Virus record (IMG/VR): IMGVR_UViG_3300010401_000003
Coordinates: 1-64,000 of that record
Reading direction: 5' to 3' (one strand)
Source of the DNA: a virus
DNA: 64,000 bases
Shown: in pieces, positions 1 to 64,000 of the stretch
How positions within the stretch are numbered: the stretch's first letter is position 1
How the letters are laid out: each line of letters opens with the position of its first letter
Notes under the pieces: generated by a model
What the model saw: only the letters and a program-made list of their open reading frames with translations
What the model was told of the DNA's origin: nothing
The model's database searches: none
Made by a program: the position numbers and the translations under genes

Positions 1-1
1 C

Positions 2-61
2 AAGTACTCGAAGACCACGTCGAAGAGTGCTTCAAAAACTGGCAACCCGTGGACAGCCTAA
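2..61 (+). CDS. C-terminal fragment of an unidentified gene cut by the window edge
   Basis: From base 2 a reading frame runs 19 codons to a TAA at 59-61, ending ...GNPWTA. A GGAG ribosome site and the ATG of the next gene follow within 15 nt, the spacing typical of this rightward operon. The visible part is Lys/Ser/Thr-rich and too short to classify. It could be chance, because the frame of the next gene is also open to the window start. Confidence 0.35.
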   Translation, partial: KYSKTTSKSASKTGNPWTA

Positions 62-75
62 AAGCGGAGAACCCA

Positions 76-300
76 ATGGACGAACCCATTCCCGACCTTC
101 TGATCAAAGTTGCCGATGTCCTCCACTTCCTCGGTCGCTACCGAGAAAGCAACGTGCTGATTCTGCTCTCGCGTTGGCTCCGAGCTCGCGGCATCGCTAC
201 GGACGAAACGCTTCAGCGCGCGGTGGAGGCGGCGGAGCGCGACATGCCGCCGTTCATTGTCGCCCCCCAAAGTATGGAAACCCCGGAGCGCAGCAAGTGA
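76..300 (+). CDS. Small helical hypothetical protein with a repeated C-terminal tag
   Basis: This 74-residue, mostly helical protein has no family I recognise. ATG 76 was chosen because GGAG lies 7 nt upstream; a GTG at 49 is in frame and the frame is open to base 1, so a longer form is possible. It ends in APQSMETPERSK, almost the same tail as the gene ending at 679. The shared tail comes from a 39-bp direct repeat (262-300 and 641-679), so the two genes share a duplicated 3' end although their bodies differ. Confidence 0.55.
   Translation: MDEPIPDLLIKVADVLHFLGRYRESNVLILLSRWLRARGIATDETLQRAVEAAERDMPPFIVAPQSMETPERSK
262..300 (+). repeat. 39-bp direct repeat, copy 1
   Basis: These 39 bases match 641-679 at 34 positions and in both places form the end of a gene, including its stop codon. 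The encoded tails are APQSMETPERSK and GPQSLESPERSK. Confidence 0.75.
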
Positions 301-323
301 AGCCTGCGATCCACAAGGAGCGC

Positions 324-422
324 ATGGCTGAACTCCTGAATCTTTTTCGGCTTCTTCGGGACCTCCGCCGCGTCATCACGTCACTCATTTTCGCTCCTAG
401 CCAATGGAAGCCGAGCAAATGA
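324..422 (+). CDS. Possible 32-residue microprotein
   Basis: A 32-codon frame begins at ATG 324, 5 nt after AGGAG, and ends in a TGA that overlaps ATG 419 of the next gene. The product is amphipathic and basic and ends APSQWKPSK, loosely like the PQSxExPERSK tails on either side. The ribosome site and overlap favour a real gene; size and lack of homology knowledge argue for caution. Confidence 0.35.
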   Translation: MAELLNLFRLLRDLRRVITSLIFAPSQWKPSK

Positions 423-679
423 GACCGCTCGCGATGGTGCAAACGGTCGAGCAAAACGTGCGCGTGGTGCTGGTTTGGAGCTCGACCAGAAACCGCTACG
501 TGAAGAGCGATCGGAGCGTGCTCTTCGCGCGGTGCCCCGTGTGCAAATCCAAAAAGATGGAGCCCTGCGTCGGGCCGCGCGGCTACCACGGCACGACACA
601 TTACAAGCGCCGCGCGAAGGCCAAGCGGTTCATTCGACGCGGCCCCCAAAGTCTCGAATCCCCGGAGCGCAGCAAATGA
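419..679 (+). CDS. Small zinc-ribbon-like protein
   Basis: This 86-residue protein has a CPVC-x6-C cluster followed by HGTTHYKRRAKA. That CPxC...C...H...R arrangement is seen in small zinc-ribbon proteins of phages and plasmids. ATG 419 overlaps the previous stop; ATG 404 is a possible earlier start. The C-terminus is the repeated tag GPQSLESPERSK. Function is unknown; a nucleic-acid or protein adaptor role would fit such proteins, but that is inference. Confidence 0.6.
   Translation: MRPLAMVQTVEQNVRVVLVWSSTRNRYVKSDRSVLFARCPVCKSKKMEPCVGPRGYHGTTHYKRRAKAKRFIRRGPQSLESPERSK
641..679 (+). repeat. 39-bp direct repeat, copy 2
   Basis: This is the second copy of the repeat at 262-300 (34 of 39 bases identical). 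It is followed within 20 bases by a tRNA T-arm-like sequence at 699-715. Confidence 0.75.
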
Positions 680-861
680 TTCTGGCAGACGCGGGTTTGC
701 GGGTTCGATTCCCGTTCGTGGTGGGTCTTGACTGGTACCCATCGCTCCTTTCTCCCGCGAAGAGCGCGAAGTCGCGTGCTCTCGCATCCCGAGCGGTCTT
801 TGCGCCCGCCGGTTCTTTCGCTGCCGAGCGCAATTTTCGTTACGTGGAAGCAAACTTTTGA
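676..861 (+). CDS. Doubtful 61-residue ORF
   Basis: ATG 676 overlaps the previous TGA in the ATGA pattern of this operon, and the frame ends at TGA 859-861, where the AGGAG leader of the next gene begins. The product has no motif. Bases 699-715 inside it form a tRNA T-arm-like hairpin, so this stretch may instead be non-coding. Confidence 0.3.
   Translation: MILADAGLRVRFPFVVGLDWYPSLLSPAKSAKSRALASRAVFAPAGSFAAERNFRYVEANF
699..715 (+). other. tRNA T-arm-like hairpin without a cloverleaf
   Basis: A 5-bp stem (one G-T pair) encloses the loop TTCGATT, matching the T-arm consensus. I could not fit an acceptor stem, D-arm or anticodon arm around it at normal spacing. It may be a remnant of a tRNA 3' end, a common target of tyrosine recombinases (one lies at 7618-8667), or coincidence. 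Confidence 0.3.
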
Positions 862-875
862 GGAGCGGTGAGCCG
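861..875 (+). promoter_or_regulatory. Recurring ribosome-binding leader, copy 1
   Basis: AGGAGCGGTGAGC precedes ATG 876. The same string precedes ATG 2550 and its first half precedes ATG 3279; related GGAGAACGCGGTGAGC strings precede starts at 5191 and, on the minus strand, 60366 and 60116. Confidence 0.5.
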
Positions 876-1127
876 ATGGCAGCACAAGACGACGCTGAGT
901 TTTACAACGCCTCGCAGGAATCGCTGGAGAAGTTCCGCGAGGACTATCGCGAGCGCAAATCCGATCCGTTTCGGATGACGCTTGAGCAAGCGTACGCCGC
1001 GGGTTTTTCGGCGGGGCATCGACACGGGCGAGCAACCATGGTCGGCGCGTTGATTCGGTTCGCTGAGATTCAGGAGAAGGGCGAGCCGGTCGTAGAGCCG
1101 GTCGTCCAGCAGGAGCCGGCACGCTGA
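876..1127 (+). CDS. Small hypothetical protein
   Basis: This 83-residue protein is mostly helical and has a Val/Glu/Pro-rich tail. ATG 876 follows the leader TTTGAGGAGCGGTGAGC, which recurs before the genes at 2550 and, shortened, 3279. An in-frame TTG in the leader would add six residues (MRSGEP), but AGGAG is better placed to serve ATG 876. The stop overlaps the next start as TGATG. No family recognised. Confidence 0.65.
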   Translation: MAAQDDAEFYNASQESLEKFREDYRERKSDPFRMTLEQAYAAGFSAGHRHGRATMVGALIRFAEIQEKGEPVVEPVVQQEPAR

Positions 1128-1222
1128 TGTATCCGCTTACGTGTCAAAAGTGCGGCGTCGTCGACTGCAAGCGGCATCCGCTCCACATGATTTGGCTCCG
1201 GCTCCGGTGGCTTTTCTCGTGA
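1127..1222 (+). CDS. 31-residue zinc-ribbon-like microprotein
   Basis: ATG 1127 overlaps the previous stop (TGATG), and the TGA at 1220-1222 overlaps the GTG of the next gene. The N-terminus TCQKCGVVDCKRH has a CxxC-x4-C-x2-H cluster that could bind a metal; the rest is a short Trp/Arg/Leu-rich tail. The double overlap makes a genuine gene plausible despite its size. Confidence 0.4.
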   Translation: MYPLTCQKCGVVDCKRHPLHMIWLRLRWLFS

Positions 1223-1500
1223 CCGTCACGAACGCCATGCGGGCCGATGCGGCTTTCGCTATCGAGCAGGGCTTGCGCGCGATCGCACGCTGTCCGACTC
1301 CGCTCCAAGTTTTCATCGATCACTTCGAGGGCTTGAAGCGCGCTTTCGCGGTCGAGCAGGGCGTGCGCGCCATTGCGCGCTATCGCATCCCGGTCTGCGG
1401 CGAGCACGGCTTCTACCGCTCTCGCTGCGAGCGGCTCGGTCTCTACCACGCCAACGGAAAAGTCACCCACGGGTGCATCAAAGAAAGAGGGACGTACTGA
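1219..1500 (+). CDS. Small protein with an internal duplication
   Basis: This 93-residue protein starts at GTG 1219, overlapping the previous stop. Two copies of AFA[IV]EQG[LV]RAIAR lie about 35 residues apart, a recent internal duplication. The second half has a CGEHGFYRSRCERLG cluster, possibly a metal or disulfide site. No family recognised. Confidence 0.55.
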   Translation: MTVTNAMRADAAFAIEQGLRAIARCPTPLQVFIDHFEGLKRAFAVEQGVRAIARYRIPVCGEHGFYRSRCERLGLYHANGKVTHGCIKERGTY

Positions 1501-1880
1501 TGAGACCAAGTGAAGTGCTTCTGGACGGCGGTGGCTATCCGCTTCCCGACACGCTCGGCCGCGCCGACTTCGAAATGGCCGCCGGCATGATCGTGCTGGC
1601 GTGCGCGCTCTACGACGACAAGTGGCAGCCGGTCTCGGGGCCACAAATCGCCTACGCGCTCGAGCAAAACATCCGCGCCGGCCGCATGCCGTGGGTCGCG
1701 CTCCAGAAAAACCCCACGGTCGCGGCTCCGTCGTTCCAGGCGCTTGCCGATCGCGGCTACGCGCGCTTCACGAAGTCGGATCGCGAGCGGAGCCCGATCG
1801 AGCTCACCGACAAGGCGCTCGACTTGATTCGGGCCAAATGGTTTCGGCCGGGCGGCATCGCAGCGGTGGTGAAGTCGTGA
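1500..1880 (+). CDS. Winged-helix-like small protein
   Basis: This 126-residue protein starts at an ATG overlapping the previous stop. Its C-terminal half (FQALADRGYARF...SPIELTDKALDLIRAKW) has the helix, beta-wing and closing-helix pattern of winged-helix domains, with a final ITxxG-like element similar to the proteins at 3575 and 7138. It may bind DNA, but that is inferred from pattern only. Confidence 0.6.
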   Translation: MRPSEVLLDGGGYPLPDTLGRADFEMAAGMIVLACALYDDKWQPVSGPQIAYALEQNIRAGRMPWVALQKNPTVAAPSFQALADRGYARFTKSDRERSPIELTDKALDLIRAKWFRPGGIAAVVKS

Positions 1881-2107
1881 GCCAATCGGTAGCTGCCCAC
1901 GTCATCACCATTCTCGTGCTCGAGAACGGTGCCGTAGAAGGCGATCTGGACGACGCCGTCTCGCTCTGGCCCGTCTGCGCGACGGAAGGCCAAGCGACCA
2001 CCATCGACGGGCAAGCCCGCTCGATTTTGGATCAGGCGCTCAGGAGGATTCTGGTCGGGGACCTCGCCCCAGAAAGATTGCCGTCCCCGGAGCCCTCCGA
2101 TGGATGA
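1877..2107 (+). CDS. Small acidic hypothetical protein
   Basis: This 76-residue product begins at GTG 1877 (GTGA overlap) and ends 8 nt inside the next gene. It looks like a short alpha/beta protein (VITILVLENG...) with no motif I recognise. The overlaps on both sides support it as a gene. Confidence 0.55.
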   Translation: MSQSVAAHVITILVLENGAVEGDLDDAVSLWPVCATEGQATTIDGQARSILDQALRRILVGDLAPERLPSPEPSDG

Positions 2108-2516
2108 GATCACTCGAGACCAGGCGCGCGGTTACATCATGCAGAACCTGCTCGAGATCGCGCACAGGGCGGCACTGACCGAGCTTTCGTGCGCTCGCGA
2201 TTGTCTTGTCGAAGGAGAAGGCGAGCCGCTCGTGTTTCTCGTCGATGGCACGACTGCGGCCGTGGATACGTTTCGCGCCGAAGTCGCCGCATTTGCACCG
2301 AGCTTCGCTGAAGTGCAGGTCCGGCGCGCTCGGCCTGTTTGCTTCTGCGATGGCAACGGTTACGTCCCGTGCGACGAGTGCGAGGGCGAGGGCATCGTCG
2401 GGCCCTTTTGTGGCGATGATCTCTGCACCGGCAACGAGTGCTTTCACGACATGCCGAAGCACGTGTGTGGCGTGTGCAAGGGCAGCGGGATCCTCCTCTG
2501 CCCAGCCCACGAGTAA
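2100..2516 (+). CDS. DnaJ-type zinc-finger-like protein
   Basis: This 138-residue protein has a helical N-terminal half and a Cys-rich second half: CFCDGNGYVPCDECEGEG, then CGDDLC, CGVCKGSGILLC. The paired CxxCxGxG units match the zinc-binding region of DnaJ co-chaperones, but no J-domain is present. Small DnaJ-like zinc proteins occur in many phages. Role unknown; a protein- or RNA-binding adaptor is a guess. Confidence 0.65.
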   Translation: MDEITRDQARGYIMQNLLEIAHRAALTELSCARDCLVEGEGEPLVFLVDGTTAAVDTFRAEVAAFAPSFAEVQVRRARPVCFCDGNGYVPCDECEGEGIVGPFCGDDLCTGNECFHDMPKHVCGVCKGSGILLCPAHE

Positions 2517-2549
2517 CGCGGTTTCCAAGCTTTGAGGAGCGGTGAGCAG

Positions 2550-2939
2550 ATGGACAAAACACCTACTGAGCTTTTCGCAGTCGTCTTTCCCGACGGCGGC
2601 TCGACGACGTTCAACAAGCTGAGCGAGGCCGAGCTTTACGCCGGCCGCGCGCGCGGAGCTTACGGGCCGCTCGTGATTGCGCGATTCGTGCTCGATGGCG
2701 CCGTGCCGCCGAAAACCTACGAACCGCCGACGATACGCATTCTGTCGTGCCAGACGTGCAAACACGCCGAGCTCGATGACGATGGCGACCTCAATTGCAC
2801 AAAACTCGCACAGGACGACGCCGTGTTCCGGAACAGCGTTTTCATGGCGTACAACAGCGACGGACCGGCGGAAGCGGTCGCGGTCGGCGACGATTTCGGC
2901 TGCGTCCTTCACGAGCAGCGAGATCCCAATGAACGTTGA
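2550..2939 (+). CDS. Small protein with C-terminal metal-binding-like cysteines
   Basis: This 129-residue protein has a mixed alpha/beta N-terminal half (LFAVVFPDGG...) and a C-terminal cluster CQTCKH...C...FGCVLHE. ATG 2550 was chosen over an in-frame TTG at 2532 because the leader AGGAGCGGTGAGC sits before it. The Cys layout suggests a small treble-clef or ribbon zinc site. No family name can be given. Confidence 0.6.
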   Translation: MDKTPTELFAVVFPDGGSTTFNKLSEAELYAGRARGAYGPLVIARFVLDGAVPPKTYEPPTIRILSCQTCKHAELDDDGDLNCTKLAQDDAVFRNSVFMAYNSDGPAEAVAVGDDFGCVLHEQRDPNER

Positions 2940-3282
2940 AGGCTGGCAAGCCGGTTTATTCTTCGGGACGGCGTTCACGCTGGTCGCGGAGTTCGCGGTG
3001 CGCACCGTGCTCCACAAGGTTCGCCACCGCGGCCACGACCACTGCACCAACTGCCAAGGCTGCCTCCGCCCTGACGGCCGCGGCGAGGGCGCGCTCGAGA
3101 CTCTCTTCGTCTGTCCGGTCTGCGGCGACACAGTCCCGGAATGGGCGCCACACGACCAGACGCACACGATTCCGATTGGAGAGGTCGTGTGCCAATGCGG
3201 CGCCGCCTTCGGGCAACGCCTGCCGCTCGACTCCTGTCCGGTGCACGGTCCGGATAAGCAAAACTTTGAGGAGCGGAAATGA
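2929..3282 (+). CDS. Membrane-anchored zinc-ribbon protein
   Basis: This 117-residue protein begins with a hydrophobic helix (GLFFGTAFTLVAEFAV, about residues 9-24) and then shows three Cys clusters: HCTNCQGC, FVCPVCGDTVPEW and VCQCGAAFG...CPVHG. It overlaps the previous gene by 11 nt. A single membrane anchor with cytoplasmic zinc ribbons is likely; the partner is unknown. Confidence 0.6.
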   Translation: MNVEGWQAGLFFGTAFTLVAEFAVRTVLHKVRHRGHDHCTNCQGCLRPDGRGEGALETLFVCPVCGDTVPEWAPHDQTHTIPIGEVVCQCGAAFGQRLPLDSCPVHGPDKQNFEERK

Positions 3283-3578
3283 AGTCCTGCAAGTTTCGTT
3301 GGAAACGTCGTCGCCCCACATACGACTGGCAACCTCCGCGCCGAGGACGCTACGCGGAACTGGCCATTGCGGTCAGCAAGCGCTCGCCCGACCCTGCTAC
3401 GTACATCACCAAACTTCCCCGCGGCTGTTCGCTACAGGATGCTTTGAGTGATTTCGCACGCTCCGAGTGGAACCGTCAGACGTTAAAAACCACCGCGACG
3501 CTTTATGTCGACGGGGAAATAGCTGCTGAGTCGGCGGTCACTTTTCGCGTGCGCGAGACGAGAGGCAGGGCGCAATGA
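3279..3578 (+). CDS. Small basic hypothetical protein
   Basis: The ATG overlaps the previous stop and follows the shortened leader TTTGAGGAGCGG. The 99 residues are Arg-rich at the N-terminus and then form a beta-rich domain (TLYVDGEIAAESAVTFRVRE). No family recognised. Confidence 0.55.
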   Translation: MKSCKFRWKRRRPTYDWQPPRRGRYAELAIAVSKRSPDPATYITKLPRGCSLQDALSDFARSEWNRQTLKTTATLYVDGEIAAESAVTFRVRETRGRAQ

Positions 3579-4015
3579 CATCCGAGTCTCGCGCCTGGGG
3601 CGTTTGGGGTGGGGTGCCGGGCGGCTGGTGCCACATTGGCGATCCGCACGATGACGACGGCTATCGCGGCTCGCGCGAAACGGCACTCGCTTTTCTCGAA
3701 CGCTTTCGCCGCGAGTATCCGGAGCTCGACGCGCGCTCTCCGTACGAAGCGATGCTTTTCAATCCAGGCAAGGAGCCTCCGTTTGCTCGCCGTCGGTTGA
3801 CTCCCGCGATGCTGGAATGTCTGAAGCAGATCGCCGCTCGGCGGCGGGCGGCCTGCGATCAGTCGCCGCAGTCGTGGGGCGGGTTTTCACGCGCAACCTA
3901 CAGCGCGCTTCTTTTGCACGGCTATGTGATGAACAGCGCATCGCGGCGGGTGGGACTCCGGATAACGCGTGCAGGACAGGCGGAGCTCGATGCTGCATTG
4001 GAGAAACGCCCATGA
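3575..4015 (+). CDS. Winged-helix-like protein
   Basis: This 146-residue protein has a Gly/Trp/Asp-rich N-terminal part and a C-terminal region (LTPAMLECLKQIA...ATYSALLLHGYV...LRITRAGQAEL) with the order expected of a winged helix: helix, helix, wing strand and closing ITxxGxxEL helix. The proteins at 1500 and 7138 end the same way. It may bind DNA; no specific family identified. Confidence 0.6.
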   Translation: MTSESRAWGVWGGVPGGWCHIGDPHDDDGYRGSRETALAFLERFRREYPELDARSPYEAMLFNPGKEPPFARRRLTPAMLECLKQIAARRRAACDQSPQSWGGFSRATYSALLLHGYVMNSASRRVGLRITRAGQAELDAALEKRP

Positions 4016-4281
4016 GCGACGAGCATGAACGCCTCTTGCGTAAGGTGATGATCTGCAAGCCCGAGGATTACGAGCCCTGGGGCGAGCTCAAGCGATGGGG
4101 CAAGCCCGACGATCGGCATGCGGACTGCTCGACGGGATGCAAATTCGCCCGGTGGCTCGAGGACGTGAAGATCGAGGGCGATCAGCACTATTTGTCGATG
4201 GACTGGTGCGTGTGCACGAATTCATTGGGCGCTACGGCCCGCCCGCGTCGGCCGTGTGGGAGCAAGAGCCATGAAGGTTGA
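4012..4281 (+). CDS. Small Cys-containing hypothetical protein
   Basis: This 89-residue protein starts at an ATGA overlap. The centre has DCSTGCKFARWLED and MDWCVCTNS, a possible metal-binding set of Cys residues. No recognised family. Confidence 0.55.
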   Translation: MSDEHERLLRKVMICKPEDYEPWGELKRWGKPDDRHADCSTGCKFARWLEDVKIEGDQHYLSMDWCVCTNSLGATARPRRPCGSKSHEG

Positions 4282-4576
4282 TTTTTCTCATCTGGTCCGC
4301 GTGGTGTCCGGTCGCAAAGCCAGCGACGTCACCGCCCATCAAATGCGCAATCTGCTCGGCCTGATGATGCGGATCCACGGCATCTTTGGCGACACGCCGG
4401 GGCAGTTCGCGTTCATTGCTGACATGCTGCAACAGTGCTCGGAGAGCGACGAGCAGCTTCGGGTGCTTTGCATGCGCCTCGCACGGTTGATCTGCGTGGT
4501 GCACGTGGACGCCATCGGGAAGTGTTTGGCTACGGACTACGGAATCGGGGACGACATTGAGCGCCCGTCAAATTAG
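4271..4576 (+). CDS. Helical hypothetical protein
   Basis: This 101-residue, almost wholly helical protein overlaps its neighbour by 11 nt. The start MKVDFSHLV was preferred over an upstream in-frame ATG because of that spacing. No motif seen. Confidence 0.55.
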   Translation: MKVDFSHLVRVVSGRKASDVTAHQMRNLLGLMMRIHGIFGDTPGQFAFIADMLQQCSESDEQLRVLCMRLARLICVVHVDAIGKCLATDYGIGDDIERPSN

Positions 4577-4591
4577 TGGAACCACGAAACG

Positions 4592-5194
4592 ATGAGACAG
4601 CTCGACATCGATACTTTCGTAGCATGGAAGGATGCGCCCGCATGGGCGCCCTGGCGCCGCGTGCACAAGGGCGATGTCCGTTGCCGCGTGCTCGCGGACA
4701 AGCACTACACGCGGCAGAGCCCGGGGCATCCCATGTGGACGCGCCCCGGCTACAACTTCGTGCTCTACGCGAACGACCTCGTGGGCGACGCCGTTTTTTG
4801 CTGGTGGCGTCCGAAGTGGGAAGCTGGCCAAGAACGCAAGGACCGGCTCCACGTCATCGAATGCACGATCTTTCGCCGCGAGCAGTTGCCGTGGGTCGCC
4901 TCGGATCTGATTCGCGCGGCGGTCGCGGCGCTCGACACCCCCGAAGCGGCGGCGGATTTGCGCTACGCGAGCATGGGCCTCATCGATTGCTTGATCACGG
5001 GCGTCGGCTCGAAAGCGACGGCACGGCTGCGCGGCAAGCGCAGCCTTCCCGGACACTGCTTTCGCCGCGCGGGCTGGCGCGAGCTCGCGAAGCGCGGTGG
5101 GCGCGCTGACGTTTGGCTTTGGTATCCAGCGCCGGCAGCGCTCTCGTTTCGCTGTCCCGCACCCGAATGCAACGAACAAGGAGAACCGCGGTGA
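4592..5194 (+). CDS. GNAT-like phage protein with a KHYTRQSPG motif
   Basis: This 200-residue protein carries ADKHYTRQSPGHPMWTRPGYNFVLY near residues 33-57. I recall this [RK]HYxRQxPG...PPG signature from phage and plasmid proteins annotated as hypothetical or GNAT-like acyltransferases. The following beta/alpha pattern (HVIECTIFRRE, ASDLIRAAVAAL) and a C-terminal AGW fit a GNAT-like fold. The classic Q/RxxGxG/A acetyl-CoA loop is not clear, so catalysis is uncertain. ATG 4592 follows a short 15-nt gap. Confidence 0.5.
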   Translation: MRQLDIDTFVAWKDAPAWAPWRRVHKGDVRCRVLADKHYTRQSPGHPMWTRPGYNFVLYANDLVGDAVFCWWRPKWEAGQERKDRLHVIECTIFRREQLPWVASDLIRAAVAALDTPEAAADLRYASMGLIDCLITGVGSKATARLRGKRSLPGHCFRRAGWRELAKRGGRADVWLWYPAPAALSFRCPAPECNEQGEPR

Positions 5195-5406
5195 GCGAAA
5201 CAGAAGAACGCATTTTGGATCTGCTCGATGAAGTGCGCATGGACCTCGGCCGGATTGCAAATCACCTGCCCAATCCGGAGGAGCGGCGGGCGCGGCTTCG
5301 CGCTCAGATTGCTGCGATGCTTTTCACTACCGAGGCATACGACGCTGCCGGTGCAGCGCATGCTGTGAAGGGTGCGGATCTGTTGCTCACGGAGCTCGGC
5401 CTGTGA
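5191..5406 (+). CDS. Small helical hypothetical protein
   Basis: This 71-residue protein starts at GTG 5191 in the string GGAGAACCGCGGTGAGC, the leader type that recurs before several small genes of this element. Two amphipathic helices (ERILDLLDEVRMDLGRIANHL and the C-terminal half) suggest a coiled or helical-bundle protein. Function unknown. Confidence 0.55.
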   Translation: MSETEERILDLLDEVRMDLGRIANHLPNPEERRARLRAQIAAMLFTTEAYDAAGAAHAVKGADLLLTELGL

Positions 5407-5714
5407 AAGCCCACCTCGAGCTTCGCCGCAACAAGGACTTTCCCTTCTCGCTCGTGGTTGCGCGAGACCGGGAATCGGTGAGCGCGAAGACCGCGCGCGT
5501 ACTCCACGATCGGTGCGCGTTTCGCATCCACGATCAGTGCCTGGACGACCACTGCAAAACCGCTGACGGCGGACCCCTCACCCACGGCGCGATCGATGGC
5601 AATTGCCTCGCGCTCTTGCTCCAGCACCCGGCCAGGCCGCTCGAGACGAGCAAGAAGGCGAATCGGATGCTCTCGATGTTTGTAGAGAGCTGGTTTCGGG
5701 AGCAACGGACGTGA
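5403..5714 (+). CDS. Small Cys/His-rich hypothetical protein
   Basis: This 103-residue product starts at a GTGA overlap. A central stretch (HDRCAFRIHDQCLDDHCKTADG) holds three Cys and several His residues that could form a metal site. No family recognised. Confidence 0.5.
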   Translation: MKAHLELRRNKDFPFSLVVARDRESVSAKTARVLHDRCAFRIHDQCLDDHCKTADGGPLTHGAIDGNCLALLLQHPARPLETSKKANRMLSMFVESWFREQRT

Positions 5715-6175
5715 AAGCGCTATCGCTCACGCGACCCTGGGGCTGGATCATCCTAAACCTCGGGAAGCGCATCGAGAATCGCACCTGGGAGACCGAATAT
5801 CGGGGACCGGTGCTCCTTCACTCGTCGAAAACGATGACGCGCAATGATTGGTACAGCGCCCACGATTTCGTCGAGACGTTCGATCCGGAAGGTGCGTCCC
5901 GGATCCCCCAGCCGAAAGATCCGCGGCTCGTCGCGAGCGCGATCGTCGGGTACGCGGAAATCATCGGCGTCATCCAACCCGGCTGGCGCTTGCGGCGGAA
6001 GGTTTCGGAGCGGCAGCGCGCCGAGCTCGAGGCGCAGAAGCATTGGTACATGGGGAGCTACGGCTTCGTGCTCCGGAACGTCCGGGCCACGCCAATCGTA
6101 CCGTGCAGCGGGCTTCTCGGGCTCTGGACGCCGGCGCCCGCCGTGGTAGCAGCCGCGCTCGGAGTTCCGGCGTGA
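5711..6175 (+). CDS. ASCH-domain protein
   Basis: This 154-residue protein begins VKALSLTRPWGWIILNLGKRIENR with GPVLLHSSK soon after. The sLtrPWg.lI..g.K.iEnR...Y.Gp.LlHaa motif is that of ASCH domains, RNA- or modified-nucleoside-binding folds related to PUA and common in phages. The remaining strands (IVGYAEIIGVI and SYGFVLRNV) fit the barrel. GTG 5711 overlaps the previous stop. The ligand is unknown. Confidence 0.8.
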   Translation: MKALSLTRPWGWIILNLGKRIENRTWETEYRGPVLLHSSKTMTRNDWYSAHDFVETFDPEGASRIPQPKDPRLVASAIVGYAEIIGVIQPGWRLRRKVSERQRAELEAQKHWYMGSYGFVLRNVRATPIVPCSGLLGLWTPAPAVVAAALGVPA

Positions 6176-6357
6176 GCTTCGAGGATACGCCCGCCGGCTA
6201 CGCCGTCTGCCAGGCGTGCGACGCGCCCGCGACGCATACGGTCAAGTACGAAGGGAAAGAGACGGTGCTTTGCAAGTACCACCGCGAGCTCTTGGGAAAA
6301 CACGCGAGCTTCGCGGAAGCGCTCCAGGAACGGGCGAGGAAGGAAAAGAAGCGATGA
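6172..6357 (+). CDS. Zinc-ribbon microprotein
   Basis: This 61-residue protein has CQACDAPATHTVKYEG...VLCKYH, a CxxC...CxxH zinc-ribbon layout, followed by a basic helix. GTG 6172 overlaps the previous stop and the TGA overlaps the next ATG. Several such microproteins are scattered over 0.4-8.9 kb. Confidence 0.6.
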   Translation: MSFEDTPAGYAVCQACDAPATHTVKYEGKETVLCKYHRELLGKHASFAEALQERARKEKKR

Positions 6358-6812
6358 GCTCACGACTCAAGAAACTCTGGAAGGACGACGACATGCCTCG
6401 AGCTCTGCTCGAGGCGTGGGCGCAACACGAAGCTTTCCGCCGGCTCGGATTTTCGCCGGACGACATTTTCTTCGGCGCCAACCAGCCGGAGCAAATGGGC
6501 CTCACTCCGATCCTGAAGCACCAGCCGGATCTCCGCATTTGCGTCACCGAAGAGCAGTACTGGCAAATCGTTTGCGTGCTGAAGACGCAGGAGAAGCAAT
6601 TCGTGGTGACGTGCGGGTGGTGCCCGAAGCGGATGAGCCACGAGCAGATCCTCGCGCGTTGGGAAAGCTTCGTGGAGCGGTTCAATGCGGGGAAGATCGA
6701 AGACTCGTACCTTCAGCGCGTTTGGGAGCGCTCGCAGGTGCGGCGCGATGCGGTCCATCTGATTGAAGCGCTCGGGCGCGCAGAGATCCGGATACCGGGG
6801 GACCTCTCATGA
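6354..6812 (+). CDS. Hypothetical protein with CxxC
   Basis: This 152-residue alpha/beta protein (FFGANQPEQMG...LRICVTEEQYWQIVCVL...VVTCGWCPKRMSHEQ) contains one CGWC pair. The pair and following helix recall thioredoxin-type motifs, but neither length nor context is diagnostic. Overlaps at both ends support the frame. Confidence 0.5.
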   Translation: MSSRLKKLWKDDDMPRALLEAWAQHEAFRRLGFSPDDIFFGANQPEQMGLTPILKHQPDLRICVTEEQYWQIVCVLKTQEKQFVVTCGWCPKRMSHEQILARWESFVERFNAGKIEDSYLQRVWERSQVRRDAVHLIEALGRAEIRIPGDLS

Positions 6813-7135
6813 TGCACACGTGCCACGCGGTCGACTGCAAGGAGCACGTTCCGCCGCGGCTTCTCATGTGCCGTCGGCACTGGTTTATGGTGCCGGAGGA
6901 GCTCCGTGGAAATGTCGAAAAGACGTTCGTGTCGGGGCAGGAGCGCAGCAAGAAGCCGACTTTTCTCTACCTCCTGAACGCTTCGCTCGCGATCGCGGAG
7001 GTTGCCGAGAAGGAGGGCAAGACCCAATACGCTCAAGTCCACCGCGAGGCGGCGGCGCGTTGGGCGGCGCGACTCATCGCGCTCAAACCCGAGGGTCGAG
7101 AGCTTCTCCGCCGCTACGCGGCATCGCGGCGCTGA
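6809..7135 (+). CDS. Conserved phage/plasmid small protein (CxxHW...VPEEL...GQE type)
   Basis: This 108-residue protein shows HTCHAVDC...VPPRLLMCRRHWFMVPEELR...GQE. I recall this signature (two N-terminal Cys, LMCxxHW, vPxxL, GQE, then a helical tail) from a widespread uncharacterised family in proteobacterial phages and plasmids. The Cys/His residues probably bind one zinc. Role unknown. Confidence 0.65.
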   Translation: MMHTCHAVDCKEHVPPRLLMCRRHWFMVPEELRGNVEKTFVSGQERSKKPTFLYLLNASLAIAEVAEKEGKTQYAQVHREAAARWAARLIALKPEGRELLRRYAASRR

Positions 7136-7137
7136 AC

Positions 7138-7389
7138 ATGAAGCCGCTCACCACGCCGCAATATCGCGAGCTCGTCGAGCTTTCTCGTCCCGGCTATCCG
7201 GACATGGATCCGAGTTCCGAGCCTGTTTGCCAAGAGCTTCGGCGTGAAGGTTTTGCTGTCATCACGCGCACCGAGGAAGACGGGGACGACGAGATCGAGT
7301 TTTGGGACATCACCGAACGCGGTCGCTTGGCGCTTCGCATCCATCTGCTGTTTTTGGCCTCAGTGGCGGTGTCGCATGTACGACTCTGA
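7138..7389 (+). CDS. Small winged-helix-like protein
   Basis: This 83-residue protein runs LTTPQYRELVELS...VCQELRREGFAVI...EFWDITERGRLALRI, the compact helix-helix-wing pattern ending ITxxGxxAL also seen at 1500 and 3575. It may be a minimal DNA-binding protein. ATG 7138 follows the previous gene by 2 nt. Confidence 0.55.
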   Translation: MKPLTTPQYRELVELSRPGYPDMDPSSEPVCQELRREGFAVITRTEEDGDDEIEFWDITERGRLALRIHLLFLASVAVSHVRL

Positions 7390-7621
7390 CAACAATTACG
7401 ACCGCTGCGATGCCGAGATCGGCGAATTCCAGTGCTTCCGCAAAGACGGGCACTACGGGCGCCACTCGGCGCGTCACTACAAACGAAACACGTTCATCTA
7501 TTGGATCATCGAGACACGTCGCGAAGGGCCGGAGCCGTGCACGTGTAACGCTGGTCCGCAGCACAAGCCGGATTGTCCGGCCTATTCGGAAATCCGGCGA
7601 CGAAAACGAGGTACGCGGTGA
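7376..7621 (+). CDS. Small Cys/His-rich protein
   Basis: This 81-residue protein has YDRCDAEIGEFQCFRKDGHYGRHSARH in its first half and CTCNAGPQHKPDCP in its second. The C...C...GH.G.H pattern is typical of short phage zinc-binding proteins. It overlaps the recombinase gene by GTGA, so the two are probably translationally coupled. Confidence 0.55.
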   Translation: MYDSDNNYDRCDAEIGEFQCFRKDGHYGRHSARHYKRNTFIYWIIETRREGPEPCTCNAGPQHKPDCPAYSEIRRRKRGTR

Positions 7622-8667
7622 GAAAGAAGATTGTCCCGATTCGAGGCACCAAGAAACGGAAGTTCCGGCCGATCCCCAAGCACCTGCCACCGGTAAAGAC
7701 GCTCGGCGCGCCGCGGCCACTGGTAGGCGGGGGGGTCGGGGAGCTCGTTCGGCATTTCTTGTCGAACCGCGCGGCGACCACGCTGAAAGCCTACCGAGCT
7801 GACCTGGATTCGTTCGCGGGGTTTTTGGAGAAGCACTCGAGCGAGGAGGCGATCGCGGAGCTGCTCGAGGGCGGCTCGGGCAATGCGAACCTGATTGCGC
7901 TTCGCTGGCTCGGTCAGATGCGCGACGACGAGCTCGCGAGCTCGACGCGGGCGAGACGCATTTCGACGCTGCGCTCGGTGGTTGTCTTGGCGCGCATGCT
8001 TGGGATGGTGACCTGGGAGATTGAGATCAAGCCGCCCAAGTTTCAACGCACCTCCCACACCGTTCCAGAGGTTTCCGATCTGCAATGCTTATTGCGGGCG
8101 TGCGGAGATGGCTTGTTGGGCACGCGCGACAAGGCTCTTTTGCTCATCGCTCTGACAATGGGATTGCATCGGTCGGAATTGGCGACACTGACGCTCGGCG
8201 ACTACGATCACGCTCAATCGCGGCTCTTGATCCACGGGAAAGGCGGTCGCAAGTCTTGGATGAAGGTGCCACCGCGGACGGCGGAAGCCCTGAACGCCTG
8301 GATCTGTCTATCCCGCGGCGAATTCTGCTCGACTACCTCGCCGCCTTTGCGCGCTGACCCCAAGAGCCCCATTTTCTTCCGCTTGGACCGAACGCTCAGC
8401 GAGGAGTGTGCCTCGATGACCCCCGACGGGATCTACATCGTCATCCGCCGCTTGGGAAAACGGGCCGGCATCCGCGTTTCTCCGCACGACTTGCGTAACG
8501 CGTCGTTGGCGGCGGCTCTGAAAGCGACCAATGGCAATATTCGCGCGGTCCAAAGATTTGGCCGGTTCAGCGACCCCAACTCCGTTTTGCCGCACGACGA
8601 GCGGCGCATCGATGCGGCAGGCACGATTTCCGAGTCGGTGGCAGCTTTGACGGATGGTCGCAAATGA
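7618..8667 (+). CDS. Tyrosine-recombinase-family protein, probably catalytically altered
   Basis: The 349-residue product has an N-terminal SAM-like DNA-binding domain (about 40-135: FLSNRAATTLKAYRADLDSFAGFL) and a catalytic domain (about 150-349). Visible active-site positions are R185 (GLHRSEL), K208 (HGKGGRKS) and H290/R293 (SPHDLRNA). Two expected residues are missing: the LGH histidine is R316 (FGRFSD), and the YDxxR tyrosine of this subfamily is H326 (LPHDERR). DNA around 8591-8602 reads CCGCACGACGAG, so one base change (TAC to CAC) explains the last loss. A neighbouring residue acting as nucleophile cannot be excluded. GTG 7618 overlaps the previous stop. Confidence 0.8.
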   Translation: MRKKIVPIRGTKKRKFRPIPKHLPPVKTLGAPRPLVGGGVGELVRHFLSNRAATTLKAYRADLDSFAGFLEKHSSEEAIAELLEGGSGNANLIALRWLGQMRDDELASSTRARRISTLRSVVVLARMLGMVTWEIEIKPPKFQRTSHTVPEVSDLQCLLRACGDGLLGTRDKALLLIALTMGLHRSELATLTLGDYDHAQSRLLIHGKGGRKSWMKVPPRTAEALNAWICLSRGEFCSTTSPPLRADPKSPIFFRLDRTLSEECASMTPDGIYIVIRRLGKRAGIRVSPHDLRNASLAAALKATNGNIRAVQRFGRFSDPNSVLPHDERRIDAAGTISESVAALTDGRK

Positions 8668-8849
8668 CCCGCCGCGCGATCCGCTGCGAACACGGCTTCC
8701 TCGAGAAGCTCTGCGCCAAGCCCGGTTGCAAACACTGGGATGGACTCCGCACCGCGCGCGAGAAAGCGTCGCTGACTCCGCGCCAGCGCTCGTGCCACGC
8801 TCGGCGCAGCAAAAAGTACCTCCCCAACTTCCGCACCGATCCGAGGTGA
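8664..8849 (+). CDS. 61-residue Cys/His microprotein
   Basis: The ATGA overlaps the recombinase stop. The N-terminus reads IRCEHGFLEKLCAKPGCKHWDG, a CxxH...CxxxxC layout suited to a small zinc site, followed by a basic tail. Such C.HG..e..C....C.h peptides are common in phages; function unknown. Confidence 0.55.
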   Translation: MTRRAIRCEHGFLEKLCAKPGCKHWDGLRTAREKASLTPRQRSCHARRSKKYLPNFRTDPR

Positions 8850-8854
8850 CGCCC

Positions 8855-9118
8855 ATGATGCAGCTCATCGTCCGCACGTACGAATACCAAGGCCAGAAGC
8901 TCGCGCTCGTTCTCGAGCACACGTTCATTGGCAAGACCCGCGCCGAGGCGCTTCACTATTCCAAGTCGCACGAGGCAACCGATTCGTTCTATCGGAAGAC
9001 GGGCGGCCATCTCGTTGCCAGGAACGCGTTCAGCGGGGTCGGACCAACGATCGCGCATGCCAAGTACAAAGGGATTCAGACCGTGACCGATGCCCAATTC
9101 CGGAGGCGCGAGCGATGA
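8855..9118 (+). CDS. Small hypothetical protein
   Basis: This 87-residue alpha/beta protein (QLIVRTYEYQGQKLALVLEHTFIGKTRAEALHYSKSH) resembles the short single-domain proteins of this operon with a strand pair and a helix, but no named family is evident. ATG 8855 has GAGG about 11 nt upstream. Confidence 0.5.
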   Translation: MMQLIVRTYEYQGQKLALVLEHTFIGKTRAEALHYSKSHEATDSFYRKTGGHLVARNAFSGVGPTIAHAKYKGIQTVTDAQFRRRER

Positions 9119-9363
9119 GAGAAATCCGACAATGGATGAAAAAGACCAAAGGGACGGTCACGTTTCAGCCGGGGCCGTTCGGAGGGGTGATCGTGCTTCT
9201 CTCGACGCCGCGCTCGGCCTCGGTGCGCCGCGAGGTGCTCACCACCACGAGCCCCGAAATGGACAACATCAGCGAGGCGTTTCGGCTGGCTCGGACCCGG
9301 CACACGATCAAATTGGCGGCTACCACTTGCGTCAGCCGCGAAGTCGACGGAAAGCATTCCTAA
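9115..9363 (+). CDS. Small hypothetical protein
   Basis: This 82-residue protein starts at an ATGA overlap: beta hairpin (GTVTFQPGPFGGVIVLLS) then helix (EAFRLARTRHTIKLAA). No family recognised. Confidence 0.5.
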   Translation: MREIRQWMKKTKGTVTFQPGPFGGVIVLLSTPRSASVRREVLTTTSPEMDNISEAFRLARTRHTIKLAATTCVSREVDGKHS

Positions 9364-9572
9364 TGAGCGACCACGAAGTCATCCTGGCGGACGCTTTCAA
9401 GGTGAGGACCACCCGGCCCGCGCGGCACGTGGTCGTCCCGCACATTCACACCAATGCCGTGGTGAGCGACTTTCTGGCGCCGCTCGTAAAGTACGCCGAG
9501 ACGGCCGACGGCTGCGTCGCCTACCTCTCGGTCCGCGGAAAGACGCTCAGAATCACGCTCGAGCGGCTGTGA
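9363..9572 (+). CDS. Small hypothetical protein
   Basis: This 69-residue protein begins in a TAATG overlap. It has a VVPHIHTNAVV segment with close His residues and a C-terminal beta pair. Nothing diagnostic. Confidence 0.5.
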   Translation: MSDHEVILADAFKVRTTRPARHVVVPHIHTNAVVSDFLAPLVKYAETADGCVAYLSVRGKTLRITLERL

Positions 9573-9585
9573 TAAACTTTTTTCC

Positions 9586-10035
9586 GTGGCTCACCGACTG
9601 ACGTTCGAGGGGTGTTTCGACAAGCGGAAGCTGCGCGCGCTGATCGTGACGCTGCCGCTCACCTACGCCGTGCTCAATTCGATGGTGAGCAAACCCGTCA
9701 AGTGGCCGAGCCAAGTGCGCTGCATGACCGACTCGAAGATCCGCGCCGGCAGGAAACGCGGCGCCGGCCACGGGTACACGTACACGAGCGGCCCGCGGCG
9801 CAATACGATTTGGCTCAATCACTACATGACCGAAGCCGGTTACTGGCTGGTCTTCACGCACGAGAATCTCCACCACGCCTTCCCCGATGCGAGCGAAGAC
9901 GAGATCAACTGCTCGCAATTGCCTTACGTTTTCGAGGAAGTGTTCGGGCGCAAATGGCCGGGGCACGAGTGGGCGCGGAGCCAAGGCGTCGGCTCGCCGC
10001 AACCTGGCACCGGAGACCGAAGCTATTGTCGGTGA
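9586..10035 (+). CDS. Zincin-like HExxH protein
   Basis: This 149-residue protein contains THENLHHAFPDASEDEIN (residues 91-108). H92-E93-x-x-H96 is the zinc metallopeptidase signature, and an acidic residue about 8-10 positions later could be the third ligand. The upstream part (PVKWPSQVRC...NTIWLNHYM) has the edge-strand pattern of small minigluzincin or SprT-like domains. No signal peptide is visible. It could be a viral peptidase, but a substrate cannot be named. GTG 9586 is preceded by a 13-nt gap. Confidence 0.55.
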   Translation: MAHRLTFEGCFDKRKLRALIVTLPLTYAVLNSMVSKPVKWPSQVRCMTDSKIRAGRKRGAGHGYTYTSGPRRNTIWLNHYMTEAGYWLVFTHENLHHAFPDASEDEINCSQLPYVFEEVFGRKWPGHEWARSQGVGSPQPGTGDRSYCR

Positions 10036-10391
10036 AAGCCGCTGGCCTCTTCGTCGCCGCTCGCTCGACGCGCGCGCACCTCTTCGTGCAAAACAGCACG
10101 ACCGGCTGGTGGGAATCGACGGGCGGCCATATCGAGCGCGGCGAAACGGCCATGATGGCCGCGATTCGCGAATTCTGGGAAGAGACCGGCTACCGGGGCT
10201 CGCTCACGATCGAAGACCACAACTATCAAGTCGGAGAGTTTCTGCTGTTCGATGGCTGGATCCCGGTCGAGTTTTCGCCGGTGCTCAGCGTCGAGCATCG
10301 CGCGTATGCTTGGCGCCACCTCGACCACCCGCCTCGCCCGCTCCATCCGGGGCTCGAGGCCGTCATCCGGGAGAAGGGCTATGCTGTTTGA
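10032..10391 (+). CDS. Nudix hydrolase
   Basis: This 119-residue protein has a full Nudix box, GGHIERGETAMMAAIREFWEETGY (about residues 31-54), matching Gx5Ex7REUxEExGU, so it should hydrolyse a nucleoside diphosphate-linked substrate using Mg2+. Phage Nudix enzymes act on (d)NTPs, NAD-type cofactors or capped RNA; the substrate is not readable here. GTG 10032 overlaps the previous stop. Confidence 0.88.
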   Translation: MKAAGLFVAARSTRAHLFVQNSTTGWWESTGGHIERGETAMMAAIREFWEETGYRGSLTIEDHNYQVGEFLLFDGWIPVEFSPVLSVEHRAYAWRHLDHPPRPLHPGLEAVIREKGYAV

Positions 10392-10641
10392 TGTCCACGT
10401 CGATCTGATCAAGAAAATGGCGCGCGACGTCGGCATCGGAAAGCGCGACGCCGAAATCAAAGCCGTGAAGCTCGGCCCGAACGAAGTCACTTACGTCGGA
10501 GCCAAGAGCGAAGATGGGTTACAGTTCGTGAAGGATTTGCGGGACGGGTACAAGCTGCCGCTCATCGAGTACTCGCCCGATGACGACGACGAAGATTTCG
10601 ACGGGGACGACGATGACGACGGAGACGACGACTCGGAGTAG
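10381..10641 (+). CDS. Small protein with a poly-acidic tail
   Basis: The first 65 of 86 residues form an alpha/beta domain (IKKMARDVGIGKRDAEIKAVKLGPNEVTYVG); the last 20 are almost all Asp and Glu. The start lies 11 nt inside the Nudix gene. Acidic tails like this occur on ssDNA-binding proteins and DNA mimics, but no OB-fold signature is clear. Confidence 0.5.
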   Translation: MLFDVHVDLIKKMARDVGIGKRDAEIKAVKLGPNEVTYVGAKSEDGLQFVKDLRDGYKLPLIEYSPDDDDEDFDGDDDDDGDDDSE

Positions 10642-10792
10642 CTACGCGAACCGGATCGTCTTTCTGGCGATCGGATGCGGCTACGTCTGGGATGGCGTCG
10701 TCTGTAAGAGCGTCGGACAAGCCGTAGTCGACTGGTGCTTTTCGACCGTGCTCTTGTCGTTTCTGATCCTGGACGTGTTTCTCGGCGAGTAG
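10613..10792 (+). CDS. Small membrane protein
   Basis: This 59-residue protein overlaps the acidic-tail gene in another frame. It has two hydrophobic stretches (IVFLAIGCGYVW and VVDWCFSTVLLSFLILDVFL). It is the last gene of the rightward block and stops just before a hairpin. Role unknown. Confidence 0.45.
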   Translation: MTTETTTRSSYANRIVFLAIGCGYVWDGVVCKSVGQAVVDWCFSTVLLSFLILDVFLGE

Positions 10793-10798
10793 CTACTC

Positions 10799-10817
10799 GA
10801 AGCCGCGACGCGGCTTC
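10799..10817. terminator. Hairpin between convergent gene blocks
   Basis: A perfect palindrome, GAAGCCGCG-A-CGCGGCTTC, fills the 35-bp gap between the rightward block (stop 10792) and the leftward block (stop 10828). The position suggests a bidirectional terminator. No T-run follows on either strand, so it is not a canonical intrinsic terminator. Confidence 0.45.
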
Positions 10818-10827
10818 AGGCGTCGCC

Positions 10828-11433
10828 TCACGTGCTGCCGCGCACGGGCAAGAGCGCGCGGATCGGGTGCTGGGTCAAAACCGGCTGGGCGCGGCCCACG
10901 GTCGCAGGCAGCGGGCCGCGGAAGGCCGCGAGCTCGGCGTTGGTCGCCGCGTCGGGTGTCCACGCTCCGTTTGAATAGCGGTAGAAGCCGCAATCCATTT
11001 TCGAAAACGCGCGCGCGCTCGGGTCGGAGGTGAATTCCGATTTCGCGGCCGTCCAGGTCGAGACGGCTTGGTTTTCCACGTACCAGAGGTGATATCCCTT
11101 CGCTTGCTCGAAGGCGGTGAGCTCCTCGAAGGAAGCGCAAGCGGCCGCGGCAGGGGCGCTCTCTTTCTTCAACGCCCAGGCGACGCCGAAGACCACCACC
11201 GCGCCGATCGCGATCGCGAGGAGCGTGCCAGCCGGATCGGCATTCTCCAACATGGCTTCGTCGTCCTTGCCTTCGCGGCGCAGGGCCGCGCGGCGCTCGG
11301 CGGCGCTCATCTTGTGGTACCAGAGCGCGCCGCACACCGCGCCCGGGTTTCGCGCAGAGCGTGAAGCGCCGCGCACGCAATCGCGCATCCACTTCTTGGG
11401 CGGACGCCGCGGGTTTTCCTGTGCCGCAGTCAT
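10828..11433 (-). CDS. Membrane protein at the end of the leftward fibre operon
   Basis: This 201-residue protein (start MTAAQENP, TGATG overlap with the upstream spike gene) has a basic N-terminus, a membrane helix near residues 68-86 (GTLLAIAIGAVVVFGVAWAL) and a C-terminal part rich in aromatic residues (KGYHLWYVENQAVSTWTA, CGFYRYSNGAWTPD). It ends RALLPVRGST. No family recognised; the setting suggests a virion membrane protein. Confidence 0.6.
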   Translation of the reverse strand: MTAAQENPRRPPKKWMRDCVRGASRSARNPGAVCGALWYHKMSAAERRAALRREGKDDEAMLENADPAGTLLAIAIGAVVVFGVAWALKKESAPAAAACASFEELTAFEQAKGYHLWYVENQAVSTWTAAKSEFTSDPSARAFSKMDCGFYRYSNGAWTPDAATNAELAAFRGPLPATVGRAQPVLTQHPIRALLPVRGST

Positions 11434-12011
11434 CACAGAATCTTTTCGACCAGCGCGTAAGACAATCCGCCGAGCGCCGTCGCTGTGCCGGTCGCGCCGG
11501 TCACGCGAAGCTTGACGGTTTGGCCCGCGCTTCCCGTCGTCACGAAGGTCTCCGCCGTCGGTTGCGGCTGCACGCTGTTGGTGTTCGTGACCGGAGTCAG
11601 ATACGCGCCGTGGCCCGCATGGATCGGCAGGTTGGTGATCGCGTCGACCCACTCGATGCCGAAATTGACGGTTTCTCCGCTGAAGGTCGAAAGCGCGAAG
11701 TGCGCGCTCAGTCGAAAGGTGCCGCTCGGGCCGAGGGTGAAGATCCCCGTCGCGGGGTTGTACGCTATGTCGCCGAAGCCGGCGTCGTCGAAGCGAATGT
11801 CGGTGTTGTTCGCGAGGAGCTGTCCCGGGCCGAGCGCGTTGTACTCGGTTTGCACGAAGTTGCCGCTCTGCGACGGATGCGACGACTGACCGGACGATCC
11901 ACCTTGCAGCGATTCGACCGCGTCGCTGATTTTCTGCGCCCAGTTTCCGGCCGGCGAGGAAAGCTGAAGTTGTCCGCCGACGGCTTTCAACGCGTCTCTG
12001 ATCAGGCCCAT
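11433..12011 (-). CDS. Spike protein with the shared N-terminal anchor (spike 1)
   Basis: This 192-residue protein begins MGLIRDALKAVGGQLQLSSP, then AGNWAQKISDAVESL, the anchor shared with the proteins starting at 17140, 19119, 20780 and 33977. The rest is beta-rich (GTFRLSAHFALSTFSG, VKLRVTGATGTATAL), like C1q/TNF-type or collar-type trimeric knobs. The C-terminal domain resembles spike 5 (33357-33977): both read ...FSGE/FSDAA...GIEWVDAxTNxP. The likely role is receptor binding, with the N-terminus holding it to the particle. Confidence 0.65.
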   Translation of the reverse strand: MGLIRDALKAVGGQLQLSSPAGNWAQKISDAVESLQGGSSGQSSHPSQSGNFVQTEYNALGPGQLLANNTDIRFDDAGFGDIAYNPATGIFTLGPSGTFRLSAHFALSTFSGETVNFGIEWVDAITNLPIHAGHGAYLTPVTNTNSVQPQPTAETFVTTGSAGQTVKLRVTGATGTATALGGLSYALVEKIL

Positions 12012-12015
12012 GTGC

Positions 12016-12300
12016 TCAACTCCCTTTCCAAAACCAGTACGCCAATCCTACCAGCACCGCGACCACTCCGATCGCCGCGGGCGATAGGCCCGCGCCCGAA
12101 GTCTTCGGGGAGGCCGAAGGGTTGGGCGATGGAGAAAGACCAGAGGCAGGGAGGGGGGAAGAGCCGGTCGTGCCCATGAAGTCGGGCGGAAGAATCACGC
12201 TCTTCGCACATTGTCCTACCGCAGCGAGATTGCCGGAGCTCGAGAGTACTCGCCGCCCCTGCCGCGGAACGATCGCTTGGATTGGGTGAAAACCCAACAT
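12016..12300 (-). CDS. Small protein with Pro/Ser linker and C-terminal membrane helix
   Basis: This 94-residue protein has an N-terminal stretch MLGFHPIQAIVPRQGRRVL, a Ser/Pro-rich linker (LSPSPNPSASPKTSG) and a terminal helix AAIGVVAVLVGLAYWFWKGS. That build (short head, flexible linker, C-terminal anchor) matches the Trp-tag proteins of block F, although the Trp is replaced by Phe here. A virion membrane protein is inferred. Confidence 0.55.
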   Translation of the reverse strand: MLGFHPIQAIVPRQGRRVLSSSGNLAAVGQCAKSVILPPDFMGTTGSSPLPASGLSPSPNPSASPKTSGAGLSPAAIGVVAVLVGLAYWFWKGS

Positions 12301-12301
12301 T

Positions 12302-13075
12302 TCAGCCTACGTAGCACGCCGAGTCGGGTGCTTTGGGGTCGATCGCGTTCCAGCGGGCGGCGAGCGTCGCGATGAGAGCTGCAGGCATGACTGCCTTGGC
12401 CTGGTAGATGTGATCGGCCGTGCCCATCGGTATGTCCCTGTTTTCAAAGCCGTAAATGATGAGACCGCCGCGGCGGCGCGGAGGCTTTGAGGGTGGGATT
12501 GGGTAGGCGACGGTGCGATCCGGCCCGGTCACCGGTCCGCCTTGCACGTGGACGCTGGTCGGGAGGATCGGCAAGACCGGCGCTTTGGGGTCTTCCGAGG
12601 GCGCCAGGCCGCCGCTCAGCGTTTTCCAGAGCCAATCCGCGGTTTCGGTCGTGCTCGCGTAAGTGGGTTTTACGGCCGAATGGGTGATGGTGAAGAGGCG
12701 CTCGTTGAGAAACGCGAGCTTGGCGAAGTTCAGCCAATTGGTCATCGCGGCGGGGGTGATGGGTTTTCCCGTGTGGATTCCATCGATTGCCACCGCCGCG
12801 TCCAAATGGCCGCCATCGCTCGAGGCCAAGAGCGAATGCACGCCTTGACACGAGGCAGAAAACCCCAGCGTCGCAATCCGCAGCGGCGTCACCCCGGGCG
12901 CGAATTTCGCGACGATCGCTCGTACCGGGGATGGCGAGGAATAGCTTGCGAGCGGTTGCCCCCAGCTCGCCGGATTCGGCAGCACCAGAAAACGCGTCGG
13001 CCGCTGAAACGCGGCCTTGGCCGCCTCGGGAAATCCAGAGTGCGCCCAGGCAATCACGATGTCCGCGTCGGCCAT
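12302..13075 (-). CDS. Alpha/beta-hydrolase-like protein
   Basis: This 257-residue protein starts MADADIVIAWAHSGF; the frame is open further upstream, but the start 11 nt after the previous stop fits the operon. LRIATLGFSASCQGVHSLL looks like the strand-nucleophile elbow-helix of alpha/beta hydrolases, with Ser in G-F-S-A-S, although the last Gly of GxSxG is Ser. AAVAIDGIHTG and LFTITHSAV could supply the Asp and His. Substrate unknown; in a fibre operon it might act on host surface esters or polymers. Confidence 0.5.
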   Translation of the reverse strand: MADADIVIAWAHSGFPEAAKAAFQRPTRFLVLPNPASWGQPLASYSSPSPVRAIVAKFAPGVTPLRIATLGFSASCQGVHSLLASSDGGHLDAAVAIDGIHTGKPITPAAMTNWLNFAKLAFLNERLFTITHSAVKPTYASTTETADWLWKTLSGGLAPSEDPKAPVLPILPTSVHVQGGPVTGPDRTVAYPIPPSKPPRRRGGLIIYGFENRDIPMGTADHIYQAKAVMPAALIATLAARWNAIDPKAPDSACYVG

Positions 13076-13086
13076 CGAAGAGAAGG

Positions 13087-14928
13087 TTACCGCTTTTTCC
13101 GGCGGTTCGGAAGGCGGCGCCGGCGGCGCGGCGCGGGCGGCGGCGGCAATGGGTCCTTCGCGCGCTCGGCGCCGACCGCTAAAATTGCAATGAGCGCGAG
13201 CGCGAAGGCGCCCGCGGCCAGCCATTTCACCCAACGGAGGTCTTCGGCCGGCTTTTCTTCGGCGACCGGGATCGCGGCGAGCTCGCGGGTCACCACGGGT
13301 AATGCTGCTCGCAACGTCTCGGGCACCGGCAACGTCACCGCCGCCGGGATCTTCGGCACGCGCGCGAAGCGCTCGCGACTGAACGGATCCGCATAGCCGA
13401 ACGGGATCCGCTCGAGCGGATCGGCGTAGTGCCAGCGCCCGTCCGCCCAAACAGCGACCAGAATGCGCTCGTCGCGGATTTGATAGGTGTGCGCCACGAT
13501 CGCCGCATGAAGGCCCGCATCGATGTAGCCCGCGGCGAGCAAGCTCGAGAGTTGGAGGTCCGATCCGGGACTGCCGCGCACGGCGTCGAGGAGCTCCGCG
13601 GCGCGCTTGGTTTCGCTCTTCACTTTTCGCGCGTAGTAACGGCCCCACTCGAGGACATCGAGACGCTCTGCCTCGAGCGCGGACTTTTCAGCGATCGCGT
13701 CGACATCGGCAGCTGGCGCGGTTTCTCCATAGGTGTCGATCGGGGCGAAGTAGAACGATCCGCCTCCGGCGGCCGTCGAGCTCGACGACGGCGCGATCGG
13801 TTTTGGTTTGGTCGGTACGATCGGTTTCGGTTTGGGCGGCGTCGGAGGCGTCGGAGGCGTGAGACTGATGAGTGCGCCGGTTTGCGCAAAGGACGCGGAC
13901 AGTGTGCCGGCGATGTCTGTGCGGGTCGTCAGATCGCCGGATTGACCAAAGCTTGCGGCCGTTACAGCCGCGAACGCACCGACGCCCGCGAGCGTGGCCG
14001 ATTGAGAGAAGAGCGCGGCGGAGACGGCGACGAGCGGCGCCTCCGCAGTTAAATCGCCCGTTTCTCCGAAAAGCGCGGCCGACGTCGTCAGAAGCGCGCC
14101 GGCCGCGTCGAGTGCGCCACTCTCGCTAAAGGTCGCGGCGGTCAAAGTCAGAAGCGCGCCGGCGCCGCTGAGATCGCCGGATTCGAGGAAAGTCGCCGCG
14201 GCCTGTCCGAGAAGGGCGGTGTTCGAGAGAGAGGCGGTCTGATCGAAGATCGCGGCGGCGGACGCTAAGAGAGCGCCAGACGCTTCTAGAGTCGCTGATT
14301 GAGAGAAGAGCGCGGAGGAGAGGCTCGCGAGGTCGCCTGCGCCGGCGAGCGCGCCCGTTTGGCCGAACAAAGCCGAGGTGATGCCTGCGAATGGTCCCGT
14401 CCCGGTCAGCGACTCCGTTTGACCGAAGACGGCGGAGATCGAGCCGGCGAGGGCGCCCGCGGCCGTGAGATTGCCGGTCTGGGAAAAGGTGGCTGGGTTA
14501 TTTGCGGCGAGCGCGCCGGAGGCCGTGAGAGCGCCAGTCTGGTTAAACGCGGCGGGGGTCGTTCCTGCGAGTGCCCCGGAGCCGGTCAGATTTCCCGTTT
14601 GATTGAATGCGGCCGAGCTCGTCGCGGACAACGCGCCCGCTCCGGTCAAATTGCCGGTTTGCGCGAAAGTCGCGGCGTTGGTGGCGGCGAGGGCGCCGGT
14701 GCCGCTCAAAGATCCGGATTGGCCAAAGACCGCGTCGCTTACCGCTGCGAGCGCGCCGGCTCCGGCCAGGTTTCCGGTTTGGCCAAAGAGCGCATCGGAA
14801 GTCGCAGAGAGCGAGTTGTCTCCGGAAAGGGAAAGGCCCGTCGCCAGCGGATGAATGACGTTGGAAATCGCGATCGCGGTCCGCGATCCCGGCACCAGCG
14901 AAACTATCGGGCGAAACGCCGCAGGCAT
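13087..14928 (-). CDS. 613-residue repeat fibre with degenerate transglutaminase-like domain and membrane helix
   Basis: Residues 46 to about 355 are about sixteen copies of a 20-residue unit, A-x-F-x-Q-[ST]-G-x-L-[ST]-G-x-G-A-L-A, likely a beta-structured stalk. A Pro/Lys linker follows (TPPTPPKPKPIV), then a domain near 380-520 whose LHAAIVAHTY...ADGRWHYADP matches the transglutaminase-like protein at 50177-50923 (IHTLVVGHAY...LDGRWHYGDP). Here Leu replaces the catalytic Cys and Arg replaces the His of the EHVLC segment, so it should be inactive. A membrane helix (WLAAGAFALALIAILAVG) and a basic tail (PRRRRRLPNRRKKR) end the chain. A membrane-anchored fibre is inferred. Confidence 0.65.
   Translation of the reverse strand: MPAAFRPIVSLVPGSRTAIAISNVIHPLATGLSLSGDNSLSATSDALFGQTGNLAGAGALAAVSDAVFGQSGSLSGTGALAATNAATFAQTGNLTGAGALSATSSAAFNQTGNLTGSGALAGTTPAAFNQTGALTASGALAANNPATFSQTGNLTAAGALAGSISAVFGQTESLTGTGPFAGITSALFGQTGALAGAGDLASLSSALFSQSATLEASGALLASAAAIFDQTASLSNTALLGQAAATFLESGDLSGAGALLTLTAATFSESGALDAAGALLTTSAALFGETGDLTAEAPLVAVSAALFSQSATLAGVGAFAAVTAASFGQSGDLTTRTDIAGTLSASFAQTGALISLTPPTPPTPPKPKPIVPTKPKPIAPSSSSTAAGGGSFYFAPIDTYGETAPAADVDAIAEKSALEAERLDVLEWGRYYARKVKSETKRAAELLDAVRGSPGSDLQLSSLLAAGYIDAGLHAAIVAHTYQIRDERILVAVWADGRWHYADPLERIPFGYADPFSRERFARVPKIPAAVTLPVPETLRAALPVVTRELAAIPVAEEKPAEDLRWVKWLAAGAFALALIAILAVGAERAKDPLPPPPAPRRRRRLPNRRKKR
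13865..14793 (-). repeat. About sixteen tandem 60-bp coding repeats
   Basis: The region encodes the 20-residue repeats of the fibre protein. Copies differ by several substitutions each, and one near the middle is a residue shorter, so the array is old rather than freshly amplified. It is coding throughout and is not CRISPR. Confidence 0.8.
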
Positions 14929-14943
14929 GGCCGCGTCAGCCTA

Positions 14944-15717
14944 TCAGTTGCGTGATGCGTACATCATCCACTGCGGAGTCAAGGTGTTCGAGGCGCTCGA
15001 GGTGCCCCAGATCACCGAGACACTCAAGCCCTGCGCGACCGTCTGATCGATGGTCGTCGGAATGAGGCCGCCAAAAACGCAGGTGGCCACCGTGGTCGCC
15101 GCAGCTGCGCCGGCACAGATCACAAATCCCGACCCGGTGATGGTCGCCGTGCTCGCGGCGACTCCAATTGAGCGGCAACCAAAGATTCCGGAGCCGTGGA
15201 AAGGCTGGGCTGTGAATGTGCCCAGCGTCATCGTCGGCCCAACGCCGAGGTCGACTCCGGTCGGCGGCGCGGCGTTATTCGTGCCGCAGCGGGCGCGAAA
15301 GCTGATCGCCGGTGTGCCGGTCGTCCCGTGCACGCCGCCGAAGTCGAGTTGCCAGGCACGGCCGCTTCGGATTTCGCCCACGGGGAGCGGCGCGAGAACG
15401 CCCGGATCCCAAAGGTTGGTTTCGGTGACCGTCGTGTTGATCGCTGCGCGGAGCGAAGCGGAAGGAAACTCGGTGTAGTCGCTCGAGGTGAAGCCCTGCT
15501 TCGAGCACAGCGCTTCGGAGAAGCGCTCTTCCTGCATACGAGCGAGGATTTTTTTGACCTGCTCCGGTGCGCGATCGAAGAGCCATGCGCGATGATACGG
15601 CCCGAACATCACGCCAGCGGCTTGCTCGCGCTCGATCGCCCAACGGGGATCGAACTCTCGAGTTATTTTTTCGAGGTCGATCCCGTGTTCGTGGCTGACT
15701 AGCTCGATGAGGCGCAT
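14944..15717 (-). CDS. Phage-type structural protein, probable fibre or receptor-binding component
   Basis: This 257-residue protein (start MRLIELV, 1 nt after the previous stop) has a helical N-terminal third (LIELVSHEHGIDLEKITREF...PEQVKKILARMQEERFSEAL) and a Gly/Thr/Ala-rich beta C-terminal part (GTTGTPAISFRARCG, GPTMTLGTFTAQPFHGSGIFGC, TTIDQTVAQGLSVSVIWGT). This looks like a head-domain fold of fibres, but I cannot name a family. It follows the frameshifted fibre-type gene 15719-16167. Confidence 0.55.
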   Translation of the reverse strand: MRLIELVSHEHGIDLEKITREFDPRWAIEREQAAGVMFGPYHRAWLFDRAPEQVKKILARMQEERFSEALCSKQGFTSSDYTEFPSASLRAAINTTVTETNLWDPGVLAPLPVGEIRSGRAWQLDFGGVHGTTGTPAISFRARCGTNNAAPPTGVDLGVGPTMTLGTFTAQPFHGSGIFGCRSIGVAASTATITGSGFVICAGAAAATTVATCVFGGLIPTTIDQTVAQGLSVSVIWGTSSASNTLTPQWMMYASRN

Positions 15718-15718
15718 G

Positions 15719-16167
15719 TCAATCCACGGTGCAAACGAGAGCACCGATCGCGAACGATGGGGTGATGCCGGGGTTTATGACGAGCGAGGCCGTCAGCGCG
15801 CCGTACCAGAGCATTTCACCCGCGCCGCTCGTGTCGCGGCCGACGTTGAAGTGCGTCATGGTCTGCGGGCCGCTTCCCGCCGACGCGTAGGTGATTGCGG
15901 CGACGTTTGCCGACTGCGTCGGGGCCGTGCCCGACACAGTCCAGCCGCCCGCCGAGCGCGCCACGGGCACGCGGGCGTAGTTGGTCCAGGTCGCTTCGTT
16001 GGTGAGCTGGGTGCCGGTTTCGCCCGGGTCGGCGGTTTGAAGCCCTATGAAGAACGATCCGGCCGTGGTGCTTCGCGGAGCCCCGTGGCATCGCCGAGGT
16101 TTGCCCAGTTGGTGTTGTTGAAGATCAACAACATCAGGTCGTTCTCGGCGGCGTTTCCTAAGCTCAT
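15719..16167 (-). pseudogene. Frameshifted fibre-type phage protein (one base missing in a G run)
   Basis: The start MSLGNAAENDLMLLIFNNTNWANLGDATG and the continuation STTAGSFFIGLQTADPGE...TQLTNEATWTNYARVPVARSAGGWTVSG belong to one known phage family whose members run through without a break. Here they lie in different frames: the first frame stops near 16048. Adding one G to the four-base run at 16081-16084 (CCCC on the plus strand) restores a 149-residue protein. The cause may be an assembly indel, a real mutation or ribosomal slippage at ACG-GGG. No X-XXY-YYZ slip site is present. Confidence 0.7.
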
Positions 16168-16451
16168 GATTTGGCTCCCAGGTCAGCTTCACGAACGAGC
16201 CTGTCGACTTCGGCCCAGAGATCCTTCCCATGTTTCTTCTGCCGGTAATGCACGTCGTCCGGATCTTCGCCACTGGCGGCGGGAGGGGTCGGCAACTGTG
16301 CATGGAGCGCCTCGAACACCTTGGTGCGCGTGGCGCGCACGAGCGCCTCTTCTAGCGGCAGGTCGCCATGGACGCGGCGATCGCGCTCGTGCTTCATGAT
16401 CTCGGCCTGATAGAGAGATTGGACGTCCGCCTCGGTGAGGGTGTGCTTCAT
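16164..16451 (-). CDS. Helical hypothetical protein
   Basis: This 95-residue, charged, helical protein (ADVQSLYQAEIMKHERDRR, ...DLWAEVDRLVREADLGAKS) starts MKHTLTE at an ATGA overlap. No motif. It sits between fibre genes and could be a chaperone or linker, without direct evidence. Confidence 0.55.
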   Translation of the reverse strand: MKHTLTEADVQSLYQAEIMKHERDRRVHGDLPLEEALVRATRTKVFEALHAQLPTPPAASGEDPDDVHYRQKKHGKDLWAEVDRLVREADLGAKS

Positions 16452-16702
16452 TTGGGGTGCCTCTTCATTTCTCCGAGCACGAAGGCCGCAACGTCCTTCA
16501 TGTCGACTCGGCCGTCCTTGGTTTGGCACTTCTCCATGGCTTCGGTGAGAAGCCTCGAAAGCGCGTCGATCGCAGTCGTGTCTTCCACGATCTGGTCGAG
16601 ACGCTCGACCGCGGATTTGCCATACAACAGGCGCATCCGCTGGCGCAGACCCGGCGTCGGGCGGGCGACTCCGGAGAGCACGCCGTTGTCAACGACTTTC
16701 AT
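16448..16702 (-). CDS. Helical hypothetical protein
   Basis: This 84-residue helical protein (VERLDQIVEDTTAIDALSRLL) has a C-terminal KDVAAFVLGEMKRHPK. It is coupled to the next gene by ATGA. No family recognised. Confidence 0.55.
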   Translation of the reverse strand: MKVVDNGVLSGVARPTPGLRQRMRLLYGKSAVERLDQIVEDTTAIDALSRLLTEAMEKCQTKDGRVDMKDVAAFVLGEMKRHPK

Positions 16703-16759
16703 CGCCCCAAGAGTAGCCCCATTTCAGTCCGCGTAGCACGCGGTAATCGGGCTAACCGC

Positions 16760-17140
16760 TCAGCAGCGCTCGATTTTGAAGTCCATGACGATGCCGCCGG
16801 CAGTCGGCGCCGCGAAGGCTACCTGAAATCCAATGGTCGCCTTGGCGGGGATCGCGAATTGCTGCAAGTTGCCCCCGAGCATGGTGCCGATCACGATGTA
16901 GTTGGTGTCGGGTTGCACGCAGCCCTCGGGGAACGGCACGAACTGACTCACCTGTCCGTTGGCGATCGGAACGTGTAGGAGACAGCAGCCGCCCGCCGCG
17001 GGCGCGTCATCGCCACCCAGATTGCCGCCACCTAAGCCAGCGACCGCTTGAGCCAAACGCATGAGAGCTCGGCCTAGCGGCGATCCAAGCTGCACTTGGC
17101 TGCCCACATTTTTGACGATGTCTTCGATTGCTGTTGCCAT
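16760..17140 (-). CDS. Spike protein with the shared N-terminal anchor (spike 2, short)
   Basis: This 126-residue protein starts MATAIEDIVKNVGSQVQLGS followed by PLGRALMRLAQAVAGLGGGN, the common anchor. The short C-terminal domain (CCLLHVPIANGQVSQFVPFPEG...VAFAAPTAGGIVMDFKIERC) is a compact beta structure with three Cys residues. It may be the smallest knob on the shared stalk system. Confidence 0.65.
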   Translation of the reverse strand: MATAIEDIVKNVGSQVQLGSPLGRALMRLAQAVAGLGGGNLGGDDAPAAGGCCLLHVPIANGQVSQFVPFPEGCVQPDTNYIVIGTMLGGNLQQFAIPAKATIGFQVAFAAPTAGGIVMDFKIERC

Positions 17141-17155
17141 GATTTGTCTCCCTTA

Positions 17156-17455
17156 CTACTTCACCGGCACCGCGACGACCAGCGCGAGAGCGCCGTCCGG
17201 ATCGTCGTAGGCGAATTTTGGGGTGTCCGAGGGGTCTTCGGGATCTCGCGGCAACTCGCGGCGCGCGGCGTTCCAGCCGTCATCGGTGTAAGCGCGGCAC
17301 TCGCCGGTCGCGTCGATCAGATGCGTGTGAAGGCTTCCCCTGTAGCCGAGCTCGGCGGCCGCGGCATGCAGGATGTCACTCACGTCGTCGCCATCGAACA
17401 CGTTCGGGGGGTACGTTTTTCCAACGACTGTGATCGCGTAGGCCATGGGTTTCAC
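17156..17455 (-). CDS. Small hypothetical protein
   Basis: This 99-residue alpha/beta protein starts at GTG 17455 in a GTGA overlap with the spike gene (an internal ATG gives MAYAITVVG). Segments such as SDILHAAAAELGYRGSLHTHLIDATGECRAY show no known motif. It may be a fibre accessory protein. Confidence 0.5.
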   Translation of the reverse strand: MKPMAYAITVVGKTYPPNVFDGDDVSDILHAAAAELGYRGSLHTHLIDATGECRAYTDDGWNAARRELPRDPEDPSDTPKFAYDDPDGALALVVAVPVK

Positions 17456-19119
17456 CAGTATCCGTACATGTGGATAAAATCCATTTGGTTATTGGTGGCG
17501 CCCTTCGAGCTCTGCACGCAGGTCGGACGAAGGTTGGTGGTGTTGAGCGGCAGCGTCGCGGAAATGTCTGCGTCGTGCACGACGGTGTTGGTAGAACGAT
17601 TGATCAGCGTCGTGTGGATCTTGGTGTCATTGGGGAGCGCCCACATCTGCACCTCGAACACGCAGGGTCCGGCCGTGTTTGGGTCGCCGGTCACGAGCGA
17701 AGCTTTGGTGATGATTGCGGCCGACTTGGTGCTCCCACCGACGTTGTCAGTGCTGATGACGGTGATGTTGGCGTCTCCGGTGTCGGCTCCATAGACGACC
17801 CGGTTACCGCTCGCGCTCGGGTTGGCACCTCCGGCGATCACGGCGTTGTTGATGCCGATGGAAATGATCGAGTCGGTTTGGATGACCGCGACCGCGAAGC
17901 GGAAGCAAACGAAGAACCCACCCACTCCCGCGACGGCACCGCGGCACATGCCGGGGTCGGTGAAGTTTTGGCCGACGAGAATGTTGGCCGTCGAGGTCGT
18001 GGTGTTGTTGCGCGGGCTCGAGGTGCGGAGATCGGTGTTGGTCGGCGAAACGGTCGTCACGCCGGTCAGGGCGTTCGTGGTGAGACCGAGACTGTCTTGC
18101 AGACCGCCGTTGCTGCGCGGGATCACGTAACGAAAAGAACGCGACAGGACCGCGGTGCCCACTAACGCTTGAGGGATGCGAGCGAAAGAGGCGGTGGAAG
18201 CTCCTGCCTGGAGCGCCGCCGACACCTGCACGTCGTCGGCGTTGACGACGACGGAGCCATCGGCGTTTTGGCCGACGTCAAAGGTGCGATTGGCGGAGAG
18301 GTCGCCGCCGCCTGTCAGACCCGCTCCAGCTGTCAGCGTGCGCGCGGGTTGCACGCTGGTCGCTCCGAGCGCGGCTCCCGATTGGATCGCGGCGGACACC
18401 TGCACGTCGTTGGCGTTTACGACTACCGAGCCGTCAGCATTTTGGCCGACGTTGAAGGTGCGATCGGCGGAGAGGTCGCCGCCGCCCGTCAGGCCCGCGC
18501 CAGCCGTCAGCGTGCGCGTGTTCGGGACGGAGAAGGCTACGAGAGAGTCGAGTGCGGCCTTGTCGGCCGCGCTCATGAAGCCCGCGACGAGGTTGGTGGC
18601 TATTGCGTGGAGGGCGCCGCCAGAAAGGTTTCCGTGGTTTGCGTCAGCGATGACGCCCACACGGATGTCGTCCGCGCCGACGATGATCGTGCCGTCGGCG
18701 GCGACGATGTTAAACGTGCGATCTGCCGAGAGCTCGCCGCCGCCGGTCATGCCCGCGCCGGCCGTCAAGGTGCGTGTGACCGGAACGTACGGACCACCCG
18801 CGACCAGCGCATCGAGCTGTGCCTTGTCGAGGGCAGACATGAAGCCAGCGACCAGCGGCGTCGCCAGATCGTGGAGCGTGCCGCCCGGAAGATTTCCGTG
18901 CGCGTGGACGTGATCCGCGCGCGACGCAAAGAACGAGTTCCCTCCGGACCCGACGACCCCAACGGGCATCGCGGAGTTTCCGAACGGAGTCGCTCCGCCC
19001 GCAGCGATGATGCCCGCGTCGGCGAGACGCGAAATCAGTTGCATCCACACGCCGAGCGGCGACGACAGTTGGATCTGTCCGCTCGTGGCCTTCAGAACGT
19101 CTTCGACTAACCCGGACAT
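17452..19119 (-). CDS. Large spike protein with shared anchor and GAGLTGGG repeats (spike 3)
   Basis: This 555-residue protein starts MSGLVEDVLKATSGQIQLSS then PLGVWMQLISRL, the common anchor. Two repeat types follow: GNLPGGTLHDLATPLVAGFMSALDKAQLD (two copies) and RTLTAGAGLTGGGDLSADRTFNVG...ADGSVVVNANDVQVS (three copies), sequences typical of trimeric phage fibre shafts. The last 200 residues are a distinct beta-rich tip (FVCFRFAVAVIQTDSIISIGINNAV). The tip is the likely receptor-binding part. Confidence 0.75.
   Translation of the reverse strand: MSGLVEDVLKATSGQIQLSSPLGVWMQLISRLADAGIIAAGGATPFGNSAMPVGVVGSGGNSFFASRADHVHAHGNLPGGTLHDLATPLVAGFMSALDKAQLDALVAGGPYVPVTRTLTAGAGMTGGGELSADRTFNIVAADGTIIVGADDIRVGVIADANHGNLSGGALHAIATNLVAGFMSAADKAALDSLVAFSVPNTRTLTAGAGLTGGGDLSADRTFNVGQNADGSVVVNANDVQVSAAIQSGAALGATSVQPARTLTAGAGLTGGGDLSANRTFDVGQNADGSVVVNADDVQVSAALQAGASTASFARIPQALVGTAVLSRSFRYVIPRSNGGLQDSLGLTTNALTGVTTVSPTNTDLRTSSPRNNTTTSTANILVGQNFTDPGMCRGAVAGVGGFFVCFRFAVAVIQTDSIISIGINNAVIAGGANPSASGNRVVYGADTGDANITVISTDNVGGSTKSAAIITKASLVTGDPNTAGPCVFEVQMWALPNDTKIHTTLINRSTNTVVHDADISATLPLNTTNLRPTCVQSSKGATNNQMDFIHMYGYW
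18216..18525 (-). repeat. Tandem coding repeats of about 172 bp in spike 3
   Basis: Two near-identical units (starting near 18216 and 18389 on the plus strand) encode the ADGSVVVNA[DN]DVQVSAA...RTLTAGAGLTGGGDLSA shaft. A weaker copy lies near 18660-18775 and another in the neighbouring spike gene near 20390-20500, showing exchange or duplication between the two genes. Confidence 0.7.
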
Positions 19120-19121
19120 GG

Positions 19122-20780
19122 TTATGCGAACGCTACAATCATCGCGCCGTTGCCAGTGCCGACAGTCACGCCGTCGTAGCCGTTCATGTACGGGATCTGC
19201 GCCCAGGTGCGCGCAGTTCCGCCGACGTTCGCGTCGGTCGCTCCGGTGACCGTAGGTTTGGTCGTATACATCGTCTTGCCGCCAGAGCGCACGCGCATGC
19301 CGACTCCAGTCGAACCCGTTCCCCAGATCAGATCGTTGCCGCTAAAGAGTGCTGCGGCTCGCACGTTACCGTCTTCGATGAGGAGTCCATCGGCGCCAGC
19401 ATCGAACACCGCCATCGTTGCGACACGCAGCACGCCGTTGTAGCGCACGCGGATACCGTCATTACCGCTCTGGCTAAATAGCGTGTCGTAGTCGACGAAA
19501 AGGGTTGCCCCCGATTGCACCGACGGCCGTCCGCGCACGAGGCACGCGAAGAACGAGGTCGAGCTCGGCGCCGCTGCGATCACGACACCCGTGTCGATGA
19601 AGCACGTGCACAGGTTTGCATTGAAGGGCGGGTGCATGCGGCAGCCGTAGGCTACTGGCGCATTCGTGACCGTGCCGATCGGCAGCATCGAGATCGGGAT
19701 GTCGCTCTGGGTCAGGTAGACGTTCTGGAGGACAACCTGCGTGCCGTTCACGCTGGCGGCGCCGCCGTACTGCGCACTGATGTTATTGAGCGTGAGGTAG
19801 CCGATCGTCGTCAGGCTCTCGACTACGAACGTGTTTCCGGCCGCGACGTTGACGGGCGTCGGCGTGAAGGGCAGCGGGTTTGCCGCGAAGGACATCGTTG
19901 TCCATGGGCTCGTGCGGTACACGCCTCCGCCGAAGTCTCGATCCAACCACGCGATGGCGCCGGTGCTAGCGCCGCTCGTTGCGCGAATGCGCTGGCCGGT
20001 GCGGCCGGCGCCGAGGCCCGCCTCGGTGATCGCGCTCGCGGTTTGGGTGGCGCGGTTCAGGTTCGTGACGGCGGAGAAGCCTCCGCCTGGCGACGTGTAG
20101 ATCGTCGTCGCAACACCGGTGATGCGGAGTACGCCCGCTGACCCGAGGATGAAGTTGAAGATGCACGGGTCGGTCGCGGGGACGTTGTTGAGATAGGTGA
20201 CGGTGGTGTCGGCGACGATGTTCCAGATCGTTCCGACGCGACGCTGACGTTCAGCGTCGTGCTGGATTGCAGTGCCCGCAGTGAGCCCGTCGTTCGCATC
20301 ACTTCCTGCGACTGGATCGATAAACCAAGCCGTCTGGGCTCGCGAAGCTACGTTGCCTACGCCGAGAGCTGGGTTTATTTGCAGGTCGTTCGCGTTGACA
20401 AGGAGCGTTGCGTCAGCATTTGCGACAACATCGAATGTTCGGTTGGCGGAGAGATCGCCACCGCCGGTTAGACCGGCGCCGGCTGTGAGCGTGCGCGTGG
20501 GCTGCACAGCAGTCGCGCCAGCCGCGGAACCCGCCTGAATGGTCGGGTTCACTCGAATGTTGTCGCCGTTGACGATGATGGAGTTGTCGGGGTTTTGGCC
20601 GACCGCCAACTGCGTTCCATTGGGCACGAGCCCCGGGCCGGCGAGCGCGTTCACTTCACCGGCGGCGATCGAGACTATTTCATCAACACCTTGCGAAACC
20701 GCGAGAATCCACCGCCCGTGGCGACTCGCAAGCTGGAGTTCGCTTGCGAGGGACTTCGCTATATCGAGTATATTTCCCAT
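19122..20780 (-). CDS. Large spike protein with shared anchor (spike 4)
   Basis: This 552-residue protein starts MGNILDIAKSLASELQLASR then HGRWILAVSQGVDEI, a divergent copy of the anchor. Shaft motifs (AVGQNPDNSIIVNGDNIRV, RTLTAGAGLTGGGDLSANRTF) match spike 3. From about residue 150 the tip reads as a right-handed beta-helix (AWFIDPVAGSDANDGLT..., many short hydrophobic turns, GDTLFSQSGNDGIRVRYNGVLRV-like rungs). WFIDPVAGSDANDGLT is a start often seen in phage pectate-lyase-like spikes. It may bind or cut a surface polysaccharide. Confidence 0.75.
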   Translation of the reverse strand: MGNILDIAKSLASELQLASRHGRWILAVSQGVDEIVSIAAGEVNALAGPGLVPNGTQLAVGQNPDNSIIVNGDNIRVNPTIQAGSAAGATAVQPTRTLTAGAGLTGGGDLSANRTFDVVANADATLLVNANDLQINPALGVGNVASRAQTAWFIDPVAGSDANDGLTAGTAIQHDAERQRRVGTIWNIVADTTVTYLNNVPATDPCIFNFILGSAGVLRITGVATTIYTSPGGGFSAVTNLNRATQTASAITEAGLGAGRTGQRIRATSGASTGAIAWLDRDFGGGVYRTSPWTTMSFAANPLPFTPTPVNVAAGNTFVVESLTTIGYLTLNNISAQYGGAASVNGTQVVLQNVYLTQSDIPISMLPIGTVTNAPVAYGCRMHPPFNANLCTCFIDTGVVIAAAPSSTSFFACLVRGRPSVQSGATLFVDYDTLFSQSGNDGIRVRYNGVLRVATMAVFDAGADGLLIEDGNVRAAALFSGNDLIWGTGSTGVGMRVRSGGKTMYTTKPTVTGATDANVGGTARTWAQIPYMNGYDGVTVGTGNGAMIVAFA

Positions 20781-20784
20781 GGCT

Positions 20785-21411
20785 TTAGCCCTGGGAACTT
20801 TGCACGATCGCGCCGACCGCTAACCCTCCGACTACGGCTCCGACCGGACCGGCCACGAGCGCGCCGACTGCGGCTCCCGCGGCGGCTCCGATGAGCGTCG
20901 CCGTGCTGAGACCACCCTTGCTCGAGGCGACCGGAGTAATCGCTCCGCCGCCCGCCCCCGAACCAAGCCGGGGCTTCAAGACTGCCCATGCGGAGTTTTG
21001 CTGAGCGAGCGTTTGCGCCGCTGCGCGACTTCCGACGACGAGCAAGTGGTAGAGCTCGCCGGGCTGGCCCTGCATCAACTTCAACGTGTCGTTGATGTCT
21101 GCGAGCGTGATCTGATCGGCCGGCAACTCTTGGAGCTGTTGCGCGGCGGTTGGCAAGCCCTCGAGCTGGATGCCTTGCTGGTTCAGGGCTTGCGGAGTGA
21201 CGGCGATGTAGCCGGTGGCTCCCGCGACGCCCGTGTTCTGGGGATCGAGAACCACATAGCGGTTTTGCAAAAACAACATGACGTTGTTTGCAGCGTCCGC
21301 GCCGAGCTCCTGGACACCATCACTCGCGATCGATCCGATCGATGGCGCGGGCGCGTCTTGCGACAAGCGGCCTTGGCCGCGGGGTGCGGCCAGATTCTGA
21401 TACAAGTGCAT
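20785..21411 (-). CDS. Structural-type protein with C-terminal glycine-zipper membrane segment
   Basis: This 208-residue protein has a Gln/Leu-rich helical middle (LPTAAQQLQELPADQITLADINDTL) and a C-terminal double helix rich in GxxxG (GAAAGAAVGALVAGPVGAVVGGLAVGAI), able to pack as a membrane or oligomeric glycine zipper. It lies between the spike genes and a two-helix membrane protein. Confidence 0.55.
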   Translation of the reverse strand: MHLYQNLAAPRGQGRLSQDAPAPSIGSIASDGVQELGADAANNVMLFLQNRYVVLDPQNTGVAGATGYIAVTPQALNQQGIQLEGLPTAAQQLQELPADQITLADINDTLKLMQGQPGELYHLLVVGSRAAAQTLAQQNSAWAVLKPRLGSGAGGGAITPVASSKGGLSTATLIGAAAGAAVGALVAGPVGAVVGGLAVGAIVQSSQG

Positions 21412-21423
21412 GGTTTGGTCCTC

Positions 21424-21837
21424 TTAGTTCGGGGGCGCGGGAGTCGCGGTCTCTGGCTTCGGACTTTCGATCGGATCGTCGTTTTGGACGATGACGATCG
21501 AAGACGAGGCACGCTTTTGATATTCGGTCGATTCGAGAAAAGCTCGAACCGCTGCGCGCATGAAGACGAGAGACACCACAACTCCCACGGTCGACACCAA
21601 ACCGAGCGCGTAAACCGAGTGGACGACTGAAATCGCCGATACGAACGCGAGCACGAGCAGGAAGAGCCCAATCACCGCGCCGGCCGTGAACGCGATCGCA
21701 AGCTCGGTGCGTCGCTTCAATTGGCCGTGGCTGAAAGCAGCTCGGAGGCTTTGCCCCTGCTCATCACGAATCGACTGAAGCCAATTATCCGCTTGATCAC
21801 CGGGGGCTGTTTTGGCTTGCAGACTGGCGCTTTTCAT
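21424..21837 (-). CDS. Two-helix membrane protein
   Basis: This 137-residue protein, first gene of the leftward fibre operon, has two adjacent membrane helices (LAIAFTAGAVIGLFLLVLAF and YALGLVSTVGVVVSLVFM) and hydrophilic ends. The pattern resembles small phage membrane or holin-type proteins. Its start is 31 bp from the divergent gmd gene. Confidence 0.55.
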   Translation of the reverse strand: MKSASLQAKTAPGDQADNWLQSIRDEQGQSLRAAFSHGQLKRRTELAIAFTAGAVIGLFLLVLAFVSAISVVHSVYALGLVSTVGVVVSLVFMRAAVRAFLESTEYQKRASSSIVIVQNDDPIESPKPETATPAPPN

Positions 21838-21868
21838 CGTCGTTCTCAGAGCTTATGATGCGAGCACC
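21838..21868. promoter_or_regulatory. Divergent promoter interval
   Basis: Only 31 bp separate the start of the leftward fibre operon from ATG 21869 of gmd, so at least one promoter must lie here or inside a flanking gene. I see no convincing -35/-10 pair. Confidence 0.3.
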
Positions 21869-22864
21869 ATGTCGGGCAAGCCGCGCGCACTCATCACGGG
21901 GATCACTGGGCAAGACGGATTTTACCTCACCCGCCTTTTGCTCGAAAAAGGCTACGAGGTTCATGGGGTTGTGAGACGGGGGCAAAACCCGGATTTGCCC
22001 GTGGGCGTGGGCGTCCATCTTGGGGATCTCACGGACCCGGCTACCATTTACCAGGCGATCACCGACTCGGACCCGAGCGAGATTTACAACCTCGGTGCCC
22101 AAAGTCACGTCGGCGCGAGCTTCAAAGAAGCGTCGTACACGTTTCGCGCGACGGCCGAGCCGATCCTCACGATCCTCGAATGCCTCCGCGCGAACGGCGG
22201 CGCCGCGCGCGGCGTCCGCGTCTATCAAGCGAGCTCGAGTGAGATGTTCGGGGATGCGCCGGCGCCGCAAAACGAAAACTCGCCCTTCCGTCCGCAAAGT
22301 CCGTATGCGGTCGCGAAGGTCGCCGCGCATCACACCGTCAGTCTCTATCGCAAGGCGTACGGCCTGTTTGTGGTGGGCGGGATCTTGTTCAATCACGAGG
22401 GGCCGCGGCGGCCCCCGAGTTTCGTCACGCGCAAGATCACGCGCGGGGTCGCGCGGATTTTCTCGGGTAACGACGACTCTCTCACGCTCGGCAATCTCGA
22501 TGCTTGTCGGGACTGGGGCTTTGCGGGCGACTACGTCAAGGCCATGTGGCTCATGCTCCAGCAGGACACGCCGAAGGACTACATCGTGGCCACGGGCAAT
22601 ACGCATTCGGTGCGCGACTTCGTGATCGCCGCCTTCGATCACGCCAACCGACTCACGGGTAGAAATCTCCAGTGGGAGATGTTCGTGAAGACGAGCGCCG
22701 ACCTCCAACGCCCCTCGGAGGTGCCGCATTTGCTCGGCAACGCCAGCCGCACATGCCAAGAGCTCGGTTGGGCGCCCGAGGTCAACTTCGACGGCTTGGT
22801 CCGGATGATGGTCGAGGCGGATCTCGAAGACCACGGCGTCGCGTTGATCCGCGCGACCGGTTGA
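21869..22864 (+). CDS. gmd: GDP-mannose 4,6-dehydratase
   Basis: This 331-residue extended short-chain dehydrogenase should convert GDP-D-mannose to GDP-4-keto-6-deoxy-D-mannose, the precursor of fucose, rhamnose, perosamine and related sugars. It shows the NAD(P) motif TGITGQDGFYL (residues 10-20), NLGAQSHVG, SSSEMFG (122-128), YxxxK at Y146/K150 (SPYAVAK), FNHEGPRR and RDWGFAGDYV, all typical of GMD. Length is slightly below the usual 340-370. ATG 21869 was chosen because the next in-frame ATG upstream would overlap the divergent gene. It heads a carbohydrate block with methyltransferases and glycosyltransferases on both sides of 24.4 kb. Confidence 0.9.
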   Translation: MSGKPRALITGITGQDGFYLTRLLLEKGYEVHGVVRRGQNPDLPVGVGVHLGDLTDPATIYQAITDSDPSEIYNLGAQSHVGASFKEASYTFRATAEPILTILECLRANGGAARGVRVYQASSSEMFGDAPAPQNENSPFRPQSPYAVAKVAAHHTVSLYRKAYGLFVVGGILFNHEGPRRPPSFVTRKITRGVARIFSGNDDSLTLGNLDACRDWGFAGDYVKAMWLMLQQDTPKDYIVATGNTHSVRDFVIAAFDHANRLTGRNLQWEMFVKTSADLQRPSEVPHLLGNASRTCQELGWAPEVNFDGLVRMMVEADLEDHGVALIRATG

Positions 22865-22892
22865 CATCTTGTTGCAAGATGTTACATCTTGC
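22861..22892 (+). promoter_or_regulatory. TTGACA promoter element with overlapping palindromic operator
   Basis: TTGACA (22861-22866) overlaps the gmd stop. CATCTTG (22865-22871), CAAGATG (22875-22881) and CATCTTGC (22885-22892) follow, forming two overlapping perfect inverted repeats immediately before ATG 22896. No Shine-Dalgarno sequence lies between them and the ATG. The layout suggests autoregulation by the helix-turn-helix protein that follows and possibly a leaderless transcript. Confidence 0.55.
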
Positions 22893-22895
22893 TAC

Positions 22896-23567
22896 ATGGT
22901 GAAACTCTCGCATTCGTGGACCCATCAAGACATTCAACGCGTCTCGGCGGAAAGTTTGGTCGATACGCGTACGATCGAGCGGGCGCTGCGTGGCGATCCA
23001 GTTCGACCGGGAAGCCGCACGCGCATCGTTGCCGCGGCGCGCGTCCTTCGTCTCAAGCTTCCGGCCGTGCTTTTGGCCGCTCTCTTGGCGTTCGGGTGCT
23101 CGCTCGACTCCGAGAGCTCGCGGCTTTTCGGGAGCGGCGGGGCGGCGGGCGCGGCGGTCGATAGCGCGGCCGGCGGCGTGGCGGGCAGCGTGTCGCTCGG
23201 GGGCGGCGCGGGCCCGGGCGGGAGCAATACGGGAGGCGTCAGTGGCAGTCCGCCCGTGGATTCCGGGACAACGACGTGCAGCGACGGAGAAAAGCGACCG
23301 TGCGCATGCATCGGGATTGAGGGCTCGGAGCGTTGCACCGGCGGCACTTGGGAAGTCTGCAAGGAAGTGCTCGGCGGGCTCTGTTGCAGTCAGCCCGGGG
23401 AATGGCTCGGCTGCTGGGGAAGCGGGTGTTTGGTCTGCCAACAGGATATCGCAGCGTTCCCCCATTACATGGAGCACCACCCTGCTTGCGTGATCACCGA
23501 TTGCGCGCCATCGGCGCGCGGCGCGTGTAACTCGGCTTGCCCCATGCCGACGGCGGCCGACCAGTGA
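22896..23567 (+). CDS. Helix-turn-helix / lipoprotein fusion
   Basis: The first 50 of 223 residues (TRTIERALRGDPVRPGSRTRIVAAARVL) look like a short LacI/Xre-type DNA-binding domain. It continues in frame into KLPAVLLAALLAFGC (about 56-70), a good signal peptide with lipobox LAFGC, then a Gly/Ala/Ser-rich linker and a Cys-rich module (CSDGEKRPCACIGIEGSERC...WEVCKEVLGGLCC), a build common in myxobacterial lipoproteins. I found no ATG or TTG between the halves that would give the lipoprotein a normal n-region. Either this is a real membrane-tethered regulator or two genes are fused by mutation. Confidence 0.6.
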   Translation: MVKLSHSWTHQDIQRVSAESLVDTRTIERALRGDPVRPGSRTRIVAAARVLRLKLPAVLLAALLAFGCSLDSESSRLFGSGGAAGAAVDSAAGGVAGSVSLGGGAGPGGSNTGGVSGSPPVDSGTTTCSDGEKRPCACIGIEGSERCTGGTWEVCKEVLGGLCCSQPGEWLGCWGSGCLVCQQDIAAFPHYMEHHPACVITDCAPSARGACNSACPMPTAADQ

Positions 23568-24433
23568 TCTCGTCGATTCGCGTCACCCGCGATTATCCGG
23601 TCTCGATTGCGGACAACGACGAATGGGCGCTCGGCGCGTGCCGCGGCGATGCGGATAACGTCAATTGGGACATGCTCTTTTCCCAAATCTCGCGCGATTG
23701 TTTGGTGGTCGACGTTGGCGCGCATCTTGGCACGTTCGCGGTGCGGGCGGCGGCGCTCGGCGCCTTCGTCATCGCGCTCGAAGCTGGGAGCTCGAACGTG
23801 GAGCACCTTCGCAGAACTGCGCGACTCAATCCGGATCTTCGGATCGAGGTCGTCCACGGCGCGGCCTGGTCGAAGCCCGGACGAGTTCGGTTTCGCGAAG
23901 ATCGCGCGTACGGAATGATCTGTGCGGAGGGCGGCGCAGAGATTGATGCCGTCACAGTCGACGATGTCGTGGATCTCTATCCGCGCTCGATGCGCAACCC
24001 CGACGTTTTCGTCAAAATCGATGTCGAGGGCTCGGAGCCGCAGGTGCTCCGCGGAATGCAGCACCTCCTTGCCTTCGATCCGGTGGTTTTTTACGAAAGC
24101 AATTCGCATACGCTCGCGCTCCAAGGCTCGGACATTCTTGAGCCCCGGCGGATTCTCGCGGAGAGTGGCTACGTCAGCTTTTTGATCCACGAGGGCGTGC
24201 TCTATCGCCTCGGTCCGGAAGACTCACAGCCGACGGTCTATACCGACGTGATTGCGCTCCGGCGGGAGCGGGCTATATCACCCGCGTCCGGAATGCCGCT
24301 TGCGCTCTTTCAATCGGCAATGCTTGCCGGGATGGCGCGTCTGCCCATTGAAGGCAAAGCGCACGTCCGGCGGGAGCTTCTCCGCCGTCCGGATCTCGCT
24401 AGCCCCGAGCTTCTCCATTTGATCGGCGAATGA
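23564..24433 (+). CDS. FkbM-family methyltransferase
   Basis: This 289-residue protein has the SAM-binding motif VVDVGAHLGTFAV (about 48-60) and the FkbM motif VFVKIDVEGSEPQVLRG (about 143-159), then VVFYESNS. FkbM enzymes O-methylate sugar hydroxyls or natural products. GTG 23564 overlaps the previous stop (GTGA); an upstream ATG in frame is less likely. The 3' end overlaps the convergent methyltransferase gene by 35 bp. Together with gmd and the glycosyltransferases it probably modifies a glycan. Confidence 0.85.
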   Translation: MISSIRVTRDYPVSIADNDEWALGACRGDADNVNWDMLFSQISRDCLVVDVGAHLGTFAVRAAALGAFVIALEAGSSNVEHLRRTARLNPDLRIEVVHGAAWSKPGRVRFREDRAYGMICAEGGAEIDAVTVDDVVDLYPRSMRNPDVFVKIDVEGSEPQVLRGMQHLLAFDPVVFYESNSHTLALQGSDILEPRRILAESGYVSFLIHEGVLYRLGPEDSQPTVYTDVIALRRERAISPASGMPLALFQSAMLAGMARLPIEGKAHVRRELLRRPDLASPELLHLIGE

Positions 24434-25673
24434 CTCGAAACTCGGGCAGCGGCACAATGAACGCCCCACCGGCATCGAGGTAGGCCGCTTCGCGCTCGAG
24501 AAACTCGTCTAGGAAGTGCCACGGCAACACCAAGAAGTAGTCCGGCTTTTTCGCCCGCGCCTCTTCCTCGGAGATGATTGGGATTAACGAGCCGACGGTT
24601 TTCTTTCCCCACTTGTCCGGGTTCCGCTCGGCGGCGGCCGCGATCATCGGGTGCTTCAAGCCGACATATTGGAGAAGCGTGTTGCCCTTGGTCGAGGCTC
24701 CGTAGACGTAAATGGTTTTTCCGCTCGAGCATTCCTTGGTGATGAAACTCGCTAGCTCGGTGGTTTCAGAAATCACGCGCTCGGCGAAGGACGTGTAGGC
24801 GTCGAGGCTGTCGAGGCCCATCCGGAGCTCGTCTTCGCGCATGCGGAGCACCGATGGGGAGGGAGAGCGGCCGAGCGCGGCCTTTCGCACGAACACGCGG
24901 ATGCTGCCGCCGTTGACATCATTGTGCTCCACGAATTCGACCGCAAACCCGTGCGCTCCCAAGAGGCGCTCGAGCGAAAGCAGCGAGTAATATTCCAGGT
25001 GCTCGTGACAGATGTTGTCCCACATCGTTCGGTCGAGCATCGATTTCAAGTCGGCCATTTGGATGATCCAAACGCCATCGGGCGCGAGCACGCTCGCAAC
25101 ATCGCGCACGAAAGCGTTTGGGTCGTCGAGGTCGTAGAACATCGCGATAGACGTCACGATGTCGGCGGGCGAGCTCATTTTTTCGTGGTAGGCCGCTGCG
25201 TTGAAAAAGTCGTTGATGATGAGGTTGTTTCCCTCGCTCGCGGCGGCGATCAGATTCTTCGCGGGCTCAAATCCGACGCGGGTGACGAAGTCGTCCGGGC
25301 GTCCGAGAGCGCCGCAGTAGGCGCGCAGCAACGTCCCGTCATTGGCGCCGATGTCGAGCGCGACCAACTTTTCGGGCAACCGATCGCGCTCTTCGGCGAT
25401 CCAAGTGACCGCCAAGGCGGCGATGTCCTCGAGCTCTTTCGTCATGGATCGGTTGGTGCTCGAGCGATACCAGTAATGCCGATACATTTCCTCGGGCGGC
25501 ACGGTGTGACGGAGTTGCACCAAGGTGCAGCCGCGGCAAAGCACCAAGTCGAGCGGGTAGGACGGCACGACGGTGTCGTCATCGACGAAGGCCGACAAGT
25601 AGAGCTCGCCGAGGCCCAGGACTTCGAGCAGATCGGCGGAGTGACAAGCCCGGCAGACTTCGATGGTGCGCAT
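24399..25673 (-). CDS. C-methyltransferase-type class I SAM enzyme
   Basis: This 424-residue protein has the three-part build of sugar C-methyltransferases such as TylC3: an N-terminal zinc domain (CRACHSADL...LCRGCTLVQL, four Cys), a SAM domain (LVALDIGANDGTLL, SPADIVTSIAMFYDLDDP) and a C-terminal nucleotide-binding-like domain (KTIYVYGASTKGNTLLQY). The HEHLEYYS motif is also typical. The likely substrate is an NDP-keto-deoxyhexose, compatible with the product of gmd. Confidence 0.85.
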   Translation of the reverse strand: MRTIEVCRACHSADLLEVLGLGELYLSAFVDDDTVVPSYPLDLVLCRGCTLVQLRHTVPPEEMYRHYWYRSSTNRSMTKELEDIAALAVTWIAEERDRLPEKLVALDIGANDGTLLRAYCGALGRPDDFVTRVGFEPAKNLIAAASEGNNLIINDFFNAAAYHEKMSSPADIVTSIAMFYDLDDPNAFVRDVASVLAPDGVWIIQMADLKSMLDRTMWDNICHEHLEYYSLLSLERLLGAHGFAVEFVEHNDVNGGSIRVFVRKAALGRSPSPSVLRMREDELRMGLDSLDAYTSFAERVISETTELASFITKECSSGKTIYVYGASTKGNTLLQYVGLKHPMIAAAAERNPDKWGKKTVGSLIPIISEEEARAKKPDYFLVLPWHFLDEFLEREAAYLDAGGAFIVPLPEFRVIRRSNGEARG

Positions 25674-25713
25674 CTCGACCCCGAGTGTCGTTCGAGAGGC
25701 CCGGTCCGGTCAA

Positions 25714-26214
25714 CTAACCGCGGGCAACGAGCGCGAGATTCGTGTCTTCTTCGGTGATCGATTCAACGACCATCCCGAGCCCGGCCATGAGATCGAGGAG
25801 GCGCGCATGGTCGAAGCCCGCATAGTGCGCGTTCAGGCGCCAGTTTTCTCTGCCGACCACGGCTTCGTGGCCGCCGTAGATCCAAAGGCTTGCCTCGCGC
25901 GCGTCGAATGTCCCATCGAGATAACGCTGACAGAGCACGCGCAAGTTCGGGACGCGGAGGGTCAGGCTCCCGCCGGGCTCCAAGACGCGTTTCCATTCGA
26001 CCAGAACGGTCTCCGTGTGCATCCAGGACGTGTGCTCGAGAATGTCACCCGCCAGGATCTCGGAGAACGCGCCGTCCGGCCACGGCAGCGGGCCGAAGAC
26101 ATCGACCGTCTCGTCGCACGGCATGCCTTCGGCGATGTCGACGTTCCAGAAGTCGTCTCGCCAATCGGGGCCGCAACCGAGGTTTAGCTTGTTGAAGTCT
26201 TCTCGTTGTCGCAT
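25714..26214 (-). CDS. SAM-dependent methyltransferase
   Basis: This 166-residue class I methyltransferase has LNLGCGPDWRDDFWNVDI (SAM motif I), then LAGDILEH and WKRVLEPGGSLTLRVPN. That order is typical of Methyltransf_11-like enzymes found in polysaccharide loci. It starts 1 nt before the stop of the large glycosyltransferase, so the two are coupled. Substrate inferred to be a sugar. Confidence 0.8.
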   Translation of the reverse strand: MRQREDFNKLNLGCGPDWRDDFWNVDIAEGMPCDETVDVFGPLPWPDGAFSEILAGDILEHTSWMHTETVLVEWKRVLEPGGSLTLRVPNLRVLCQRYLDGTFDAREASLWIYGGHEAVVGRENWRLNAHYAGFDHARLLDLMAGLGMVVESITEEDTNLALVARG

Positions 26215-29200
26215 CTATTCGATTCCCATCGCGCGGAGCATGTTCGGGAAAGAGTGGCGGGCGGCGTACGCGGACTGGCGCTCGAGCGCAGCTCTGCGCT
26301 TGTCGTCGTCTTCCAAGAGATCTCTCACGACCGCGTCCACTTCTTCTTTGTTTTCGTAGACGACGACCGCGCCGACGTGGCCGTGCAGGTCGAAGTAGGA
26401 TTTGCTCCGGTCGACGACGAGCGGGATCTTAGCGGCCATGCAAAAACGCGCCGAGGCTGACGAATAGGCGCGACTCGTTGCGACGCGCGCCAGCAAGGCG
26501 ACGCGGTGGCGCGCGAGCTCGGAAGCGCACTCGGCTTCGTTCATGAAGGCTCGTCGGGGGCGAAAGCGGCGCCAGCCGCGGGTTTCGTACCATGACGAGA
26601 TTTGGTCGAGCCGCGGTCCGTAGCCGTAGATCGGGACGCCGAGGCGCTCGGCGACGCCGACCAAGAGATCGATGCGACGACTCGGATCGGCGAAGCCCAT
26701 GAAGGCCAGGCCGCCGAGTGGCTCACGGAAGGGCATTTCGAAGGACGGTACCGGGAGCGGGCAGTAGATGCCGCCGGCCCATTCGAGCGCTTCGGGATGA
26801 TGGAAGACCAACAGATCGGAGTGGTCGCGGTAGGCATGCATGTTGTGCAGCCACTCGAGCGAGGTTTCCGCGTGGTGATAGTTCACGAATATTTTCGCGC
26901 CGCGGGTCCGAAGGATTTCTAGATTTTTGATGTCGCCCGGTCCGAGCGCCTCGCCTGTTGGCTGGCAGCCCCATTGCACTTGCAAGATCACCGATTTCAC
27001 CGGGCGCTCGTCGGACACTTGTCGAGCTACGTCGATCGAGCGCACCCACGACGCGCGCTGGTGGGCGTCCCGCAAAAACATCGCATGGCTCGCGACCCCG
27101 TGGGGGACGGAATTCGGCCGGTAGACGATCAGGAGCTCGGACTTTTCTCGGGCGATGACCTCGGCGGCTTCGAGTGGGCGCTCGGCGTCGAGCAATTCAC
27201 GCAAGGTGAAAGTTCGGGCGAGCTCGGCGACGTAATCGGAGGGAGCCTCACCGGTCCATTTTTCGTGAAGTGTGGCCGCGGCAAGCTTGGGGAGAGCGGT
27301 GTTTGCGTGGCCGCGGATTTCTACCGCGTGGACCTCGTGCGGGTGATGCACCTCGGCAGCCGGATCGGCGTAGATGGCAAATCCCGCGCGCCGCATGTTC
27401 TTGGAGAAGCCGACGACGTCGTCGGTCTCGCTGAATCTCACGCCGCCGTAAATCGGAGCCGCGCGACAGAAGAGAACGCTGCCCACGGACTCGAGCTCGA
27501 TGGGCGATTGCGCGAACCTCGCGACCTCATCGCGCGTTGGCCCTTTGCCAAAGAGCGGATCGATATGGCCGGCGCTCCGGCGGAAGGCCCAGGAGTCGTA
27601 AAACTGATTTCCACGCCAAACCATCGGCGCCACAAGGCCCGCGCGGGGACGCTCGTCGAGTGTTCGTTGGAGCCGCTTCGCCAGATCGGGCGCGTACATC
27701 AAATCGGAGGTCAGGAAGAGCACGTATTCCACTTCGAGATGCTCGGTGATGAAGTCGAGGCCGACGTTGGACACGTGCGCGAGCGTCTTTAGGCGGACCG
27801 GGTTTAGCGTGGAGCCGAAGAGCGGGTTACCGAGCGAGACGTGCAGCACGGACACTCGATCGTTCTCCCTGGCCCACGCATCCAACAAATCCGGAGTCTC
27901 GTCGGTGCTGTCGCCCTCGACGCACACCACGAAAGGACGCTCGGCCCAGTCGAGCGATTCGATCTGCGCGCGATAACGACGCACGACCTCGGGGCATTGA
28001 CGGAAGAGCGAGACAATCGCGAGCCGGTTTTTCTTCACGTCGCGCGGCGGCGGGCGCGGCGCGACTCGAGCGATCGTCGGCGATACCAAATCTTCGAGGA
28101 GCGTGCGCATGAGCGCACCGACGTCGGCCGAGGTGAAGCCTGCCCACGAACGCCGCTCTCTTTTCGGTAACGGGTGGGCAGCGGCCTCCTGCATCGCGGC
28201 GGCGGCACTGTCCAGATCGAAGTCCCACCACTTCGCATCAGGTTCCCAGCCGTAGACCGGATCGCACGGCAGCATCGCGCTCGCTTTCACGCGAATGTCG
28301 CCCTCGGCTGCAAACTCTTCGGGGCCGCCTGATTCGGAATAGATCATCCGGTTTCCCGACAAGAGCGCGTCGAACGCCGGCATGTCCCATCCCTCTCCGT
28401 GGGAGAGCGACAGATAAACGTCGCCGTCGCGGTGAAGCGCCAAGAGCTCAGCCTCCGACCACACCTCGACGGGCACCCGCACCCACTGTCGTATTGACTC
28501 AGTCGTCCAGCCGTTTGCGCGCACCTCCGGATCAGCCAGCAGCGTCCAAAGATCGGCGAGGCTCCCGGCAACGTGGGTCGTCTTCAGTGTGAGGCGCGCT
28601 TCGCCAGGACGGAACGCGCGCAAAAACGCATGCAGGCTTTTCTTTTGGTCCTTGCGCGTGTCGAGCACGCCGATTCGATAGAAGTGGATCGGACCCGGTG
28701 AGCGCTCGCGGCCCAGCAAGCCTAGATGCGGATCGTTCGGGAAGAAGGGGACATGGACTTTGTGCAAACGGAAGTCCTGCACCCCGGAATTGCGAAAGGC
28801 ATCGATGTTCTTTTGGTTCGGGAGCCACCATTGCTTGACGCGATTGGCCTGAGCGACGCTTTGAGGACCGATGCGATCGCGCTCGATCATCGTCGTTAGC
28901 GCGACGGGCAACGGACGCGAAACAAGGCGATTTATTTCGGCCGCTTGCTCAGCATCGCCGCGGGTCGGGAAGCCACCCACGAAGGCGCTGACTGGGAGCG
29001 CGCGCAGCATGTCCATCACTTCCGCCGCGGCCTCGGGGCGCGCGTGGCCGTAGAAAGGATCGAGCGTGAGATACACCGGGAGCCGCGTGTCGCTGAGAGC
29101 TCGCGCCAATCGTCGCCATGCCGCGCAGATGCCCACACCCCAAAGCGCCCACGGGGCGTGAAACTCCGCGGCGCTGAGAGCGCCGGTGGCAACGGGCGGG

Positions 29201-29334
29201 GGCGGCGGAGCCGGCGGAGGCGGATACTTCGCTGTTACGCGCACGGTCGGCTGCGCGCGATTTTTTCCAAAGCGTTGCTGCTGAAGCGCGCGGAGTTTTG
29301 ATTGCCACTGATTGCGCTGCGTTTTGCTGTACAT
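26215..29334 (-). CDS. Three-domain glycosyltransferase (GT4-like / GT2-like / GT4-like)
   Basis: This protein has about 1039 residues. Domain 1 (about 60-430) resembles the next two upstream genes: FRPGEARLTLKTTH, DGDVYLSLSHGEGWDMPAFDALL, ESGGPEEF, a GT4-type donor site. Domain 2 (about 440-690) looks like a GT-A fold: LAIVSLFRQCPEVV, FVVCVEGDSTDETPDLL, EYVLFLTSDLMYAP, where a DxD-like acidic element is less clear. Domain 3 (about 730-1039) is another GT-B fold (VILQVQWGCQPTGEALGP, IYGYGPRLDQISSWYE, FCMAAKIPLVVDRS). MYSKTQRNQW was chosen as start because it overlaps the previous stop (TGATG). It may add several sugars of one glycan. Confidence 0.8.
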   Translation of the reverse strand: MYSKTQRNQWQSKLRALQQQRFGKNRAQPTVRVTAKYPPPPAPPPPPVATGALSAAEFHAPWALWGVGICAAWRRLARALSDTRLPVYLTLDPFYGHARPEAAAEVMDMLRALPVSAFVGGFPTRGDAEQAAEINRLVSRPLPVALTTMIERDRIGPQSVAQANRVKQWWLPNQKNIDAFRNSGVQDFRLHKVHVPFFPNDPHLGLLGRERSPGPIHFYRIGVLDTRKDQKKSLHAFLRAFRPGEARLTLKTTHVAGSLADLWTLLADPEVRANGWTTESIRQWVRVPVEVWSEAELLALHRDGDVYLSLSHGEGWDMPAFDALLSGNRMIYSESGGPEEFAAEGDIRVKASAMLPCDPVYGWEPDAKWWDFDLDSAAAAMQEAAAHPLPKRERRSWAGFTSADVGALMRTLLEDLVSPTIARVAPRPPPRDVKKNRLAIVSLFRQCPEVVRRYRAQIESLDWAERPFVVCVEGDSTDETPDLLDAWARENDRVSVLHVSLGNPLFGSTLNPVRLKTLAHVSNVGLDFITEHLEVEYVLFLTSDLMYAPDLAKRLQRTLDERPRAGLVAPMVWRGNQFYDSWAFRRSAGHIDPLFGKGPTRDEVARFAQSPIELESVGSVLFCRAAPIYGGVRFSETDDVVGFSKNMRRAGFAIYADPAAEVHHPHEVHAVEIRGHANTALPKLAAATLHEKWTGEAPSDYVAELARTFTLRELLDAERPLEAAEVIAREKSELLIVYRPNSVPHGVASHAMFLRDAHQRASWVRSIDVARQVSDERPVKSVILQVQWGCQPTGEALGPGDIKNLEILRTRGAKIFVNYHHAETSLEWLHNMHAYRDHSDLLVFHHPEALEWAGGIYCPLPVPSFEMPFREPLGGLAFMGFADPSRRIDLLVGVAERLGVPIYGYGPRLDQISSWYETRGWRRFRPRRAFMNEAECASELARHRVALLARVATSRAYSSASARFCMAAKIPLVVDRSKSYFDLHGHVGAVVVYENKEEVDAVVRDLLEDDDKRRAALERQSAYAARHSFPNMLRAMGIE

Positions 29335-30512
29335 CAGAGTGTTTTCATCCACGTAACTATTTCGTTGCCGATGTGCTGAGCTCGGAAGCGATCGCGCGGC
29401 CAGTCGAGAACTTGCACGGGGGGCTCACTACGAACGCGAGCCATGGCCTCGACGAGTTTTTCTAATTCATAGTCGGCGTAGGTCGACGAGTGCTCCCAGC
29501 CGTGCGCCGTGTAATCGGGATGCACCGGCACCTTTCCCGTCGAGGGAATGAGAATGTCCTCGGATCCCAAGAAGTCGCGTGGGCCGCCGGAGTCGGTGGT
29601 GATGACGCGCCGCTTGGCGAGCTTGGCCGCGTAGGCGGGCATATCGAATCCCTCGCCACGCGAAGCGGAAACGTAAACGTCGCCCGGGGCGTGGATCAGT
29701 CGAATCAGATCGGGTCCGGACAGGGTGCGGCTCTCGATGCGGATCGATTCCGACCAGTTTTCTTTCGTCCAGCCGTTCGTGCCGAAGCTCTCTGCCGCGA
29801 CCGTTTCGGGCGTGGGCATGCTCCGGTGCACGTATTGACGCTTGATCGTGAGCGTCGCGTCACCAGGACGAAACGCGCGCATGAAGGCTCGGATGAGATT
29901 GTCGGGCGCCTTGTGCGGACTCCAGGAACCGATCCAGTAGAATGCCTTCGCCTCCTGCGGCGGATCGAGGCGCAACAGCTCGTCCTCGTCAAAATGCGGT
30001 ACGCCGAAGTGGCGGACGTTTTTCAGACCGAGCGCCTCGAGCGCCTCACGATTCGCGCTACAGGGCACCCAAACACCGACCAAGCGCGCGAGCGATGATG
30101 CGATCGCCGGATCAAAGTCTTGGCGCTCGAACATTGTATGAAAAATGGTCTTCGGCTTGGTGGGCAGCGCTCGGATCGCGCGACCGAGCTTTTGCGCCGT
30201 TGCAAACGCGCCGGACCACACGCGGATATCGATATCCAAGGCGTTACACGGTTTGCCCAAGTGTCCGGCTTCCCTTGCCACTTCGTCAGACCGAGTCGGA
30301 ATGGGCGGAAGCCGCACGTCGGCGCCAACTAGAGCGAGCGCGCGCGCCCAAGCGCGAGCTGCGATGTCCCAGCCCACCTCGAGCCGACTCCAAGGAATAT
30401 CGAAGCGCACGTAGGGATCGCCCGCGCGGGGCGGGATCACGGGCTCTACGCCCGGGCGAAAGCGTTCCTCTTGGAGTTTTTTCAGGCGCTCAATCCACGT
30501 TATTTCAGGCAT
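29334..30512 (-). CDS. GT4-like glycosyltransferase
   Basis: This 392-residue GT-B enzyme has AFYWIGSWSPHKAPDNLIRAF, FRPGDATLTIKRQYV, GDVYVSASRGEGFDMPAYAAKL and TDSGGPRDFL. The EGFDMPAYAA stretch replaces the usual EGFGLPxLEA of GT4 donors. An N-terminal helix WIERLKKLQEERF also occurs in the 1039-residue protein (WQSKLRALQQQRF). It is clearly a paralogue of both neighbours. MPEITW was preferred over an earlier ATG; it overlaps the previous gene by 13 nt. Confidence 0.82.
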   Translation of the reverse strand: MPEITWIERLKKLQEERFRPGVEPVIPPRAGDPYVRFDIPWSRLEVGWDIAARAWARALALVGADVRLPPIPTRSDEVAREAGHLGKPCNALDIDIRVWSGAFATAQKLGRAIRALPTKPKTIFHTMFERQDFDPAIASSLARLVGVWVPCSANREALEALGLKNVRHFGVPHFDEDELLRLDPPQEAKAFYWIGSWSPHKAPDNLIRAFMRAFRPGDATLTIKRQYVHRSMPTPETVAAESFGTNGWTKENWSESIRIESRTLSGPDLIRLIHAPGDVYVSASRGEGFDMPAYAAKLAKRRVITTDSGGPRDFLGSEDILIPSTGKVPVHPDYTAHGWEHSSTYADYELEKLVEAMARVRSEPPVQVLDWPRDRFRAQHIGNEIVTWMKTL

Positions 30513-31615
30513 CGCTCGATCCATTCACTGAATTTTTTGGCCACAGCTTCGGGCCGGTGAGCTTCGGGCAACGCGCGCTTTTTCGGCGGCCTCTCCTTGG
30601 CTTCGCGAAGCGCCCACATAAGATCCGAGAGCGGATAGTCGATCAGCGATTGGCCCTCTCCCCAAATTCCGGCGTACTCGGGGGCCGCAATGGTGCCCGT
30701 GGCGTGCACCAAGATGTCGTCTTGGTCCAAGAAGTCTTCGGGGCCGCCCGAGGCGGACGTCACGATGCGCCGGCCGGCAAGGCGGGCGCGGAAAGCGGGC
30801 AGGTCGATGCCCTCGCCGCGGCTCGCGGAAGCGTAAATGTCGGTGCGCGCTTCGAGCGCGAGCATCTCATCCGCAGACAGCGTGCCATCGATGATCTCGA
30901 TCGCTTGGTGCCAGTTGTCGACACGCCAGCCGTTGTCTCGCGTCTCTCCGCACTCAAGCTCGGAAGCAATTACGAGCTCGGGGCCGGCGTAGACCGATCG
31001 CGTCCATTGGACGGCTCCGATCTTCAGGATGAGCTCCGCCTCGCCGAACTTGAAGGCACGCATGAATGCGCGAAGCAGTCGATCGGGGGCTTTGCGCGGC
31101 TCCCACCGGCCGTGCCATGCGAACACGCGAGGGCGGTCGCTTGGCGGCGGCAGCGACAAATGAGGATCGTCGTCAAAGAACGGCAGCGGGATCACGCCGA
31201 CGTCGTCGAGACCCGCGGCCGAGAGACGCTCGCCGTTCTTTTCGCAGGGGACGAATACGCCTTCGAGCTCGGCGAGCTCGGCGACCACTTCCTTCTGCAC
31301 CGCGATGCGCTCGAACATCGTGTAAAACATGCGCGGCCGGCGAGAGGCGCGGAGCGCCTCGAAAACATGACCCATGTTGTGAATACCGCCGAGCGGGCAC
31401 GAAAAAATGTAGGCGTCCCACGAGCTCACCGGGATTGTGAGCGGCAAGTACTTTTTGATTTCTTCGTTCGGGGCCGATTCGGTGAAAACCTGCACCGGCG
31501 ATTTCAAGCGGACATCCCAGCCGGCGAGAAGCATCGCGCGCGTGTAGGCCCGGGCAGCGATCGCCCAGCCGTCGGCGGGATTGGCCCACAGGGTCTCGAA
31601 GACGAGCGTTTTCAC
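30500..31615 (-). CDS. GT4-like glycosyltransferase
   Basis: This 371-residue GT-B enzyme has RVFAWHGRWEPRKAPDRLLRAF, FKFGEAELILKIG, TDIYASASRGEGIDLPAFRARL and SASGGPEDFL, parallel to the next gene and to domain 1 of the large enzyme. It lacks the N-terminal WIERLKKL helix. ATGA overlap couples it to the upstream basic protein gene. Confidence 0.82.
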   Translation of the reverse strand: MKTLVFETLWANPADGWAIAARAYTRAMLLAGWDVRLKSPVQVFTESAPNEEIKKYLPLTIPVSSWDAYIFSCPLGGIHNMGHVFEALRASRRPRMFYTMFERIAVQKEVVAELAELEGVFVPCEKNGERLSAAGLDDVGVIPLPFFDDDPHLSLPPPSDRPRVFAWHGRWEPRKAPDRLLRAFMRAFKFGEAELILKIGAVQWTRSVYAGPELVIASELECGETRDNGWRVDNWHQAIEIIDGTLSADEMLALEARTDIYASASRGEGIDLPAFRARLAGRRIVTSASGGPEDFLDQDDILVHATGTIAAPEYAGIWGEGQSLIDYPLSDLMWALREAKERPPKKRALPEAHRPEAVAKKFSEWIERCLK

Positions 31616-31932
31616 TTGCCGAGGCTTCGCCGCGCGAAGCCCGCGAGGAGGGAGAGGGCCGCCTGGCTCGCAACTGTGCGCGCTTCCTTCGGATGTTCCT
31701 TGATGAATTTCCGGGTCTCGGCCGCGAGCTCGGCGGCTTTGCTCATGCCGTTTAGGACCTTTTCGGGGTTTTCCTCAGCTTGGGCGAGTAGAGCCAAAAG
31801 CGCCTTCTTGGCCTGAATCTCGAGCTCGGAGGGCTTTCGCGGAGCAAAGCCGAGCTCGATGCGGATCGGCCGCGTGGTCTTTTTCTTCAGTCGCCTCGGG
31901 CGGCGACCATTTTTTCGATTTGTTCGTTTCAT
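31612..31932 (-). CDS. Small basic protein heading the glycosyltransferase operon
   Basis: This 106-residue protein (start MKRTNRKNGRRPRRLKKK) has a strongly basic N-terminus and then long amphipathic helices (ELEIQAKKALLALLAQAEENPEKVLNGMSKAAELAAE). It ends ALSLLAGFARRSLGK. It might bind nucleic acid or associate with membranes; no family recognised. It is transcribed away from the gene at 32014. Confidence 0.5.
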   Translation of the reverse strand: MKRTNRKNGRRPRRLKKKTTRPIRIELGFAPRKPSELEIQAKKALLALLAQAEENPEKVLNGMSKAAELAAETRKFIKEHPKEARTVASQAALSLLAGFARRSLGK

Positions 31933-32013
31933 ACGCGCTCGTAGCCTACAACGGCTGTGCACTTTTTCGCTACTGGTGGCGCAGACCCCGGGGACCGCGC
32001 TACGGTCCCGGCC
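31933..32013. promoter_or_regulatory. Divergent intergenic interval
   Basis: These 81 bp lie between divergent starts at 31932 and 32014 and should hold promoters for both the glycosyltransferase operon and the transglycosylase pair. I see no clear consensus boxes. Confidence 0.3.
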
Positions 32014-32610
32014 ATGGACCGCGACCCCACCGCTATCGTTTTTTCCCTTGGAATCCTGATCTTGGCTGCCGTTGCTATCGCGTTCGTCGGCATGTTTCTG
32101 CACCGTCGCCGCGAAACGGAAAGTCCGGCGCTTCGGCGCGAGCGCGAGATTTCGCGAAAGCGGAGCCTCGATGCCGGAACCCATGTGGCGCTTTCAGATG
32201 GCTCGATCGTTCCATCCTGCGAAGTGAACGGGTGCAAATCGGCCGCGAAGTGCCGCCCGCTGAAGTTCGCGCGCGAAGAGGGGCTCGGGGACTTCGTGCG
32301 GCGGCTCTTTGGAGCTCCGCCGCGGCTTCGGGTGATCGAAGACGTTTGGGGCGAGCCGGTCCGCTGCGAGAGCCATCAGTTTTTGGCTCGTGAGGAAATG
32401 CGCCTCAAGCTCGCCGACGTCGAACGGCGTCGGCAAGAACATCAGCGCGACGCCGAAGTCGAGCTCGGCCAATTCGAGCGCACGCTGAAAGACCGCGTCA
32501 GCCTGGTCGTCAGCAAACACGAACGACAGCTCGGCGGACGCAAGCGCAAGAGCGACGCTGGGAACGTGCTCCCTTTTTCGTCGTCGCGGCCGACCGGCAC
32601 TCAGGGGTAA
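32014..32610 (+). CDS. Membrane-anchored coiled-coil protein
   Basis: This 198-residue protein has one N-terminal membrane helix (TAIVFSLGILILAAVAIAFVGMFLH, about 6-30), a middle part with Cys residues (VPSCEVNGCKSAAKCRPL and VRCESHQF) and a charged coiled coil (REEMRLKLADVERRRQEHQRDAEVELGQFERTLKDRV). Directly followed by a lytic transglycosylase. The topology recalls inner-membrane spanins or scaffold proteins; this is inference. Confidence 0.5.
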   Translation: MDRDPTAIVFSLGILILAAVAIAFVGMFLHRRRETESPALRREREISRKRSLDAGTHVALSDGSIVPSCEVNGCKSAAKCRPLKFAREEGLGDFVRRLFGAPPRLRVIEDVWGEPVRCESHQFLAREEMRLKLADVERRRQEHQRDAEVELGQFERTLKDRVSLVVSKHERQLGGRKRKSDAGNVLPFSSSRPTGTQG

Positions 32611-33045
32611 ATGAAAACTGCGGCGGCGATGTTTCTCGCGCTTCACCCGTGGTGGGCGACGATCAAACATGAGGCCCGCCGCGAGCACGTCGATCCCTAC
32701 GCGCTCGCTGGGATCGTTTGGCACGAGAGCCGCGGCAACCCGAATGGGTTCTTTCAGGAGCGCGGGGGGCACTGCTCGATCGGGCTCGGGGGCGTTTTCG
32801 TAAAGAACTGCGATCCCGCGCGCGTCGCGGCGCTTCGCAATGGCCCTTACAACCTCCGCGTTTCGGCCAAGATCCTTTCGGGCTCGATCCGCTACTGCAA
32901 GGCGCATCGGCTCGAGCGGCGCTGCGCCGCGGGCGAACGCGTTTTCCCGGGCGGCGGCGGCGCCAACCTCTACGCGGGCAACACCACGCGATTCGCGGCG
33001 GAATTGGCCAAGATCCGACGCGACGTCCGGCGCGCCTTTCGCTAG
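32611..33045 (+). CDS. Lytic transglycosylase (SLT/GH23-like)
   Basis: In this 144-residue enzyme, VDPYALAGIVWHESRGNPNGF (about 26-46) holds the catalytic Glu of the GH23 E-S-x-G-N motif. IGLGGVFVKNC, PYNLRVSAKIL, and GGGGANLYAGN cover the later conserved positions (N, Y-N). It should cleave peptidoglycan for entry or lysis. A hydrophobic N-terminus (AAAMFLALHPWW) is too short for a clear signal peptide. The stop overlaps the convergent gene by 4 bp. Confidence 0.78.
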   Translation: MKTAAAMFLALHPWWATIKHEARREHVDPYALAGIVWHESRGNPNGFFQERGGHCSIGLGGVFVKNCDPARVAALRNGPYNLRVSAKILSGSIRYCKAHRLERRCAAGERVFPGGGGANLYAGNTTRFAAELAKIRRDVRRAFR

Positions 33046-33356
33046 AGGTTGGGGTTTCTTACGCGCCAGCGCTGGGCGCCGGACGTGGACCGCGCTTTCG
33101 GGGTTTGCGATGGCGGTCGAGATCCGGTCGGCCGGTCGCGTCGTGAAAGCTTGAGCACGCGCACGAGATCGGCGTGGCGTCTGCGCCGTCGCTCGAGGAG
33201 GTCGAGGTACGCCTCGAGCTCGCGGCGGAGTTTCTCGCGGCGGATCTCTTCGGGATTCGCACCGCGCCAAATGACGCGAGACGTCGCATCGCCGGTGCTT
33301 ATGATTGTGATTGTCGAATTCGCGGCAACCACAAACTCTGTCTGATCCGCGTACAC
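33042..33356 (-). CDS. Basic hypothetical protein
   Basis: This 104-residue product starts at GTG 33356, directly before the spike gene stop. It has a beta-rich N-terminus (EFVVAANSTITIISTG), a charged helix (EEIRREKLRRELEAYLDLLERRRRRHADL) and a basic Ser/Arg-rich tail. It is the last gene of leftward block F. No family known. Confidence 0.5.
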   Translation of the reverse strand: MYADQTEFVVAANSTITIISTGDATSRVIWRGANPEEIRREKLRRELEAYLDLLERRRRRHADLVRVLKLSRRDRPTGSRPPSQTPKARSTSGAQRWRVRNPNL

Positions 33357-33977
33357 TTACCGAAGCTGCTTCACGACCGCGCCGAAAAAGTCGGCCGGGA
33401 TCGACGCGGTGCCGGTGGCGTTGGTGACGCGGAGTTTCACTTGCGCGTCCGTCGTGCTCGAGGGGATGAACACCGCGCGGGTGCGACCGCCGTTGCTCGA
33501 GGCGTTGGTTTGGGTCGACGGCTTGTAGATGCCGGTGATGTTTCCGAAGAGCGGCACGTTGGTGTTCGCGTCGACCCAATCGATCGCGAAGAAGCCGGCG
33601 GCTGCGTCGCTGAAAGTTCCGACCGCACCCCCCGCGTCGAGCTCGTAGACTTTTCCGGGGATGAGCGTGTAAACGCCGGTGTTGAAGTTGTAGGTCGCGG
33701 ATCCGCGAACGAAGATCGTGTTGTTGAGGATGACGTCCGAGCCGGTCGTCAGGAGCGTCTGATCGAGACCGGCGCGCTTGGTCTCGAGGATGTCGAGATC
33801 GAGGCTCGCGCCTCCGCCGCTTCCGCCGCCGCCTCCGACGGGCGTGACGCCGAGCGCGATCAAGAGCAGGTCCACCTGATCGATCACCTCGCTGACTTTT
33901 TGCGCCCAGTTTCCGACCGGACTCGTCAGTTGGAGCTGCGAAGAGGCTGCTTTCAGTGCGTCGCGGATGCGTCCCAT
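33357..33977 (-). CDS. Spike protein with the shared N-terminal anchor (spike 5)
   Basis: This 206-residue protein starts MGRIRDALKAASSQLQLTSP then VGNWAQKVSEVIDQVDLL, closest to spike 1. A Gly-rich hinge (GGGGGSGGGASLD) leads to a beta-rich knob whose FSDAAAGFFAIDWVDANTNVP and VKLRVTNATGTASI parallel spike 1. It lies 13 kb from the other spike genes, within the structural block, so the anchor is not confined to one cluster. Confidence 0.65.
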   Translation of the reverse strand: MGRIRDALKAASSQLQLTSPVGNWAQKVSEVIDQVDLLLIALGVTPVGGGGGSGGGASLDLDILETKRAGLDQTLLTTGSDVILNNTIFVRGSATYNFNTGVYTLIPGKVYELDAGGAVGTFSDAAAGFFAIDWVDANTNVPLFGNITGIYKPSTQTNASSNGGRTRAVFIPSSTTDAQVKLRVTNATGTASIPADFFGAVVKQLR

Positions 33978-33989
33978 GGTCGTTTTCTC

Positions 33990-34211
33990 CTACCAGTTTT
34001 TTTCTTCGGCCGCTGGAACCCATGATCCACCGGTGCCCCACGTGTTCGGGGACCAGCGCCACCAGCGCTCATACAAGTACGGCGGCGCGATCGAGCAGAA
34101 GGTCGGACCTTCGAAGGTGCAATTCGGAGCGAACGTGCGGACGTAGCCCTCGACGACGTGCACCCATTTGCCGTCAATCCACTGCTCTACGAGGCGGTAA
34201 AATAGGCTCAT
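33990..34211 (-). CDS. Trp-rich small protein
   Basis: This 73-residue protein contains nine Trp and many Tyr residues (PPYLYERWWRWSPNTWGTGGSW). No membrane helix. It lies between a spike gene and a Trp-tag membrane protein. Unknown family; the aromatic content would suit carbohydrate or protein-surface binding. Confidence 0.5.
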   Translation of the reverse strand: MSLFYRLVEQWIDGKWVHVVEGYVRTFAPNCTFEGPTFCSIAPPYLYERWWRWSPNTWGTGGSWVPAAEEKNW

Positions 34212-34215
34212 GTGC

Positions 34216-35031
34216 TCACCGGGTGAGGAAGATCGCCGCGGCGGCGACGGCTAGAACGGCCAGGACGATGGGGCCCGCGCTCGAAGAGCCCTGACTCGAG
34301 CTCGGCGCGGGAGTCGGCGCCGGCGGCACCGGGAGGGTTTGCGCCGGGGGCGGCAAGGGCGCCGGGGTCACCGGGATCGGCGGCAGCGGCAGCGGCCATG
34401 GAAGCTCGGCTGGGTAGCCCGGTGGCCGCGCTGGAGGCCACGGAGAGCACGGCCAAGTGCCCGGGGGCAAAAGCGAGCATGCGGGGGGCGGAGTCGCGGG
34501 AAAAGCGCCGGTGGGGGGCCAGTCGAGGCCGGTCGCTTCCTTCCAGCCAGGCGGCTCCGGAACGCCCGTCCAATTTTGCGGCGGCGTGGTTTGCCCCAGA
34601 TGCCCGCTTTTGAGCGTCGTGACGGCGGCCCAGGACGCGCAGTCTTTCTGCCAAAATCCCGCATCAGTGACGAAGGAAAACGCCTTTTTCCAGTATCCCT
34701 CGCCCGCGTACCACGCCTCGATCGTGGTCGACGTGCCGGCGGGCAAGTGCGCTTTGACCCACTCGCACGCGGCGACGCGCGGATCTTCGGTCGGTTCGAG
34801 CTCGAGGTTTCCCGAGCTCGAGAAGCCGTTGACGACGAAGTGCCAAACCGGCCGCCTCGGCATAAGGGCCGAGGTGCGCGTCACAAACACTTGAGCGGGA
34901 TTCGGGAGGGAGGAGCGGACGAGCCTCGGGGTAGTCGTTTGCACCTGCACGCGCGAGGCGCTCGGCGCGACGACCACGGCGGAACGCACCACTTGTGCGC
35001 TCAGCGCGCCGGACCATTTCAGGAGGGCCAT
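34216..35031 (-). CDS. Trp-tag protein with Pro-rich region and C-terminal membrane helix
   Basis: This 271-residue protein begins MALLKWSGALSAQ, the Trp-tag. It has a beta-rich head (VWHFVVNGFSSSGNLELEP...TIEAWYAGEGYWKKAFSFVTDAGFWQKD), a Pro-rich spacer (PWPLPLPPIPVTPAPLPPPA...) and a terminal helix PIVLAVLAVAAAAIFLTR. Its ATG overlaps the previous stop. Head, flexible spacer and tail anchor suggest a protein held in a lipid layer. Confidence 0.6.
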   Translation of the reverse strand: MALLKWSGALSAQVVRSAVVVAPSASRVQVQTTTPRLVRSSLPNPAQVFVTRTSALMPRRPVWHFVVNGFSSSGNLELEPTEDPRVAACEWVKAHLPAGTSTTIEAWYAGEGYWKKAFSFVTDAGFWQKDCASWAAVTTLKSGHLGQTTPPQNWTGVPEPPGWKEATGLDWPPTGAFPATPPPACSLLPPGTWPCSPWPPARPPGYPAELPWPLPLPPIPVTPAPLPPPAQTLPVPPAPTPAPSSSQGSSSAGPIVLAVLAVAAAAIFLTR

Positions 35032-35555
35032 TAACTTTTATCCTTGGCAGTCGCGAAGGTTTGCACGAAGAGCTCGACGGCGGCGCTCGCCGCAAGCGAG
35101 TACTTCATGAGGGTTTTCGGATCGTGGACGCCGACGGCAGCGAGACCGATGCCGACTTCGATCGCACGGGAGACGAACGACACGAAAAGCCGGAGCCATG
35201 CGCCGGACTTCCCCGCTCGGATTTCGTCGGCAATCTCGCCGGACGGAAGCGGCTTTTGGCCGCGGTTGATGTAGGCGAAGGTCAGAACCGACGCTTCGAT
35301 CGCGCCTCCGGCCGCGAGCGAGTATTTCACGAGGTCCGTGCCGCGCGCGCCGGCCGCTGCGAGTCCGGCTCCGATGATGAAGGACCGGCCGAAGTAGTGG
35401 AGCATCACGGCCCAAAAGGCGCCTGGCTCTTTCTCGACGAAGGCGTTGGCGCTTTCTTCCGACGGCAGCGTCACGCCCAAAAAGGCGCGATCGATCGCGC
35501 GATCGGCGACCGCGATCGCCGTCGTGTCGATTGGGGTGTTCCACCGGAGCGCCAT
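35031..35555 (-). CDS. Trp-tag membrane protein with internal duplication
   Basis: This 174-residue protein starts MALRWNTPID. Two repeats of about 75 residues follow: GRSFIIGAGLAAAGARGTDLVKYSLAAGGAIEASVLTFA and SRAIEVGIGLAAVGVHDPKTLMKYSLAASAAVELFVQTFA (alignable), each with moderately hydrophobic helices. It is likely a membrane-associated helical bundle made by duplication. Confidence 0.55.
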   Translation of the reverse strand: MALRWNTPIDTTAIAVADRAIDRAFLGVTLPSEESANAFVEKEPGAFWAVMLHYFGRSFIIGAGLAAAGARGTDLVKYSLAAGGAIEASVLTFAYINRGQKPLPSGEIADEIRAGKSGAWLRLFVSFVSRAIEVGIGLAAVGVHDPKTLMKYSLAASAAVELFVQTFATAKDKS

Positions 35556-35564
35556 GGCCTCATT

Positions 35565-35972
35565 CTACCTTGAATCCGGGTCCTTTCCGGTGGGTGTGCG
35601 GGATCGGTAGCCGGTTTCGGTGCGCTGGAGACGCACGGCGGGTTGCTCGCGGTCGCTCGAGGGGCGAAATCCTCCGAGGCGCTTGATTCCGTCGATGATC
35701 GATCGGTGTTCTTCGGCGGCGCTCTCGCCGGTCTGCTCGATGGAAGCCGTCAGCCCCTGGACGGCATTGGTCAGGGCTTGCAGCGCCTTGGTGTTGTCGC
35801 CGATCTGATCGGAGAGCTCCTTCATGCGCTCGAGCGTGCCTTCGATCAGACGCTCCTGGTTTTTGGCGGAGGACTGCACGTAGATGATCGCGATCTTTCC
35901 CGCGAACCAAATCACGACGAGCAGGACGCCGAGCGCGCCGAATTGCAGGAGCGTGGGATCGATCACGTTCAT
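35565..35972 (-). CDS. Holin- or spanin-like membrane coiled-coil protein
   Basis: This 135-residue protein starts MNVIDPTLLQ and has one N-terminal membrane helix (FGALGVLLVVIWFAGKIAIIYV) followed by a coiled coil (RLIEGTLERMKELSDQIGDNTKALQALTNAVQGLTASIEQTGES). It overlaps the peptidoglycan hydrolase gene (ATGA). Position and shape fit a lysis accessory protein, but no family signature is present. Confidence 0.5.
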   Translation of the reverse strand: MNVIDPTLLQFGALGVLLVVIWFAGKIAIIYVQSSAKNQERLIEGTLERMKELSDQIGDNTKALQALTNAVQGLTASIEQTGESAAEEHRSIIDGIKRLGGFRPSSDREQPAVRLQRTETGYRSRTPTGKDPDSR

Positions 35973-36742
35973 GCGGCCAGCTTTTGCTTCGCGAGCTCGG
36001 CCTCTTGGATCGCGTGCCACGTGTCCATGCCGACGACGCCGTCGGGCTGTAGACCGTGATAGGCGATCTGGAACGCCTTGACCTTGGCGGCAGTCTTACT
36101 CCCGTACCAGCCGTCATCGTCGATGCCCACGACGCGCTGGACGCGCTTGACGTCTTCGCCCCGGCTCGGGATCGGCACGAGCCAGGACCACTTCAGCACG
36201 CGCGCGAGCGGATCGAAGCCGTCGGGCATCTTTTCGCTGAGTGCGACCGCGGCGCGATTGACCGCCGAGCGGAGAGCCGCGTAGTGATGCGCGACGCGCT
36301 GCGCCTTGGTGGCGCCGAAACCCCGATAGTAGTTGGTGTCGTAAAGGGCTTCGCTCACCGCATACAGATCGCCGGTTTTGGCAGCCTCGAGCACCGAGGG
36401 GCGCTTCACGTACATCACGCGCACGAGGTCGGCCCAGCCGACCTCGGGGGTTGCGTAGCGCCGGAAGCACACCTGATAGGGCACGTTCGTGCCGGTGTTG
36501 GTCGGGTTGGTGTCCGTGTAGAGAAAGCTCGTTGCCGGATTGCAAGGTGGATTGCCAGCCTGGATCGCGCCGATGTTGTTCGAGCCCGCGCCGTCGCCGT
36601 GCCAGCCGGCGCCGTAATCGGTCTCGAGCCAGCCGACACCTTGGCAGGCTTGCAAAACCGCGCGCAGCGGCTCAGCCTGGACGCCGAAGTTTTTTTCGTA
36701 GCCGCGCGTGGTGTAGAGGCGCGCGTCTTTGTGCGTCGTCAT
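35969..36742 (-). CDS. Peptidoglycan hydrolase with C-terminal PG-binding domain
   Basis: This 257-residue protein starts MTTHKDARLY. Residues to about 170 are homologous to the Trp-tag hydrolase at 37608-38300 (YQVCFRRYATPEVGWADLVRVMYVKRPSVLEAA vs YQACFRKYASPDEGFTHFIQVLYKQRPKVLAAA) and resemble glucosaminidase/lysozyme-fold enzymes; Glu in WLETDYG is a candidate acid. The C-terminus (GEDVKRVQRVVGIDDDGWYGSKTAAKVKAFQ) is a PG_binding_1 domain. It is the likely endolysin, as it lacks Trp-tag and membrane helix. Confidence 0.7.
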   Translation of the reverse strand: MTTHKDARLYTTRGYEKNFGVQAEPLRAVLQACQGVGWLETDYGAGWHGDGAGSNNIGAIQAGNPPCNPATSFLYTDTNPTNTGTNVPYQVCFRRYATPEVGWADLVRVMYVKRPSVLEAAKTGDLYAVSEALYDTNYYRGFGATKAQRVAHHYAALRSAVNRAAVALSEKMPDGFDPLARVLKWSWLVPIPSRGEDVKRVQRVVGIDDDGWYGSKTAAKVKAFQIAYHGLQPDGVVGMDTWHAIQEAELAKQKLAA

Positions 36743-36882
36743 CGAGCCCTCCTTGCCATTTGCCAAAACAGCGCGATGAAGCCCACGACCAAAACGGCAC
36801 CGATGAAGGTCAAGCGCTCAGAGCGCGGCAGCCGATCGAATGGCAAGCCCAGCGTCATCGGTTTTTCCCAGCGGAGTATCAT
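36739..36882 (-). CDS. 47-residue Trp-tag single-helix membrane protein
   Basis: ATG 36882 overlaps the previous stop and the TGA overlaps the next ATG. The protein begins MILRWEKPMTLGLPFDR, the Trp-tag, then has one membrane helix (LTFIGAVLVVGFIALFW) and a basic tail (QMARRAR). It is the minimal form of the Trp-tag plus anchor build and, next to the hydrolase gene, might also act as a pinholin-like peptide. Confidence 0.6.
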   Translation of the reverse strand: MILRWEKPMTLGLPFDRLPRSERLTFIGAVLVVGFIALFWQMARRAR

Positions 36883-37130
36883 CCTCCGATTGGCTTCATT
36901 TGCAGCCACTCACCCGCGGCTTTCTTGTTCGCTATCTCGAAAGAAGCCGCCTCGAAGGCGCGCACCCAAACGGCCGGATCAGTGACCTTGCCGCTGGTCA
37001 GCGCGAAGTCGAGCGCGCTCTGAAGGATCGGCATGATCGTGTCGGCGACGAGCGGCTCCTGCTCGGCGAGGATCAACAAGCGATTGACCAGGCCGAGGTA
37101 GTTTTCCGGAATGGGGACGGGGACGTTCAT
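36879..37130 (-). CDS. Helical hypothetical protein
   Basis: This 83-residue protein starts MNVPVPIPENYLG. It is helical (LVNRLLILAEQEPLVADTIMPILQSALDFAL) with C-terminal EIANKKAAGEWLQMKPIGG. ATGA overlaps on both sides. No family recognised. Confidence 0.5.
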   Translation of the reverse strand: MNVPVPIPENYLGLVNRLLILAEQEPLVADTIMPILQSALDFALTSGKVTDPAVWVRAFEAASFEIANKKAAGEWLQMKPIGG

Positions 37131-37372
37131 TTTTGGCACCTCACCCACTGCTTGAGCCGGTCGTGAAACTCGGCGTCGATTTCCTTCTTGGCTTCGCAGC
37201 GGTCGTCTTGCCCGTGGCACTTTTCGGCGAGGCTTGCGTGATACCAGGCGCCGACCGCGGCCATGTCTTCCACCGAGCACGCTTCATTGTGGACCGAAGC
37301 GCACGCCGAAGCGGCCATCGCTAGGAGCCCGATGAGGGCATGCGCACGCGATCGGTTAGAATTTTTATCTTT
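37127..37372 (-). CDS. Probable small lipoprotein with unresolved start
   Basis: The frame reads NRSRAHALIGLLAMAASACASVHNEAC, a good lipoprotein signal peptide with lipobox SAC, then a hydrophilic, Cys-containing tail ending RCQK with an ATGA overlap to the next gene. There is no ATG, GTG or TTG before the hydrophobic core within the expected range; the frame overlaps the end of the upstream gene. The given end is only the likely basic n-region. An o-spanin-like role is possible, as it lies in the lysis segment. Confidence 0.4.
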   Translation of the reverse strand, partial: KDKNSNRSRAHALIGLLAMAASACASVHNEACSVEDMAAVGAWYHASLAEKCHGQDDRCEAKKEIDAEFHDRLKQWVRCQK

Positions 37373-37611
37373 ACCTGGACAGCTACGAAGCCGACACGGA
37401 GACCGACGTGCGGATCGCCGATCATATAGGTCACTTGGACGTAGCAGGTCGGACCCGTGTACTCGCCCGCGTCCGCTGACCATTCCCGCAGCTTCAGGAT
37501 GTCGCCGAGGAGAATCGGAGGTTGCGCTTCGCAGATCAGAAAGTGGAGACGCTTCTCGGCGATCGCCCGGTAGGTGGGGATGTGGAGTTTGATTTCGCGA
37601 AAACCGCTCAT
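37321..37611 (-). CDS. Beta-rich hypothetical protein
   Basis: This 96-residue protein (FREIKLHIPTYRAIAEKRLHFLICEA...CYVQVTYMIGDPHVGLRVGFVAVQVKIKIL) is an all-beta-looking domain. The ATG overlaps the previous stop. No family recognised. Confidence 0.55.
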   Translation of the reverse strand: MSGFREIKLHIPTYRAIAEKRLHFLICEAQPPILLGDILKLREWSADAGEYTGPTCYVQVTYMIGDPHVGLRVGFVAVQVKIKILTDRVRMPSSGS

Positions 37612-38300
37612 GCTGCACGACTCACCACTTTCGTTAGCACGTAGATCGCGCCCGCCACCAAGGCCACCAATCCGATCGCTGCGCCCGCACTGGCCCCCTG
37701 GGCAACACCGCCAGATCCGCCGCCACTCGGCATCGGCTCGTTCCGCGCTTTGGTGATCGCCTGGAGGTTCTTGGTCATGGCGGCAATGTGTTTGCTCAGC
37801 GCGAGCTCGAAGTAGTGCGACTCGCGGAGCGTCTTCGAGAAATTCGCGATGTCGCCCATGTTGGCCGCCGCGAGCACCTTCGGACGCTGCTTGTAGAGTA
37901 CCTGGATGAAGTGCGTGAATCCCTCATCGGGCGAAGCGTACTTGCGAAAGCATGCCTGGTAGGCTGTGCTTCCATGCTCGGGACCGCGATGGTCGGTGGC
38001 CTCGAAGCAGCTGCTCGAGCAGGGCGGCAGACCGCACTGCACCGCGCCCATGTTCCAGGTGTTGCAAGTGGTCGTGCCAGCGGGGATGTTTTTGTAGCAG
38101 GCTTGTCCGTAGTAGGACTCGCCGCGCGAAACGGCTTGCGCGAATTGGGCCTCTAGTAACGTCGGCGTTCGGCCGAAAACGACCTTGAACGCGTTTTCGA
38201 TGAAGGTGCGGGCGGAAACGTCGCTTATTTGTGCCGCACCGAGGCCGACTTGGCGCGCGCCAAGCACTCTCACTTCACCGAGCCAAAGAAGCTTCGACAT
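37608..38300 (-). CDS. Trp-tag, membrane-anchored peptidoglycan hydrolase
   Basis: This 230-residue protein starts MSKLLWLGEVRVLG. The middle is a paralogue of the hydrolase at 35969-36742 with AVSRGESYYGQACY (Glu in GES as candidate acid), NMGAVQCG and YQACFRKYASPDEGF; several Cys pairs suggest disulfides. A Gly-rich linker leads to a C-terminal helix (GAAIGLVALVAGAIYVLTKVV). Being tethered, unlike its paralogue, it is more likely a virion-borne entry enzyme. Confidence 0.65.
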   Translation of the reverse strand: MSKLLWLGEVRVLGARQVGLGAAQISDVSARTFIENAFKVVFGRTPTLLEAQFAQAVSRGESYYGQACYKNIPAGTTTCNTWNMGAVQCGLPPCSSSCFEATDHRGPEHGSTAYQACFRKYASPDEGFTHFIQVLYKQRPKVLAAANMGDIANFSKTLRESHYFELALSKHIAAMTKNLQAITKARNEPMPSGGGSGGVAQGASAGAAIGLVALVAGAIYVLTKVVSRAA

Positions 38301-39949
38301 TAGCGCCGACGCTTTCTGCCGCGGGCTCGTCGCTTGTGCGCGCGTTGGGCGGAGCGCTGCACTTTCGGCGAGCGATAGCCCAGTCGCACTACGCGCTCAT
38401 GGGGCGCTGGACCTTGCGGCAAATCGCGGATTCCTGCCTCGGTCGGTCCGCGCCGCAGTCGCCGCGACACCATTGTGGCTGCCGCATCTTGAGAAGGCGC
38501 TCCGCTGACTCGATAAACGGTTCCGTCATGGTTGTCATAGACGTAATACACGCCAGGCGGCGTCTGTGGAGATTCGGCTTCGTCCAGTGGCGTCTTCTTG
38601 AACCAACCGGACCAGAAGGCGTTCTCGTTGCTCGGATTCGAACGTGCCGCTGGCCGCTTCGGCGTGGCCGCTGTAGCACCGCTACTTCCGCCACCGAATA
38701 TCGCCGCGCCGAGACCGAGGAGCGCGAGCGCCCCGACCGCAATCAGGATGCCAGTGTTTCCGCCACTTTCCGAGCTCGAAGGCGTTCCCCCGCCCGGGAT
38801 CGGAGTCGGAGGGATCGGCAGGGGCGTCACGACGCAGAGCTTGCTCACCGGATCCCAATGGAAGCCGGGATCGCACTGCGTGACGTCGCTCGGATTTCCC
38901 GGAACGGGAGTCGGCACGCGCGGAAGCGGCACTTGCGGAGTCGGCGCCGACGGAACCGGAGCGGATGGCGCCGGCGCGCTCGGAAATCCGGGGTTCGGGA
39001 GCTGTCCGGGGACGATCGTGATGCCCTTGGCCTGCGCCCAGACTTTCAACGAGTAAAGGCCCTGGGTCGTCAGGTCTTGCCACGCGATTTCGTTTTTCGT
39101 GGTGGGATTCGGGAGCGGTGGCGCCCATCCGGATTTGTTCCACCAGTTGTAAAAGTTCGCGAGGGTCCAGCCGTCGCGATCGCCCCAGACGAGCGAAATG
39201 TCGGCCGGCTGAAGACCATAGCTGCCGATCGAATTGTTTCCGTCGGTTCCGTTCCATGCGGCGAGAATCGCCTTGGCCATCGCGACGTCGGCGTCGGGAA
39301 GAGCGCCGAGATCGCCGGGACCTTGGATGGTCACGGGAGGCCGATAGCGCGAGGTCGATGGAAAGATCGGAGCGATCGTTGTGAGAGGCTGGCGATATCC
39401 CGGGGGAGTTGGCATCGGTGCCGGGAGAGTGGGCAGGTAGGGAGGAATGCACCCGAAGCTGCCGTCGTCATGGACGATCTTCGAGTAGCCCGGAGGGCAC
39501 GTGGTTTTGATTTGGGTGCCGGTGCTCAGAACTTCGTTGAGACTCTTCGAGACAGGGTCATAGCAATAGTAGTTAGCATTCCCACTGCCGGCGCTTTTGC
39601 TGAAATCGAAGGGTTCGAAGTTGGCGCCTTTCGGCACGAATTCGAGCGCGCACACCTTGAGCGGCTTCGATGTTTTCTTGGACCATTGCTCATAGAGCGC
39701 GCGCATGCGCTGTACGGCGACCCAGCGCAAAACCGTGTTGAAGGTGATTCCGCTCTGAAGTGGGAAATCTTCATGCACATAGTCATCGCCACCCGGGAGC
39801 GGGAAGACGGGGAATGGAGCCGCTGCGTTGAAAACGTAAATCTTCCACGCACCGCTCGTGTTCCACCACTGCCACTCGGCTGGCGTCATGCCGAGCTGCC
39901 CCGGCGCGCCGAGCACTTGGACCTTTTCTTCTAGCCATCGCATCGACAT
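38300..39949 (-). CDS. 549-residue Trp-tag protein with TDGNN/NWW domain
   Basis: It starts MSMRWLEEKVQVLG. An N-terminal domain (EWQWWNTSGAWKIYVFNAAAPFPVFP...) is followed by a Cys-pair module (CPPGYSKIVHDDGSFGC), then a domain (about 240-340: DVAMAKAILAAWNGTDGNNSIGSYGLQPADIS...RDGWTLANFYNWW) shared with the next gene. After it come a Pro-rich stretch, QCDPGFHWDPVSKLC, a membrane helix (TGILIAVGALALLGLGAAIF) and a long basic C-terminal domain (ends KRRARGRKRRR). The basic tail beyond the helix could contact nucleic acid inside a particle. Confidence 0.6.
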   Translation of the reverse strand: MSMRWLEEKVQVLGAPGQLGMTPAEWQWWNTSGAWKIYVFNAAAPFPVFPLPGGDDYVHEDFPLQSGITFNTVLRWVAVQRMRALYEQWSKKTSKPLKVCALEFVPKGANFEPFDFSKSAGSGNANYYCYDPVSKSLNEVLSTGTQIKTTCPPGYSKIVHDDGSFGCIPPYLPTLPAPMPTPPGYRQPLTTIAPIFPSTSRYRPPVTIQGPGDLGALPDADVAMAKAILAAWNGTDGNNSIGSYGLQPADISLVWGDRDGWTLANFYNWWNKSGWAPPLPNPTTKNEIAWQDLTTQGLYSLKVWAQAKGITIVPGQLPNPGFPSAPAPSAPVPSAPTPQVPLPRVPTPVPGNPSDVTQCDPGFHWDPVSKLCVVTPLPIPPTPIPGGGTPSSSESGGNTGILIAVGALALLGLGAAIFGGGSSGATAATPKRPAARSNPSNENAFWSGWFKKTPLDEAESPQTPPGVYYVYDNHDGTVYRVSGAPSQDAAATMVSRRLRRGPTEAGIRDLPQGPAPHERVVRLGYRSPKVQRSAQRAHKRRARGRKRRR

Positions 39950-39955
39950 GGAACA

Positions 39956-40576
39956 TCACCTCAAGAGCAGGGCAGCAAGACCGAGCACCGCGCCGACGAT
40001 CGCAAGGACGCCCACCGCCCCAATGCCCTCCGAGCTCGGCGCTGACGTGATCGGCGCGGGCGGCGCCGGTAGGGGCGTCTGATTCGTCGGAACCGGAACC
40101 GGGATCGGTACGGGCACCGGAACTGGTTGAGGTTGCGTGCGCGGACCGCAGGCCGCGAGACAGGTCGCGAGATTCGCGAGATCGCCCGCGTACTTCTGTT
40201 GACACGCAAGCGCGCAGTTGACGGATGGCGCCGGAACTTGGCCGGGATTGATGACGCCCTTTTCCACGCCCCATTGCAGAAGCGCCTGGAGATGCTCGGG
40301 CTTCAGATCGATCCAGGTGTACGAGCCGGGCGCGGGGAAGACCGCGGGCTGCTTGTTGTTGGCCTTCCACCAATTGGCGAAGCAGGCGAGCGCGTTTCCA
40401 TCGCGCGTTTTCCACGTGGTCGGATCGACGTCGTCCGGCTCGAGGCCGTAGCCGGTGACGCAATTGTTGCCGTCGGTTGCCACGAACGAAGCGAGCAACG
40501 CCTTGGCTTGCGCGTTCGAGGGCGCGTCGAGAGCACCCAAGAAGTCGACTTTCTTTTCTAGCCAGCGCATGCCCAT
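39956..40576 (-). CDS. Trp-tag protein with TDGNN/NWW domain, CX3C pair and C-terminal helix
   Basis: This 206-residue protein starts MGMRWLEKKVDFLG, very close to the previous entry. The shared domain reads ALLASFVATDGNNCVTGYGLEP...RDGNALACFANWW. CALACQQKY...CLAACGP forms a twin CX3C motif. A Pro-rich spacer and GIGAVGVLAIVGAVLGLAALLLR end the chain. Probably a virion membrane protein; it may be a shortened duplicate of its 549-residue neighbour. Confidence 0.6.
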   Translation of the reverse strand: MGMRWLEKKVDFLGALDAPSNAQAKALLASFVATDGNNCVTGYGLEPDDVDPTTWKTRDGNALACFANWWKANNKQPAVFPAPGSYTWIDLKPEHLQALLQWGVEKGVINPGQVPAPSVNCALACQQKYAGDLANLATCLAACGPRTQPQPVPVPVPIPVPVPTNQTPLPAPPAPITSAPSSEGIGAVGVLAIVGAVLGLAALLLR

Positions 40577-40579
40577 GAC

Positions 40580-41158
40580 TCACCTCGAGAGAAAGAATGC
40601 CGCGAGGCCGATCACGATACCCGCGATCGCGAGCGCCACGCCGGTGCCGCCGCCGGACGCCGCGGGCGTCGTAGAGCTCGCGGGCGGCGTCGTCGTGCCA
40701 CCACCGCCGCCAGATCCGGGACGGGGGATTTTCTTACCGCCGGGCGTGCCTTGCGTCGTGGGACCGAAGCCGCACTTCTGGCCGCACTGAATCGCGGCGG
40801 CTTTGAGCGCCGCTTCGTCGGTGCCTACCGCTTCTTGCTGGAAGGCGTCCATACATGCGTTGAAGCACGGGCTCACCTTTGCGCCGACCTTCTGCATTTG
40901 CTCGTGGTCGACCAAGATCCCCGCGCCGCACGCTTCGGTCATGCACTGGTTCACGCACGGCCAAATCAGAAGTCCGCCCCAGCCGCCGATGCCGATCGCG
41001 GTGCAGATCGCGTAGCAGGCGTCCTGGTTATAGAGGTTTGCCTGGCACGCGGAAGTGGTCGGCTCGGTGAAAAGTCCGACGCCAACAGGCGCAGCAAGGC
41101 GGCCGTTCCAGCGAACTGAGGAACGCGGGCCGACCTGGCCGCGCCAAGCTACGATCAC
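40580..41158 (-). CDS. Trp-tag protein with multiple CX3C motifs
   Basis: This 192-residue protein starts at GTG 41158 (GTGA overlap) with MIVAWRGQVG. It has CYAIC, CVNQCMTEAC, CFNACMDAF and CGQKCGFG, i.e. repeated CX3C pairs spaced by helices, then a Gly/Thr/Pro linker and a C-terminal helix (GVALAIAGIVIGLAAFFLSR). Helical hairpins stapled by CX3C disulfides are a known build (small Tim-type); here it suggests an extracytoplasmic or virion-exposed domain. Confidence 0.6.
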   Translation of the reverse strand: MIVAWRGQVGPRSSVRWNGRLAAPVGVGLFTEPTTSACQANLYNQDACYAICTAIGIGGWGGLLIWPCVNQCMTEACGAGILVDHEQMQKVGAKVSPCFNACMDAFQQEAVGTDEAALKAAAIQCGQKCGFGPTTQGTPGGKKIPRPGSGGGGGTTTPPASSTTPAASGGGTGVALAIAGIVIGLAAFFLSR

Positions 41159-41526
41159 GGGTTTGCTCTCATGTGCCCGCGTCCGCCCGCGAACATGATC
41201 GCCGCGGCGACCGCGAGCGCTCCGCCGAGCAACCACACGATCACAGGGACGCCCGCCGTCGCCGACGAGCTCGCGGGCGCGGGGGCCGGCGCGGGAGTCG
41301 GGGTCGGCGTCGGCGCGGGGACCGGAATGCCGGCGTTGATGACTTCGCCGATTTTAGCGGGGAGCTCCGCCGGGGTGAGGCCGCACGCCTTGAGGCACGG
41401 CTCGATGCACGTGAGGAACGGGCGAGCGTTGGCGCACGATTGCGCGCAAAGCGCCTCGCAGTTCGAGAGGGCGCCGAGGCGCCCGTTCGGGCGGAGGGCG
41501 ACTTGTCCTGACCAGGATTGGATCAC
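41155..41526 (-). CDS. Trp-tag protein with twin CX3C domain
   Basis: This 123-residue protein starts MIQSWSGQVALRPNGRLG. The domain CEALCAQSCANARPFLTCIEPCLKACG has a twin CX3C pattern, then a Pro/Ala/Thr linker (PVPAPTPTPTPAPAPAPA) and a membrane helix (VIVWLLGGALAVAAAIMFAG) with a basic end. A compact version of the 192-residue neighbour. Confidence 0.6.
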   Translation of the reverse strand: MIQSWSGQVALRPNGRLGALSNCEALCAQSCANARPFLTCIEPCLKACGLTPAELPAKIGEVINAGIPVPAPTPTPTPAPAPAPASSSATAGVPVIVWLLGGALAVAAAIMFAGGRGHMRANP

Positions 41527-42734
41527 GCTGCCGCCCTTCTACGCTTCGGGGCCGAGCGCCGACGCTTTTGCGAACGAGCTCGCGCCGCGCGCGCGGGCTG
41601 CTTCGGGAGGTTCGGGGCACGCATGCCCAAGAAGATCGCGCCGATGGCCGCGCCGATGCCGAGTAGCCAACCCCATCCGGAGCCGCCACCGATCCCGGCG
41701 GTGGTTGCCGTGGATTCGCAAGATCCGTCAGCTGCGCGCTTGTAACCCGTCGGGCACTTGTCGACGCACGATCCGGACACGCACTCCTTGGTCGGATCGG
41801 TGCACGGCGTTGCGGGCGTGCACTCCGGAGCGGGCGGCGGAGGAGCACCACCGCCGCTTCCCGCTGCGGCTTCGCACTCGTTCAGTTGCTGTTGGATTTG
41901 GTTGACCTGCGCTTGCGCTGCGTTTCGCGCTGACACTTGTCCGGCATATTGCGCGTCGAGAGCTTGGCCGGTGGCCGTGTCTCCGTTTTGATACGCCGCG
42001 ATGCGCGCGGCATCGAGGTCGACGATGTAGCTCTTGATTCCCGCCAGTTTTGCCTTAGCGGCCTGCAACTGAGCATTTAGCGCGTCGCACGCTTCGTTTT
42101 GCCCGAGCCGCCCCTCGCCCGGACCGAACAAGAACGGAACCGGCGGGCGCGTGATGCGCGTCTGAAATTGCGTGGTCGTGACGGTCGTTCCGCCGAACGG
42201 CTGAGTCCCGAACGGGCTCAGCGGGATGCTTCGCCGAAAGAACGACGTGAACGGGAACGGATAGACGAACGGGATCGGATTGGGCGGAGGCGGCTGGTAG
42301 TTTCCGATCGTCGTCTTGACGCCGTCGTAGGTGCAGTACGAGACCGGCTGCATCAGGATGTTGGTCTTGGTGTACGAGCCGCACACGGCCTTGTATTTCC
42401 AGACCGGAGTGGCGCCCGGTGGAATGCCGCCCGGCTGCCACGAGTTGAACGCCTGCGTGATGCCCGCGTAGCCCTGCGCGTGCGTTCGCAGATGCGGCCC
42501 GCTGGTGCCGACGAGCTGGCCGTTGTTGTAAAAGTAGTAGGTCCAGTACTCGAGCTCGTAAGGCGCACCGACGCCTTCCTTCGGTCCGAGCAACTGCTGA
42601 GGCCCGCCGGCTCCGCCGCGATCGTGCAAGAACACCGGCCGGAGATTCGGCGGCATCACCGCGCTGCCGAAGTACGCTCGCGCGCTCGGTCCGGTTTGCG
42701 TCTTCACCGGGTCAATCCATTTCACGAGCGCCAT
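41523..42734 (-). CDS. 403-residue Trp-tag protein with coiled coil, Cys module and membrane helix
   Basis: It starts MALVKWIDPVKTQTG (TGATG overlap with the upstream gene; an open frame further upstream is not used). Order: aromatic N-terminal domain (YELEYWTYYFYNNGQLVG), beta region (FVYPFPFTSFFRRSIPL), coiled coil (CDALNAQLQAAKAKLAGIKSYIVDLDAARIAAY...QAQVNQIQQQLNEC), a Cys-rich module (CTPATPCTDPTKECVSGSCVDKC), a helix (IGGGSGWGWLLGIGAAIGAIFLGM) and a basic tail (KRRRSAPKRRRAAA). The basic end lies on the far side of the helix from the Cys module. Confidence 0.6.
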   Translation of the reverse strand: MALVKWIDPVKTQTGPSARAYFGSAVMPPNLRPVFLHDRGGAGGPQQLLGPKEGVGAPYELEYWTYYFYNNGQLVGTSGPHLRTHAQGYAGITQAFNSWQPGGIPPGATPVWKYKAVCGSYTKTNILMQPVSYCTYDGVKTTIGNYQPPPPNPIPFVYPFPFTSFFRRSIPLSPFGTQPFGGTTVTTTQFQTRITRPPVPFLFGPGEGRLGQNEACDALNAQLQAAKAKLAGIKSYIVDLDAARIAAYQNGDTATGQALDAQYAGQVSARNAAQAQVNQIQQQLNECEAAAGSGGGAPPPPAPECTPATPCTDPTKECVSGSCVDKCPTGYKRAADGSCESTATTAGIGGGSGWGWLLGIGAAIGAIFLGMRAPNLPKQPARAARARSQKRRRSAPKRRRAAA

Positions 42735-43624
42735 CAGCGTGGTCCTTTCGGTAAATCTTCGCAGCACGGGAAAAGCTCGACGGCCAAGCCGCCCGCGACT
42801 CGTCCGTAAACGACCGGCAAGGGTGAATCGAGCTCCTCGAAGGCAGAGACGAACTGATCCTCGGGGCGACCGACGCCCGCAGGGATGTTGAGGCCACAAC
42901 GGCTGACCGGATTGGTCTGATGCACCGAGGCGTAGAAGGTCACTCGCCCAGGGCCGAGCACCGGGATCGAGAGCTCGCGCGCCGTCGGGTCGAGATAGCG
43001 CATGTCGCGCCACGTCCCGAGCAGGTCGACGTCAGCGCCAGGCGGGATGCCGGCGCCGGGGGGCTTGTACGGCAGGAACGGCGGCACATAGAGCAACGCC
43101 GCATCCTGGCCGCTCATCGAAGGGCTCGCGCCGTCCGGTTGCGCGGGATCGTTGACCGACTCGGGGGAGAAGCGGTGGGGCTCGTAGCGCAAATGCCAGG
43201 AGATGTTTCCGTCCTGGAAGTGCCAGCCGGGGGAAGTGATCTCGAGCTCGACCGGGACCGGTCCGCACTCGGTGCTGCGCGATTGAGGCACGGTGCGAAT
43301 CGTCGCGTACTGCCAAATGCCGCGGATCACGATCGCGCGCTTCTTGTCGATTTCGACTTGAAGCAACCGAATCAAGTAGCGCTCAGCTTGCGATCGCGTC
43401 GCGTTGTCGGGCACGCGCACGCCAAGCGCGCTCGTGTCTCCCAGCCACGGCGTCGAACCGATGCCGAGCAAGTCGGGATCGAACGACTGCGTGAAGAGCT
43501 CGATCACCGCGCGGCAGTCCCAACGCGGATCGGCGCTCCCCAAAAACGAGGGATGGCCCACGACGCCCGCGCGCTTGGCGCGCTCGGCAGAGAGAGAGAT
43601 TACGGATTTGGCGTTTGCCGACAC
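42734..43624 (-). CDS. Probable structural protein of the capsid module
   Basis: This 296-residue, beta-rich protein (RAIVIRGIWQYATIRTV, VPVELEITSPGWHFQDGNISWHLRY, LSIPVLGPGRVTFYASVHQTNPV) has no membrane helix or Trp-tag. With the two genes upstream it forms the only run of non-anchored, beta-rich proteins in the block, so a minor capsid or vertex role is plausible. No family recognised. Confidence 0.5.
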   Translation of the reverse strand: MSANAKSVISLSAERAKRAGVVGHPSFLGSADPRWDCRAVIELFTQSFDPDLLGIGSTPWLGDTSALGVRVPDNATRSQAERYLIRLLQVEIDKKRAIVIRGIWQYATIRTVPQSRSTECGPVPVELEITSPGWHFQDGNISWHLRYEPHRFSPESVNDPAQPDGASPSMSGQDAALLYVPPFLPYKPPGAGIPPGADVDLLGTWRDMRYLDPTARELSIPVLGPGRVTFYASVHQTNPVSRCGLNIPAGVGRPEDQFVSAFEELDSPLPVVYGRVAGGLAVELFPCCEDLPKGPR

Positions 43625-43638
43625 GGGCTATTCCCCTT

Positions 43639-44352
43639 TCAGGGGCAGCCCGGCCCCAAATCCCTCGGAGCGAAAACGCCCTCTGCCTGGAGCTCGTCGA
43701 TGATCTGCGTGAAGTCGCAGCCGTTGTAGAGACCGGTCGGAAGCCGCGTCCCGTGAAAGGTGATAATCGCCTCGGTCGGTACTTCGTCGGCTTGAAGAGT
43801 GCGGAGGTTCGTGAAGAGGGCGTCGAAGGTGGCTGAGCACTTCAAGACCAGGCCGGCGGGGCAGACGCACTCGAAGACCGCTTCGATGTTCTCGAGGGGG
43901 GTCGGCTCGGTGTTGATCAGGTAGTTGCAGAACGAGTGGATGATGAGCGAGTTCAGGTCGATGTTGGGGTTCAGGCGATTGAAGTAATCGGACTGAGCCT
44001 TCCAGATCGATCCTGCCGCGAAGTTCGGGCGGCGCACCGTGTAGGTGACGCGCCGGATCCAAATGTCGCTTTCGACCGTGCCGAGCATCTGACCCAGCAC
44101 GGGCTTGTCCGCCGTGGTCGCATCCCAACGCGCTTTCACGCTGAGCATCACCCAGCCGTTGGTCTCGGTCACCAGCCAGCCGTCGCCAGCCATGCGGTAG
44201 CCGAGACCCTTTTTCGCGGCCTGCAAGAGCGTGTGCGCCAGCCGTGGCTCTTGGAGGGCGATCCCTCCGAGCCATTGCGGCGCCGCCGCTCGGCGCGCCC
44301 GGGCGAGCGCGGCCGAAACCTCGTCGCCCGGAGCTGTGTTGGGTGCGTTCAC
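43639..44352 (-). CDS. Probable structural protein of the capsid module
   Basis: This 237-residue protein has a helical N-terminus (SAALARARRAAAPQWLGG) and a beta-rich body (WLVTETNGWVMLSVKARWDATT, SDIWIRRVTYTVRRPNFAAGSIW, AVFECVCPAGLVLKC, EAIITFHGTRLP). It lies 41 bp downstream of the candidate major capsid gene. Possibly a penton or minor capsid protein; inferred from position only. Confidence 0.5.
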   Translation of the reverse strand: MNAPNTAPGDEVSAALARARRAAAPQWLGGIALQEPRLAHTLLQAAKKGLGYRMAGDGWLVTETNGWVMLSVKARWDATTADKPVLGQMLGTVESDIWIRRVTYTVRRPNFAAGSIWKAQSDYFNRLNPNIDLNSLIIHSFCNYLINTEPTPLENIEAVFECVCPAGLVLKCSATFDALFTNLRTLQADEVPTEAIITFHGTRLPTGLYNGCDFTQIIDELQAEGVFAPRDLGPGCP

Positions 44353-44393
44353 TGGAGTGTGGCCTTGCCGATGACCTTACTTACCCGACGACC

Positions 44394-45578
44394 TTACTTC
44401 GCCGAGGCGAGGAGGTTGTCGAATTGCTTCTTGACGTCTTCCGGCAGGCCGTTCAGGGCGCCGCGGTTCGCGATGAGCTTGCTCGTCAGGTACGAGCCGA
44501 TGCCCACCTGCTGGTAGAGCATTTCGAGCGCGCTTCCCGAGGTCACTCCCGCGAGGTACTCCACGCAAGCCGCCGGCACGAGGTCGTAGCCCGCGAGGAC
44601 CGCGCCGATCGTGAAACAGCCACCCGGCACCGTGTAGATCCCGGCGTTGCCCGAGCCGCACTCGAGCGTGTCCGTGAACTGGCTGCTCGGCAGAGTCGGA
44701 GTGGCGCAGTCGAGGACCGCGTCGCGCCGCATCGCCGGGAAGAAGCAGCAATCACCCTCGACGCGCGTGAAACGGACGTCGATGGTCATGCCGGGCAACC
44801 AAAGGATCGGGAACGGCAGCGGATAGCAGCGGTTCGAGATGCCCTTGGTGTGCTGGCTTCCCCACATCGCTTCCGCAGTCGGCGCGGGCATGCACTCGCT
44901 ACCAGCGGCGGTGTTCTGGGGGATGAATTGCTTGTTGCAACCCTTGGCCACGAGCACGTCGTTGACGTCGCGATTGAACGGAGTCGTCGAGATGAGCGAG
45001 GTGCCGCTCCCGACGAATTCCATGGTCGCTCCGACGAGACCCATGACGTGGGCCGCTTCCTCGAAAATCTGGAAATGCCGTCCGATGAACATCGAGACGC
45101 GGTACGCCTGGAAGAACTTCTCGATGATGTTCCAGGTCGGGTAACCCCATGCGAGCACCGCGTTGTGCTCGTCGAGCGCGCCGGTGCATCCGGTCACGCA
45201 AGGGGTCGGTCCGCCCGAGGCGACCACGTTCTTCATGACGCCCGTGAGCGCGAAGCCCTGGCCCTCTGCGGTCGCCAAGATGCCGAAGCCCATCATGAGG
45301 AACGGAGTCTCGACGGTCGTCCCGCGCGAGAGATTGGTCTGGCGACCCGGGCACGCTTGCGGCTGGTCGAGCGTGAAGAGTCGGATTTCCCCGGGGAATG
45401 CCGCGTCGAATTCCTCGGGCGTCATCGGCAGTTGGTACTGCGCGATGTCGTAGAGGCGAGCGGTCAAGCGCGAGAGCGGGCTCTTGCCGGCCGTGATCTG
45501 GCCGAGGATGCCGCCCTTGTGGGTCGGCTCGATCTGCGAAAACTGCTTGTGGTCTGCCTTGATAACTTCGGTCGCCAT
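44394..45578 (-). CDS. Candidate major capsid protein
   Basis: This 394-residue protein has no membrane helix, Trp-tag or low complexity. Alternating strand-like segments (PTPCVTGCTG, RVSMFIGRHFQIF, GATMEFVGSGTSLIS, YPLPFPILWLPGMTIDVRFTRVEG, GIYTVPGGCFTIGAVLAG) and length near 390 suit a double jelly-roll capsid protein; the 'LPFPI-L-PGM-IDVRF' strand is reminiscent of such proteins. It has its own 102-bp upstream gap, the longest in this stretch, and neighbours that look structural. GQITAGKS near residues 26-33 mimics a Walker A but lacks the flanking strand and a Walker B. Assignment rests on context and pattern, not proven homology. Confidence 0.45.
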   Translation of the reverse strand: MATEVIKADHKQFSQIEPTHKGGILGQITAGKSPLSRLTARLYDIAQYQLPMTPEEFDAAFPGEIRLFTLDQPQACPGRQTNLSRGTTVETPFLMMGFGILATAEGQGFALTGVMKNVVASGGPTPCVTGCTGALDEHNAVLAWGYPTWNIIEKFFQAYRVSMFIGRHFQIFEEAAHVMGLVGATMEFVGSGTSLISTTPFNRDVNDVLVAKGCNKQFIPQNTAAGSECMPAPTAEAMWGSQHTKGISNRCYPLPFPILWLPGMTIDVRFTRVEGDCCFFPAMRRDAVLDCATPTLPSSQFTDTLECGSGNAGIYTVPGGCFTIGAVLAGYDLVPAACVEYLAGVTSGSALEMLYQQVGIGSYLTSKLIANRGALNGLPEDVKKQFDNLLASAK

Positions 45579-45680
45579 TTTCTTTATCGATCCTTTTTCA
45601 GCGGGGCCGGCCGGTGTACGTGCGCGGGCGACCCCGATGAATAAACGTGTTGGAGCAAACTTTTTGGTGAATTTTCGCGA
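45579..45680 (-). promoter_or_regulatory. 102-bp gap upstream of the candidate capsid gene
   Basis: This is the largest gap in the leftward run 33-54 kb. On the minus strand an AT-rich start is followed by a GC-rich CGCCCGCGCACGTACACC part and then AAGGATCGATAAAGAAA before the ATG. It is a sensible place for a separate strong promoter, but no clear -35/-10 pair is visible. Confidence 0.3.
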
Positions 45681-47531
45681 TCAGACTTCTTGCGGCGCTT
45701 CGTCCATGTTCCAGAAGGAAATGGTCCCGGAGGGTCGCTGACGAGCAACAACCTTCTCGGGCTGTTGCGGCTGGCCGTTCGCCTTTTCAGGGGCGGCGCC
45801 GGCCATCGTTCCGGCGGCGGTCATGACCGTCGTCGTGGGGGGCGTGATCAACACACGCTCCGGGCCGCCAGGAATGGGAGCGATGGTCTCGGTGACGACC
45901 GTGCCCGAGGGGACATACGGAGTCGACGGAACGAGCGGCACACCGGCGGGGACTCCGCCTTTGCGCTGTTCGACCACCAAGCACATGCCGTACGGCAAGC
46001 GCACCGAGTTTCCGACCACCCAGTAGGTGTCCGGAGTGCCACCATTCATGGCGGAGACTGCGTCGATCGAGACACCACCGGCGGCGGCGATTTCGGCGAG
46101 ATCATCGCCGACTTCCACCTCGTAGGTGCACTCGGTGTACGGGCGGTAGCTGTCGCCACAGCCCGGACAGAGCGATTGGCAGTCGCTGTAGCAACCGTCT
46201 TTTCCACCGCACGATTGGCAGTTTCCAAGACGGTTCGTTTGGAGGAACGTCCGCGGATTTTGGCCGGAACCCACACTGCCCGCGGGGTCAGTTAGGGCTT
46301 GCGCTTTTCCCTGGGGGTTTGCTCCCAAGACCGCGAGGTTGGTCGTCTGGTCGCCGAGGGGCGAGTTGATCTGAGACGCTTCCCCTTGCTGGCCCGCCGA
46401 AAGCGAGGGCACCGTCGCCCAAGCCTTGAACGACGCATCGATCGCCTTCTGCACCGAGTCCTGCTCGAGTGCGTACATGCGATTCGCGAAGGACATCGGC
46501 TTCGCCGGGTCGACCTTCAGGATTGCCGGCATCAGGTACCAGTTAGCGAGCTTGAGGAGCGCGTTCGAGCCGAAGCCGAGCGCGATACCCGAAGCGAGCC
46601 ACGGGATGATGCCGCGACCGCGCGTCCAAGCTGCGAGGCCGAGGGCGACGACGCCGCCCACAACCTGCACGCCGAGGCGCGTGGCGTCCGGCCGGCGGTA
46701 GATCGCGGCAGCCGCGTCTGCGCCGTACCAGGCATTTTTGCCGTCCTTCGGCTTCATGGTCGCGACGACGCGATCCACGAAGTCGGCGACCAAGAGCCCG
46801 ATCGCCACGCCGGCCGCAGCCGTGCCGTACCGAACGAGGTTTTCTCGGGTGTAGGGGCTCGCGGGATTCGAGAGAAGCCCGCCGATCCCGGGATTTTCGA
46901 GCATGGCCATTTCGCGGCGGGTCAAACCACCGGCGAATTTGCCGCTGCGCGTACGTTTGTACTTGCAGGGCGGGCAACGCCGACGCGAAGACCGGCGGCG
47001 CGAAGCCGCTCGAGTCGTCCGGCGACGCTTCCGGCCTCCACCGTGGCGGCGTTTCCGCCACCCCTTCCGGGCCGCTCGAGCATGCCGGCGGGGCTGACCC
47101 GGCCAGGCGTTCTCGAGGGTCACGGTGGTCGGATTTTCGTTCTGGGCCGCGGCGGCCGCTCGGCGCCGCTTCGGGCGTCGGCGTGCCTTTCGGCGGCGGC
47201 GGCGGTTCTCTTCGTACCGCCCACGATTGTCCGCGACGCGGCGACGCTTGGCGTAGCGACGCTTTCGCGGATTGGCCGAGGCGCTCGCAGCGGCGCGGCG
47301 GCGACGGCCACCACGCTTCTTGCGACGAGCGGCTTGCGCCTTTCGGATGTTCTTTCGAGCAGCAGCGATCTGAGCGCGAGTTGCCATCTTGTTCTCTTCG
47401 TGGGCCTTCAGCGCGTCAGCACGACGCGGCGATTTGATGCCAGGATTTTCGAGGTAACGAGCGATTTGCGCTTTTACGCGCAAAGCGACTTTCGTCGGCT
47501 CCGCACACGCACACGCCACGTTTCTCGCCAT
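45681..47531 (-). CDS. Protamine-like, membrane-anchored LysM protein
   Basis: This 616-residue protein (start 11 nt after the previous stop; ATG 47387 is an alternative). About residues 50-200 are extremely Arg/Lys-rich, e.g. RRKKRGGRRRRAAASASANP and RKARRRPKRRR, broken by N-P and ENP motifs, and include CPPCKYKR. Two or three hydrophobic helices follow (LVRYGTAAAGVAIGLLVADF, LGVQVVGGVVALGLAAW, IIPWLASGIALGFGSNALL). Then a Cys-rich patch (CQSCGGKDGCYSDCQSLCPGCGDSY) and a LysM domain (TYEVEVGDDLAEIAAAGGVSIDAVSAMNGG). DNA binding by the basic part and peptidoglycan binding by LysM, on opposite sides of a membrane, is inferred. Confidence 0.65.
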   Translation of the reverse strand: MARNVACACAEPTKVALRVKAQIARYLENPGIKSPRRADALKAHEENKMATRAQIAAARKNIRKAQAARRKKRGGRRRRAAASASANPRKRRYAKRRRVADNRGRYEENRRRRRKARRRPKRRRAAAAAQNENPTTVTLENAWPGQPRRHARAARKGWRKRRHGGGRKRRRTTRAASRRRSSRRRCPPCKYKRTRSGKFAGGLTRREMAMLENPGIGGLLSNPASPYTRENLVRYGTAAAGVAIGLLVADFVDRVVATMKPKDGKNAWYGADAAAAIYRRPDATRLGVQVVGGVVALGLAAWTRGRGIIPWLASGIALGFGSNALLKLANWYLMPAILKVDPAKPMSFANRMYALEQDSVQKAIDASFKAWATVPSLSAGQQGEASQINSPLGDQTTNLAVLGANPQGKAQALTDPAGSVGSGQNPRTFLQTNRLGNCQSCGGKDGCYSDCQSLCPGCGDSYRPYTECTYEVEVGDDLAEIAAAGGVSIDAVSAMNGGTPDTYWVVGNSVRLPYGMCLVVEQRKGGVPAGVPLVPSTPYVPSGTVVTETIAPIPGGPERVLITPPTTTVMTAAGTMAGAAPEKANGQPQQPEKVVARQRPSGTISFWNMDEAPQEV

Positions 47532-47542
47532 GCACGAAAAGA

Positions 47543-48130
47543 TTATGGCCAGCGAAATCCGTGCTCGTCAACAATACAGCCGCGCGGAAGCGGCAAACGC
47601 CACCCCAAAGTGCGCTTGCTATAACGCACCTCAACGGGCGGATCGTATTCGTGCTCGAACGGCTTGTCGAAGCCCGGACGCCGATAGCGAATGAGACGCA
47701 CGCGCGCTAAGCGCGCCCACGGTCCCTCGGGAATTTCCACCGATCCGTAAGTGAGAGGAAGTGGGCGGTCGTTCTGATCGACGAAGTACTTTTCTGCGTC
47801 ATCGAGCACGTCGCCAGGTGCGTTTTTCGCACCTCCTCCGCGCGCTCGAACAATATACAAATCGCACCGGTCCAAAAGTGCGCCGGTCGTGTCGTGCACG
47901 AGCACATACCCCCGCGGGAAGGTCACGTCGGCCGCCGGCATGCGCGGTTCCCAGAAGACTTCGCGCTCTCCGTTTGGACCGGTCGCGCGCACGATGCGGC
48001 GCGCGCCGGAGTTTCGCACGCGTTCGACGGACACGAATTGGATGTTCGTGCCGCGCACGATCATGTGGTGCGTGTAACACGCACCGGTCGTGCAATCTTC
48101 AGCTTCGACGATGCGGCCGGAGTCCGTCAT
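47543..48130 (-). CDS. Hypothetical protein, probable virion component
   Basis: This 195-residue beta-rich protein (HHMIVRGTNIQFVSVERVRNSG...GYVLVHDTTGALLDRCDLYIVRARG...RVRLIRYRRPGFDKPFEHEYDPPVEVRY) has no membrane helix. ATG overlaps the previous stop. Family unknown. Confidence 0.55.
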   Translation of the reverse strand: MTDSGRIVEAEDCTTGACYTHHMIVRGTNIQFVSVERVRNSGARRIVRATGPNGEREVFWEPRMPAADVTFPRGYVLVHDTTGALLDRCDLYIVRARGGGAKNAPGDVLDDAEKYFVDQNDRPLPLTYGSVEIPEGPWARLARVRLIRYRRPGFDKPFEHEYDPPVEVRYSKRTLGWRLPLPRGCIVDEHGFRWP

Positions 48131-48996
48131 TAGGCCGCTCGCGCCAATTGACGACTCGGCGGAAGCGCGCGCGAGCTCGAGCGCGCACCCGCAGGCGGCA
48201 CCAAGCGCACGAGTGCGTAAAGCACACCGAGACCGAGCGCGACCAGCGCGACGGTCTTAATCGTGTTCGTGATGTCGGTAGTGGGCTGACTGCCGGCTTT
48301 GATTTGCTCGACCTTCTGCGCGCGCACCGCAGCGGCGCCGGTGTAGATCGATTGATTGAGCTTCGCGGCTTGGTCGGGCGTGCATTTTCCGGTCGTCACG
48401 CACTCGTAGGATTTTTCCGCGATCGTGCGCATCGTCTTTTGCTCGGCGACGTCAGTGATGTTGTTGACCGCTTTCTCGACCGCCCAGTACGCGGGCAGAG
48501 CGAGCACCGTGACGCCCAAGGTGGTAGCCCACACGATCGCGGGCACTCCGACTTGCCCTTGCACGTGCGTTTGCTCACCCGCGGGATTCACGATGATCGG
48601 CACGTCGCCATTGAGCGCCAAGCGCACGACGTCCGATGAGAGCCCCTCGATTTCGAATTGATTCTTTTCCGTGTTCCAAGCGACTTTGCGCTTTCCGGCG
48701 ATCGCGTCGTTTAGGGCGTCGGTGATGATCTTCACCATCGCCATCGCGTCGACTGCGTTCTGATCGAGATCCGAAGACCACGCCGACGCGCTCGACATGC
48801 CCGGGACGGCGCCACCCTCCGGGCCGGCGCCGTCGACCAGGAACGGCAGGCCGAGATTCTGCCGGACCGTCTTTAGCCCGGTGTAGGCGGCGACAGCTCG
48901 CGTCCACGAGCCTTGCAGGTTGTCGCGGAGCGCCGTGAGGTACGCTTCCCAGGCTTTTTCGTCGGCCGGCTGGCCCAGCCATCGCAGCTTTTTCAT
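48130..48996 (-). CDS. Trp-tag protein with two membrane helices
   Basis: This 288-residue protein starts MKKLRWLGQPADEKAWEAYL at an ATGA overlap. A long helical N-terminal domain is followed by a first membrane helix (VPAIVWATTLGVTVLALPAYWAV), a helical section with CVTTGKCTPDQ, and a second helix (TVALVALGLGVLYALVRLV) with a basic tail. Fits a virion membrane protein. Confidence 0.6.
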   Translation of the reverse strand: MKKLRWLGQPADEKAWEAYLTALRDNLQGSWTRAVAAYTGLKTVRQNLGLPFLVDGAGPEGGAVPGMSSASAWSSDLDQNAVDAMAMVKIITDALNDAIAGKRKVAWNTEKNQFEIEGLSSDVVRLALNGDVPIIVNPAGEQTHVQGQVGVPAIVWATTLGVTVLALPAYWAVEKAVNNITDVAEQKTMRTIAEKSYECVTTGKCTPDQAAKLNQSIYTGAAAVRAQKVEQIKAGSQPTTDITNTIKTVALVALGLGVLYALVRLVPPAGARSSSRALPPSRQLARAA

Positions 48997-49154
48997 TTGT
49001 TGAGTCTCGCTCGGTAGATGTTGATTGCCAGGGAAGTCGCTGAAATCAGCAGGCCCACGATCGCAAACCACTCGATCCGCGAGAGCCTATGGCCGTCGCC
49101 CGGGATTTCCTCGGGAGCGGCGGAAACCTGACCGGACCAGCGCAAAATGGCCAT
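48993..49154 (-). CDS. 53-residue Trp-tag membrane protein
   Basis: Reads MAILRWSGQVSAAPEEIPGD, a short hydrophilic part, one membrane helix (IEWFAIVGLLISATSLAINIY) and RARLNK. The TGA overlaps the ATG of the next gene. With the 47-residue protein at 36739 it is the simplest member of the Trp-tag family. Confidence 0.6.
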   Translation of the reverse strand: MAILRWSGQVSAAPEEIPGDGHRLSRIEWFAIVGLLISATSLAINIYRARLNK

Positions 49155-49164
49155 CGCTCGCCCT

Positions 49165-50157
49165 CTAGAGTAGCGCCCAAATCACGAGCGCGACAATGCC
49201 GGCGCCGATCGCCAAGGGCGCGATGCTCGATCCGCCGCCTCCGCCGCCGCTCCCGGCGGCGGCGACATTCTTGAAGTCGATCTGCGATTTCAGCTTTTCG
49301 ATGAGCGGCTCCATCGATTTGCTCGGGAGCTCCGTCAAGCACTGCGGATCTTCACCGTGCATGTTGCTCGGCGTCTTCGGGTCGAAGACGTTGAAGAACC
49401 CCGCTGGGCAGTCGCCCTTACTCTGAAACCAGCTCGAGGCATTCTCCATGCGCCCGACCGCGAACCAATCGATCGGCTCGCCGGGCTTGGCGATGGGGCC
49501 GAAGTTACCGTTGAAGTAGGTCAGCCAAACGTAGTCCTTGCAGGTCAGCTTTTCGTTGACGATGCCGAGCTTCTTGGCCACCGCGCACTCGTCGAGCGCC
49601 GTCTTCGTCAACTCGAACTTCTCATACGCTTGCGCCGCCGCGTAGCGCTCGGCGCTCGGCGCAAACTTCGAGAACACCGGCGCCGGTGGCAAGCCCGCTT
49701 CAGTCAGCGCCACGTCGGAAGCGCCTTGGCTGATGGCCAGATCGCGGAGCGTCAAATACGACTTGACGGCAAGGATGCCCTTGGCCGCGCGCTTGGCACG
49801 CGGGGCGGTGAAGTCGTTCCAGGTTTCCGAAACCAAGTCCTCCATGGTCGATCCCTTGGCCACAGGGATCGATTTTCCGATGAAGCCGCCGATGATGCCG
49901 CCCAAGATCGCGCAGCCGCCCGCGACTGGAGCAGTCACTACGAAGGCCGAGCACGCCGCAGCGCCACCAATTGCGCCGCCCACCTCGCCGTAGGCTTTCA
50001 GATCCGCCGAGCTCGTGCCGCCCTTCCGCTCGATGATCTCTCTCGTGAGCGGATTGGTTGCCTTGTCCATTCCGGAATACGCGCCGAGGCCGACGGGCCG
50101 CCTCGAGCTCGGCGAAAGCACGAGCGGGACAGACGCATTCCAGATAAGGGCGGACAT
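49165..50157 (-). CDS. Trp-tag protein with glycine zipper and C-terminal helix
   Basis: This 330-residue protein starts MSALIWNASVPLVLSPSSRR. Residues about 50-95 form a glycine-zipper membrane region (GEVGGAIGGAAACSAFVVTA, GGCAILGGIIGGFIGK). A helical middle (LTLRDLAISQGASDVALTEAG) with Cys residues follows, then a poly-Gly linker and IAPLAIGAGIVALVIWALL. Glycine zippers often mediate membrane insertion or oligomeric pores, so a role in membrane penetration is possible. Confidence 0.6.
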   Translation of the reverse strand: MSALIWNASVPLVLSPSSRRPVGLGAYSGMDKATNPLTREIIERKGGTSSADLKAYGEVGGAIGGAAACSAFVVTAPVAGGCAILGGIIGGFIGKSIPVAKGSTMEDLVSETWNDFTAPRAKRAAKGILAVKSYLTLRDLAISQGASDVALTEAGLPPAPVFSKFAPSAERYAAAQAYEKFELTKTALDECAVAKKLGIVNEKLTCKDYVWLTYFNGNFGPIAKPGEPIDWFAVGRMENASSWFQSKGDCPAGFFNVFDPKTPSNMHGEDPQCLTELPSKSMEPLIEKLKSQIDFKNVAAAGSGGGGGGSSIAPLAIGAGIVALVIWALL

Positions 50158-50176
50158 CGCCTCACCAGTTTAAGAG

Positions 50177-50923
50177 CTAGCCGGGACAGCGAGCAAGCGT
50201 GAGCGCTCTTTCGAGCGTCCGATCACCCGGCTTCCACACGACGCGAGCTCGGAGGCCGCGCAAGCCGTCAACGCCAATGAAAACGCCCTTGTCGACGAAG
50301 TTTAGCCGGTCGGGATCGAAGGACCTTCCGCCGCCCGCGCCGATGCACACTTCGTCGTCGCAAATCACCTTCACGTTTGGGACGGAGAGGATCCGCTCGT
50401 AGGTGAAGGGGACGCATTTGCCGAGCTGGTAGTCGGTCGACGGATCGCCGTAGTGCCAGCGGCCGTCCAAGTGCGCGGCGCACAGCACGTGCTCGATGTT
50501 GTGCTCGTCGTCGTACGCATGGCCCACCACCAAGGTGTGGATCCCGACGGACATCCAAGCCGCGCCGAGGAGCGTCGCGACGCCGTCGCAATCGTCGCCA
50601 CGAATGCAAACCTTGTTGGGGTTGGTCTTCGGATCGCACGCGAGCAAGGTCGCCGCCGGCATGTATTCGGCCCCGATTGGGTCGGGCACCCATAATTTCT
50701 TCTGGACGGCGGAAAGGAGAATGCGCGCGCGGTCGTTCGGGGTCTTGGCGCTCGAGAGGCCGCGTTCGCGGGCCACGTCGAGCATTTCGATCGCCCAAGT
50801 GCGCACGCCCGGATCGATCGCGCCCTTCGAGACGCGCTTGGCCACTTCGTCGAGCGAGCTATTGACGCCCGCTTTGCCGAATGGGTGCTCGCGTTCGGTT
50901 ACAGCAGTCCAAGGGGCGGGCAT
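50177..50923 (-). CDS. Transglutaminase-like protein with intact triad
   Basis: In this 248-residue protein, GDDCDGVATLLGAAW (C112), EHVLCAAHLDGRWHYGDP (H145, D160) match the transglutaminase-like Cys-His-Asp triad. Such domains in phages are usually hydrolases or amidases of unknown target. The 613-residue fibre (13087-14928) carries a copy without Cys and His. The N-terminus MPAPWTAVTEREHP may be a weak Trp-tag. No membrane helix is visible. Confidence 0.7.
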   Translation of the reverse strand: MPAPWTAVTEREHPFGKAGVNSSLDEVAKRVSKGAIDPGVRTWAIEMLDVARERGLSSAKTPNDRARILLSAVQKKLWVPDPIGAEYMPAATLLACDPKTNPNKVCIRGDDCDGVATLLGAAWMSVGIHTLVVGHAYDDEHNIEHVLCAAHLDGRWHYGDPSTDYQLGKCVPFTYERILSVPNVKVICDDEVCIGAGGGRSFDPDRLNFVDKGVFIGVDGLRGLRARVVWKPGDRTLERALTLARCPG

Positions 50924-50940
50924 CGATTCAGTGTAACCCG

Positions 50941-51255
50941 CTACTTGACGGGCGTCAGCAACGCGCGCGGAAGCGACCAGCCGCGGGTCAATCGGTCATG
51001 GACGGTCGACTTCTTGAACCCGAACGCGCGAGCCTTGGCGGCGACGCTGCCGCATTTCTCCCACGGCTTGAAACGCCGGAAGCCGAGCTTCAGCGCTCGG
51101 CGACGCCGAGCTCGACAGTCTTTACACTCGCCGCGCCGGCCATCAGCGCAACGGCCATCGCGCTGGAATTCATCGATCGGGAGCCACAGGCGACAGCGCG
51201 GATTGTTGCACCGCTTCAGACGTCCAGACCGCGGCTCGACGCGCGGGATCTCCAT
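50941..51255 (-). CDS. Zinc-ribbon DNA-binding-like protein
   Basis: This 104-residue protein has CNNPRCRLWLPIDEFQRDGRCADGRRGECKDCRARRRR, the CxxxxC...C-K-x-C ribbon often found next to HNH or helix-turn-helix domains in phages. The second half (KCGSVAAKARAFGFKKSTVHDRLTRGWSL) looks like a helix-turn-helix. It probably binds DNA. Confidence 0.65.
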   Translation of the reverse strand: MEIPRVEPRSGRLKRCNNPRCRLWLPIDEFQRDGRCADGRRGECKDCRARRRRALKLGFRRFKPWEKCGSVAAKARAFGFKKSTVHDRLTRGWSLPRALLTPVK

Positions 51256-51506
51256 CAGCCGGTTTTGCCGCTGGCCACGCTCGAGGCCGCCTCGGCGAGC
51301 TCCCGCGTGACGCCTTCCACGAATGACACACGCCCCGGATCTTCCTCACCGGGCACCTCGGCGTTGATCGCTCGCACGGCTTCGACGAGCTGCGCGGCGT
51401 GCTCGGGGCGCATCATGATCGCGACTTGCATCTGCACGAAGCGCCCGGCGGCGGCGGGTTCGCAAGCGACGCGGATGGTGACGTCCTTGGTCTGGTAGGT
51501 GTTCAA
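51255..51506 (-). CDS. Small hypothetical protein (TTG start)
   Basis: This 83-residue protein starts LNTYQTKDV at TTG 51506 with AAAGGA about 8 nt upstream; no ATG fits. It has a beta-alpha pattern with QLVEAVRAINAEVPG. It ends ATGA-like at the next gene. Confidence 0.5.
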   Translation of the reverse strand: MNTYQTKDVTIRVACEPAAAGRFVQMQVAIMMRPEHAAQLVEAVRAINAEVPGEEDPGRVSFVEGVTRELAEAASSVASGKTG

Positions 51507-51943
51507 TGGAGATTCCTTTCGGGGTGGGCGAAGTCTATGTGTGCTGCGCACGCGGCGGAGCACACCGCTTCGTGGTCTTCGTTGACGTACCAGTCGTGCT
51601 GGAAGGACACCCATTTGTGATCTCCGAGCACGACCACTTCGGATTTCTCGCCGCAACAGGCGCAGGTCACCGGCATCAGGACGATGCCCTTTTCGCGCGC
51701 GCGCTTCTTCCAGTAGTTCAGGAGAGGTTGGGCGAGGAGACCGTGCAGCGGCCAGATCATCAACTGCACGAGCAGGCCGACCATCGACCACAAGAGCACC
51801 CAGGCGCGCGCGGTCGGCCAGCGGCGCATCTGATTTTTCACCACGCTCTTTACGCCGCGGCCCACGTCGGGATTGACGAGAAAAAGGAGCGCCTGGCCCG
51901 CAATCCCGCCCAGCCACAACCAGAAAAGCAACGACACGATCAC
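51503..51943 (-). CDS. Membrane protein with C-terminal zinc-ribbon-like part
   Basis: This 146-residue protein has two hydrophobic regions (IVSLLFWLWLGGIAGQALLFLV and AWVLLWSMVGLLVQLMIWPLHGLL), then VTCACCGEKSEVVVLGDHKW...CSAACAAH, a likely metal site. ATGA overlap with the upstream gene. Unknown family. Confidence 0.55.
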   Translation of the reverse strand: MIVSLLFWLWLGGIAGQALLFLVNPDVGRGVKSVVKNQMRRWPTARAWVLLWSMVGLLVQLMIWPLHGLLAQPLLNYWKKRAREKGIVLMPVTCACCGEKSEVVVLGDHKWVSFQHDWYVNEDHEAVCSAACAAHIDFAHPERNLH

Positions 51944-53835
51944 GCTCCGTCGGAAGGAGTGACCGGAGCGATGAAGTCGGGCGGAGGCGGAAGCGGCTCG
52001 GCCTTCTCGGGCTCGGGTGCAGGCGGCGGTGGCGGAGGCGGCGCCACGGGCGCGCTCACCATGACGTGGCCGGGCGGCGGCGTGTATTGCGTCTGCGTGT
52101 ATTGCGACGCCGGCACGAACGGAGGAGCGGGTGGAGGGGGAGGCGGCGGAGGTTGCGCCACGAACGGTGCCGGCGGCGGTGGCGGTGGCGTCACGAGCGG
52201 CGTCGCGGTGCCCATGCGCGCAGCTTCCGCTTTGATGACTTCGGATCGCGCGATGCGCTCTTGAGCCGTCGCCACGCGCTCGAGCACTTCGGCGCTCTTG
52301 ATCTGCGCTTCGGCCTTCAGCTTCGCGGCTTCGGCTTCGCGCGTGATGATGTCCATCTGATCTTTCTTCCGCTTGTCCATCATTTCGACGAATTCCTTGA
52401 CCGCGGCTTTGCCGAGGTCTTGGAACTTGTCGAAGTTCGAGGCGACGAAGGGACCGAAGCCCGTCACCATTTCGCCGTCGATCGCCGTTACGCGAAACGG
52501 CCCGACGTCGCGGACCTTGAGCGGGAAGTCATCGTCGGCGGCGGGATTTTCCCGGTGTTCCGGGGTTTCACTCTTTTCAGGGGCGAGCGCCTCGCGCGTC
52601 TTGCCCATGAGGTTCGAGAGCTCGAGCACCGATTGCACCGATTGTCGGGCCGCTTCCATCGGCGTCAGTTGCACCGGAGGCGGCGCCGGTTTTTCCACTG
52701 GCGCCGAGGCGGGCTGCTGGAGAGGGGACCAGGCCGAGCCGTTCCAGACGATCCATTGGCCGTTCCAGAATATCGGCTGACCAGGGGCGGGGCCGGCTTG
52801 CTGTTGCTGTTGGGGTTGCTCGCGGCGGGCGGCGGAGAGCTCGGCGACCAGGCGGTCGTTCATGGTGATGAGGGCGGCGATCGCGGCGTCGTTGGTCGGC
52901 GCCGCGGCCGGCGGCGGGGGAGGCGGCGGCTGGTGCTGCTGGTACTGCGGGCCGGCTACGCCGCTCGGTGGAGGCGGATACTGCGGACCAGGCGCGCCTT
53001 GGGGATACGCTGGCGGCGCACCATGCGCGGGCGGGTAGCCCGGAGGCGGATACGGCGCGGGAGCGGATTGAGGAGGAACGGCCCCCGGGGGATATCCATA
53101 ACGCGGATCGTACGCTTGCTGCGGAGGGTAGCCAGCGGGCGGGTAACCCTGCGGCGGATAGCCGCCTTGGGGCGGGTAGCCTTGCTGCGGCGGATAGCCG
53201 GGAGGAGCGCCGTAGCCGCCTTGCGGCGGGTAGCCTTGTTGCGGCGGGTAGCCGGGCGGGGGGTAGCCGTTTCCTCGCTGACTCATTTCTCGGTCCTCTT
53301 CCTGCCAACGCGGATCGTCGAGCATGTAGATCATGCCCGTTGCCCAACATGGCTCCGTCGAATCTCCGATGGTCCACTTGCAAGTGCACTTCTTGCCCTG
53401 CGTGTATTCCGCTACAAATCGCTGGAGGTCCCGCCACTCACGCAGCGATTCCACCGGCACCACGGGCAAGTGCGCGCGCGTCGGCTCCGTCATCATGATC
53501 GTGACGGACGAATTTGGATGGAGCATCACCGCTTGCTGGTAGCGGAGCGGGAAGTCGGCGTTTAGCTTGACGTTGCGATCGCCACGATGCTTCTGCGCGA
53601 CCTGGCCGCGATACTGCTGAGATATGACGGCGGCGGTGCGATCGAGCGGAATATTGAGCGCGTCTTCGGGCGAGACTTCGACTTCGTCTCCGATCGGCAT
53701 GCTGTGAGCGTCAACCGGGAAGCCGTTGACGACCGCCTTTGCCGAGTCTTGGAGATCCGGCGGCGGGGCGGGCGGGTGACGCACGCGCGCGTCGCCGTTG
53801 GTTCCGTTTTCGAGACGTTTTCGACGACTTGCCAT
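51940..53835 (-). CDS. Pro/Tyr/Gln-rich low-complexity protein with coiled coil
   Basis: This 631-residue protein has an N-terminal domain of about 180 residues with beta pattern and a CTCKWTIGDSTEPCW cluster, followed by about 100 residues of GYPPQQGYPPQGGYGAPPGY-type repeats. Then a Gln/Pro-rich part, a short 'FWNGQWIVWNGSAWSP' motif, a helical coiled coil (EAAKLKAEAQIKSAEVLERVATAQERIARSEVIKAEA) and a Pro-rich tail. GYPPQ repeats occur in proteins that form gels or condensates or line surfaces. Role unknown. Confidence 0.6.
   Translation of the reverse strand: MASRRKRLENGTNGDARVRHPPAPPPDLQDSAKAVVNGFPVDAHSMPIGDEVEVSPEDALNIPLDRTAAVISQQYRGQVAQKHRGDRNVKLNADFPLRYQQAVMLHPNSSVTIMMTEPTRAHLPVVPVESLREWRDLQRFVAEYTQGKKCTCKWTIGDSTEPCWATGMIYMLDDPRWQEEDREMSQRGNGYPPPGYPPQQGYPPQGGYGAPPGYPPQQGYPPQGGYPPQGYPPAGYPPQQAYDPRYGYPPGAVPPQSAPAPYPPPGYPPAHGAPPAYPQGAPGPQYPPPPSGVAGPQYQQHQPPPPPPPAAAPTNDAAIAALITMNDRLVAELSAARREQPQQQQQAGPAPGQPIFWNGQWIVWNGSAWSPLQQPASAPVEKPAPPPVQLTPMEAARQSVQSVLELSNLMGKTREALAPEKSETPEHRENPAADDDFPLKVRDVGPFRVTAIDGEMVTGFGPFVASNFDKFQDLGKAAVKEFVEMMDKRKKDQMDIITREAEAAKLKAEAQIKSAEVLERVATAQERIARSEVIKAEAARMGTATPLVTPPPPPPAPFVAQPPPPPPPPAPPFVPASQYTQTQYTPPPGHVMVSAPVAPPPPPPPAPEPEKAEPLPPPPDFIAPVTPSDGA
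52940..53275 (-). repeat. GYPPQ-type coding repeats
   Basis: Short GC-rich repeats encode Gly-Tyr-Pro-Pro-Gln units in the 631-residue protein. The units are irregular in length and fully in frame. Confidence 0.7.
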
Positions 53836-53847
53836 TTTGGTGCGCTA

Positions 53848-54186
53848 TCAAGTAACCACGGGCTCGGACGCCGTCACGGCCGCCGGCATCAATGCGGCGA
53901 AGATTCGACCGAAGAGATTGCGGGTCGCCTTCTTCAAGAGCTCGTCCGTTGGGAAGGCGTAGTTGCCTTGGGCTTCCACGTCATAGATCAGGCGGCGGCG
54001 GATTTGCCCGGAGAAGGGCGAGGCTTCGGTGATGTCGTCCGCGAGGTTTAGGCCGATGAGGGCGGCGGTCTCGCCGTTGTGATCGAAGACGATGGTGCTG
54101 GCGGCTTTGAGGAAGAGTTTCGTGCCGGGACCGGACGGTTGGTTTCCGACGTTGAGGTCGTAGATGAGCTCGATTTGGTTTGCCAT
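53848..54186 (-). CDS. Small beta-rich hypothetical protein
   Basis: This 112-residue protein starts MANQIELIYDLNVG in a TGATG overlap. Strands such as GTKLFLKAASTIVFDHNGETAALIG and RRLIYDVEAQG suggest a compact beta domain. No family known. Confidence 0.55.
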   Translation of the reverse strand: MANQIELIYDLNVGNQPSGPGTKLFLKAASTIVFDHNGETAALIGLNLADDITEASPFSGQIRRRLIYDVEAQGNYAFPTDELLKKATRNLFGRIFAALMPAAVTASEPVVT

Positions 54187-54404
54187 CACTCAGCTGCCTT
54201 TCCGTTTACCGGCGACTCTTTGACGAGTCGACCCTGCTTCACTTCGGCACGATGAAGCCTTGCAAGCGCGAGCGCAATCACCGCGCTTCGGTTGATGTCG
54301 TTGGAGTCGGCGAGCGACTCCAGATGGCGGAAGGATTTTGTATTCAAAAACACCACTACTCGAACACGATCCACCTGCCTGCGTTTGGCGGGGCGGGCGG
54401 CCAT
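54186..54404 (-). CDS. Ribbon-helix-helix (CopG/Arc-like) regulator
   Basis: This 72-residue protein has VRVVVFLNTKSFRHLESLADSNDINRSAVIALALARL (about 13-49), the strand-helix-turn-helix order of RHH DNA-binding proteins, with N-x-S-A-V at the second helix start. The basic N-terminus (RPAKRRQVDR) is typical. It may regulate the replication or structural operon. Confidence 0.65.
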   Translation of the reverse strand: MAARPAKRRQVDRVRVVVFLNTKSFRHLESLADSNDINRSAVIALALARLHRAEVKQGRLVKESPVNGKAAE

Positions 54405-54423
54405 TTTTCTAGGTGACCTCCAT

Positions 54424-55053
54424 TTACGCGGTCGGGGAAACGTTTGTGCCGTTGGGTTTGGCGGCCGCCGGCTCTTCGTCGTCTTCGTCGTCGTCGTCGT
54501 CGGCGGTCTCTTCGGCCTGCACGACTTCGATGAGCTCGACGAGCTCTTTGGCGAGAATGCGATCGACCTCGCAAAATTGCTTCAAACGCGGGAAGCGCTC
54601 GTCGACCCAAGAGTTGATCTGCTCGTCGAGATCCGGATCGGGGCCGGGCGGGATCAAATCCTGATTGAGCGTATTCATCATTTTCCCGAACATATCGATG
54701 GCGTCGTTGAAGCCTTGCGTACGGCAAAGGCGCGCCACGTTGTCGGCGGGGATCTCGTGCACTTGCGTCTCTTCGGGGCACGCGGGGCAGCCCGCGCGGT
54801 TAAGGGGCTGGCACTCAGGACACATGCCGGGGTTTTTGATGCCGTGCATGCCGGCGGCATCGCGCATCAGCACGTAGTAGCGCTCGGGGCGGATGGTCTT
54901 CGTCAAGCCGTGGAAGCTTTCGACGATTTCCGACTCGTAGCCGATCAGCCAGATGATGCCGCGGATGTTTTCTTTGCCCGTGTTGGGCCATTCTTCGTTG
55001 CAGGTGTAGACCGTGCCGTCCTTGCAAATCAGGCGGAAGTACTGTCGTTGCAT
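54424..55053 (-). CDS. Hypothetical protein downstream of the origin gap
   Basis: This 209-residue protein has a beta-rich N-terminal domain (YFRLICKDGTVYTCNEEWPNTG...RGIIWLIGYESEIVESF...YYVLMRDAAG), a zinc-ribbon-like CPECQPLNRAGCPAC, a helical part and a poly-acidic end (ADDDDDEDDEEP). It is the first gene after the 200-bp gap downstream of rep. Confidence 0.55.
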   Translation of the reverse strand: MQRQYFRLICKDGTVYTCNEEWPNTGKENIRGIIWLIGYESEIVESFHGLTKTIRPERYYVLMRDAAGMHGIKNPGMCPECQPLNRAGCPACPEETQVHEIPADNVARLCRTQGFNDAIDMFGKMMNTLNQDLIPPGPDPDLDEQINSWVDERFPRLKQFCEVDRILAKELVELIEVVQAEETADDDDDEDDEEPAAAKPNGTNVSPTA

Positions 55054-55253
55054 CGATTACCGGCTCGCTTTCCCAGTGCACAAAATAGACACAAGCTCGG
55101 CGGGAGCGCCATAGGCCACAAAAAATCACGGCCACCTCGATCGCCCCGGCGGGTGGTGTTGTTTCCCTATATGGGAGACTCCGCCGAGCGCAACAGAAGT
55201 GGCCGAGACGAGAATCCGCGGTGAGCAGTCCTCGACGGCGAGGGTAGGCACTC
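55054..55253. other. Candidate replication origin region (hairpin-rich gap next to rep)
   Basis: This is the longest non-coding stretch in the window. It contains GGCC-ACAAAAAATCAC-GGCC (about 55113-55132), a compound dyad CCACC...CGCCCCGGCG...GGTGG (about 55133-55157), and a stem TTTCCC/GGGAGA (55162-55167, 55173-55178, one G-T pair) with the AT-only loop TATAT. HUH Reps nick single-stranded loops of such hairpins, and their origins often lie beside rep. Confidence 0.4.
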
Positions 55254-56783
55254 TCACGCTGAAGCGCAAGTGGTGGAGAGTAGGTCGAAAAGAGTCGGGA
55301 TTGGTGGGCCGCGAGCTCGAGTCACGTCCGGCCGCGGTGGAGCGTGCGGGCGCAGGGAGTCGATCGCGCCACAAGCTCGGCACTCGCAGTGCTGTTTTAC
55401 CCAGAATTTTCGGCTAGCTGTGATGAGGCGCCCAGAATCGAGGCCGCAATAGACGGCGGAAAAAAGCCACGGGCTCATGAACACCGCGCCGTTTTTTCCC
55501 GACTCGATGTCTTTGGTCAGGTATTTGATGAGCTCGAGACCGAGGTCGAAGCCATCGACCGTGGCAGAATTCCCCCGCGGGGTCACGCGCTTGATGTGGA
55601 CCATCGGGTAGGGGAGCCTCTGCGGCTGGTAGCGCGCCCAGGTCAGCGCGACTTCGTCGTTTGCCGCCTGGAGCTCCGCGACCACGGCCTTCTTGTCCAT
55701 CCAAGCGTGCTCCGGCCAGTGCTCTTTCGGGAAGCCCGCTTTCATCAGAGCGCGGCCCCACATGGCGCGAATGATCTGCACGCGAAGGAATGGCGAAAGA
55801 AGCCAAATGTGGATATGCACGTGCCCGAGCTCGTCGCGGCCGGTGGTCGCTTCGATCACACGCACGAACGAAATCAGATCGAGACCGGGATGTACGTTGC
55901 CTTTTCTCTTGAAGCGATTGCGAAGCGAATTCCAAAATCGACTCCACGCGTTTCGCACAAGATAGGCTTGCGCGTCGGGCCCGCGAAGCACCTTCCATGA
56001 GACTGTGCCGTCGGGGTTTTCGATCTTCGCCATGATGGATTGCTCCATCGTCAAGTGCGGACAGGTGAGCGTGATGAAGCGCTCGACCAGCGGATCGGAT
56101 TTGACCTGACCGGGACCGAGGCGTGCGTCACGCACTCGTTGCAGGGCGTTTATGCGTGAGAGGGTGAAGCGCTTTCGGTTTTTCTTGATCTTGATTTGCC
56201 GGCAGTCGTGACAGAGCAGGATCGCTCCGCACATTTTTTTCAGCACTAGAGGATTGCCGGCAGCGTCGGCGCATTGGTTTTTGCAATGCACGCACTGCAA
56301 GATGCCGCGCTCTTCTTTGCCGCACTCAGCGACGCGCTTGAAGCGCTCCTCTTGGCCTTTCGCTCGATGGGCGTGCCAGCGGCTATCGATGCGGCGATCG
56401 CACTCTTCGAAGATTCGGGTGATGTAGTCGCTGGTGAGCTCGTTGACTTCGCGCAGCAAACGCGCGGCGCCGCGGGTGCGCTGACGGATCTGCGTGTCCC
56501 AGCGGCGGAGGATCTTTTTTATTTCGGGCGTGCCGCCCGGCAGCGCTCGCCGCTTGGCGAGAGGTCCGCAGCCGCGCTCGTCATCCAGGGCTTGGCGGAT
56601 GGTGTTCCGGACGAAGAGCGCCTCCTCGCTTCGCTGTTGACCCTTGTCGGAGATTCGGTCAGCGCGGTCTTTTCGGTGCGGGCGTGTGAAGCGCTCGGCG
56701 TCTGTTAGCCACCAATCGGGCTTTTGTTTGAGGCTCTTTGCGCGCGCGACCGGATTTGTGAGCGCAAAGACCGCGGCTTGCAT
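55254..56783 (-). CDS. rep: Rolling-circle replication initiator (HUH endonuclease)
   Basis: In this 509-residue protein, a Cys-rich zinc-finger-like region (CVHCKNQC, CGAILLCHDC, residues 164-194) precedes motif I, RFITLT (235-240). The HUH motif is GHVHIHIWLL (H321, H323, H325), and LELIKYLTKDI (Y421) is a good candidate for the nicking tyrosine. This order is that of plasmid, microvirus, PM2 and FLiP-type replication initiators that nick one strand and start rolling-circle synthesis. No helicase domain is attached. A Lys/Arg-rich N-terminus and a Cys-rich end (CECRAC) flank the core. Confidence 0.85.
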   Translation of the reverse strand: MQAAVFALTNPVARAKSLKQKPDWWLTDAERFTRPHRKDRADRISDKGQQRSEEALFVRNTIRQALDDERGCGPLAKRRALPGGTPEIKKILRRWDTQIRQRTRGAARLLREVNELTSDYITRIFEECDRRIDSRWHAHRAKGQEERFKRVAECGKEERGILQCVHCKNQCADAAGNPLVLKKMCGAILLCHDCRQIKIKKNRKRFTLSRINALQRVRDARLGPGQVKSDPLVERFITLTCPHLTMEQSIMAKIENPDGTVSWKVLRGPDAQAYLVRNAWSRFWNSLRNRFKRKGNVHPGLDLISFVRVIEATTGRDELGHVHIHIWLLSPFLRVQIIRAMWGRALMKAGFPKEHWPEHAWMDKKAVVAELQAANDEVALTWARYQPQRLPYPMVHIKRVTPRGNSATVDGFDLGLELIKYLTKDIESGKNGAVFMSPWLFSAVYCGLDSGRLITASRKFWVKQHCECRACGAIDSLRPHAPPRPDVTRARGPPIPTLFDLLSTTCASA

Positions 56784-56796
56784 GGATCCGCGGTGC

Positions 56797-57111
56797 TCAG
56801 ACTGGCAAGCGGGCGCGGATCTGGGTTTTCAGGATCCCACGCACGTCGATGGCCGCACGGTGACGCACTTCGAAGGCGGTAGCGTGCGGGGCACGCAGCC
56901 GCGCTTCGTAGCGCGCTTGGTCGAAAATCTCGACGATCGACAGATCGGAGACTCCGAGAAGGATGAGCGCGTAGCGGAGCTCGGACTCGAGCGCGAGTGC
57001 ATCGGTCTCGAGCGCGGCGTCGCGAATTGCGTCGTTGACTAAATGCTCTGCGGGCTCAGTGATCCGGTCGGACGGAAGCCACGCGGGAAACAACACCATC
57101 GGAACGGCCAC
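56797..57111 (-). CDS. Helical hypothetical protein upstream of rep
   Basis: This 104-residue, helical protein (EHLVNDAIRDAALETDALALESELRYALILLG...IVEIFDQARYEARLRAPHATAFEVRH) has no motif. It ends 13 nt before the rep start, suggesting co-transcription. Confidence 0.5.
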   Translation of the reverse strand: MAVPMVLFPAWLPSDRITEPAEHLVNDAIRDAALETDALALESELRYALILLGVSDLSIVEIFDQARYEARLRAPHATAFEVRHRAAIDVRGILKTQIRARLPV

Positions 57112-57159
57112 CGTAAACGCGTGGCCGATCGAAGGTCAACAAACGGGAGAAAGAAAAAT

Positions 57160-57603
57160 TCACCAGTTCTTTTGGCGCCAATTTGGATCGCAGGTGTCGA
57201 GAATCGCCACAGCCAAGAGCGCCACGCAGCGGCGGATCTTCACAGCGTTTGCTGAAGAAACGTCACGCATCCCACCGATCATCAATAGCAAAGAAGCGCC
57301 CCGCATGAACGACGCGGCGTTGCTCAGCACGGCGCCGGTGGCGACATGCTCGAGCGAAGACCAGTCGGGAGCGTTGTCGGCGCGTGTTGCAATCGTGTAC
57401 GCCTGGAGGCGGCGCTCCGACCAAAACGCTTGTAGACCGCCGCGCGCGGCGGTCGCCAGCGCCGCGGCCGCGTCGCTGTAGCCGCGCGCCTCGAGCCAGC
57501 GCGCAGCTCGCAGAAATTCGGGTGACGCGCGAAATTGCCGTTGTCTTCCCCGAGCCGCCTTTCGATAGCGATCGACGTCCGGTCCTTCGGGCGGCTCAAC
57601 CAC
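57160..57603 (-). CDS. Helical hypothetical protein
   Basis: This 147-residue protein starts at GTG 57603, overlapping the previous stop. It is Ala-rich and helical (EARGYSDAAAALATAARGGLQAFW); NAASFMRGASLLLMIGGM and CVALLAVAILDTC are hydrophobic but short. Unknown. Confidence 0.45.
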   Translation of the reverse strand: MVEPPEGPDVDRYRKAARGRQRQFRASPEFLRAARWLEARGYSDAAAALATAARGGLQAFWSERRLQAYTIATRADNAPDWSSLEHVATGAVLSNAASFMRGASLLLMIGGMRDVSSANAVKIRRCVALLAVAILDTCDPNWRQKNW

Positions 57604-57778
57604 GCTCGGCCTTTGGAACTGCCGGCGGCGCCGGCGGGGCGGGATCGGTCGGCGCTTCCGCCGGCTCGGTGGGCCGAGCGGGCGGGAGGATCGGAGGAAC
57701 CGTCCCCGGAGGGGTCGGTTTCCAAGGTTTTGAAGGGGTTTCCGGTTTTGTAGGCGGCTCGTCCGGCGGGAAGCTCAT
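57596..57778 (-). CDS. Pro-rich small protein
   Basis: This 60-residue protein is about one-third Pro (PPTKPETPSKPWKPTPPGTV), likely unstructured. ATGA-type overlaps on both sides support expression. Function unknown. Confidence 0.45.
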   Translation of the reverse strand: MSFPPDEPPTKPETPSKPWKPTPPGTVPPILPPARPTEPAEAPTDPAPPAPPAVPKAERG

Positions 57779-58107
57779 GGCGATTTTTCCGGATCGTCGG
57801 GACCTACGGCCATTTCTCGCAAAATTCCGTCGATCGTTGTGACCACGTGGGTTTTCAAAATGTACCTAACCGTGCGTAACATTTCGATTCCCACCACGTG
57901 CTCGGGGATCTCTCCTTTCGGATCTTGAGAAAGCTCTCGGAAATTTTCAATTATTTCGAGGCATACGGCGATTTGTTTGGCGAGATTGTCGGCGTTGCTA
58001 TCGGCCAGAAGCTCTTCCGCCCGCTCGATCATGACTTTGGTCGAGGCACGCTGGGCGTCGAACACGCGATTTTGCTTGGCACGCTTCTTGGGGCTGAATC
58101 TTTTCAT
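57775..58107 (-). CDS. Helical hypothetical protein
   Basis: This 110-residue helical protein has a basic start (MKRFSPKKRAKQNRVF) and long amphipathic helices (STKVMIERAEELLADSNADNLAKQIAVCLEIIENF). No family recognised. Confidence 0.5.
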   Translation of the reverse strand: MKRFSPKKRAKQNRVFDAQRASTKVMIERAEELLADSNADNLAKQIAVCLEIIENFRELSQDPKGEIPEHVVGIEMLRTVRYILKTHVVTTIDGILREMAVGPDDPEKSP

Positions 58108-58171
58108 ATGGTTACCGATGTATGGTCATTTCGTTTTTCACAGTTGTTCGATTCTGTATCGAGCAGAGAGA

Positions 58172-58456
58172 TCAGAACAGAGCGCCGCGCGAAGCATCGG
58201 GCCAATCGCTTCCCAGCCGCGTCTCTCGCGCCGCGATGTTTTGGCAGATCCAGCCTAGCTTTTCGCGCTCGGCGAGCGCATTGGCCAAGCGGATCAGCTT
58301 TTTTCTGACCCGCGGAGAGTGCTTGTATCCGAGTGCAATACGGCGGAGTCGTTCGGATTTTCTCTCGGCTCGAATGACGAATCGGTGCCGCGTAGCCCAC
58401 TGCGCATCGTCGGCTTCGGCCGATTGAATTTGACTCGGTCTCATAAATTTGTGCAT
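58172..58456 (-). CDS. Basic helical hypothetical protein
   Basis: This 94-residue, Arg/Lys-rich protein (RFVIRAERKSERLRRIALGYKHSPRVRKKLIRLANAL) could bind nucleic acid. It is the first gene of leftward block F and diverges from the HNH gene, with only 11 bp between starts. A 64-bp gap separates it from the next gene. Confidence 0.5.
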   Translation of the reverse strand: MHKFMRPSQIQSAEADDAQWATRHRFVIRAERKSERLRRIALGYKHSPRVRKKLIRLANALAEREKLGWICQNIAARETRLGSDWPDASRGALF

Positions 58457-58467
58457 CGTGAAACTCC

Positions 58468-58899
58468 GTGAAACCGGTTGGCCATCGACACACGGAGGCG
58501 CTTCGGGCGGAACTGGCCCGGTGCTGGTGTCCTTGGCACAAGGCTTACCATCCGCGCGAGGAATTCGCCGTGTTCCGGGGCAAGCGCGACCGGTATTGCC
58601 GCGAGGCGCGCCGGGCTTACCAGCGGGAGTACTGGATCCGGAGCAATGGCACGGACAAGCGAAACGAGCGTTACTCGCAAGATCCCGAATTCAGGGATAA
58701 AGTTCGGGCGCGCTCGCGATTGGGGGGCAAGATCGCGCGCGGAACGCTCCTGCGAGGAGAGTGCGAAGGCTGCGGGACTACTGAGAATGTCCATGGGCAT
58801 CACGAAAGCTACGACAAGGACTGGATTATTTGGCTTTGTGCCAAGTGCCACGCCAAGCATCACCGGCGGGATTTTTTAGTTCGGATTGACGCGGCCTAG
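58468..58899 (+). CDS. HNH endonuclease
   Basis: This 143-residue protein starts at GTG 58468. The C-terminal ECEGCGTTENVHGHHESYDKDWIIWLCAKCHAKHH (about 98-132) has the CxxC, HGHH and CxxCHxxxH elements of zinc-stabilised HNH nucleases, common in phages as free homing-type enzymes. The N-terminal half has a CWCPWHKAYHPREEF zinc-ribbon and basic helices. It is the only rightward gene in the last 31 kb and converges on a cytosine methyltransferase. Confidence 0.82.
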   Translation: MKPVGHRHTEALRAELARCWCPWHKAYHPREEFAVFRGKRDRYCREARRAYQREYWIRSNGTDKRNERYSQDPEFRDKVRARSRLGGKIARGTLLRGECEGCGTTENVHGHHESYDKDWIIWLCAKCHAKHHRRDFLVRIDAA

Positions 58900-58949
58900 T
58901 CTCTCTCTGTTACGGGGATGGGCACCATTCGGGAGCGCAGACTGCGCCT

Positions 58950-60116
58950 TCACTTGCAGCCAAAACTTGCTGAAGTCCTTAGCTCTTTCGCCCGCTCCAT
59001 CTGCTCGACGACGCTCTTGGCCACGGCGGCAGCGAGCGCCGGCGGCATGGCTTGGCCGATTTGCGACCAGCGCGAAATCTTGGTTTTCCCCGCGAACATC
59101 CAATCCTCAGGGAATCCTTGAAGGATCGCGGCCGCGAGCTCGGAAAGCACGACGGCGTTTGGTTGCGAGAGGATCGATCCCGTTTCGGGGTGATGACCGG
59201 GCGGCGGCAGGGCGGCGCGCGTGGTCACGGTGGTCGCGGGGCGTTCCCAGGGCCATTCGCACATGGACGCGCCTTGGGAGACGCGGCCGCCGTTGCACTT
59301 GATCACGAAGGCCGGATCGTCGGCGCTCGAGATGGGGTGCCGCGGGTGAGCATCGAGCACGACGCGCTCGCGACCGGTGCGCGAAGCGGTGACAGTTTTC
59401 CCGGGCTGGTCGGGGACGTGCTCGCGGGTCGAGCCGTCTTTACCGCGGATGCGACCGCGGGTTTTGACGGTGCGACCGATTTTTGCGGGTGGCAGGTGTG
59501 AAAGCGCCTGTTTCACGGTCACCCACGGCTCGAGGCGCGCGACGCCCGGCAAACCGAGCAGATGCGGCGCGCAGTGGGAGCGCTCGGGCCAGCGGATGCA
59601 CGGCCCCGATTGGTGGCCAAACCAAAACGGCCGGACGCGGTGTTGAGGGACGCCGAAATCCGCGGCGTCGAGGCTCGCGTAGTCGAGCACGCAATAGTCC
59701 TGACCGCCGAGAAAGGTCCCGATGAGCGCCTGGACGATCGGCCAATTGTCGGCCGTGTCGAGGCCGGGGACGTTGCCGATCAGGTAAGCGTGGGGTCGGA
59801 GCGCCGCGATGATTTCGCAGGTCTCGCGCAGCATGTCGCGTTCGTCTTTGGGGCCTAGGCGTTTGCCGGCGAGCGAGTAGGGCGTGCACGGCGGATCGGC
59901 GACGATGAGATCGATCGGCGAGCTCGGCGACCAACCGGTTTTCACGAGCCGCAAGAGATCGCGCGCGTCCATTTGGATCGGCCGGTGGCCGAGGTTTTTT
60001 TCGTACGAGTCGCAAGCGTTGGGGTCTTTGTCGAACGCCCACGCAAACTCGACGCCCGCGCGGCGAAAGCCCTCGGCCATCCCGCCGGAGCAACAGAATA
60101 TTTCGAGCGCCTTCAT
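58950..60116 (-). CDS. C5-cytosine DNA methyltransferase with altered motif VI
   Basis: This 388-residue protein shows motif I (EIFCCSGGMAEGF), motif IV with catalytic Cys C77 (ADPPCTPYSLAGK), motif VIII (QHRVR, 158-162) and IX/X (QIGQAMPPALAAAVAKSV). The target-recognition region lies between about 170 and 300. Motif VI, normally ENV with a catalytic Glu, reads GNVPG (114-118; codon GGC). The enzyme may therefore be weak or inactive, or this may be a lineage-specific variant. ATG 60116 follows GGAGAGAACGCGGTGAGCAG. Confidence 0.82.
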   Translation of the reverse strand: MKALEIFCCSGGMAEGFRRAGVEFAWAFDKDPNACDSYEKNLGHRPIQMDARDLLRLVKTGWSPSSPIDLIVADPPCTPYSLAGKRLGPKDERDMLRETCEIIAALRPHAYLIGNVPGLDTADNWPIVQALIGTFLGGQDYCVLDYASLDAADFGVPQHRVRPFWFGHQSGPCIRWPERSHCAPHLLGLPGVARLEPWVTVKQALSHLPPAKIGRTVKTRGRIRGKDGSTREHVPDQPGKTVTASRTGRERVVLDAHPRHPISSADDPAFVIKCNGGRVSQGASMCEWPWERPATTVTTRAALPPPGHHPETGSILSQPNAVVLSELAAAILQGFPEDWMFAGKTKISRWSQIGQAMPPALAAAVAKSVVEQMERAKELRTSASFGCK

Positions 60117-60120
60117 CTGC

Positions 60121-60366
60121 TCACCGCGTTCTCTCCTTCATGATTTCGCGTAAACGCGCCTCCGCTACTTCGCGCGTCAAGTACGCTTTGTCAGGCGGCA
60201 TGGGCAGCAATTGTCCGACGCCCACGATGACTAAGAGCTCGTCGTTGCTCTCGGACCACACCTCAGCCTCGAAGACCGCGGGGTCTCCGCCGTCTTCACG
60301 ACCGATCACGTAAACCCGGCGTCGGGTGTTCATGCTTGGGCGCCCTCTCGAATTTTTCGTGCTCAC
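60121..60366 (-). CDS. Small hypothetical protein
   Basis: This 81-residue product begins at GTG 60366 in AGGAGAACGCGGTGAGC (MSTKNSRGRPS); ATG 60333 is an alternative. A beta-rich core (RRVYVIGRED...FEAEVWSESNDELLVIVG) ends with a helix. The leader matches the recurring ribosome-site string of block A. Confidence 0.5.
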   Translation of the reverse strand: MSTKNSRGRPSMNTRRRVYVIGREDGGDPAVFEAEVWSESNDELLVIVGVGQLLPMPPDKAYLTREVAEARLREIMKERTR

Positions 60367-60377
60367 CGCGTTCTCCT

Positions 60378-60692
60378 TCAGTCGGCCGCCGGGTTTCTGC
60401 GAATTTCTTTGACTCGATATTCGGCGAGCCCGCGATACTCGCCTCGTTCGGGATCGAGAAGCTTTGGCCGCTCGTGCGTGCAGAGCCACCACCAACCCTC
60501 GCTGCTGTTCGGGGGACGGCTGGGGCAGCCAGTCACCTCGCAGATATGCGCGACGTGGGCGGCGCTCGCAGCTTGCAGCGCTTTCGCGTACTCCTCCGCC
60601 ATTTCGCCTTCATCGAAAACGGCCACGGGCCACGTCCGATAGTCGTCGTAGATGCCGCTCGAGCCGCTTACCAGATAAACCTTGCAGGCCAT
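60378..60692 (-). CDS. Small Cys-containing hypothetical protein
   Basis: This 104-residue protein starts MACKVYLVSGSSG in a TAATG overlap. It has ICEVTGCPSRPPN...WLCTHERPK, possibly a metal site. No family known. Confidence 0.5.
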   Translation of the reverse strand: MACKVYLVSGSSGIYDDYRTWPVAVFDEGEMAEEYAKALQAASAAHVAHICEVTGCPSRPPNSSEGWWWLCTHERPKLLDPERGEYRGLAEYRVKEIRRNPAAD

Positions 60693-61069
60693 TATGCTTG
60701 CGCTCCTTCATGAAGTTGCACGCGCACGCGCGCCCAAAACCGTTGCTCCTCTTGCACGCAACCGACGACGCACCGGAGCATGCCCATGGCTTCCACCGCG
60801 TCTACTTCGCAAAGCCAAGGCGTCACCTCCTCGAACATCGCCGGGACGTCGTGCTGGAGCTCGACGATGAGCCCCGCGCGCTTTTCGATTTCCATGACGA
60901 TCACGGAGATGTCTTCGCCTACGCAGAAGAGGAATCCGAAGAGCTCAGTCAGGGGCTTTCCGTTTTCCTCGACTTGGGCGCAGAGAATTTCATGCGCGCT
61001 TTCGATGATGAGGTTGATCCACGTTTCGTCCGCGTCGCTCGCGTTGTCGGTCAGGCATTTCACCGCCAT
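60692..61069 (-). CDS. Helical hypothetical protein
   Basis: This 125-residue protein starts MAVKCLTDNASDADETW. It is acidic and helical (INLIIESAHEILCAQVEENGKPLTELFGFLF...MEIEKRAGLIVEL). No motif. Coupled to its neighbours. Confidence 0.5.
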   Translation of the reverse strand: MAVKCLTDNASDADETWINLIIESAHEILCAQVEENGKPLTELFGFLFCVGEDISVIVMEIEKRAGLIVELQHDVPAMFEEVTPWLCEVDAVEAMGMLRCVVGCVQEEQRFWARVRVQLHEGAQA

Positions 61070-61071
61070 GG

Positions 61072-61299
61072 TCAGACCCTCACTGGCACCCAAAGCGGAA
61101 ACGACACCGCGCCATCGGTGGCGAGCCGGATCTTGTCCGCGAATTCGACGCTCACGCGCCGCTCGGGATCCTTCAGTTGCATCAAATGTCGGAAGTCGCG
61201 GTCGGACAGGCCCGCCTTCTTGGCAAACGCCGTGCGCGTCATTCCGTGGTCGCTGATCCAGCGGTCTAGGATGTCGTAAGCCAGGATTTGACAAGCCAT
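61072..61299 (-). CDS. Cro/Xre-type helix-turn-helix protein
   Basis: This 75-residue protein starts MACQILAYDILDRW with GGAAGG upstream. MTRTAFAKKAGLSDRDFRHLMQLKDPERRVSVEFADKIRLATDG fits a Cro-like helix-turn-helix domain: recognition helix S-D-R-D-F-R-H-L-M followed by the typical later helix and 'FADKIRLATDGAVSF' ending. It is likely a transcriptional repressor or switch. Confidence 0.7.
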   Translation of the reverse strand: MACQILAYDILDRWISDHGMTRTAFAKKAGLSDRDFRHLMQLKDPERRVSVEFADKIRLATDGAVSFPLWVPVRV

Positions 61300-61511
61300 G
61301 GGGCCTTCCCTCCGTGGGTACACCACTCGCGCAGTCCGCGCACGATCGCCTCGAGCTCGTGAATGCGCTCGAGCGGCGCGGCTTCAGCGTCGATTTGCGT
61401 GACGCTAACGTCCGCGCCCGGATGCCAGCACGCGGCTTCGGCCCACCAGGCGTGGCCGCGCATCGAGACGCAGAGCACACCAAACTCGTCCACTTCGGCT
61501 TCTACTTTCAT
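61266..61511 (-). CDS. Small hypothetical protein
   Basis: This 81-residue protein starts MKVEAEVDEFG; it overlaps the helix-turn-helix gene by 34 bp. It has a beta-hairpin then coiled-coil-like helix (LERIHELEAIVRGLREWC). Unknown. Confidence 0.45.
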   Translation of the reverse strand: MKVEAEVDEFGVLCVSMRGHAWWAEAACWHPGADVSVTQIDAEAAPLERIHELEAIVRGLREWCTHGGKAPWLVKSWLTTS

Positions 61512-61717
61512 CGTTCCCCTAACATGCGTTTGATTTCTTCCCAGGTATAGCCCGCGTGGCTGCCGAGGTAGCCGAGCGCGTAGGCGGCCCGCTCGGTCAA
61601 GCTTCCGTTGATGGCGAGCGCGACTCGACACGCGCGCCGAAACACGATGCGGCGGCTCGGCTTCGGCATGGTCCGTTTTTTCTTCCGGCGCCGCAGCCTC
61701 ACGTGCCGTCGAATCAC
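61508..61717 (-). CDS. Small basic protein
   Basis: This 69-residue protein has a very basic N-terminus (IRRHVRLRRRKKKRTMPKPSRR) and a helical end (ERAAYALGYLGSHAGYTWEEIKRML). Possible nucleic-acid binding. Coupled by ATGA to both neighbours. Confidence 0.45.
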   Translation of the reverse strand: MIRRHVRLRRRKKKRTMPKPSRRIVFRRACRVALAINGSLTERAAYALGYLGSHAGYTWEEIKRMLGER

Positions 61718-61968
61718 TCGAGCCGCTCCACGTGGATGCGGTAGATCGGCGACCGCTTCTTTTCCTCGAAGACCACGCGCTTGCCGCGCTTTCGCTCGCG
61801 CGGAACGATCGCGCAGCCTTGCTTCGGATCAAACTCGGTGTGCCAGTAGGCGCCCGGGCCGAAAAGCTTGCGGAGCGCGAGCGTGCGCGCCTCGAGCCGA
61901 TCGTCGGCTTCCACTTGGCACTCGAGCGTCGATCCCTTCCGCTTCAGTTGGATGATAAACGTGCTCAT
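61714..61968 (-). CDS. Small hypothetical protein
   Basis: This 84-residue alpha/beta protein (STFIIQLKRKGSTLECQVEADDRLEARTLALRKLFG) resembles small dsRNA- or DNA-binding-type folds in pattern, but is not assignable. ATGA overlap. Confidence 0.5.
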   Translation of the reverse strand: MSTFIIQLKRKGSTLECQVEADDRLEARTLALRKLFGPGAYWHTEFDPKQGCAIVPRERKRGKRVVFEEKKRSPIYRIHVERLE

Positions 61969-62132
61969 GTCTCGGCCTTTCCCTTCGCCACTTCCGCTTC
62001 CAATGCGACCACGCGCGCCTCGAGCTCCTCGGCGGCTTTGGCGATGCCCACCAGAAGCGCGGCGAATCCCGAGGTCACGCCTTGCCGTTGCGCTTCACGC
62101 GCGTGCTGTTTGACTCGCTCCTCGAACGTCAT
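61965..62132 (-). CDS. 55-residue coiled-coil protein
   Basis: Starts MTFEERVKQHAREAQ. The second half (AKAAEELEARVVALEAEVAKGKAE) has a heptad pattern. Function unknown. Confidence 0.45.
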   Translation of the reverse strand: MTFEERVKQHAREAQRQGVTSGFAALLVGIAKAAEELEARVVALEAEVAKGKAET

Positions 62133-62166
62133 CGGGTCACCTCGTTTCGGGGTTCGGAGCATTTCG

Positions 62167-62388
62167 TTATCCGATCCATAGCCACGTCTCCCCCGGGCTC
62201 AGCAATCCTCCCGATTCAAGCTCGGCCTCGAATTCGTCGATGTCGTGTGCTTCGGCTTCGTCCACGAGATAACGGGCAATCTTCTTGCCGATCGGGCAGT
62301 AGACGCCGCTCGAGGAGGCGTTCAGGCGGATCCAGACGCGGACGCGGGTTGCTTTCTTGATCGCGGCGCGGAGTTCGTCACCGGTCAT
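62167..62388 (-). CDS. Small hypothetical protein
   Basis: This 73-residue protein (MTGDELRAAIKKATRVRVWIRL...) has acidic EAEAHDIDEFEAELESGG and ends GETWLWIG. ATGA overlap with the previous gene. No family recognised. Confidence 0.45.
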   Translation of the reverse strand: MTGDELRAAIKKATRVRVWIRLNASSSGVYCPIGKKIARYLVDEAEAHDIDEFEAELESGGLLSPGETWLWIG

Positions 62389-62618
62389 CCGACGCCTATC
62401 TTGCAGATCGCCTCGAGCAAGTCGGCCGCGGTGTGGAAGTAGAGCGTCACGATCGGCTCGCCGTCGGGCGCGTACACGCCGAGCACGTAGCCGCTCGCCC
62501 CGTCGGCTTCGGTCACGAGCAAGTAATGCTGGCCGACCGAACGCGTCCACTCCGGGCCGCCCGCGCCGCAGCCGTACTCAAAGCCGCTTTCGCGTAACGC
62601 TTGGTCGTCGGGGATCAC
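62385..62618 (-). CDS. Small hypothetical protein
   Basis: This 77-residue beta-rich protein (EWTRSVGQHYLLVTEADGASGYVLGVYAPDGEPIVTLYFHT) ends with a helix (AADLLEAICKIG), a layout repeated in the next two upstream products, which may be distant paralogues. Confidence 0.45.
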   Translation of the reverse strand: MIPDDQALRESGFEYGCGAGGPEWTRSVGQHYLLVTEADGASGYVLGVYAPDGEPIVTLYFHTAADLLEAICKIGVG

Positions 62619-62923
62619 GACGCGGCCTCGATCGCGCGCCAGAGATCGACCAGCGTGGTCCGGTCGAGCTCGATCGAGTGCACGACCCCCTTTCTGTCAA
62701 ACACGTAGATCAGAAAGACGCGCTCACCGTTGACGGTCGAGCTCGTGACGGTCGCGTTTGCGTCAGGGCGTACGCCCATGGTGGCGGGCGGCCACGGCGC
62801 CGCGAGCGCGTCGAGCGCGTCGAGGATCTCCGGGATGTGATCGGCGGGCGAAACTATGTCTCGGCCGCTGCTTAGCAGGCGCGCGCTCGTGCGCTCTTTG
62901 ATGCGTTCGGAAATCTTTTTCAT
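62615..62923 (-). CDS. Small hypothetical protein
   Basis: This 102-residue protein starts MKKISERIKERTSARLL. The second half (ATVTSSTVNGERVFLIYVFDRKGVVHSIELDRTTLVDLWRAIE) resembles the neighbour at 62385 in its strand-strand-helix end. Unknown. Confidence 0.5.
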   Translation of the reverse strand: MKKISERIKERTSARLLSSGRDIVSPADHIPEILDALDALAAPWPPATMGVRPDANATVTSSTVNGERVFLIYVFDRKGVVHSIELDRTTLVDLWRAIEAAS

Positions 62924-63249
62924 AGCGGATCCCAGATCCTTTCGATGAGGCGCACCATCGGAGCCCCACTGGCATCGCTGATTACGGCTGTCCGAGAAGG
63001 TGCGTGCCACTCGACCGAATCGAGCCCGCGCGGCGCGTAGATGCGGAGCACTGCTAGGGCGTGTTCGAGCTCGACGTGGGACGCCTCCCAAAACATCAGC
63101 ACAGTGCCGCCGTAGTCGATTTCCTCCCAGTCTTCGATCGGCTCCCCGGGCTTCCAATCGGCGTACGTCATACCGGGCGGAAGGATTTCCACGCCATAGC
63201 GCACCAAGCGCCGCTTCGCGTCTCGACGCGCCCTTAGTTCGGCCGACAC
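62920..63249 (-). CDS. Small hypothetical protein
   Basis: This 109-residue product starts at GTG 63249 inside the lipoprotein gene (ATG at MTYADWKPG is an alternative). WKPGEPIEDWEEIDYGGTVLMFWEASHVELEHALAVLRI has an acidic helix-strand pattern. No motif. Confidence 0.45.
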   Translation of the reverse strand: MSAELRARRDAKRRLVRYGVEILPPGMTYADWKPGEPIEDWEEIDYGGTVLMFWEASHVELEHALAVLRIYAPRGLDSVEWHAPSRTAVISDASGAPMVRLIERIWDPL

Positions 63250-63533
63250 GCGGGCGCCTCGCAGTGGAACCCGGCCACGCAATCGCAATCATGCGCGCAC
63301 GGCCAAGCGCATTTCCCATAGGTGAGATTGCAGCGATGTCCGCCGCAATCGTCGTCGCTATCGCACGCGAACGCCAACTCGGCCGGCACGACTTCGCAGA
63401 CCGAGTAAACGGGCTTGTAGCCGTCGGCCGAGGCGGCCGCGTCGGCCGCCTCCGTTCCATCGGGCGTGTTGATCGACGACGACGAGCAGGCCGCGAGCGC
63501 GAGCGCGACAAGCGCCGCGCGGATCACGGCCAC
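63234..63533 (-). CDS. Cys-rich lipoprotein
   Basis: This 99-residue protein has an N-terminal signal AVIRAALVALALAAC (lipobox LAAC), a Ser/Ala/Asp linker and a module CDSDDDCGGHRCNLTYGKCAWPCAHDCDCVAGFHC with the CxxDxxC...C pattern frequent in myxobacterial surface lipoproteins. It is probably exported to the host envelope, where it could affect superinfection or host contact. Confidence 0.75.
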   Translation of the reverse strand: MAVIRAALVALALAACSSSSINTPDGTEAADAAASADGYKPVYSVCEVVPAELAFACDSDDDCGGHRCNLTYGKCAWPCAHDCDCVAGFHCEAPACRPN

Positions 63534-63784
63534 ACCCGACCTGTAACAGTCGCGTTGACGCCACCGAGTTGTTTTGCGCGCTTGGCCGCCGCAATCGCCG
63601 ACGTCCGCCGGTGAAATCCAAACTCCAGGTCCCGCCAGCCCTCCGTAAACGAAAACCCCGCTCCGTCGTGCCGACGTCCTACGGCCGCACAGATCGCCTT
63701 GTCTCGCTCGCGATCGAATCCTTTATATTCCACCATCACCGAGAACGGGGGCGGGGGCTTCCAGCGGACTTTCTGCTTTTTCAT
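63524..63784 (-). CDS. Small basic hypothetical protein
   Basis: This 86-residue protein starts MKKQKVRWKPPPPF. It has an alpha/beta body with ICAAVGRRHDGAGFSFTEGWRDLEFGFH and a helix AIAAAKRAKQLGG. Overlaps both neighbours. Confidence 0.5.
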   Translation of the reverse strand: MKKQKVRWKPPPPFSVMVEYKGFDRERDKAICAAVGRRHDGAGFSFTEGWRDLEFGFHRRTSAIAAAKRAKQLGGVNATVTGRVWP

Positions 63785-63999
63785 TTGGGTTCCCCCACGA
63801 ACGTCTCGGCGATGCGCTCGGCCAATTGCCAGGCATTCCAGCCGGGGAAGCGTTGCCACGCGCCCGCGCTCGGAGACCAGCGAAAGCCGCTCGACTTGCA
63901 AAGCTTCCGGATTTCCTCGCTGGGCTTGCCCGGGAAGTAGATCCGGACGCGGTTTTCCTCTTCTGCGATGCGCACCTCGCCGATTTGCTTCGCTTTCGG
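63781..63999 (-). CDS. Small phage-type protein, 5' end probably cut by the window edge
   Basis: The frame is open to the window end; GTG 63975 would give 64 residues. VRIYFPGKPSEEIRKLCKSSGFRWSPSAGAWQR is a motif I recall from small domains in phage and plasmid proteins (f.gkp...r..LK..GFrW....W), often attached to DUF3560/LPD-type proteins. The rest probably lies beyond the window. Confidence 0.5.
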   Translation of the reverse strand, partial: PKAKQIGEVRIAEEENRVRIYFPGKPSEEIRKLCKSSGFRWSPSAGAWQRFPGWNAWQLAERIAETFVGEPK

Positions 64000-64000
64000 C

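Follow-up and report, generated by a model that had tools for sequence, protein, structure and literature searches.

The window analysed here, i.e. the whole stretch of 64,000 nucleotides, belongs to a circular viral genome of about 73.5-73.6 kb (G000). Genes are named after their lower coordinate in this window. Twelve minus-strand genes encode proteins that start with a short tag containing a tryptophan, and nine of these proteins end with a predicted C-terminal TM helix. The 271-aa product of 34216 (34216..35031; MALLKWSGAL...) is Pro-rich and has its C-terminal TM helix at residues 252-270. The 174-aa product of 35031 (35031..35555; MALRWNTPI...) carries a degenerate tag and a hydrophobic internal repeat. 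Two members are almost only tag plus helix: 36739 (36739..36882; 47 aa, MILRWEKPM..., TM 24-42) and 48993 (48993..49154; 53 aa, MAILRWSGQV...). A glucosaminidase-like lysin of 230 aa with a C-terminal TM is encoded by 37608 (37608..38300; MSKLLWLGEV...) and shares its lysin domain (31%) with an untagged paralogue (35969-36742). The bodies of the tagged proteins are otherwise unrelated, except for 38300 (38300..39949; 549 aa, MSMRWLEEKVQVLGA..., TM 400-418 then a basic tail of 131 residues) and 39956 (39956..40576; 206 aa, MGMRWLEKKVDFLGA..., C-terminal TM), which have in common a domain of about 100 aa (42%). Two Cys-rich proteins with a C-terminal TM are encoded by 40580 (40580..41158; 192 aa, MIVAWRGQV...) and 41155 (41155..41526; 123 aa, MIQSWSGQV...). 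The set is completed by 41523 (41523..42734; 403 aa, MALVKWIDPV..., TM then a basic tail of 32 residues), 48130 (48130..48996; 288 aa, MKKLRWLGQPA...) and 49165 (49165..50157; 330 aa, MSALIWNASV..., degenerate tag and C-terminal TM).

The tagged genes adjoin genes for conserved coat-like proteins and one related to a known structural gene, all untagged and also on the minus strand. Gene 42734 (42734..43624), whose start is probably upstream of 43507, encodes a coat-like protein with 48% identity in each of two distant relatives, G002 and G003. Another conserved coat-like protein is encoded by 43639 (43639..44352) and includes a tag-resembling PQWLGGIALQEPR near residue 27. Its predicted model, examined for the single-jelly-roll fold of the two major capsid proteins in Sphaerolipoviridae/Simuloviridae-like viruses, is beta-rich and of low confidence (pLDDT 48); the best PDB match was the SPV1 virion protein (prob 0.82, E=0.018), with HHIV-2 at rank 35, none of the matches being significant. 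Many polyhedrin matches in this search were discarded as artefacts of the low-confidence model. The candidate major capsid protein (44394..45578; 394 aa) has relatives with 33-37% identity in G002 and 28-31% in G003; its single-sequence model was uninformative (pLDDT 31). Proteins encoded by 45681..47531, with an Arg-rich N-terminus, and by 47543..48130 are also conserved in G002 and G003. The product of 50177 (50177..50923) has a conserved core of the DCDG/H/D type and is a homologue of the structural protein gp34 of the phage SSIP-1 (24% identity, E=4e-10). Furthermore, 33357 (33357..33977, minus strand) is one of five genes of this genome whose spike/fibre-like products have a second N-terminal module in common (LKAASSQLQLTSPVGNW).

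An earlier note on this DNA had listed 13 proteins with an N-terminal Trp-tag. Twelve have the N-termini that it described and an early Trp, located at residue 5 (35031, 36739, 38300, 39956, 40580 and 41155) or 6 (34216, 37608, 41523, 48130, 48993 and 49165). The protein that it placed, as a weak case, at 50923, i.e. 50177, is not a member; its orthologues retain the Trp within a gene-specific context of another kind (MPAPWTAVTEREHPFG / MAAPDWKPKIERREHPYG / MPWEPRIEKRDHPFG). The note was right that most members end in one membrane helix and that two consist of little else than tag and helix; its view of the bodies as unrelated holds in general but not for 38300 and 39956. It had also called for a test against background. 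Of the 24 minus-strand genes between 34 and 51 kb, 14 have Trp at residues 4-7 vs 8 of the 85 other genes (Fisher P = 1.7e-6; against the genome's own Trp frequency, binomial 3e-10), so the background is not equally high, and no other four-residue interval up to residue 60 exceeded 5/21. Genes 37127 and 50177, both among these 14, were rejected as members. Six of the 12 members have the core tag W-[LSR]-G-[QEA]; in the remaining six, only hydrophobic-x-W is left. The window versions WSGQV, WRGQV, WLGEV and WLGQP are degenerate forms of a W-L-G-Q tag.

Scans of viral contigs revealed three related contigs, and repeated scans led to the same three plus SSIP-1. The closest, G001, shares 36739 (100% identity) and 40580 (46%) with the genome under study. 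The distant relatives G002 and G003 encode capsid-like proteins 28-50% identical to those of the window, and in both, syntenic orthologues and many additional unrelated proteins begin with W-L-G-Q or a variant. One of them encodes 11 W-L-G-Q-type proteins, whose bodies include M23 peptidase, CAP, transglycosylase and Cys-rich domains; in G003, tagged bodies match CAP (E=4e-26), M23 (E=6e-18) and SLT (E=1e-3). In G003, W[LSR]G[QEASR]/HLGQ is found 12 times at N-terminal positions and at 5 of the remaining 12,004 (P = 3e-12). A profile built from the G002 and G003 tags alone recovers 48130, 40580, 41155, 48993 and 37608 of the window.

Loss of the Trp in orthologues, which the earlier note had named as counter-evidence, was not found: WLGQ-type tags are retained in orthologue triplets of the window, G002 and G003. 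WLGQxA of 48130 is kept in G002 (MSKISPEWLGQAA) and G003 (MSAIQWLGQAA), 48993 has syntenic WLGQ versions of 66 aa and 62 aa in G002/G003, and the syntenic counterparts of 49165 start with MITWLGQ and MITWLGR. Orthologues of untagged proteins are untagged in every genome. Compared with the closest relative, codons 2-12 display 14 synonymous and 1 non-synonymous changes vs 376 and 342 in the bodies (P = 0.001); therefore, the tag is under amino-acid-level selection. It is intact between the genome under study and G001 in 38300 (whole protein 70% identical) and unchanged in 40580, i.e. it is kept at the protein level as bodies diverge. The module is not strictly N-terminal, given that G003 m26474 also carries internal tag-like units (residues ~110 and 247).

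This pattern was picked by eye and could in principle result from chance or a gene-calling artefact, but its P values lie between 1e-6 and 1e-12 and two divergent genomes yielded it independently, so that the probability of such an origin is practically negligible. Its location at gene starts and the frequency of TGGCTCGG in G003 tags would also suit a nucleic-acid signal, the first codons serving in translation initiation or as an RNA element, whatever amino acids they happen to encode. However, codons vary freely among tags (Leu CTC/CTT/CTG/CTA, Gly GGT/GGC/GGA/GGG, Gln CAG/CAA), synonymous changes predominate and the distance from start codon to Trp varies. We consider an RNA or translation signal very improbable and rejected it on the synonymous codon variation. 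Common ancestry alone, i.e. duplication of one tagged, anchored gene with passive retention of the 5' end and replacement of the middle, would agree with the tandem arrangement of the genes, the domain common to 38300 and 39956, and the likeness of the C-terminal helices (GGIGGGGLLLLAG.../GGIGAGGLFLLAA..., KSSALPVxIGxAxAAG). Yet passive relics would decay, whereas the tags show a single non-synonymous change and persist where body similarity is gone. As the sole explanation, ancestry is contradicted by the selection pattern and is unlikely; it is not exclusive with docking, and duplication may well be the route by which the tag spread, with selection retaining it.

The tag is strongly associated with C-terminal TM helices (G000, P=3e-5; G003, P=0.03; G002, P=0.01). 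This association and the short, hydrophobic-aromatic character of the N-terminus would fit a signal for membrane insertion or for the assembly site, recognised by a chaperone/insertase of host or virus; such a signal would bring tail-anchored proteins to the virion-forming membrane patch without being a capsid ligand. However, it is normally the C-terminal helix that directs the insertion of tail-anchored proteins, m30969 is tagged and has no TM helix, and some untagged proteins of the module have TM segments (45681; G003 20292), which makes an insertion signal rather unlikely. Against virion docking, in turn, counts the positive charge after many of the TM helices, which by the positive-inside rule would place the C-terminus in the cytoplasm, so that the tag may face either side of the membrane. 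The reduced tag of half of the window members, the missing TM helix of m30969, the internal units of m26474, the untagged proteins of SSIP-1 and the low confidence of the coat model also speak against it.

Since the same tag starts a dozen unrelated, mostly helix-ended proteins, it is probably an address label that docks proteins into the particle. We give a fair measure of credence to the reading that the tag (hydrophobic-x-[W/H]-L-G-Q-[A/V], about 8-10 residues) serves an uncultured family of tailless, probably internal-membrane viruses as a signal for docking into the virion. The suggestion of one sorting or docking signal made in the earlier note is thus supported by conservation in divergent relatives, protein-level selection, unrelated catalytic bodies and C-terminal anchors in virion-type gene blocks. 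Proteins destined for the particle would bear the N-terminal tag, usually together with a single C-terminal TM helix that anchors them in the membrane of the virus. A site recurring across the lattice of the shell, or of shell and membrane, would catch the tag, probably as a short Trp-led strand, and the binding to the inner face of a capsid lattice that the earlier note offered as an example is plausible. The body between tag and helix would be interchangeable (peptidoglycan hydrolases, CAP, Cys-rich or Pro-rich domains), and 'staples' of 47-66 aa would have almost nothing in between. That the tagged proteins lie in the virion, their topology in the membrane, the partner that they bind and the strand mode are inferred.

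A motif related to the tag, GQVxLxSP, recurs in one coat-like protein and at the base of spikes. In its general form, [GS][QE][VIL]x[LA]x[SD]P, it occurs nine times in three proteomes vs 0.22 expected from shuffled proteins. It is confined to tag units (WLGQVTLKSP, HLGQVTLRSP, ELGQVTLRSP), to 43639 (about residue 27-30; orthologues LGQVAAYDP, FGEVALADP) and to spike-like N-terminal modules (SGQIQLSSP, GGQLQLSSP). It is possible, but doubtful, that tag, coat protein and spikes use one docking code, the same strand entering one repeated groove and the tag mimicking the arm of the coat protein. If so, one groove would receive the internal anchors, the arms of the coat and the bases of the spikes.

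Little is understood of the way in which diverse minor proteins are recruited by internal-membrane viruses. With a transferable tag of fewer than 10 residues, the exchange of entry enzymes as modules would be explained, the virion proteins of uncultured members of this group would be predictable by a simple rule, and a signal for loading cargo into a protein shell lined by a membrane would be at hand. Moreover, the tag marks a coherent virus family with almost no relatives in databases. These are apparently tailless bacterial viruses of a little-known uncultured family, and they probably carry an internal membrane. No cellular relatives were found in scans of genome contigs, and no match was obtained for the capsid protein by tblastn against phage records, for the conserved G003 coat-like protein against plasmid and phage records, or for Rep against phages. 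With Pfam and PHROGs, most tagged proteins of the window had no family, and no terminase, portal or protease was recognised among the proteins scanned, which are part of all genes. The product of 55254-56783 matches REP_ORF2-G2P weakly, under the Pfam cut-off (E=4e-4), and G003 encodes a family A DNA polymerase.

Membership in the Finnlakeviridae (FLiP) was rejected, the record being 73.6 kb vs a genome of about 9 kb; the other traits compared were a rolling-circle Rep, for which 55254-56783 gave its match under the cut-off, and a double-jelly-roll MCP, for which the model of 44394 was uninformative. SSIP-1 is a membrane-containing icosahedral phage, several gene products of which also end in a hydrophobic stretch. 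It encodes an ATPase, whereas a pattern search of the 73.6-kb record, including for a packaging ATPase as in Sphaerolipoviridae/Simuloviridae-like viruses, found no plausible Walker-A ORF. The W-L-G-Q tag is absent from SSIP-1. When the coat-like proteins were compared, profile against profile, with its structural proteins, no similarity was detectable; gp34 alone matches, and no structural-gene block is shared with its group. By their proposed role, the tagged proteins resemble TM proteins at capsid-membrane contacts, such as P16 of the tectiviruses PRD1/PR772, which in PR772 clamps capsid subunits to the internal membrane (PMC6750898), and the minor membrane proteins of PM2, for which membrane-capsid clamping by TM proteins has been modelled in PM2-like viruses (PMC9719478). 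Unlike the tagged set, these are dedicated proteins, and we found no report in the literature of one short tag common to a dozen unrelated proteins. Encapsulin targeting and microcompartment encapsulation peptides are likewise short, sit at the termini of unrelated cargo proteins and bind a protein shell on its inside; they are likened here by role only, these shells being cellular and their cargo soluble and devoid of membrane anchor. The statement of the earlier note that no signal of this kind had been described needs qualification, since the capsid-targeting sequence (CTS) of T4 does the same job: this short conserved sequence is the sole common element of highly diverse virion-internal proteins and carries foreign proteins into the head (PMC3012670). 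What stands is that sequence and virion type differ: T4 is tailed, has a scaffolding core to which the CTS directs proteins, and lacks a membrane, whereas the tag goes with C-terminal membrane anchors. As expected of the functional class of virion-targeting sequences, the tag is short, conserved and N-terminal on otherwise unrelated proteins and is under protein-level selection; it is best read as an analogue of the T4 CTS, with no relation in sequence claimed.

Twelve genes of the window (34216, 35031, 36739, 37608, 38300, 39956, 40580, 41155, 41523, 48130, 48993 and 49165, each named by its lower coordinate) encode proteins carrying Trp at residue 5 or 6, which bears out the shared early Trp described in the earlier note. 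They belong to a minus-strand block at 34-51 kb that also holds three conserved coat-like genes, all on the same strand (42734-43624, 43639-44352 and 44394-45578). Trp occurs at residues 4-7 in 14 of the 24 block genes versus 8 of the 85 other genes (Fisher P = 1.7e-6, binomial 3e-10), and no other 4-residue window up to residue 60 of the same proteins comes near this enrichment. The weak thirteenth member of that note (50177-50923) falls outside the family, its orthologues keeping Trp in a different, gene-specific context; 37127 was also rejected despite its early Trp.

Genes were called by our own codon-usage-based procedure (107 genes; two short genes added). The full virus record is 73,644 bp long with a direct terminal repeat of ~124 bp, and the genome is therefore circular and complete, at about 73.5 kb. 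No credible packaging ATPase was found in it. A rolling-circle Rep-like protein (55254-56783, minus; REP_ORF2-G2P match below the Pfam cut-off, E=4e-4) is encoded there; a Rep of G2P type would be unusual on a circular genome this large. Furthermore, three paralogous glycosyltransferase-like genes in a row (26215-31615, minus; 31-39% identical) are accompanied by a C-methyltransferase (24399-25673), forming a viral sugar-modification cassette.

Our sample comprises four genomes, all from uncultured viruses. The distant relative G002 (IMGVR_UViG_3300012532_000215, 41,280 bp) was reached by aligning 50177 with its homologue gp34, a structural protein of the membrane-containing icosahedral phage SSIP-1, and G003 (IMGVR_UViG_3300005844_000040, 43,599 bp) through coat-like alignments; both share about 28-50% identity with the window in their coat-like proteins. 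Both contigs may be incomplete, and since G002 stops directly after its 42734 orthologue, it may lack the majority of the tagged genes. In G002, the 48130 orthologue begins MSKISPEWLGQAA, the place of 48993 is taken by MASSRVTWLGQGA (66 aa, with a transmembrane (TM) helix) and that of 49165 by MITWLGQAQQ (C-terminal TM helix). G003 encodes eleven tagged proteins (MITWLGRPRWLGQQ, MGTVRAVTWLGQEV, MSAIQWLGQAA, MTQIQWLGSAA, MVEWLGQALL, MAIQWLGSAR, MNLTWLGAPA, MITWLGQAPL, MHAYAHLGQVTL, MGSRVEWLGQAA and MHVYSHLGQAEL). We picked start codons among alternatives; Trp or His is at residue 4 to 9. The 50177 orthologues of G003 (L022:16567-18321) and G002 (L015:7840-8991) contain an intein-like Hint insertion immediately ahead of the core's conserved Cys-Asp, with LAGLIDADG in that of G003; window 50177-50923 is uninterrupted, and one segment of window protein 13087-14928 resembles the end of the insert.

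The 20 tags with ungapped W-x-G give the consensus [LVI]-x-[W18/H2]-[L16/S3/R1]-G20-[Q15]-[A/V]. This pattern is N-terminal 12 times in G003 versus 5 elsewhere among 12,004 positions (P = 3e-12), 3 times versus 1 in G002 and 6 versus 2 in the window genome. A matrix trained on G002 and G003 alone gives 48130, 40580, 41155, 48993 and 37608 some of the highest N-terminal scores in the window; at threshold 4 it yields 8 matches versus 1.07 expected, six in the block, including 38300 in a register other than its Trp. The matrix route would miss 35031, 36739, 38300, 39956, 41523 and 49165, which keep only hydrophobic-x-W and are included because of position, conservation in the close relative G001 and, for 49165 only, synteny. 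The tag is absent from the N-termini of 42734, 43639, 44394, 45681 and 47543 orthologues in every genome, and none was found in SSIP-1.

Block genes are mostly 90-100% identical between the window and G001 (IMGVR_UViG_3300005440_000009, 77,617 bp; its Rep-like protein is just 66% identical). Three are fast, 38300 (70%), 39956 (72%) and 40580 (46%), and keep intact tags (MSMRWLEEKVQVLGAPGQ, MxMRWLEKKVDFLGALD and MIVAWRGQVGPRSSV, respectively). Across the twelve genes, codons 2-12 show 14 synonymous changes and 1 non-synonymous, versus 376 and 342 beyond codon 21; counts being pooled and the fast genes dominating the body ratio, the Fisher P of 0.001 is indicative only. This mainly synonymous change puts the signal in the protein rather than in the RNA.

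The tagged bodies are mutually unrelated by blastp, save orthologues and the pair 38300/39956. G003 proteins match CAP (m29394, Pfam 4e-26), Peptidase_M23 (m31412, 6e-18) and, below cut-off, a transglycosylase SLT domain (m33083, 1e-3). Window 37608 has a weak glucosaminidase match in Pfam, and in its untagged paralogue 35969 a peptidoglycan-binding domain replaces tag and helix, as would be expected of a soluble lysin beside a particle-bound one. G003 protein m26474 (L023:6474-8360, 628 aa) has internal tag units, ELGQVTLRSP at ~110 and WLGQVTLKSP at ~247; it looks like several fused tagged units, possibly a polyprotein.

The C-terminal membrane helix was also correctly noticed: a predicted TM helix ends nine of the twelve proteins, two of these being almost only tag plus helix, and two of the twelve have a TM helix followed by a basic tail. 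Tag and C-terminal helix co-occur in each of three genomes (P = 3e-5, 0.03 and 0.01). Two-point attachment would be the simplest reading: the helix would sit in the viral membrane and the tag would bind a site repeated over the shell or over a layer separating it from the membrane. The body linking tag and helix would be exchangeable, and the 47-66-aa proteins would act as bare staples. The SSIP-1 homologue and the many anchored proteins lead us to infer an internal membrane. With the charge after the TM helices often positive, the tag may face either side of the membrane. Structure prediction, applied to coat-like proteins only, had little success: for a three-sequence model of 43639 (pLDDT 48), no PDB match was significant, neither the best, an SPV1 virion protein (probability 0.82, E = 0.018), nor HHIV-2 at rank 35. 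Adjoining the putative capsid gene, 45681-47531 (minus, 616 aa) has an Arg/Lys-rich N-terminus of ~200 residues, then hydrophobic segments and a LysM-like stretch, and is a candidate DNA-condensing membrane protein.

Judging from motif likeness, tag, coat-like protein and spikes may use a common code. The tag extends to LGQVTL[RK]SP in two G003 proteins. Across the three proteomes, [GS][QE][VIL]x[LA]x[SD]P has nine matches versus 0.22 expected: three tag units, two 43639 orthologues (aligned site) and four window spike-like N-terminal modules. Window 43639 reads PQWLGGIALQEPR at that site; when the Trp column is left out of the scoring, this segment ranks 26th among 40,253. Since the expression was devised after the sequences were seen and the spike modules are paralogues of one another, this code is a lead, not a result. 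Moreover, five spike/fibre-like proteins with differing bodies (11433-12011, 16760-17140, 17452-19119, 19122-20780 and 33357-33977, all minus) share a second N-terminal module, LKxxSGQLQLSSPxGxW, which would be a separate docking module with a GQxQLxSP core possibly related to the Trp tag.

A non-exhaustive literature search found no description of the tag. In PR772, the membrane protein P16 clamps capsid subunits and anchors the vertex to the membrane (PMC6750898). The closest functional counterpart is the capsid-targeting sequence (CTS) of T4, whose highly diverse internal proteins have the conserved CTS as sole common element, for encapsidation (PMC3012670). By analogy, the tag would work like a virion-targeting sequence and is a candidate member of that class.
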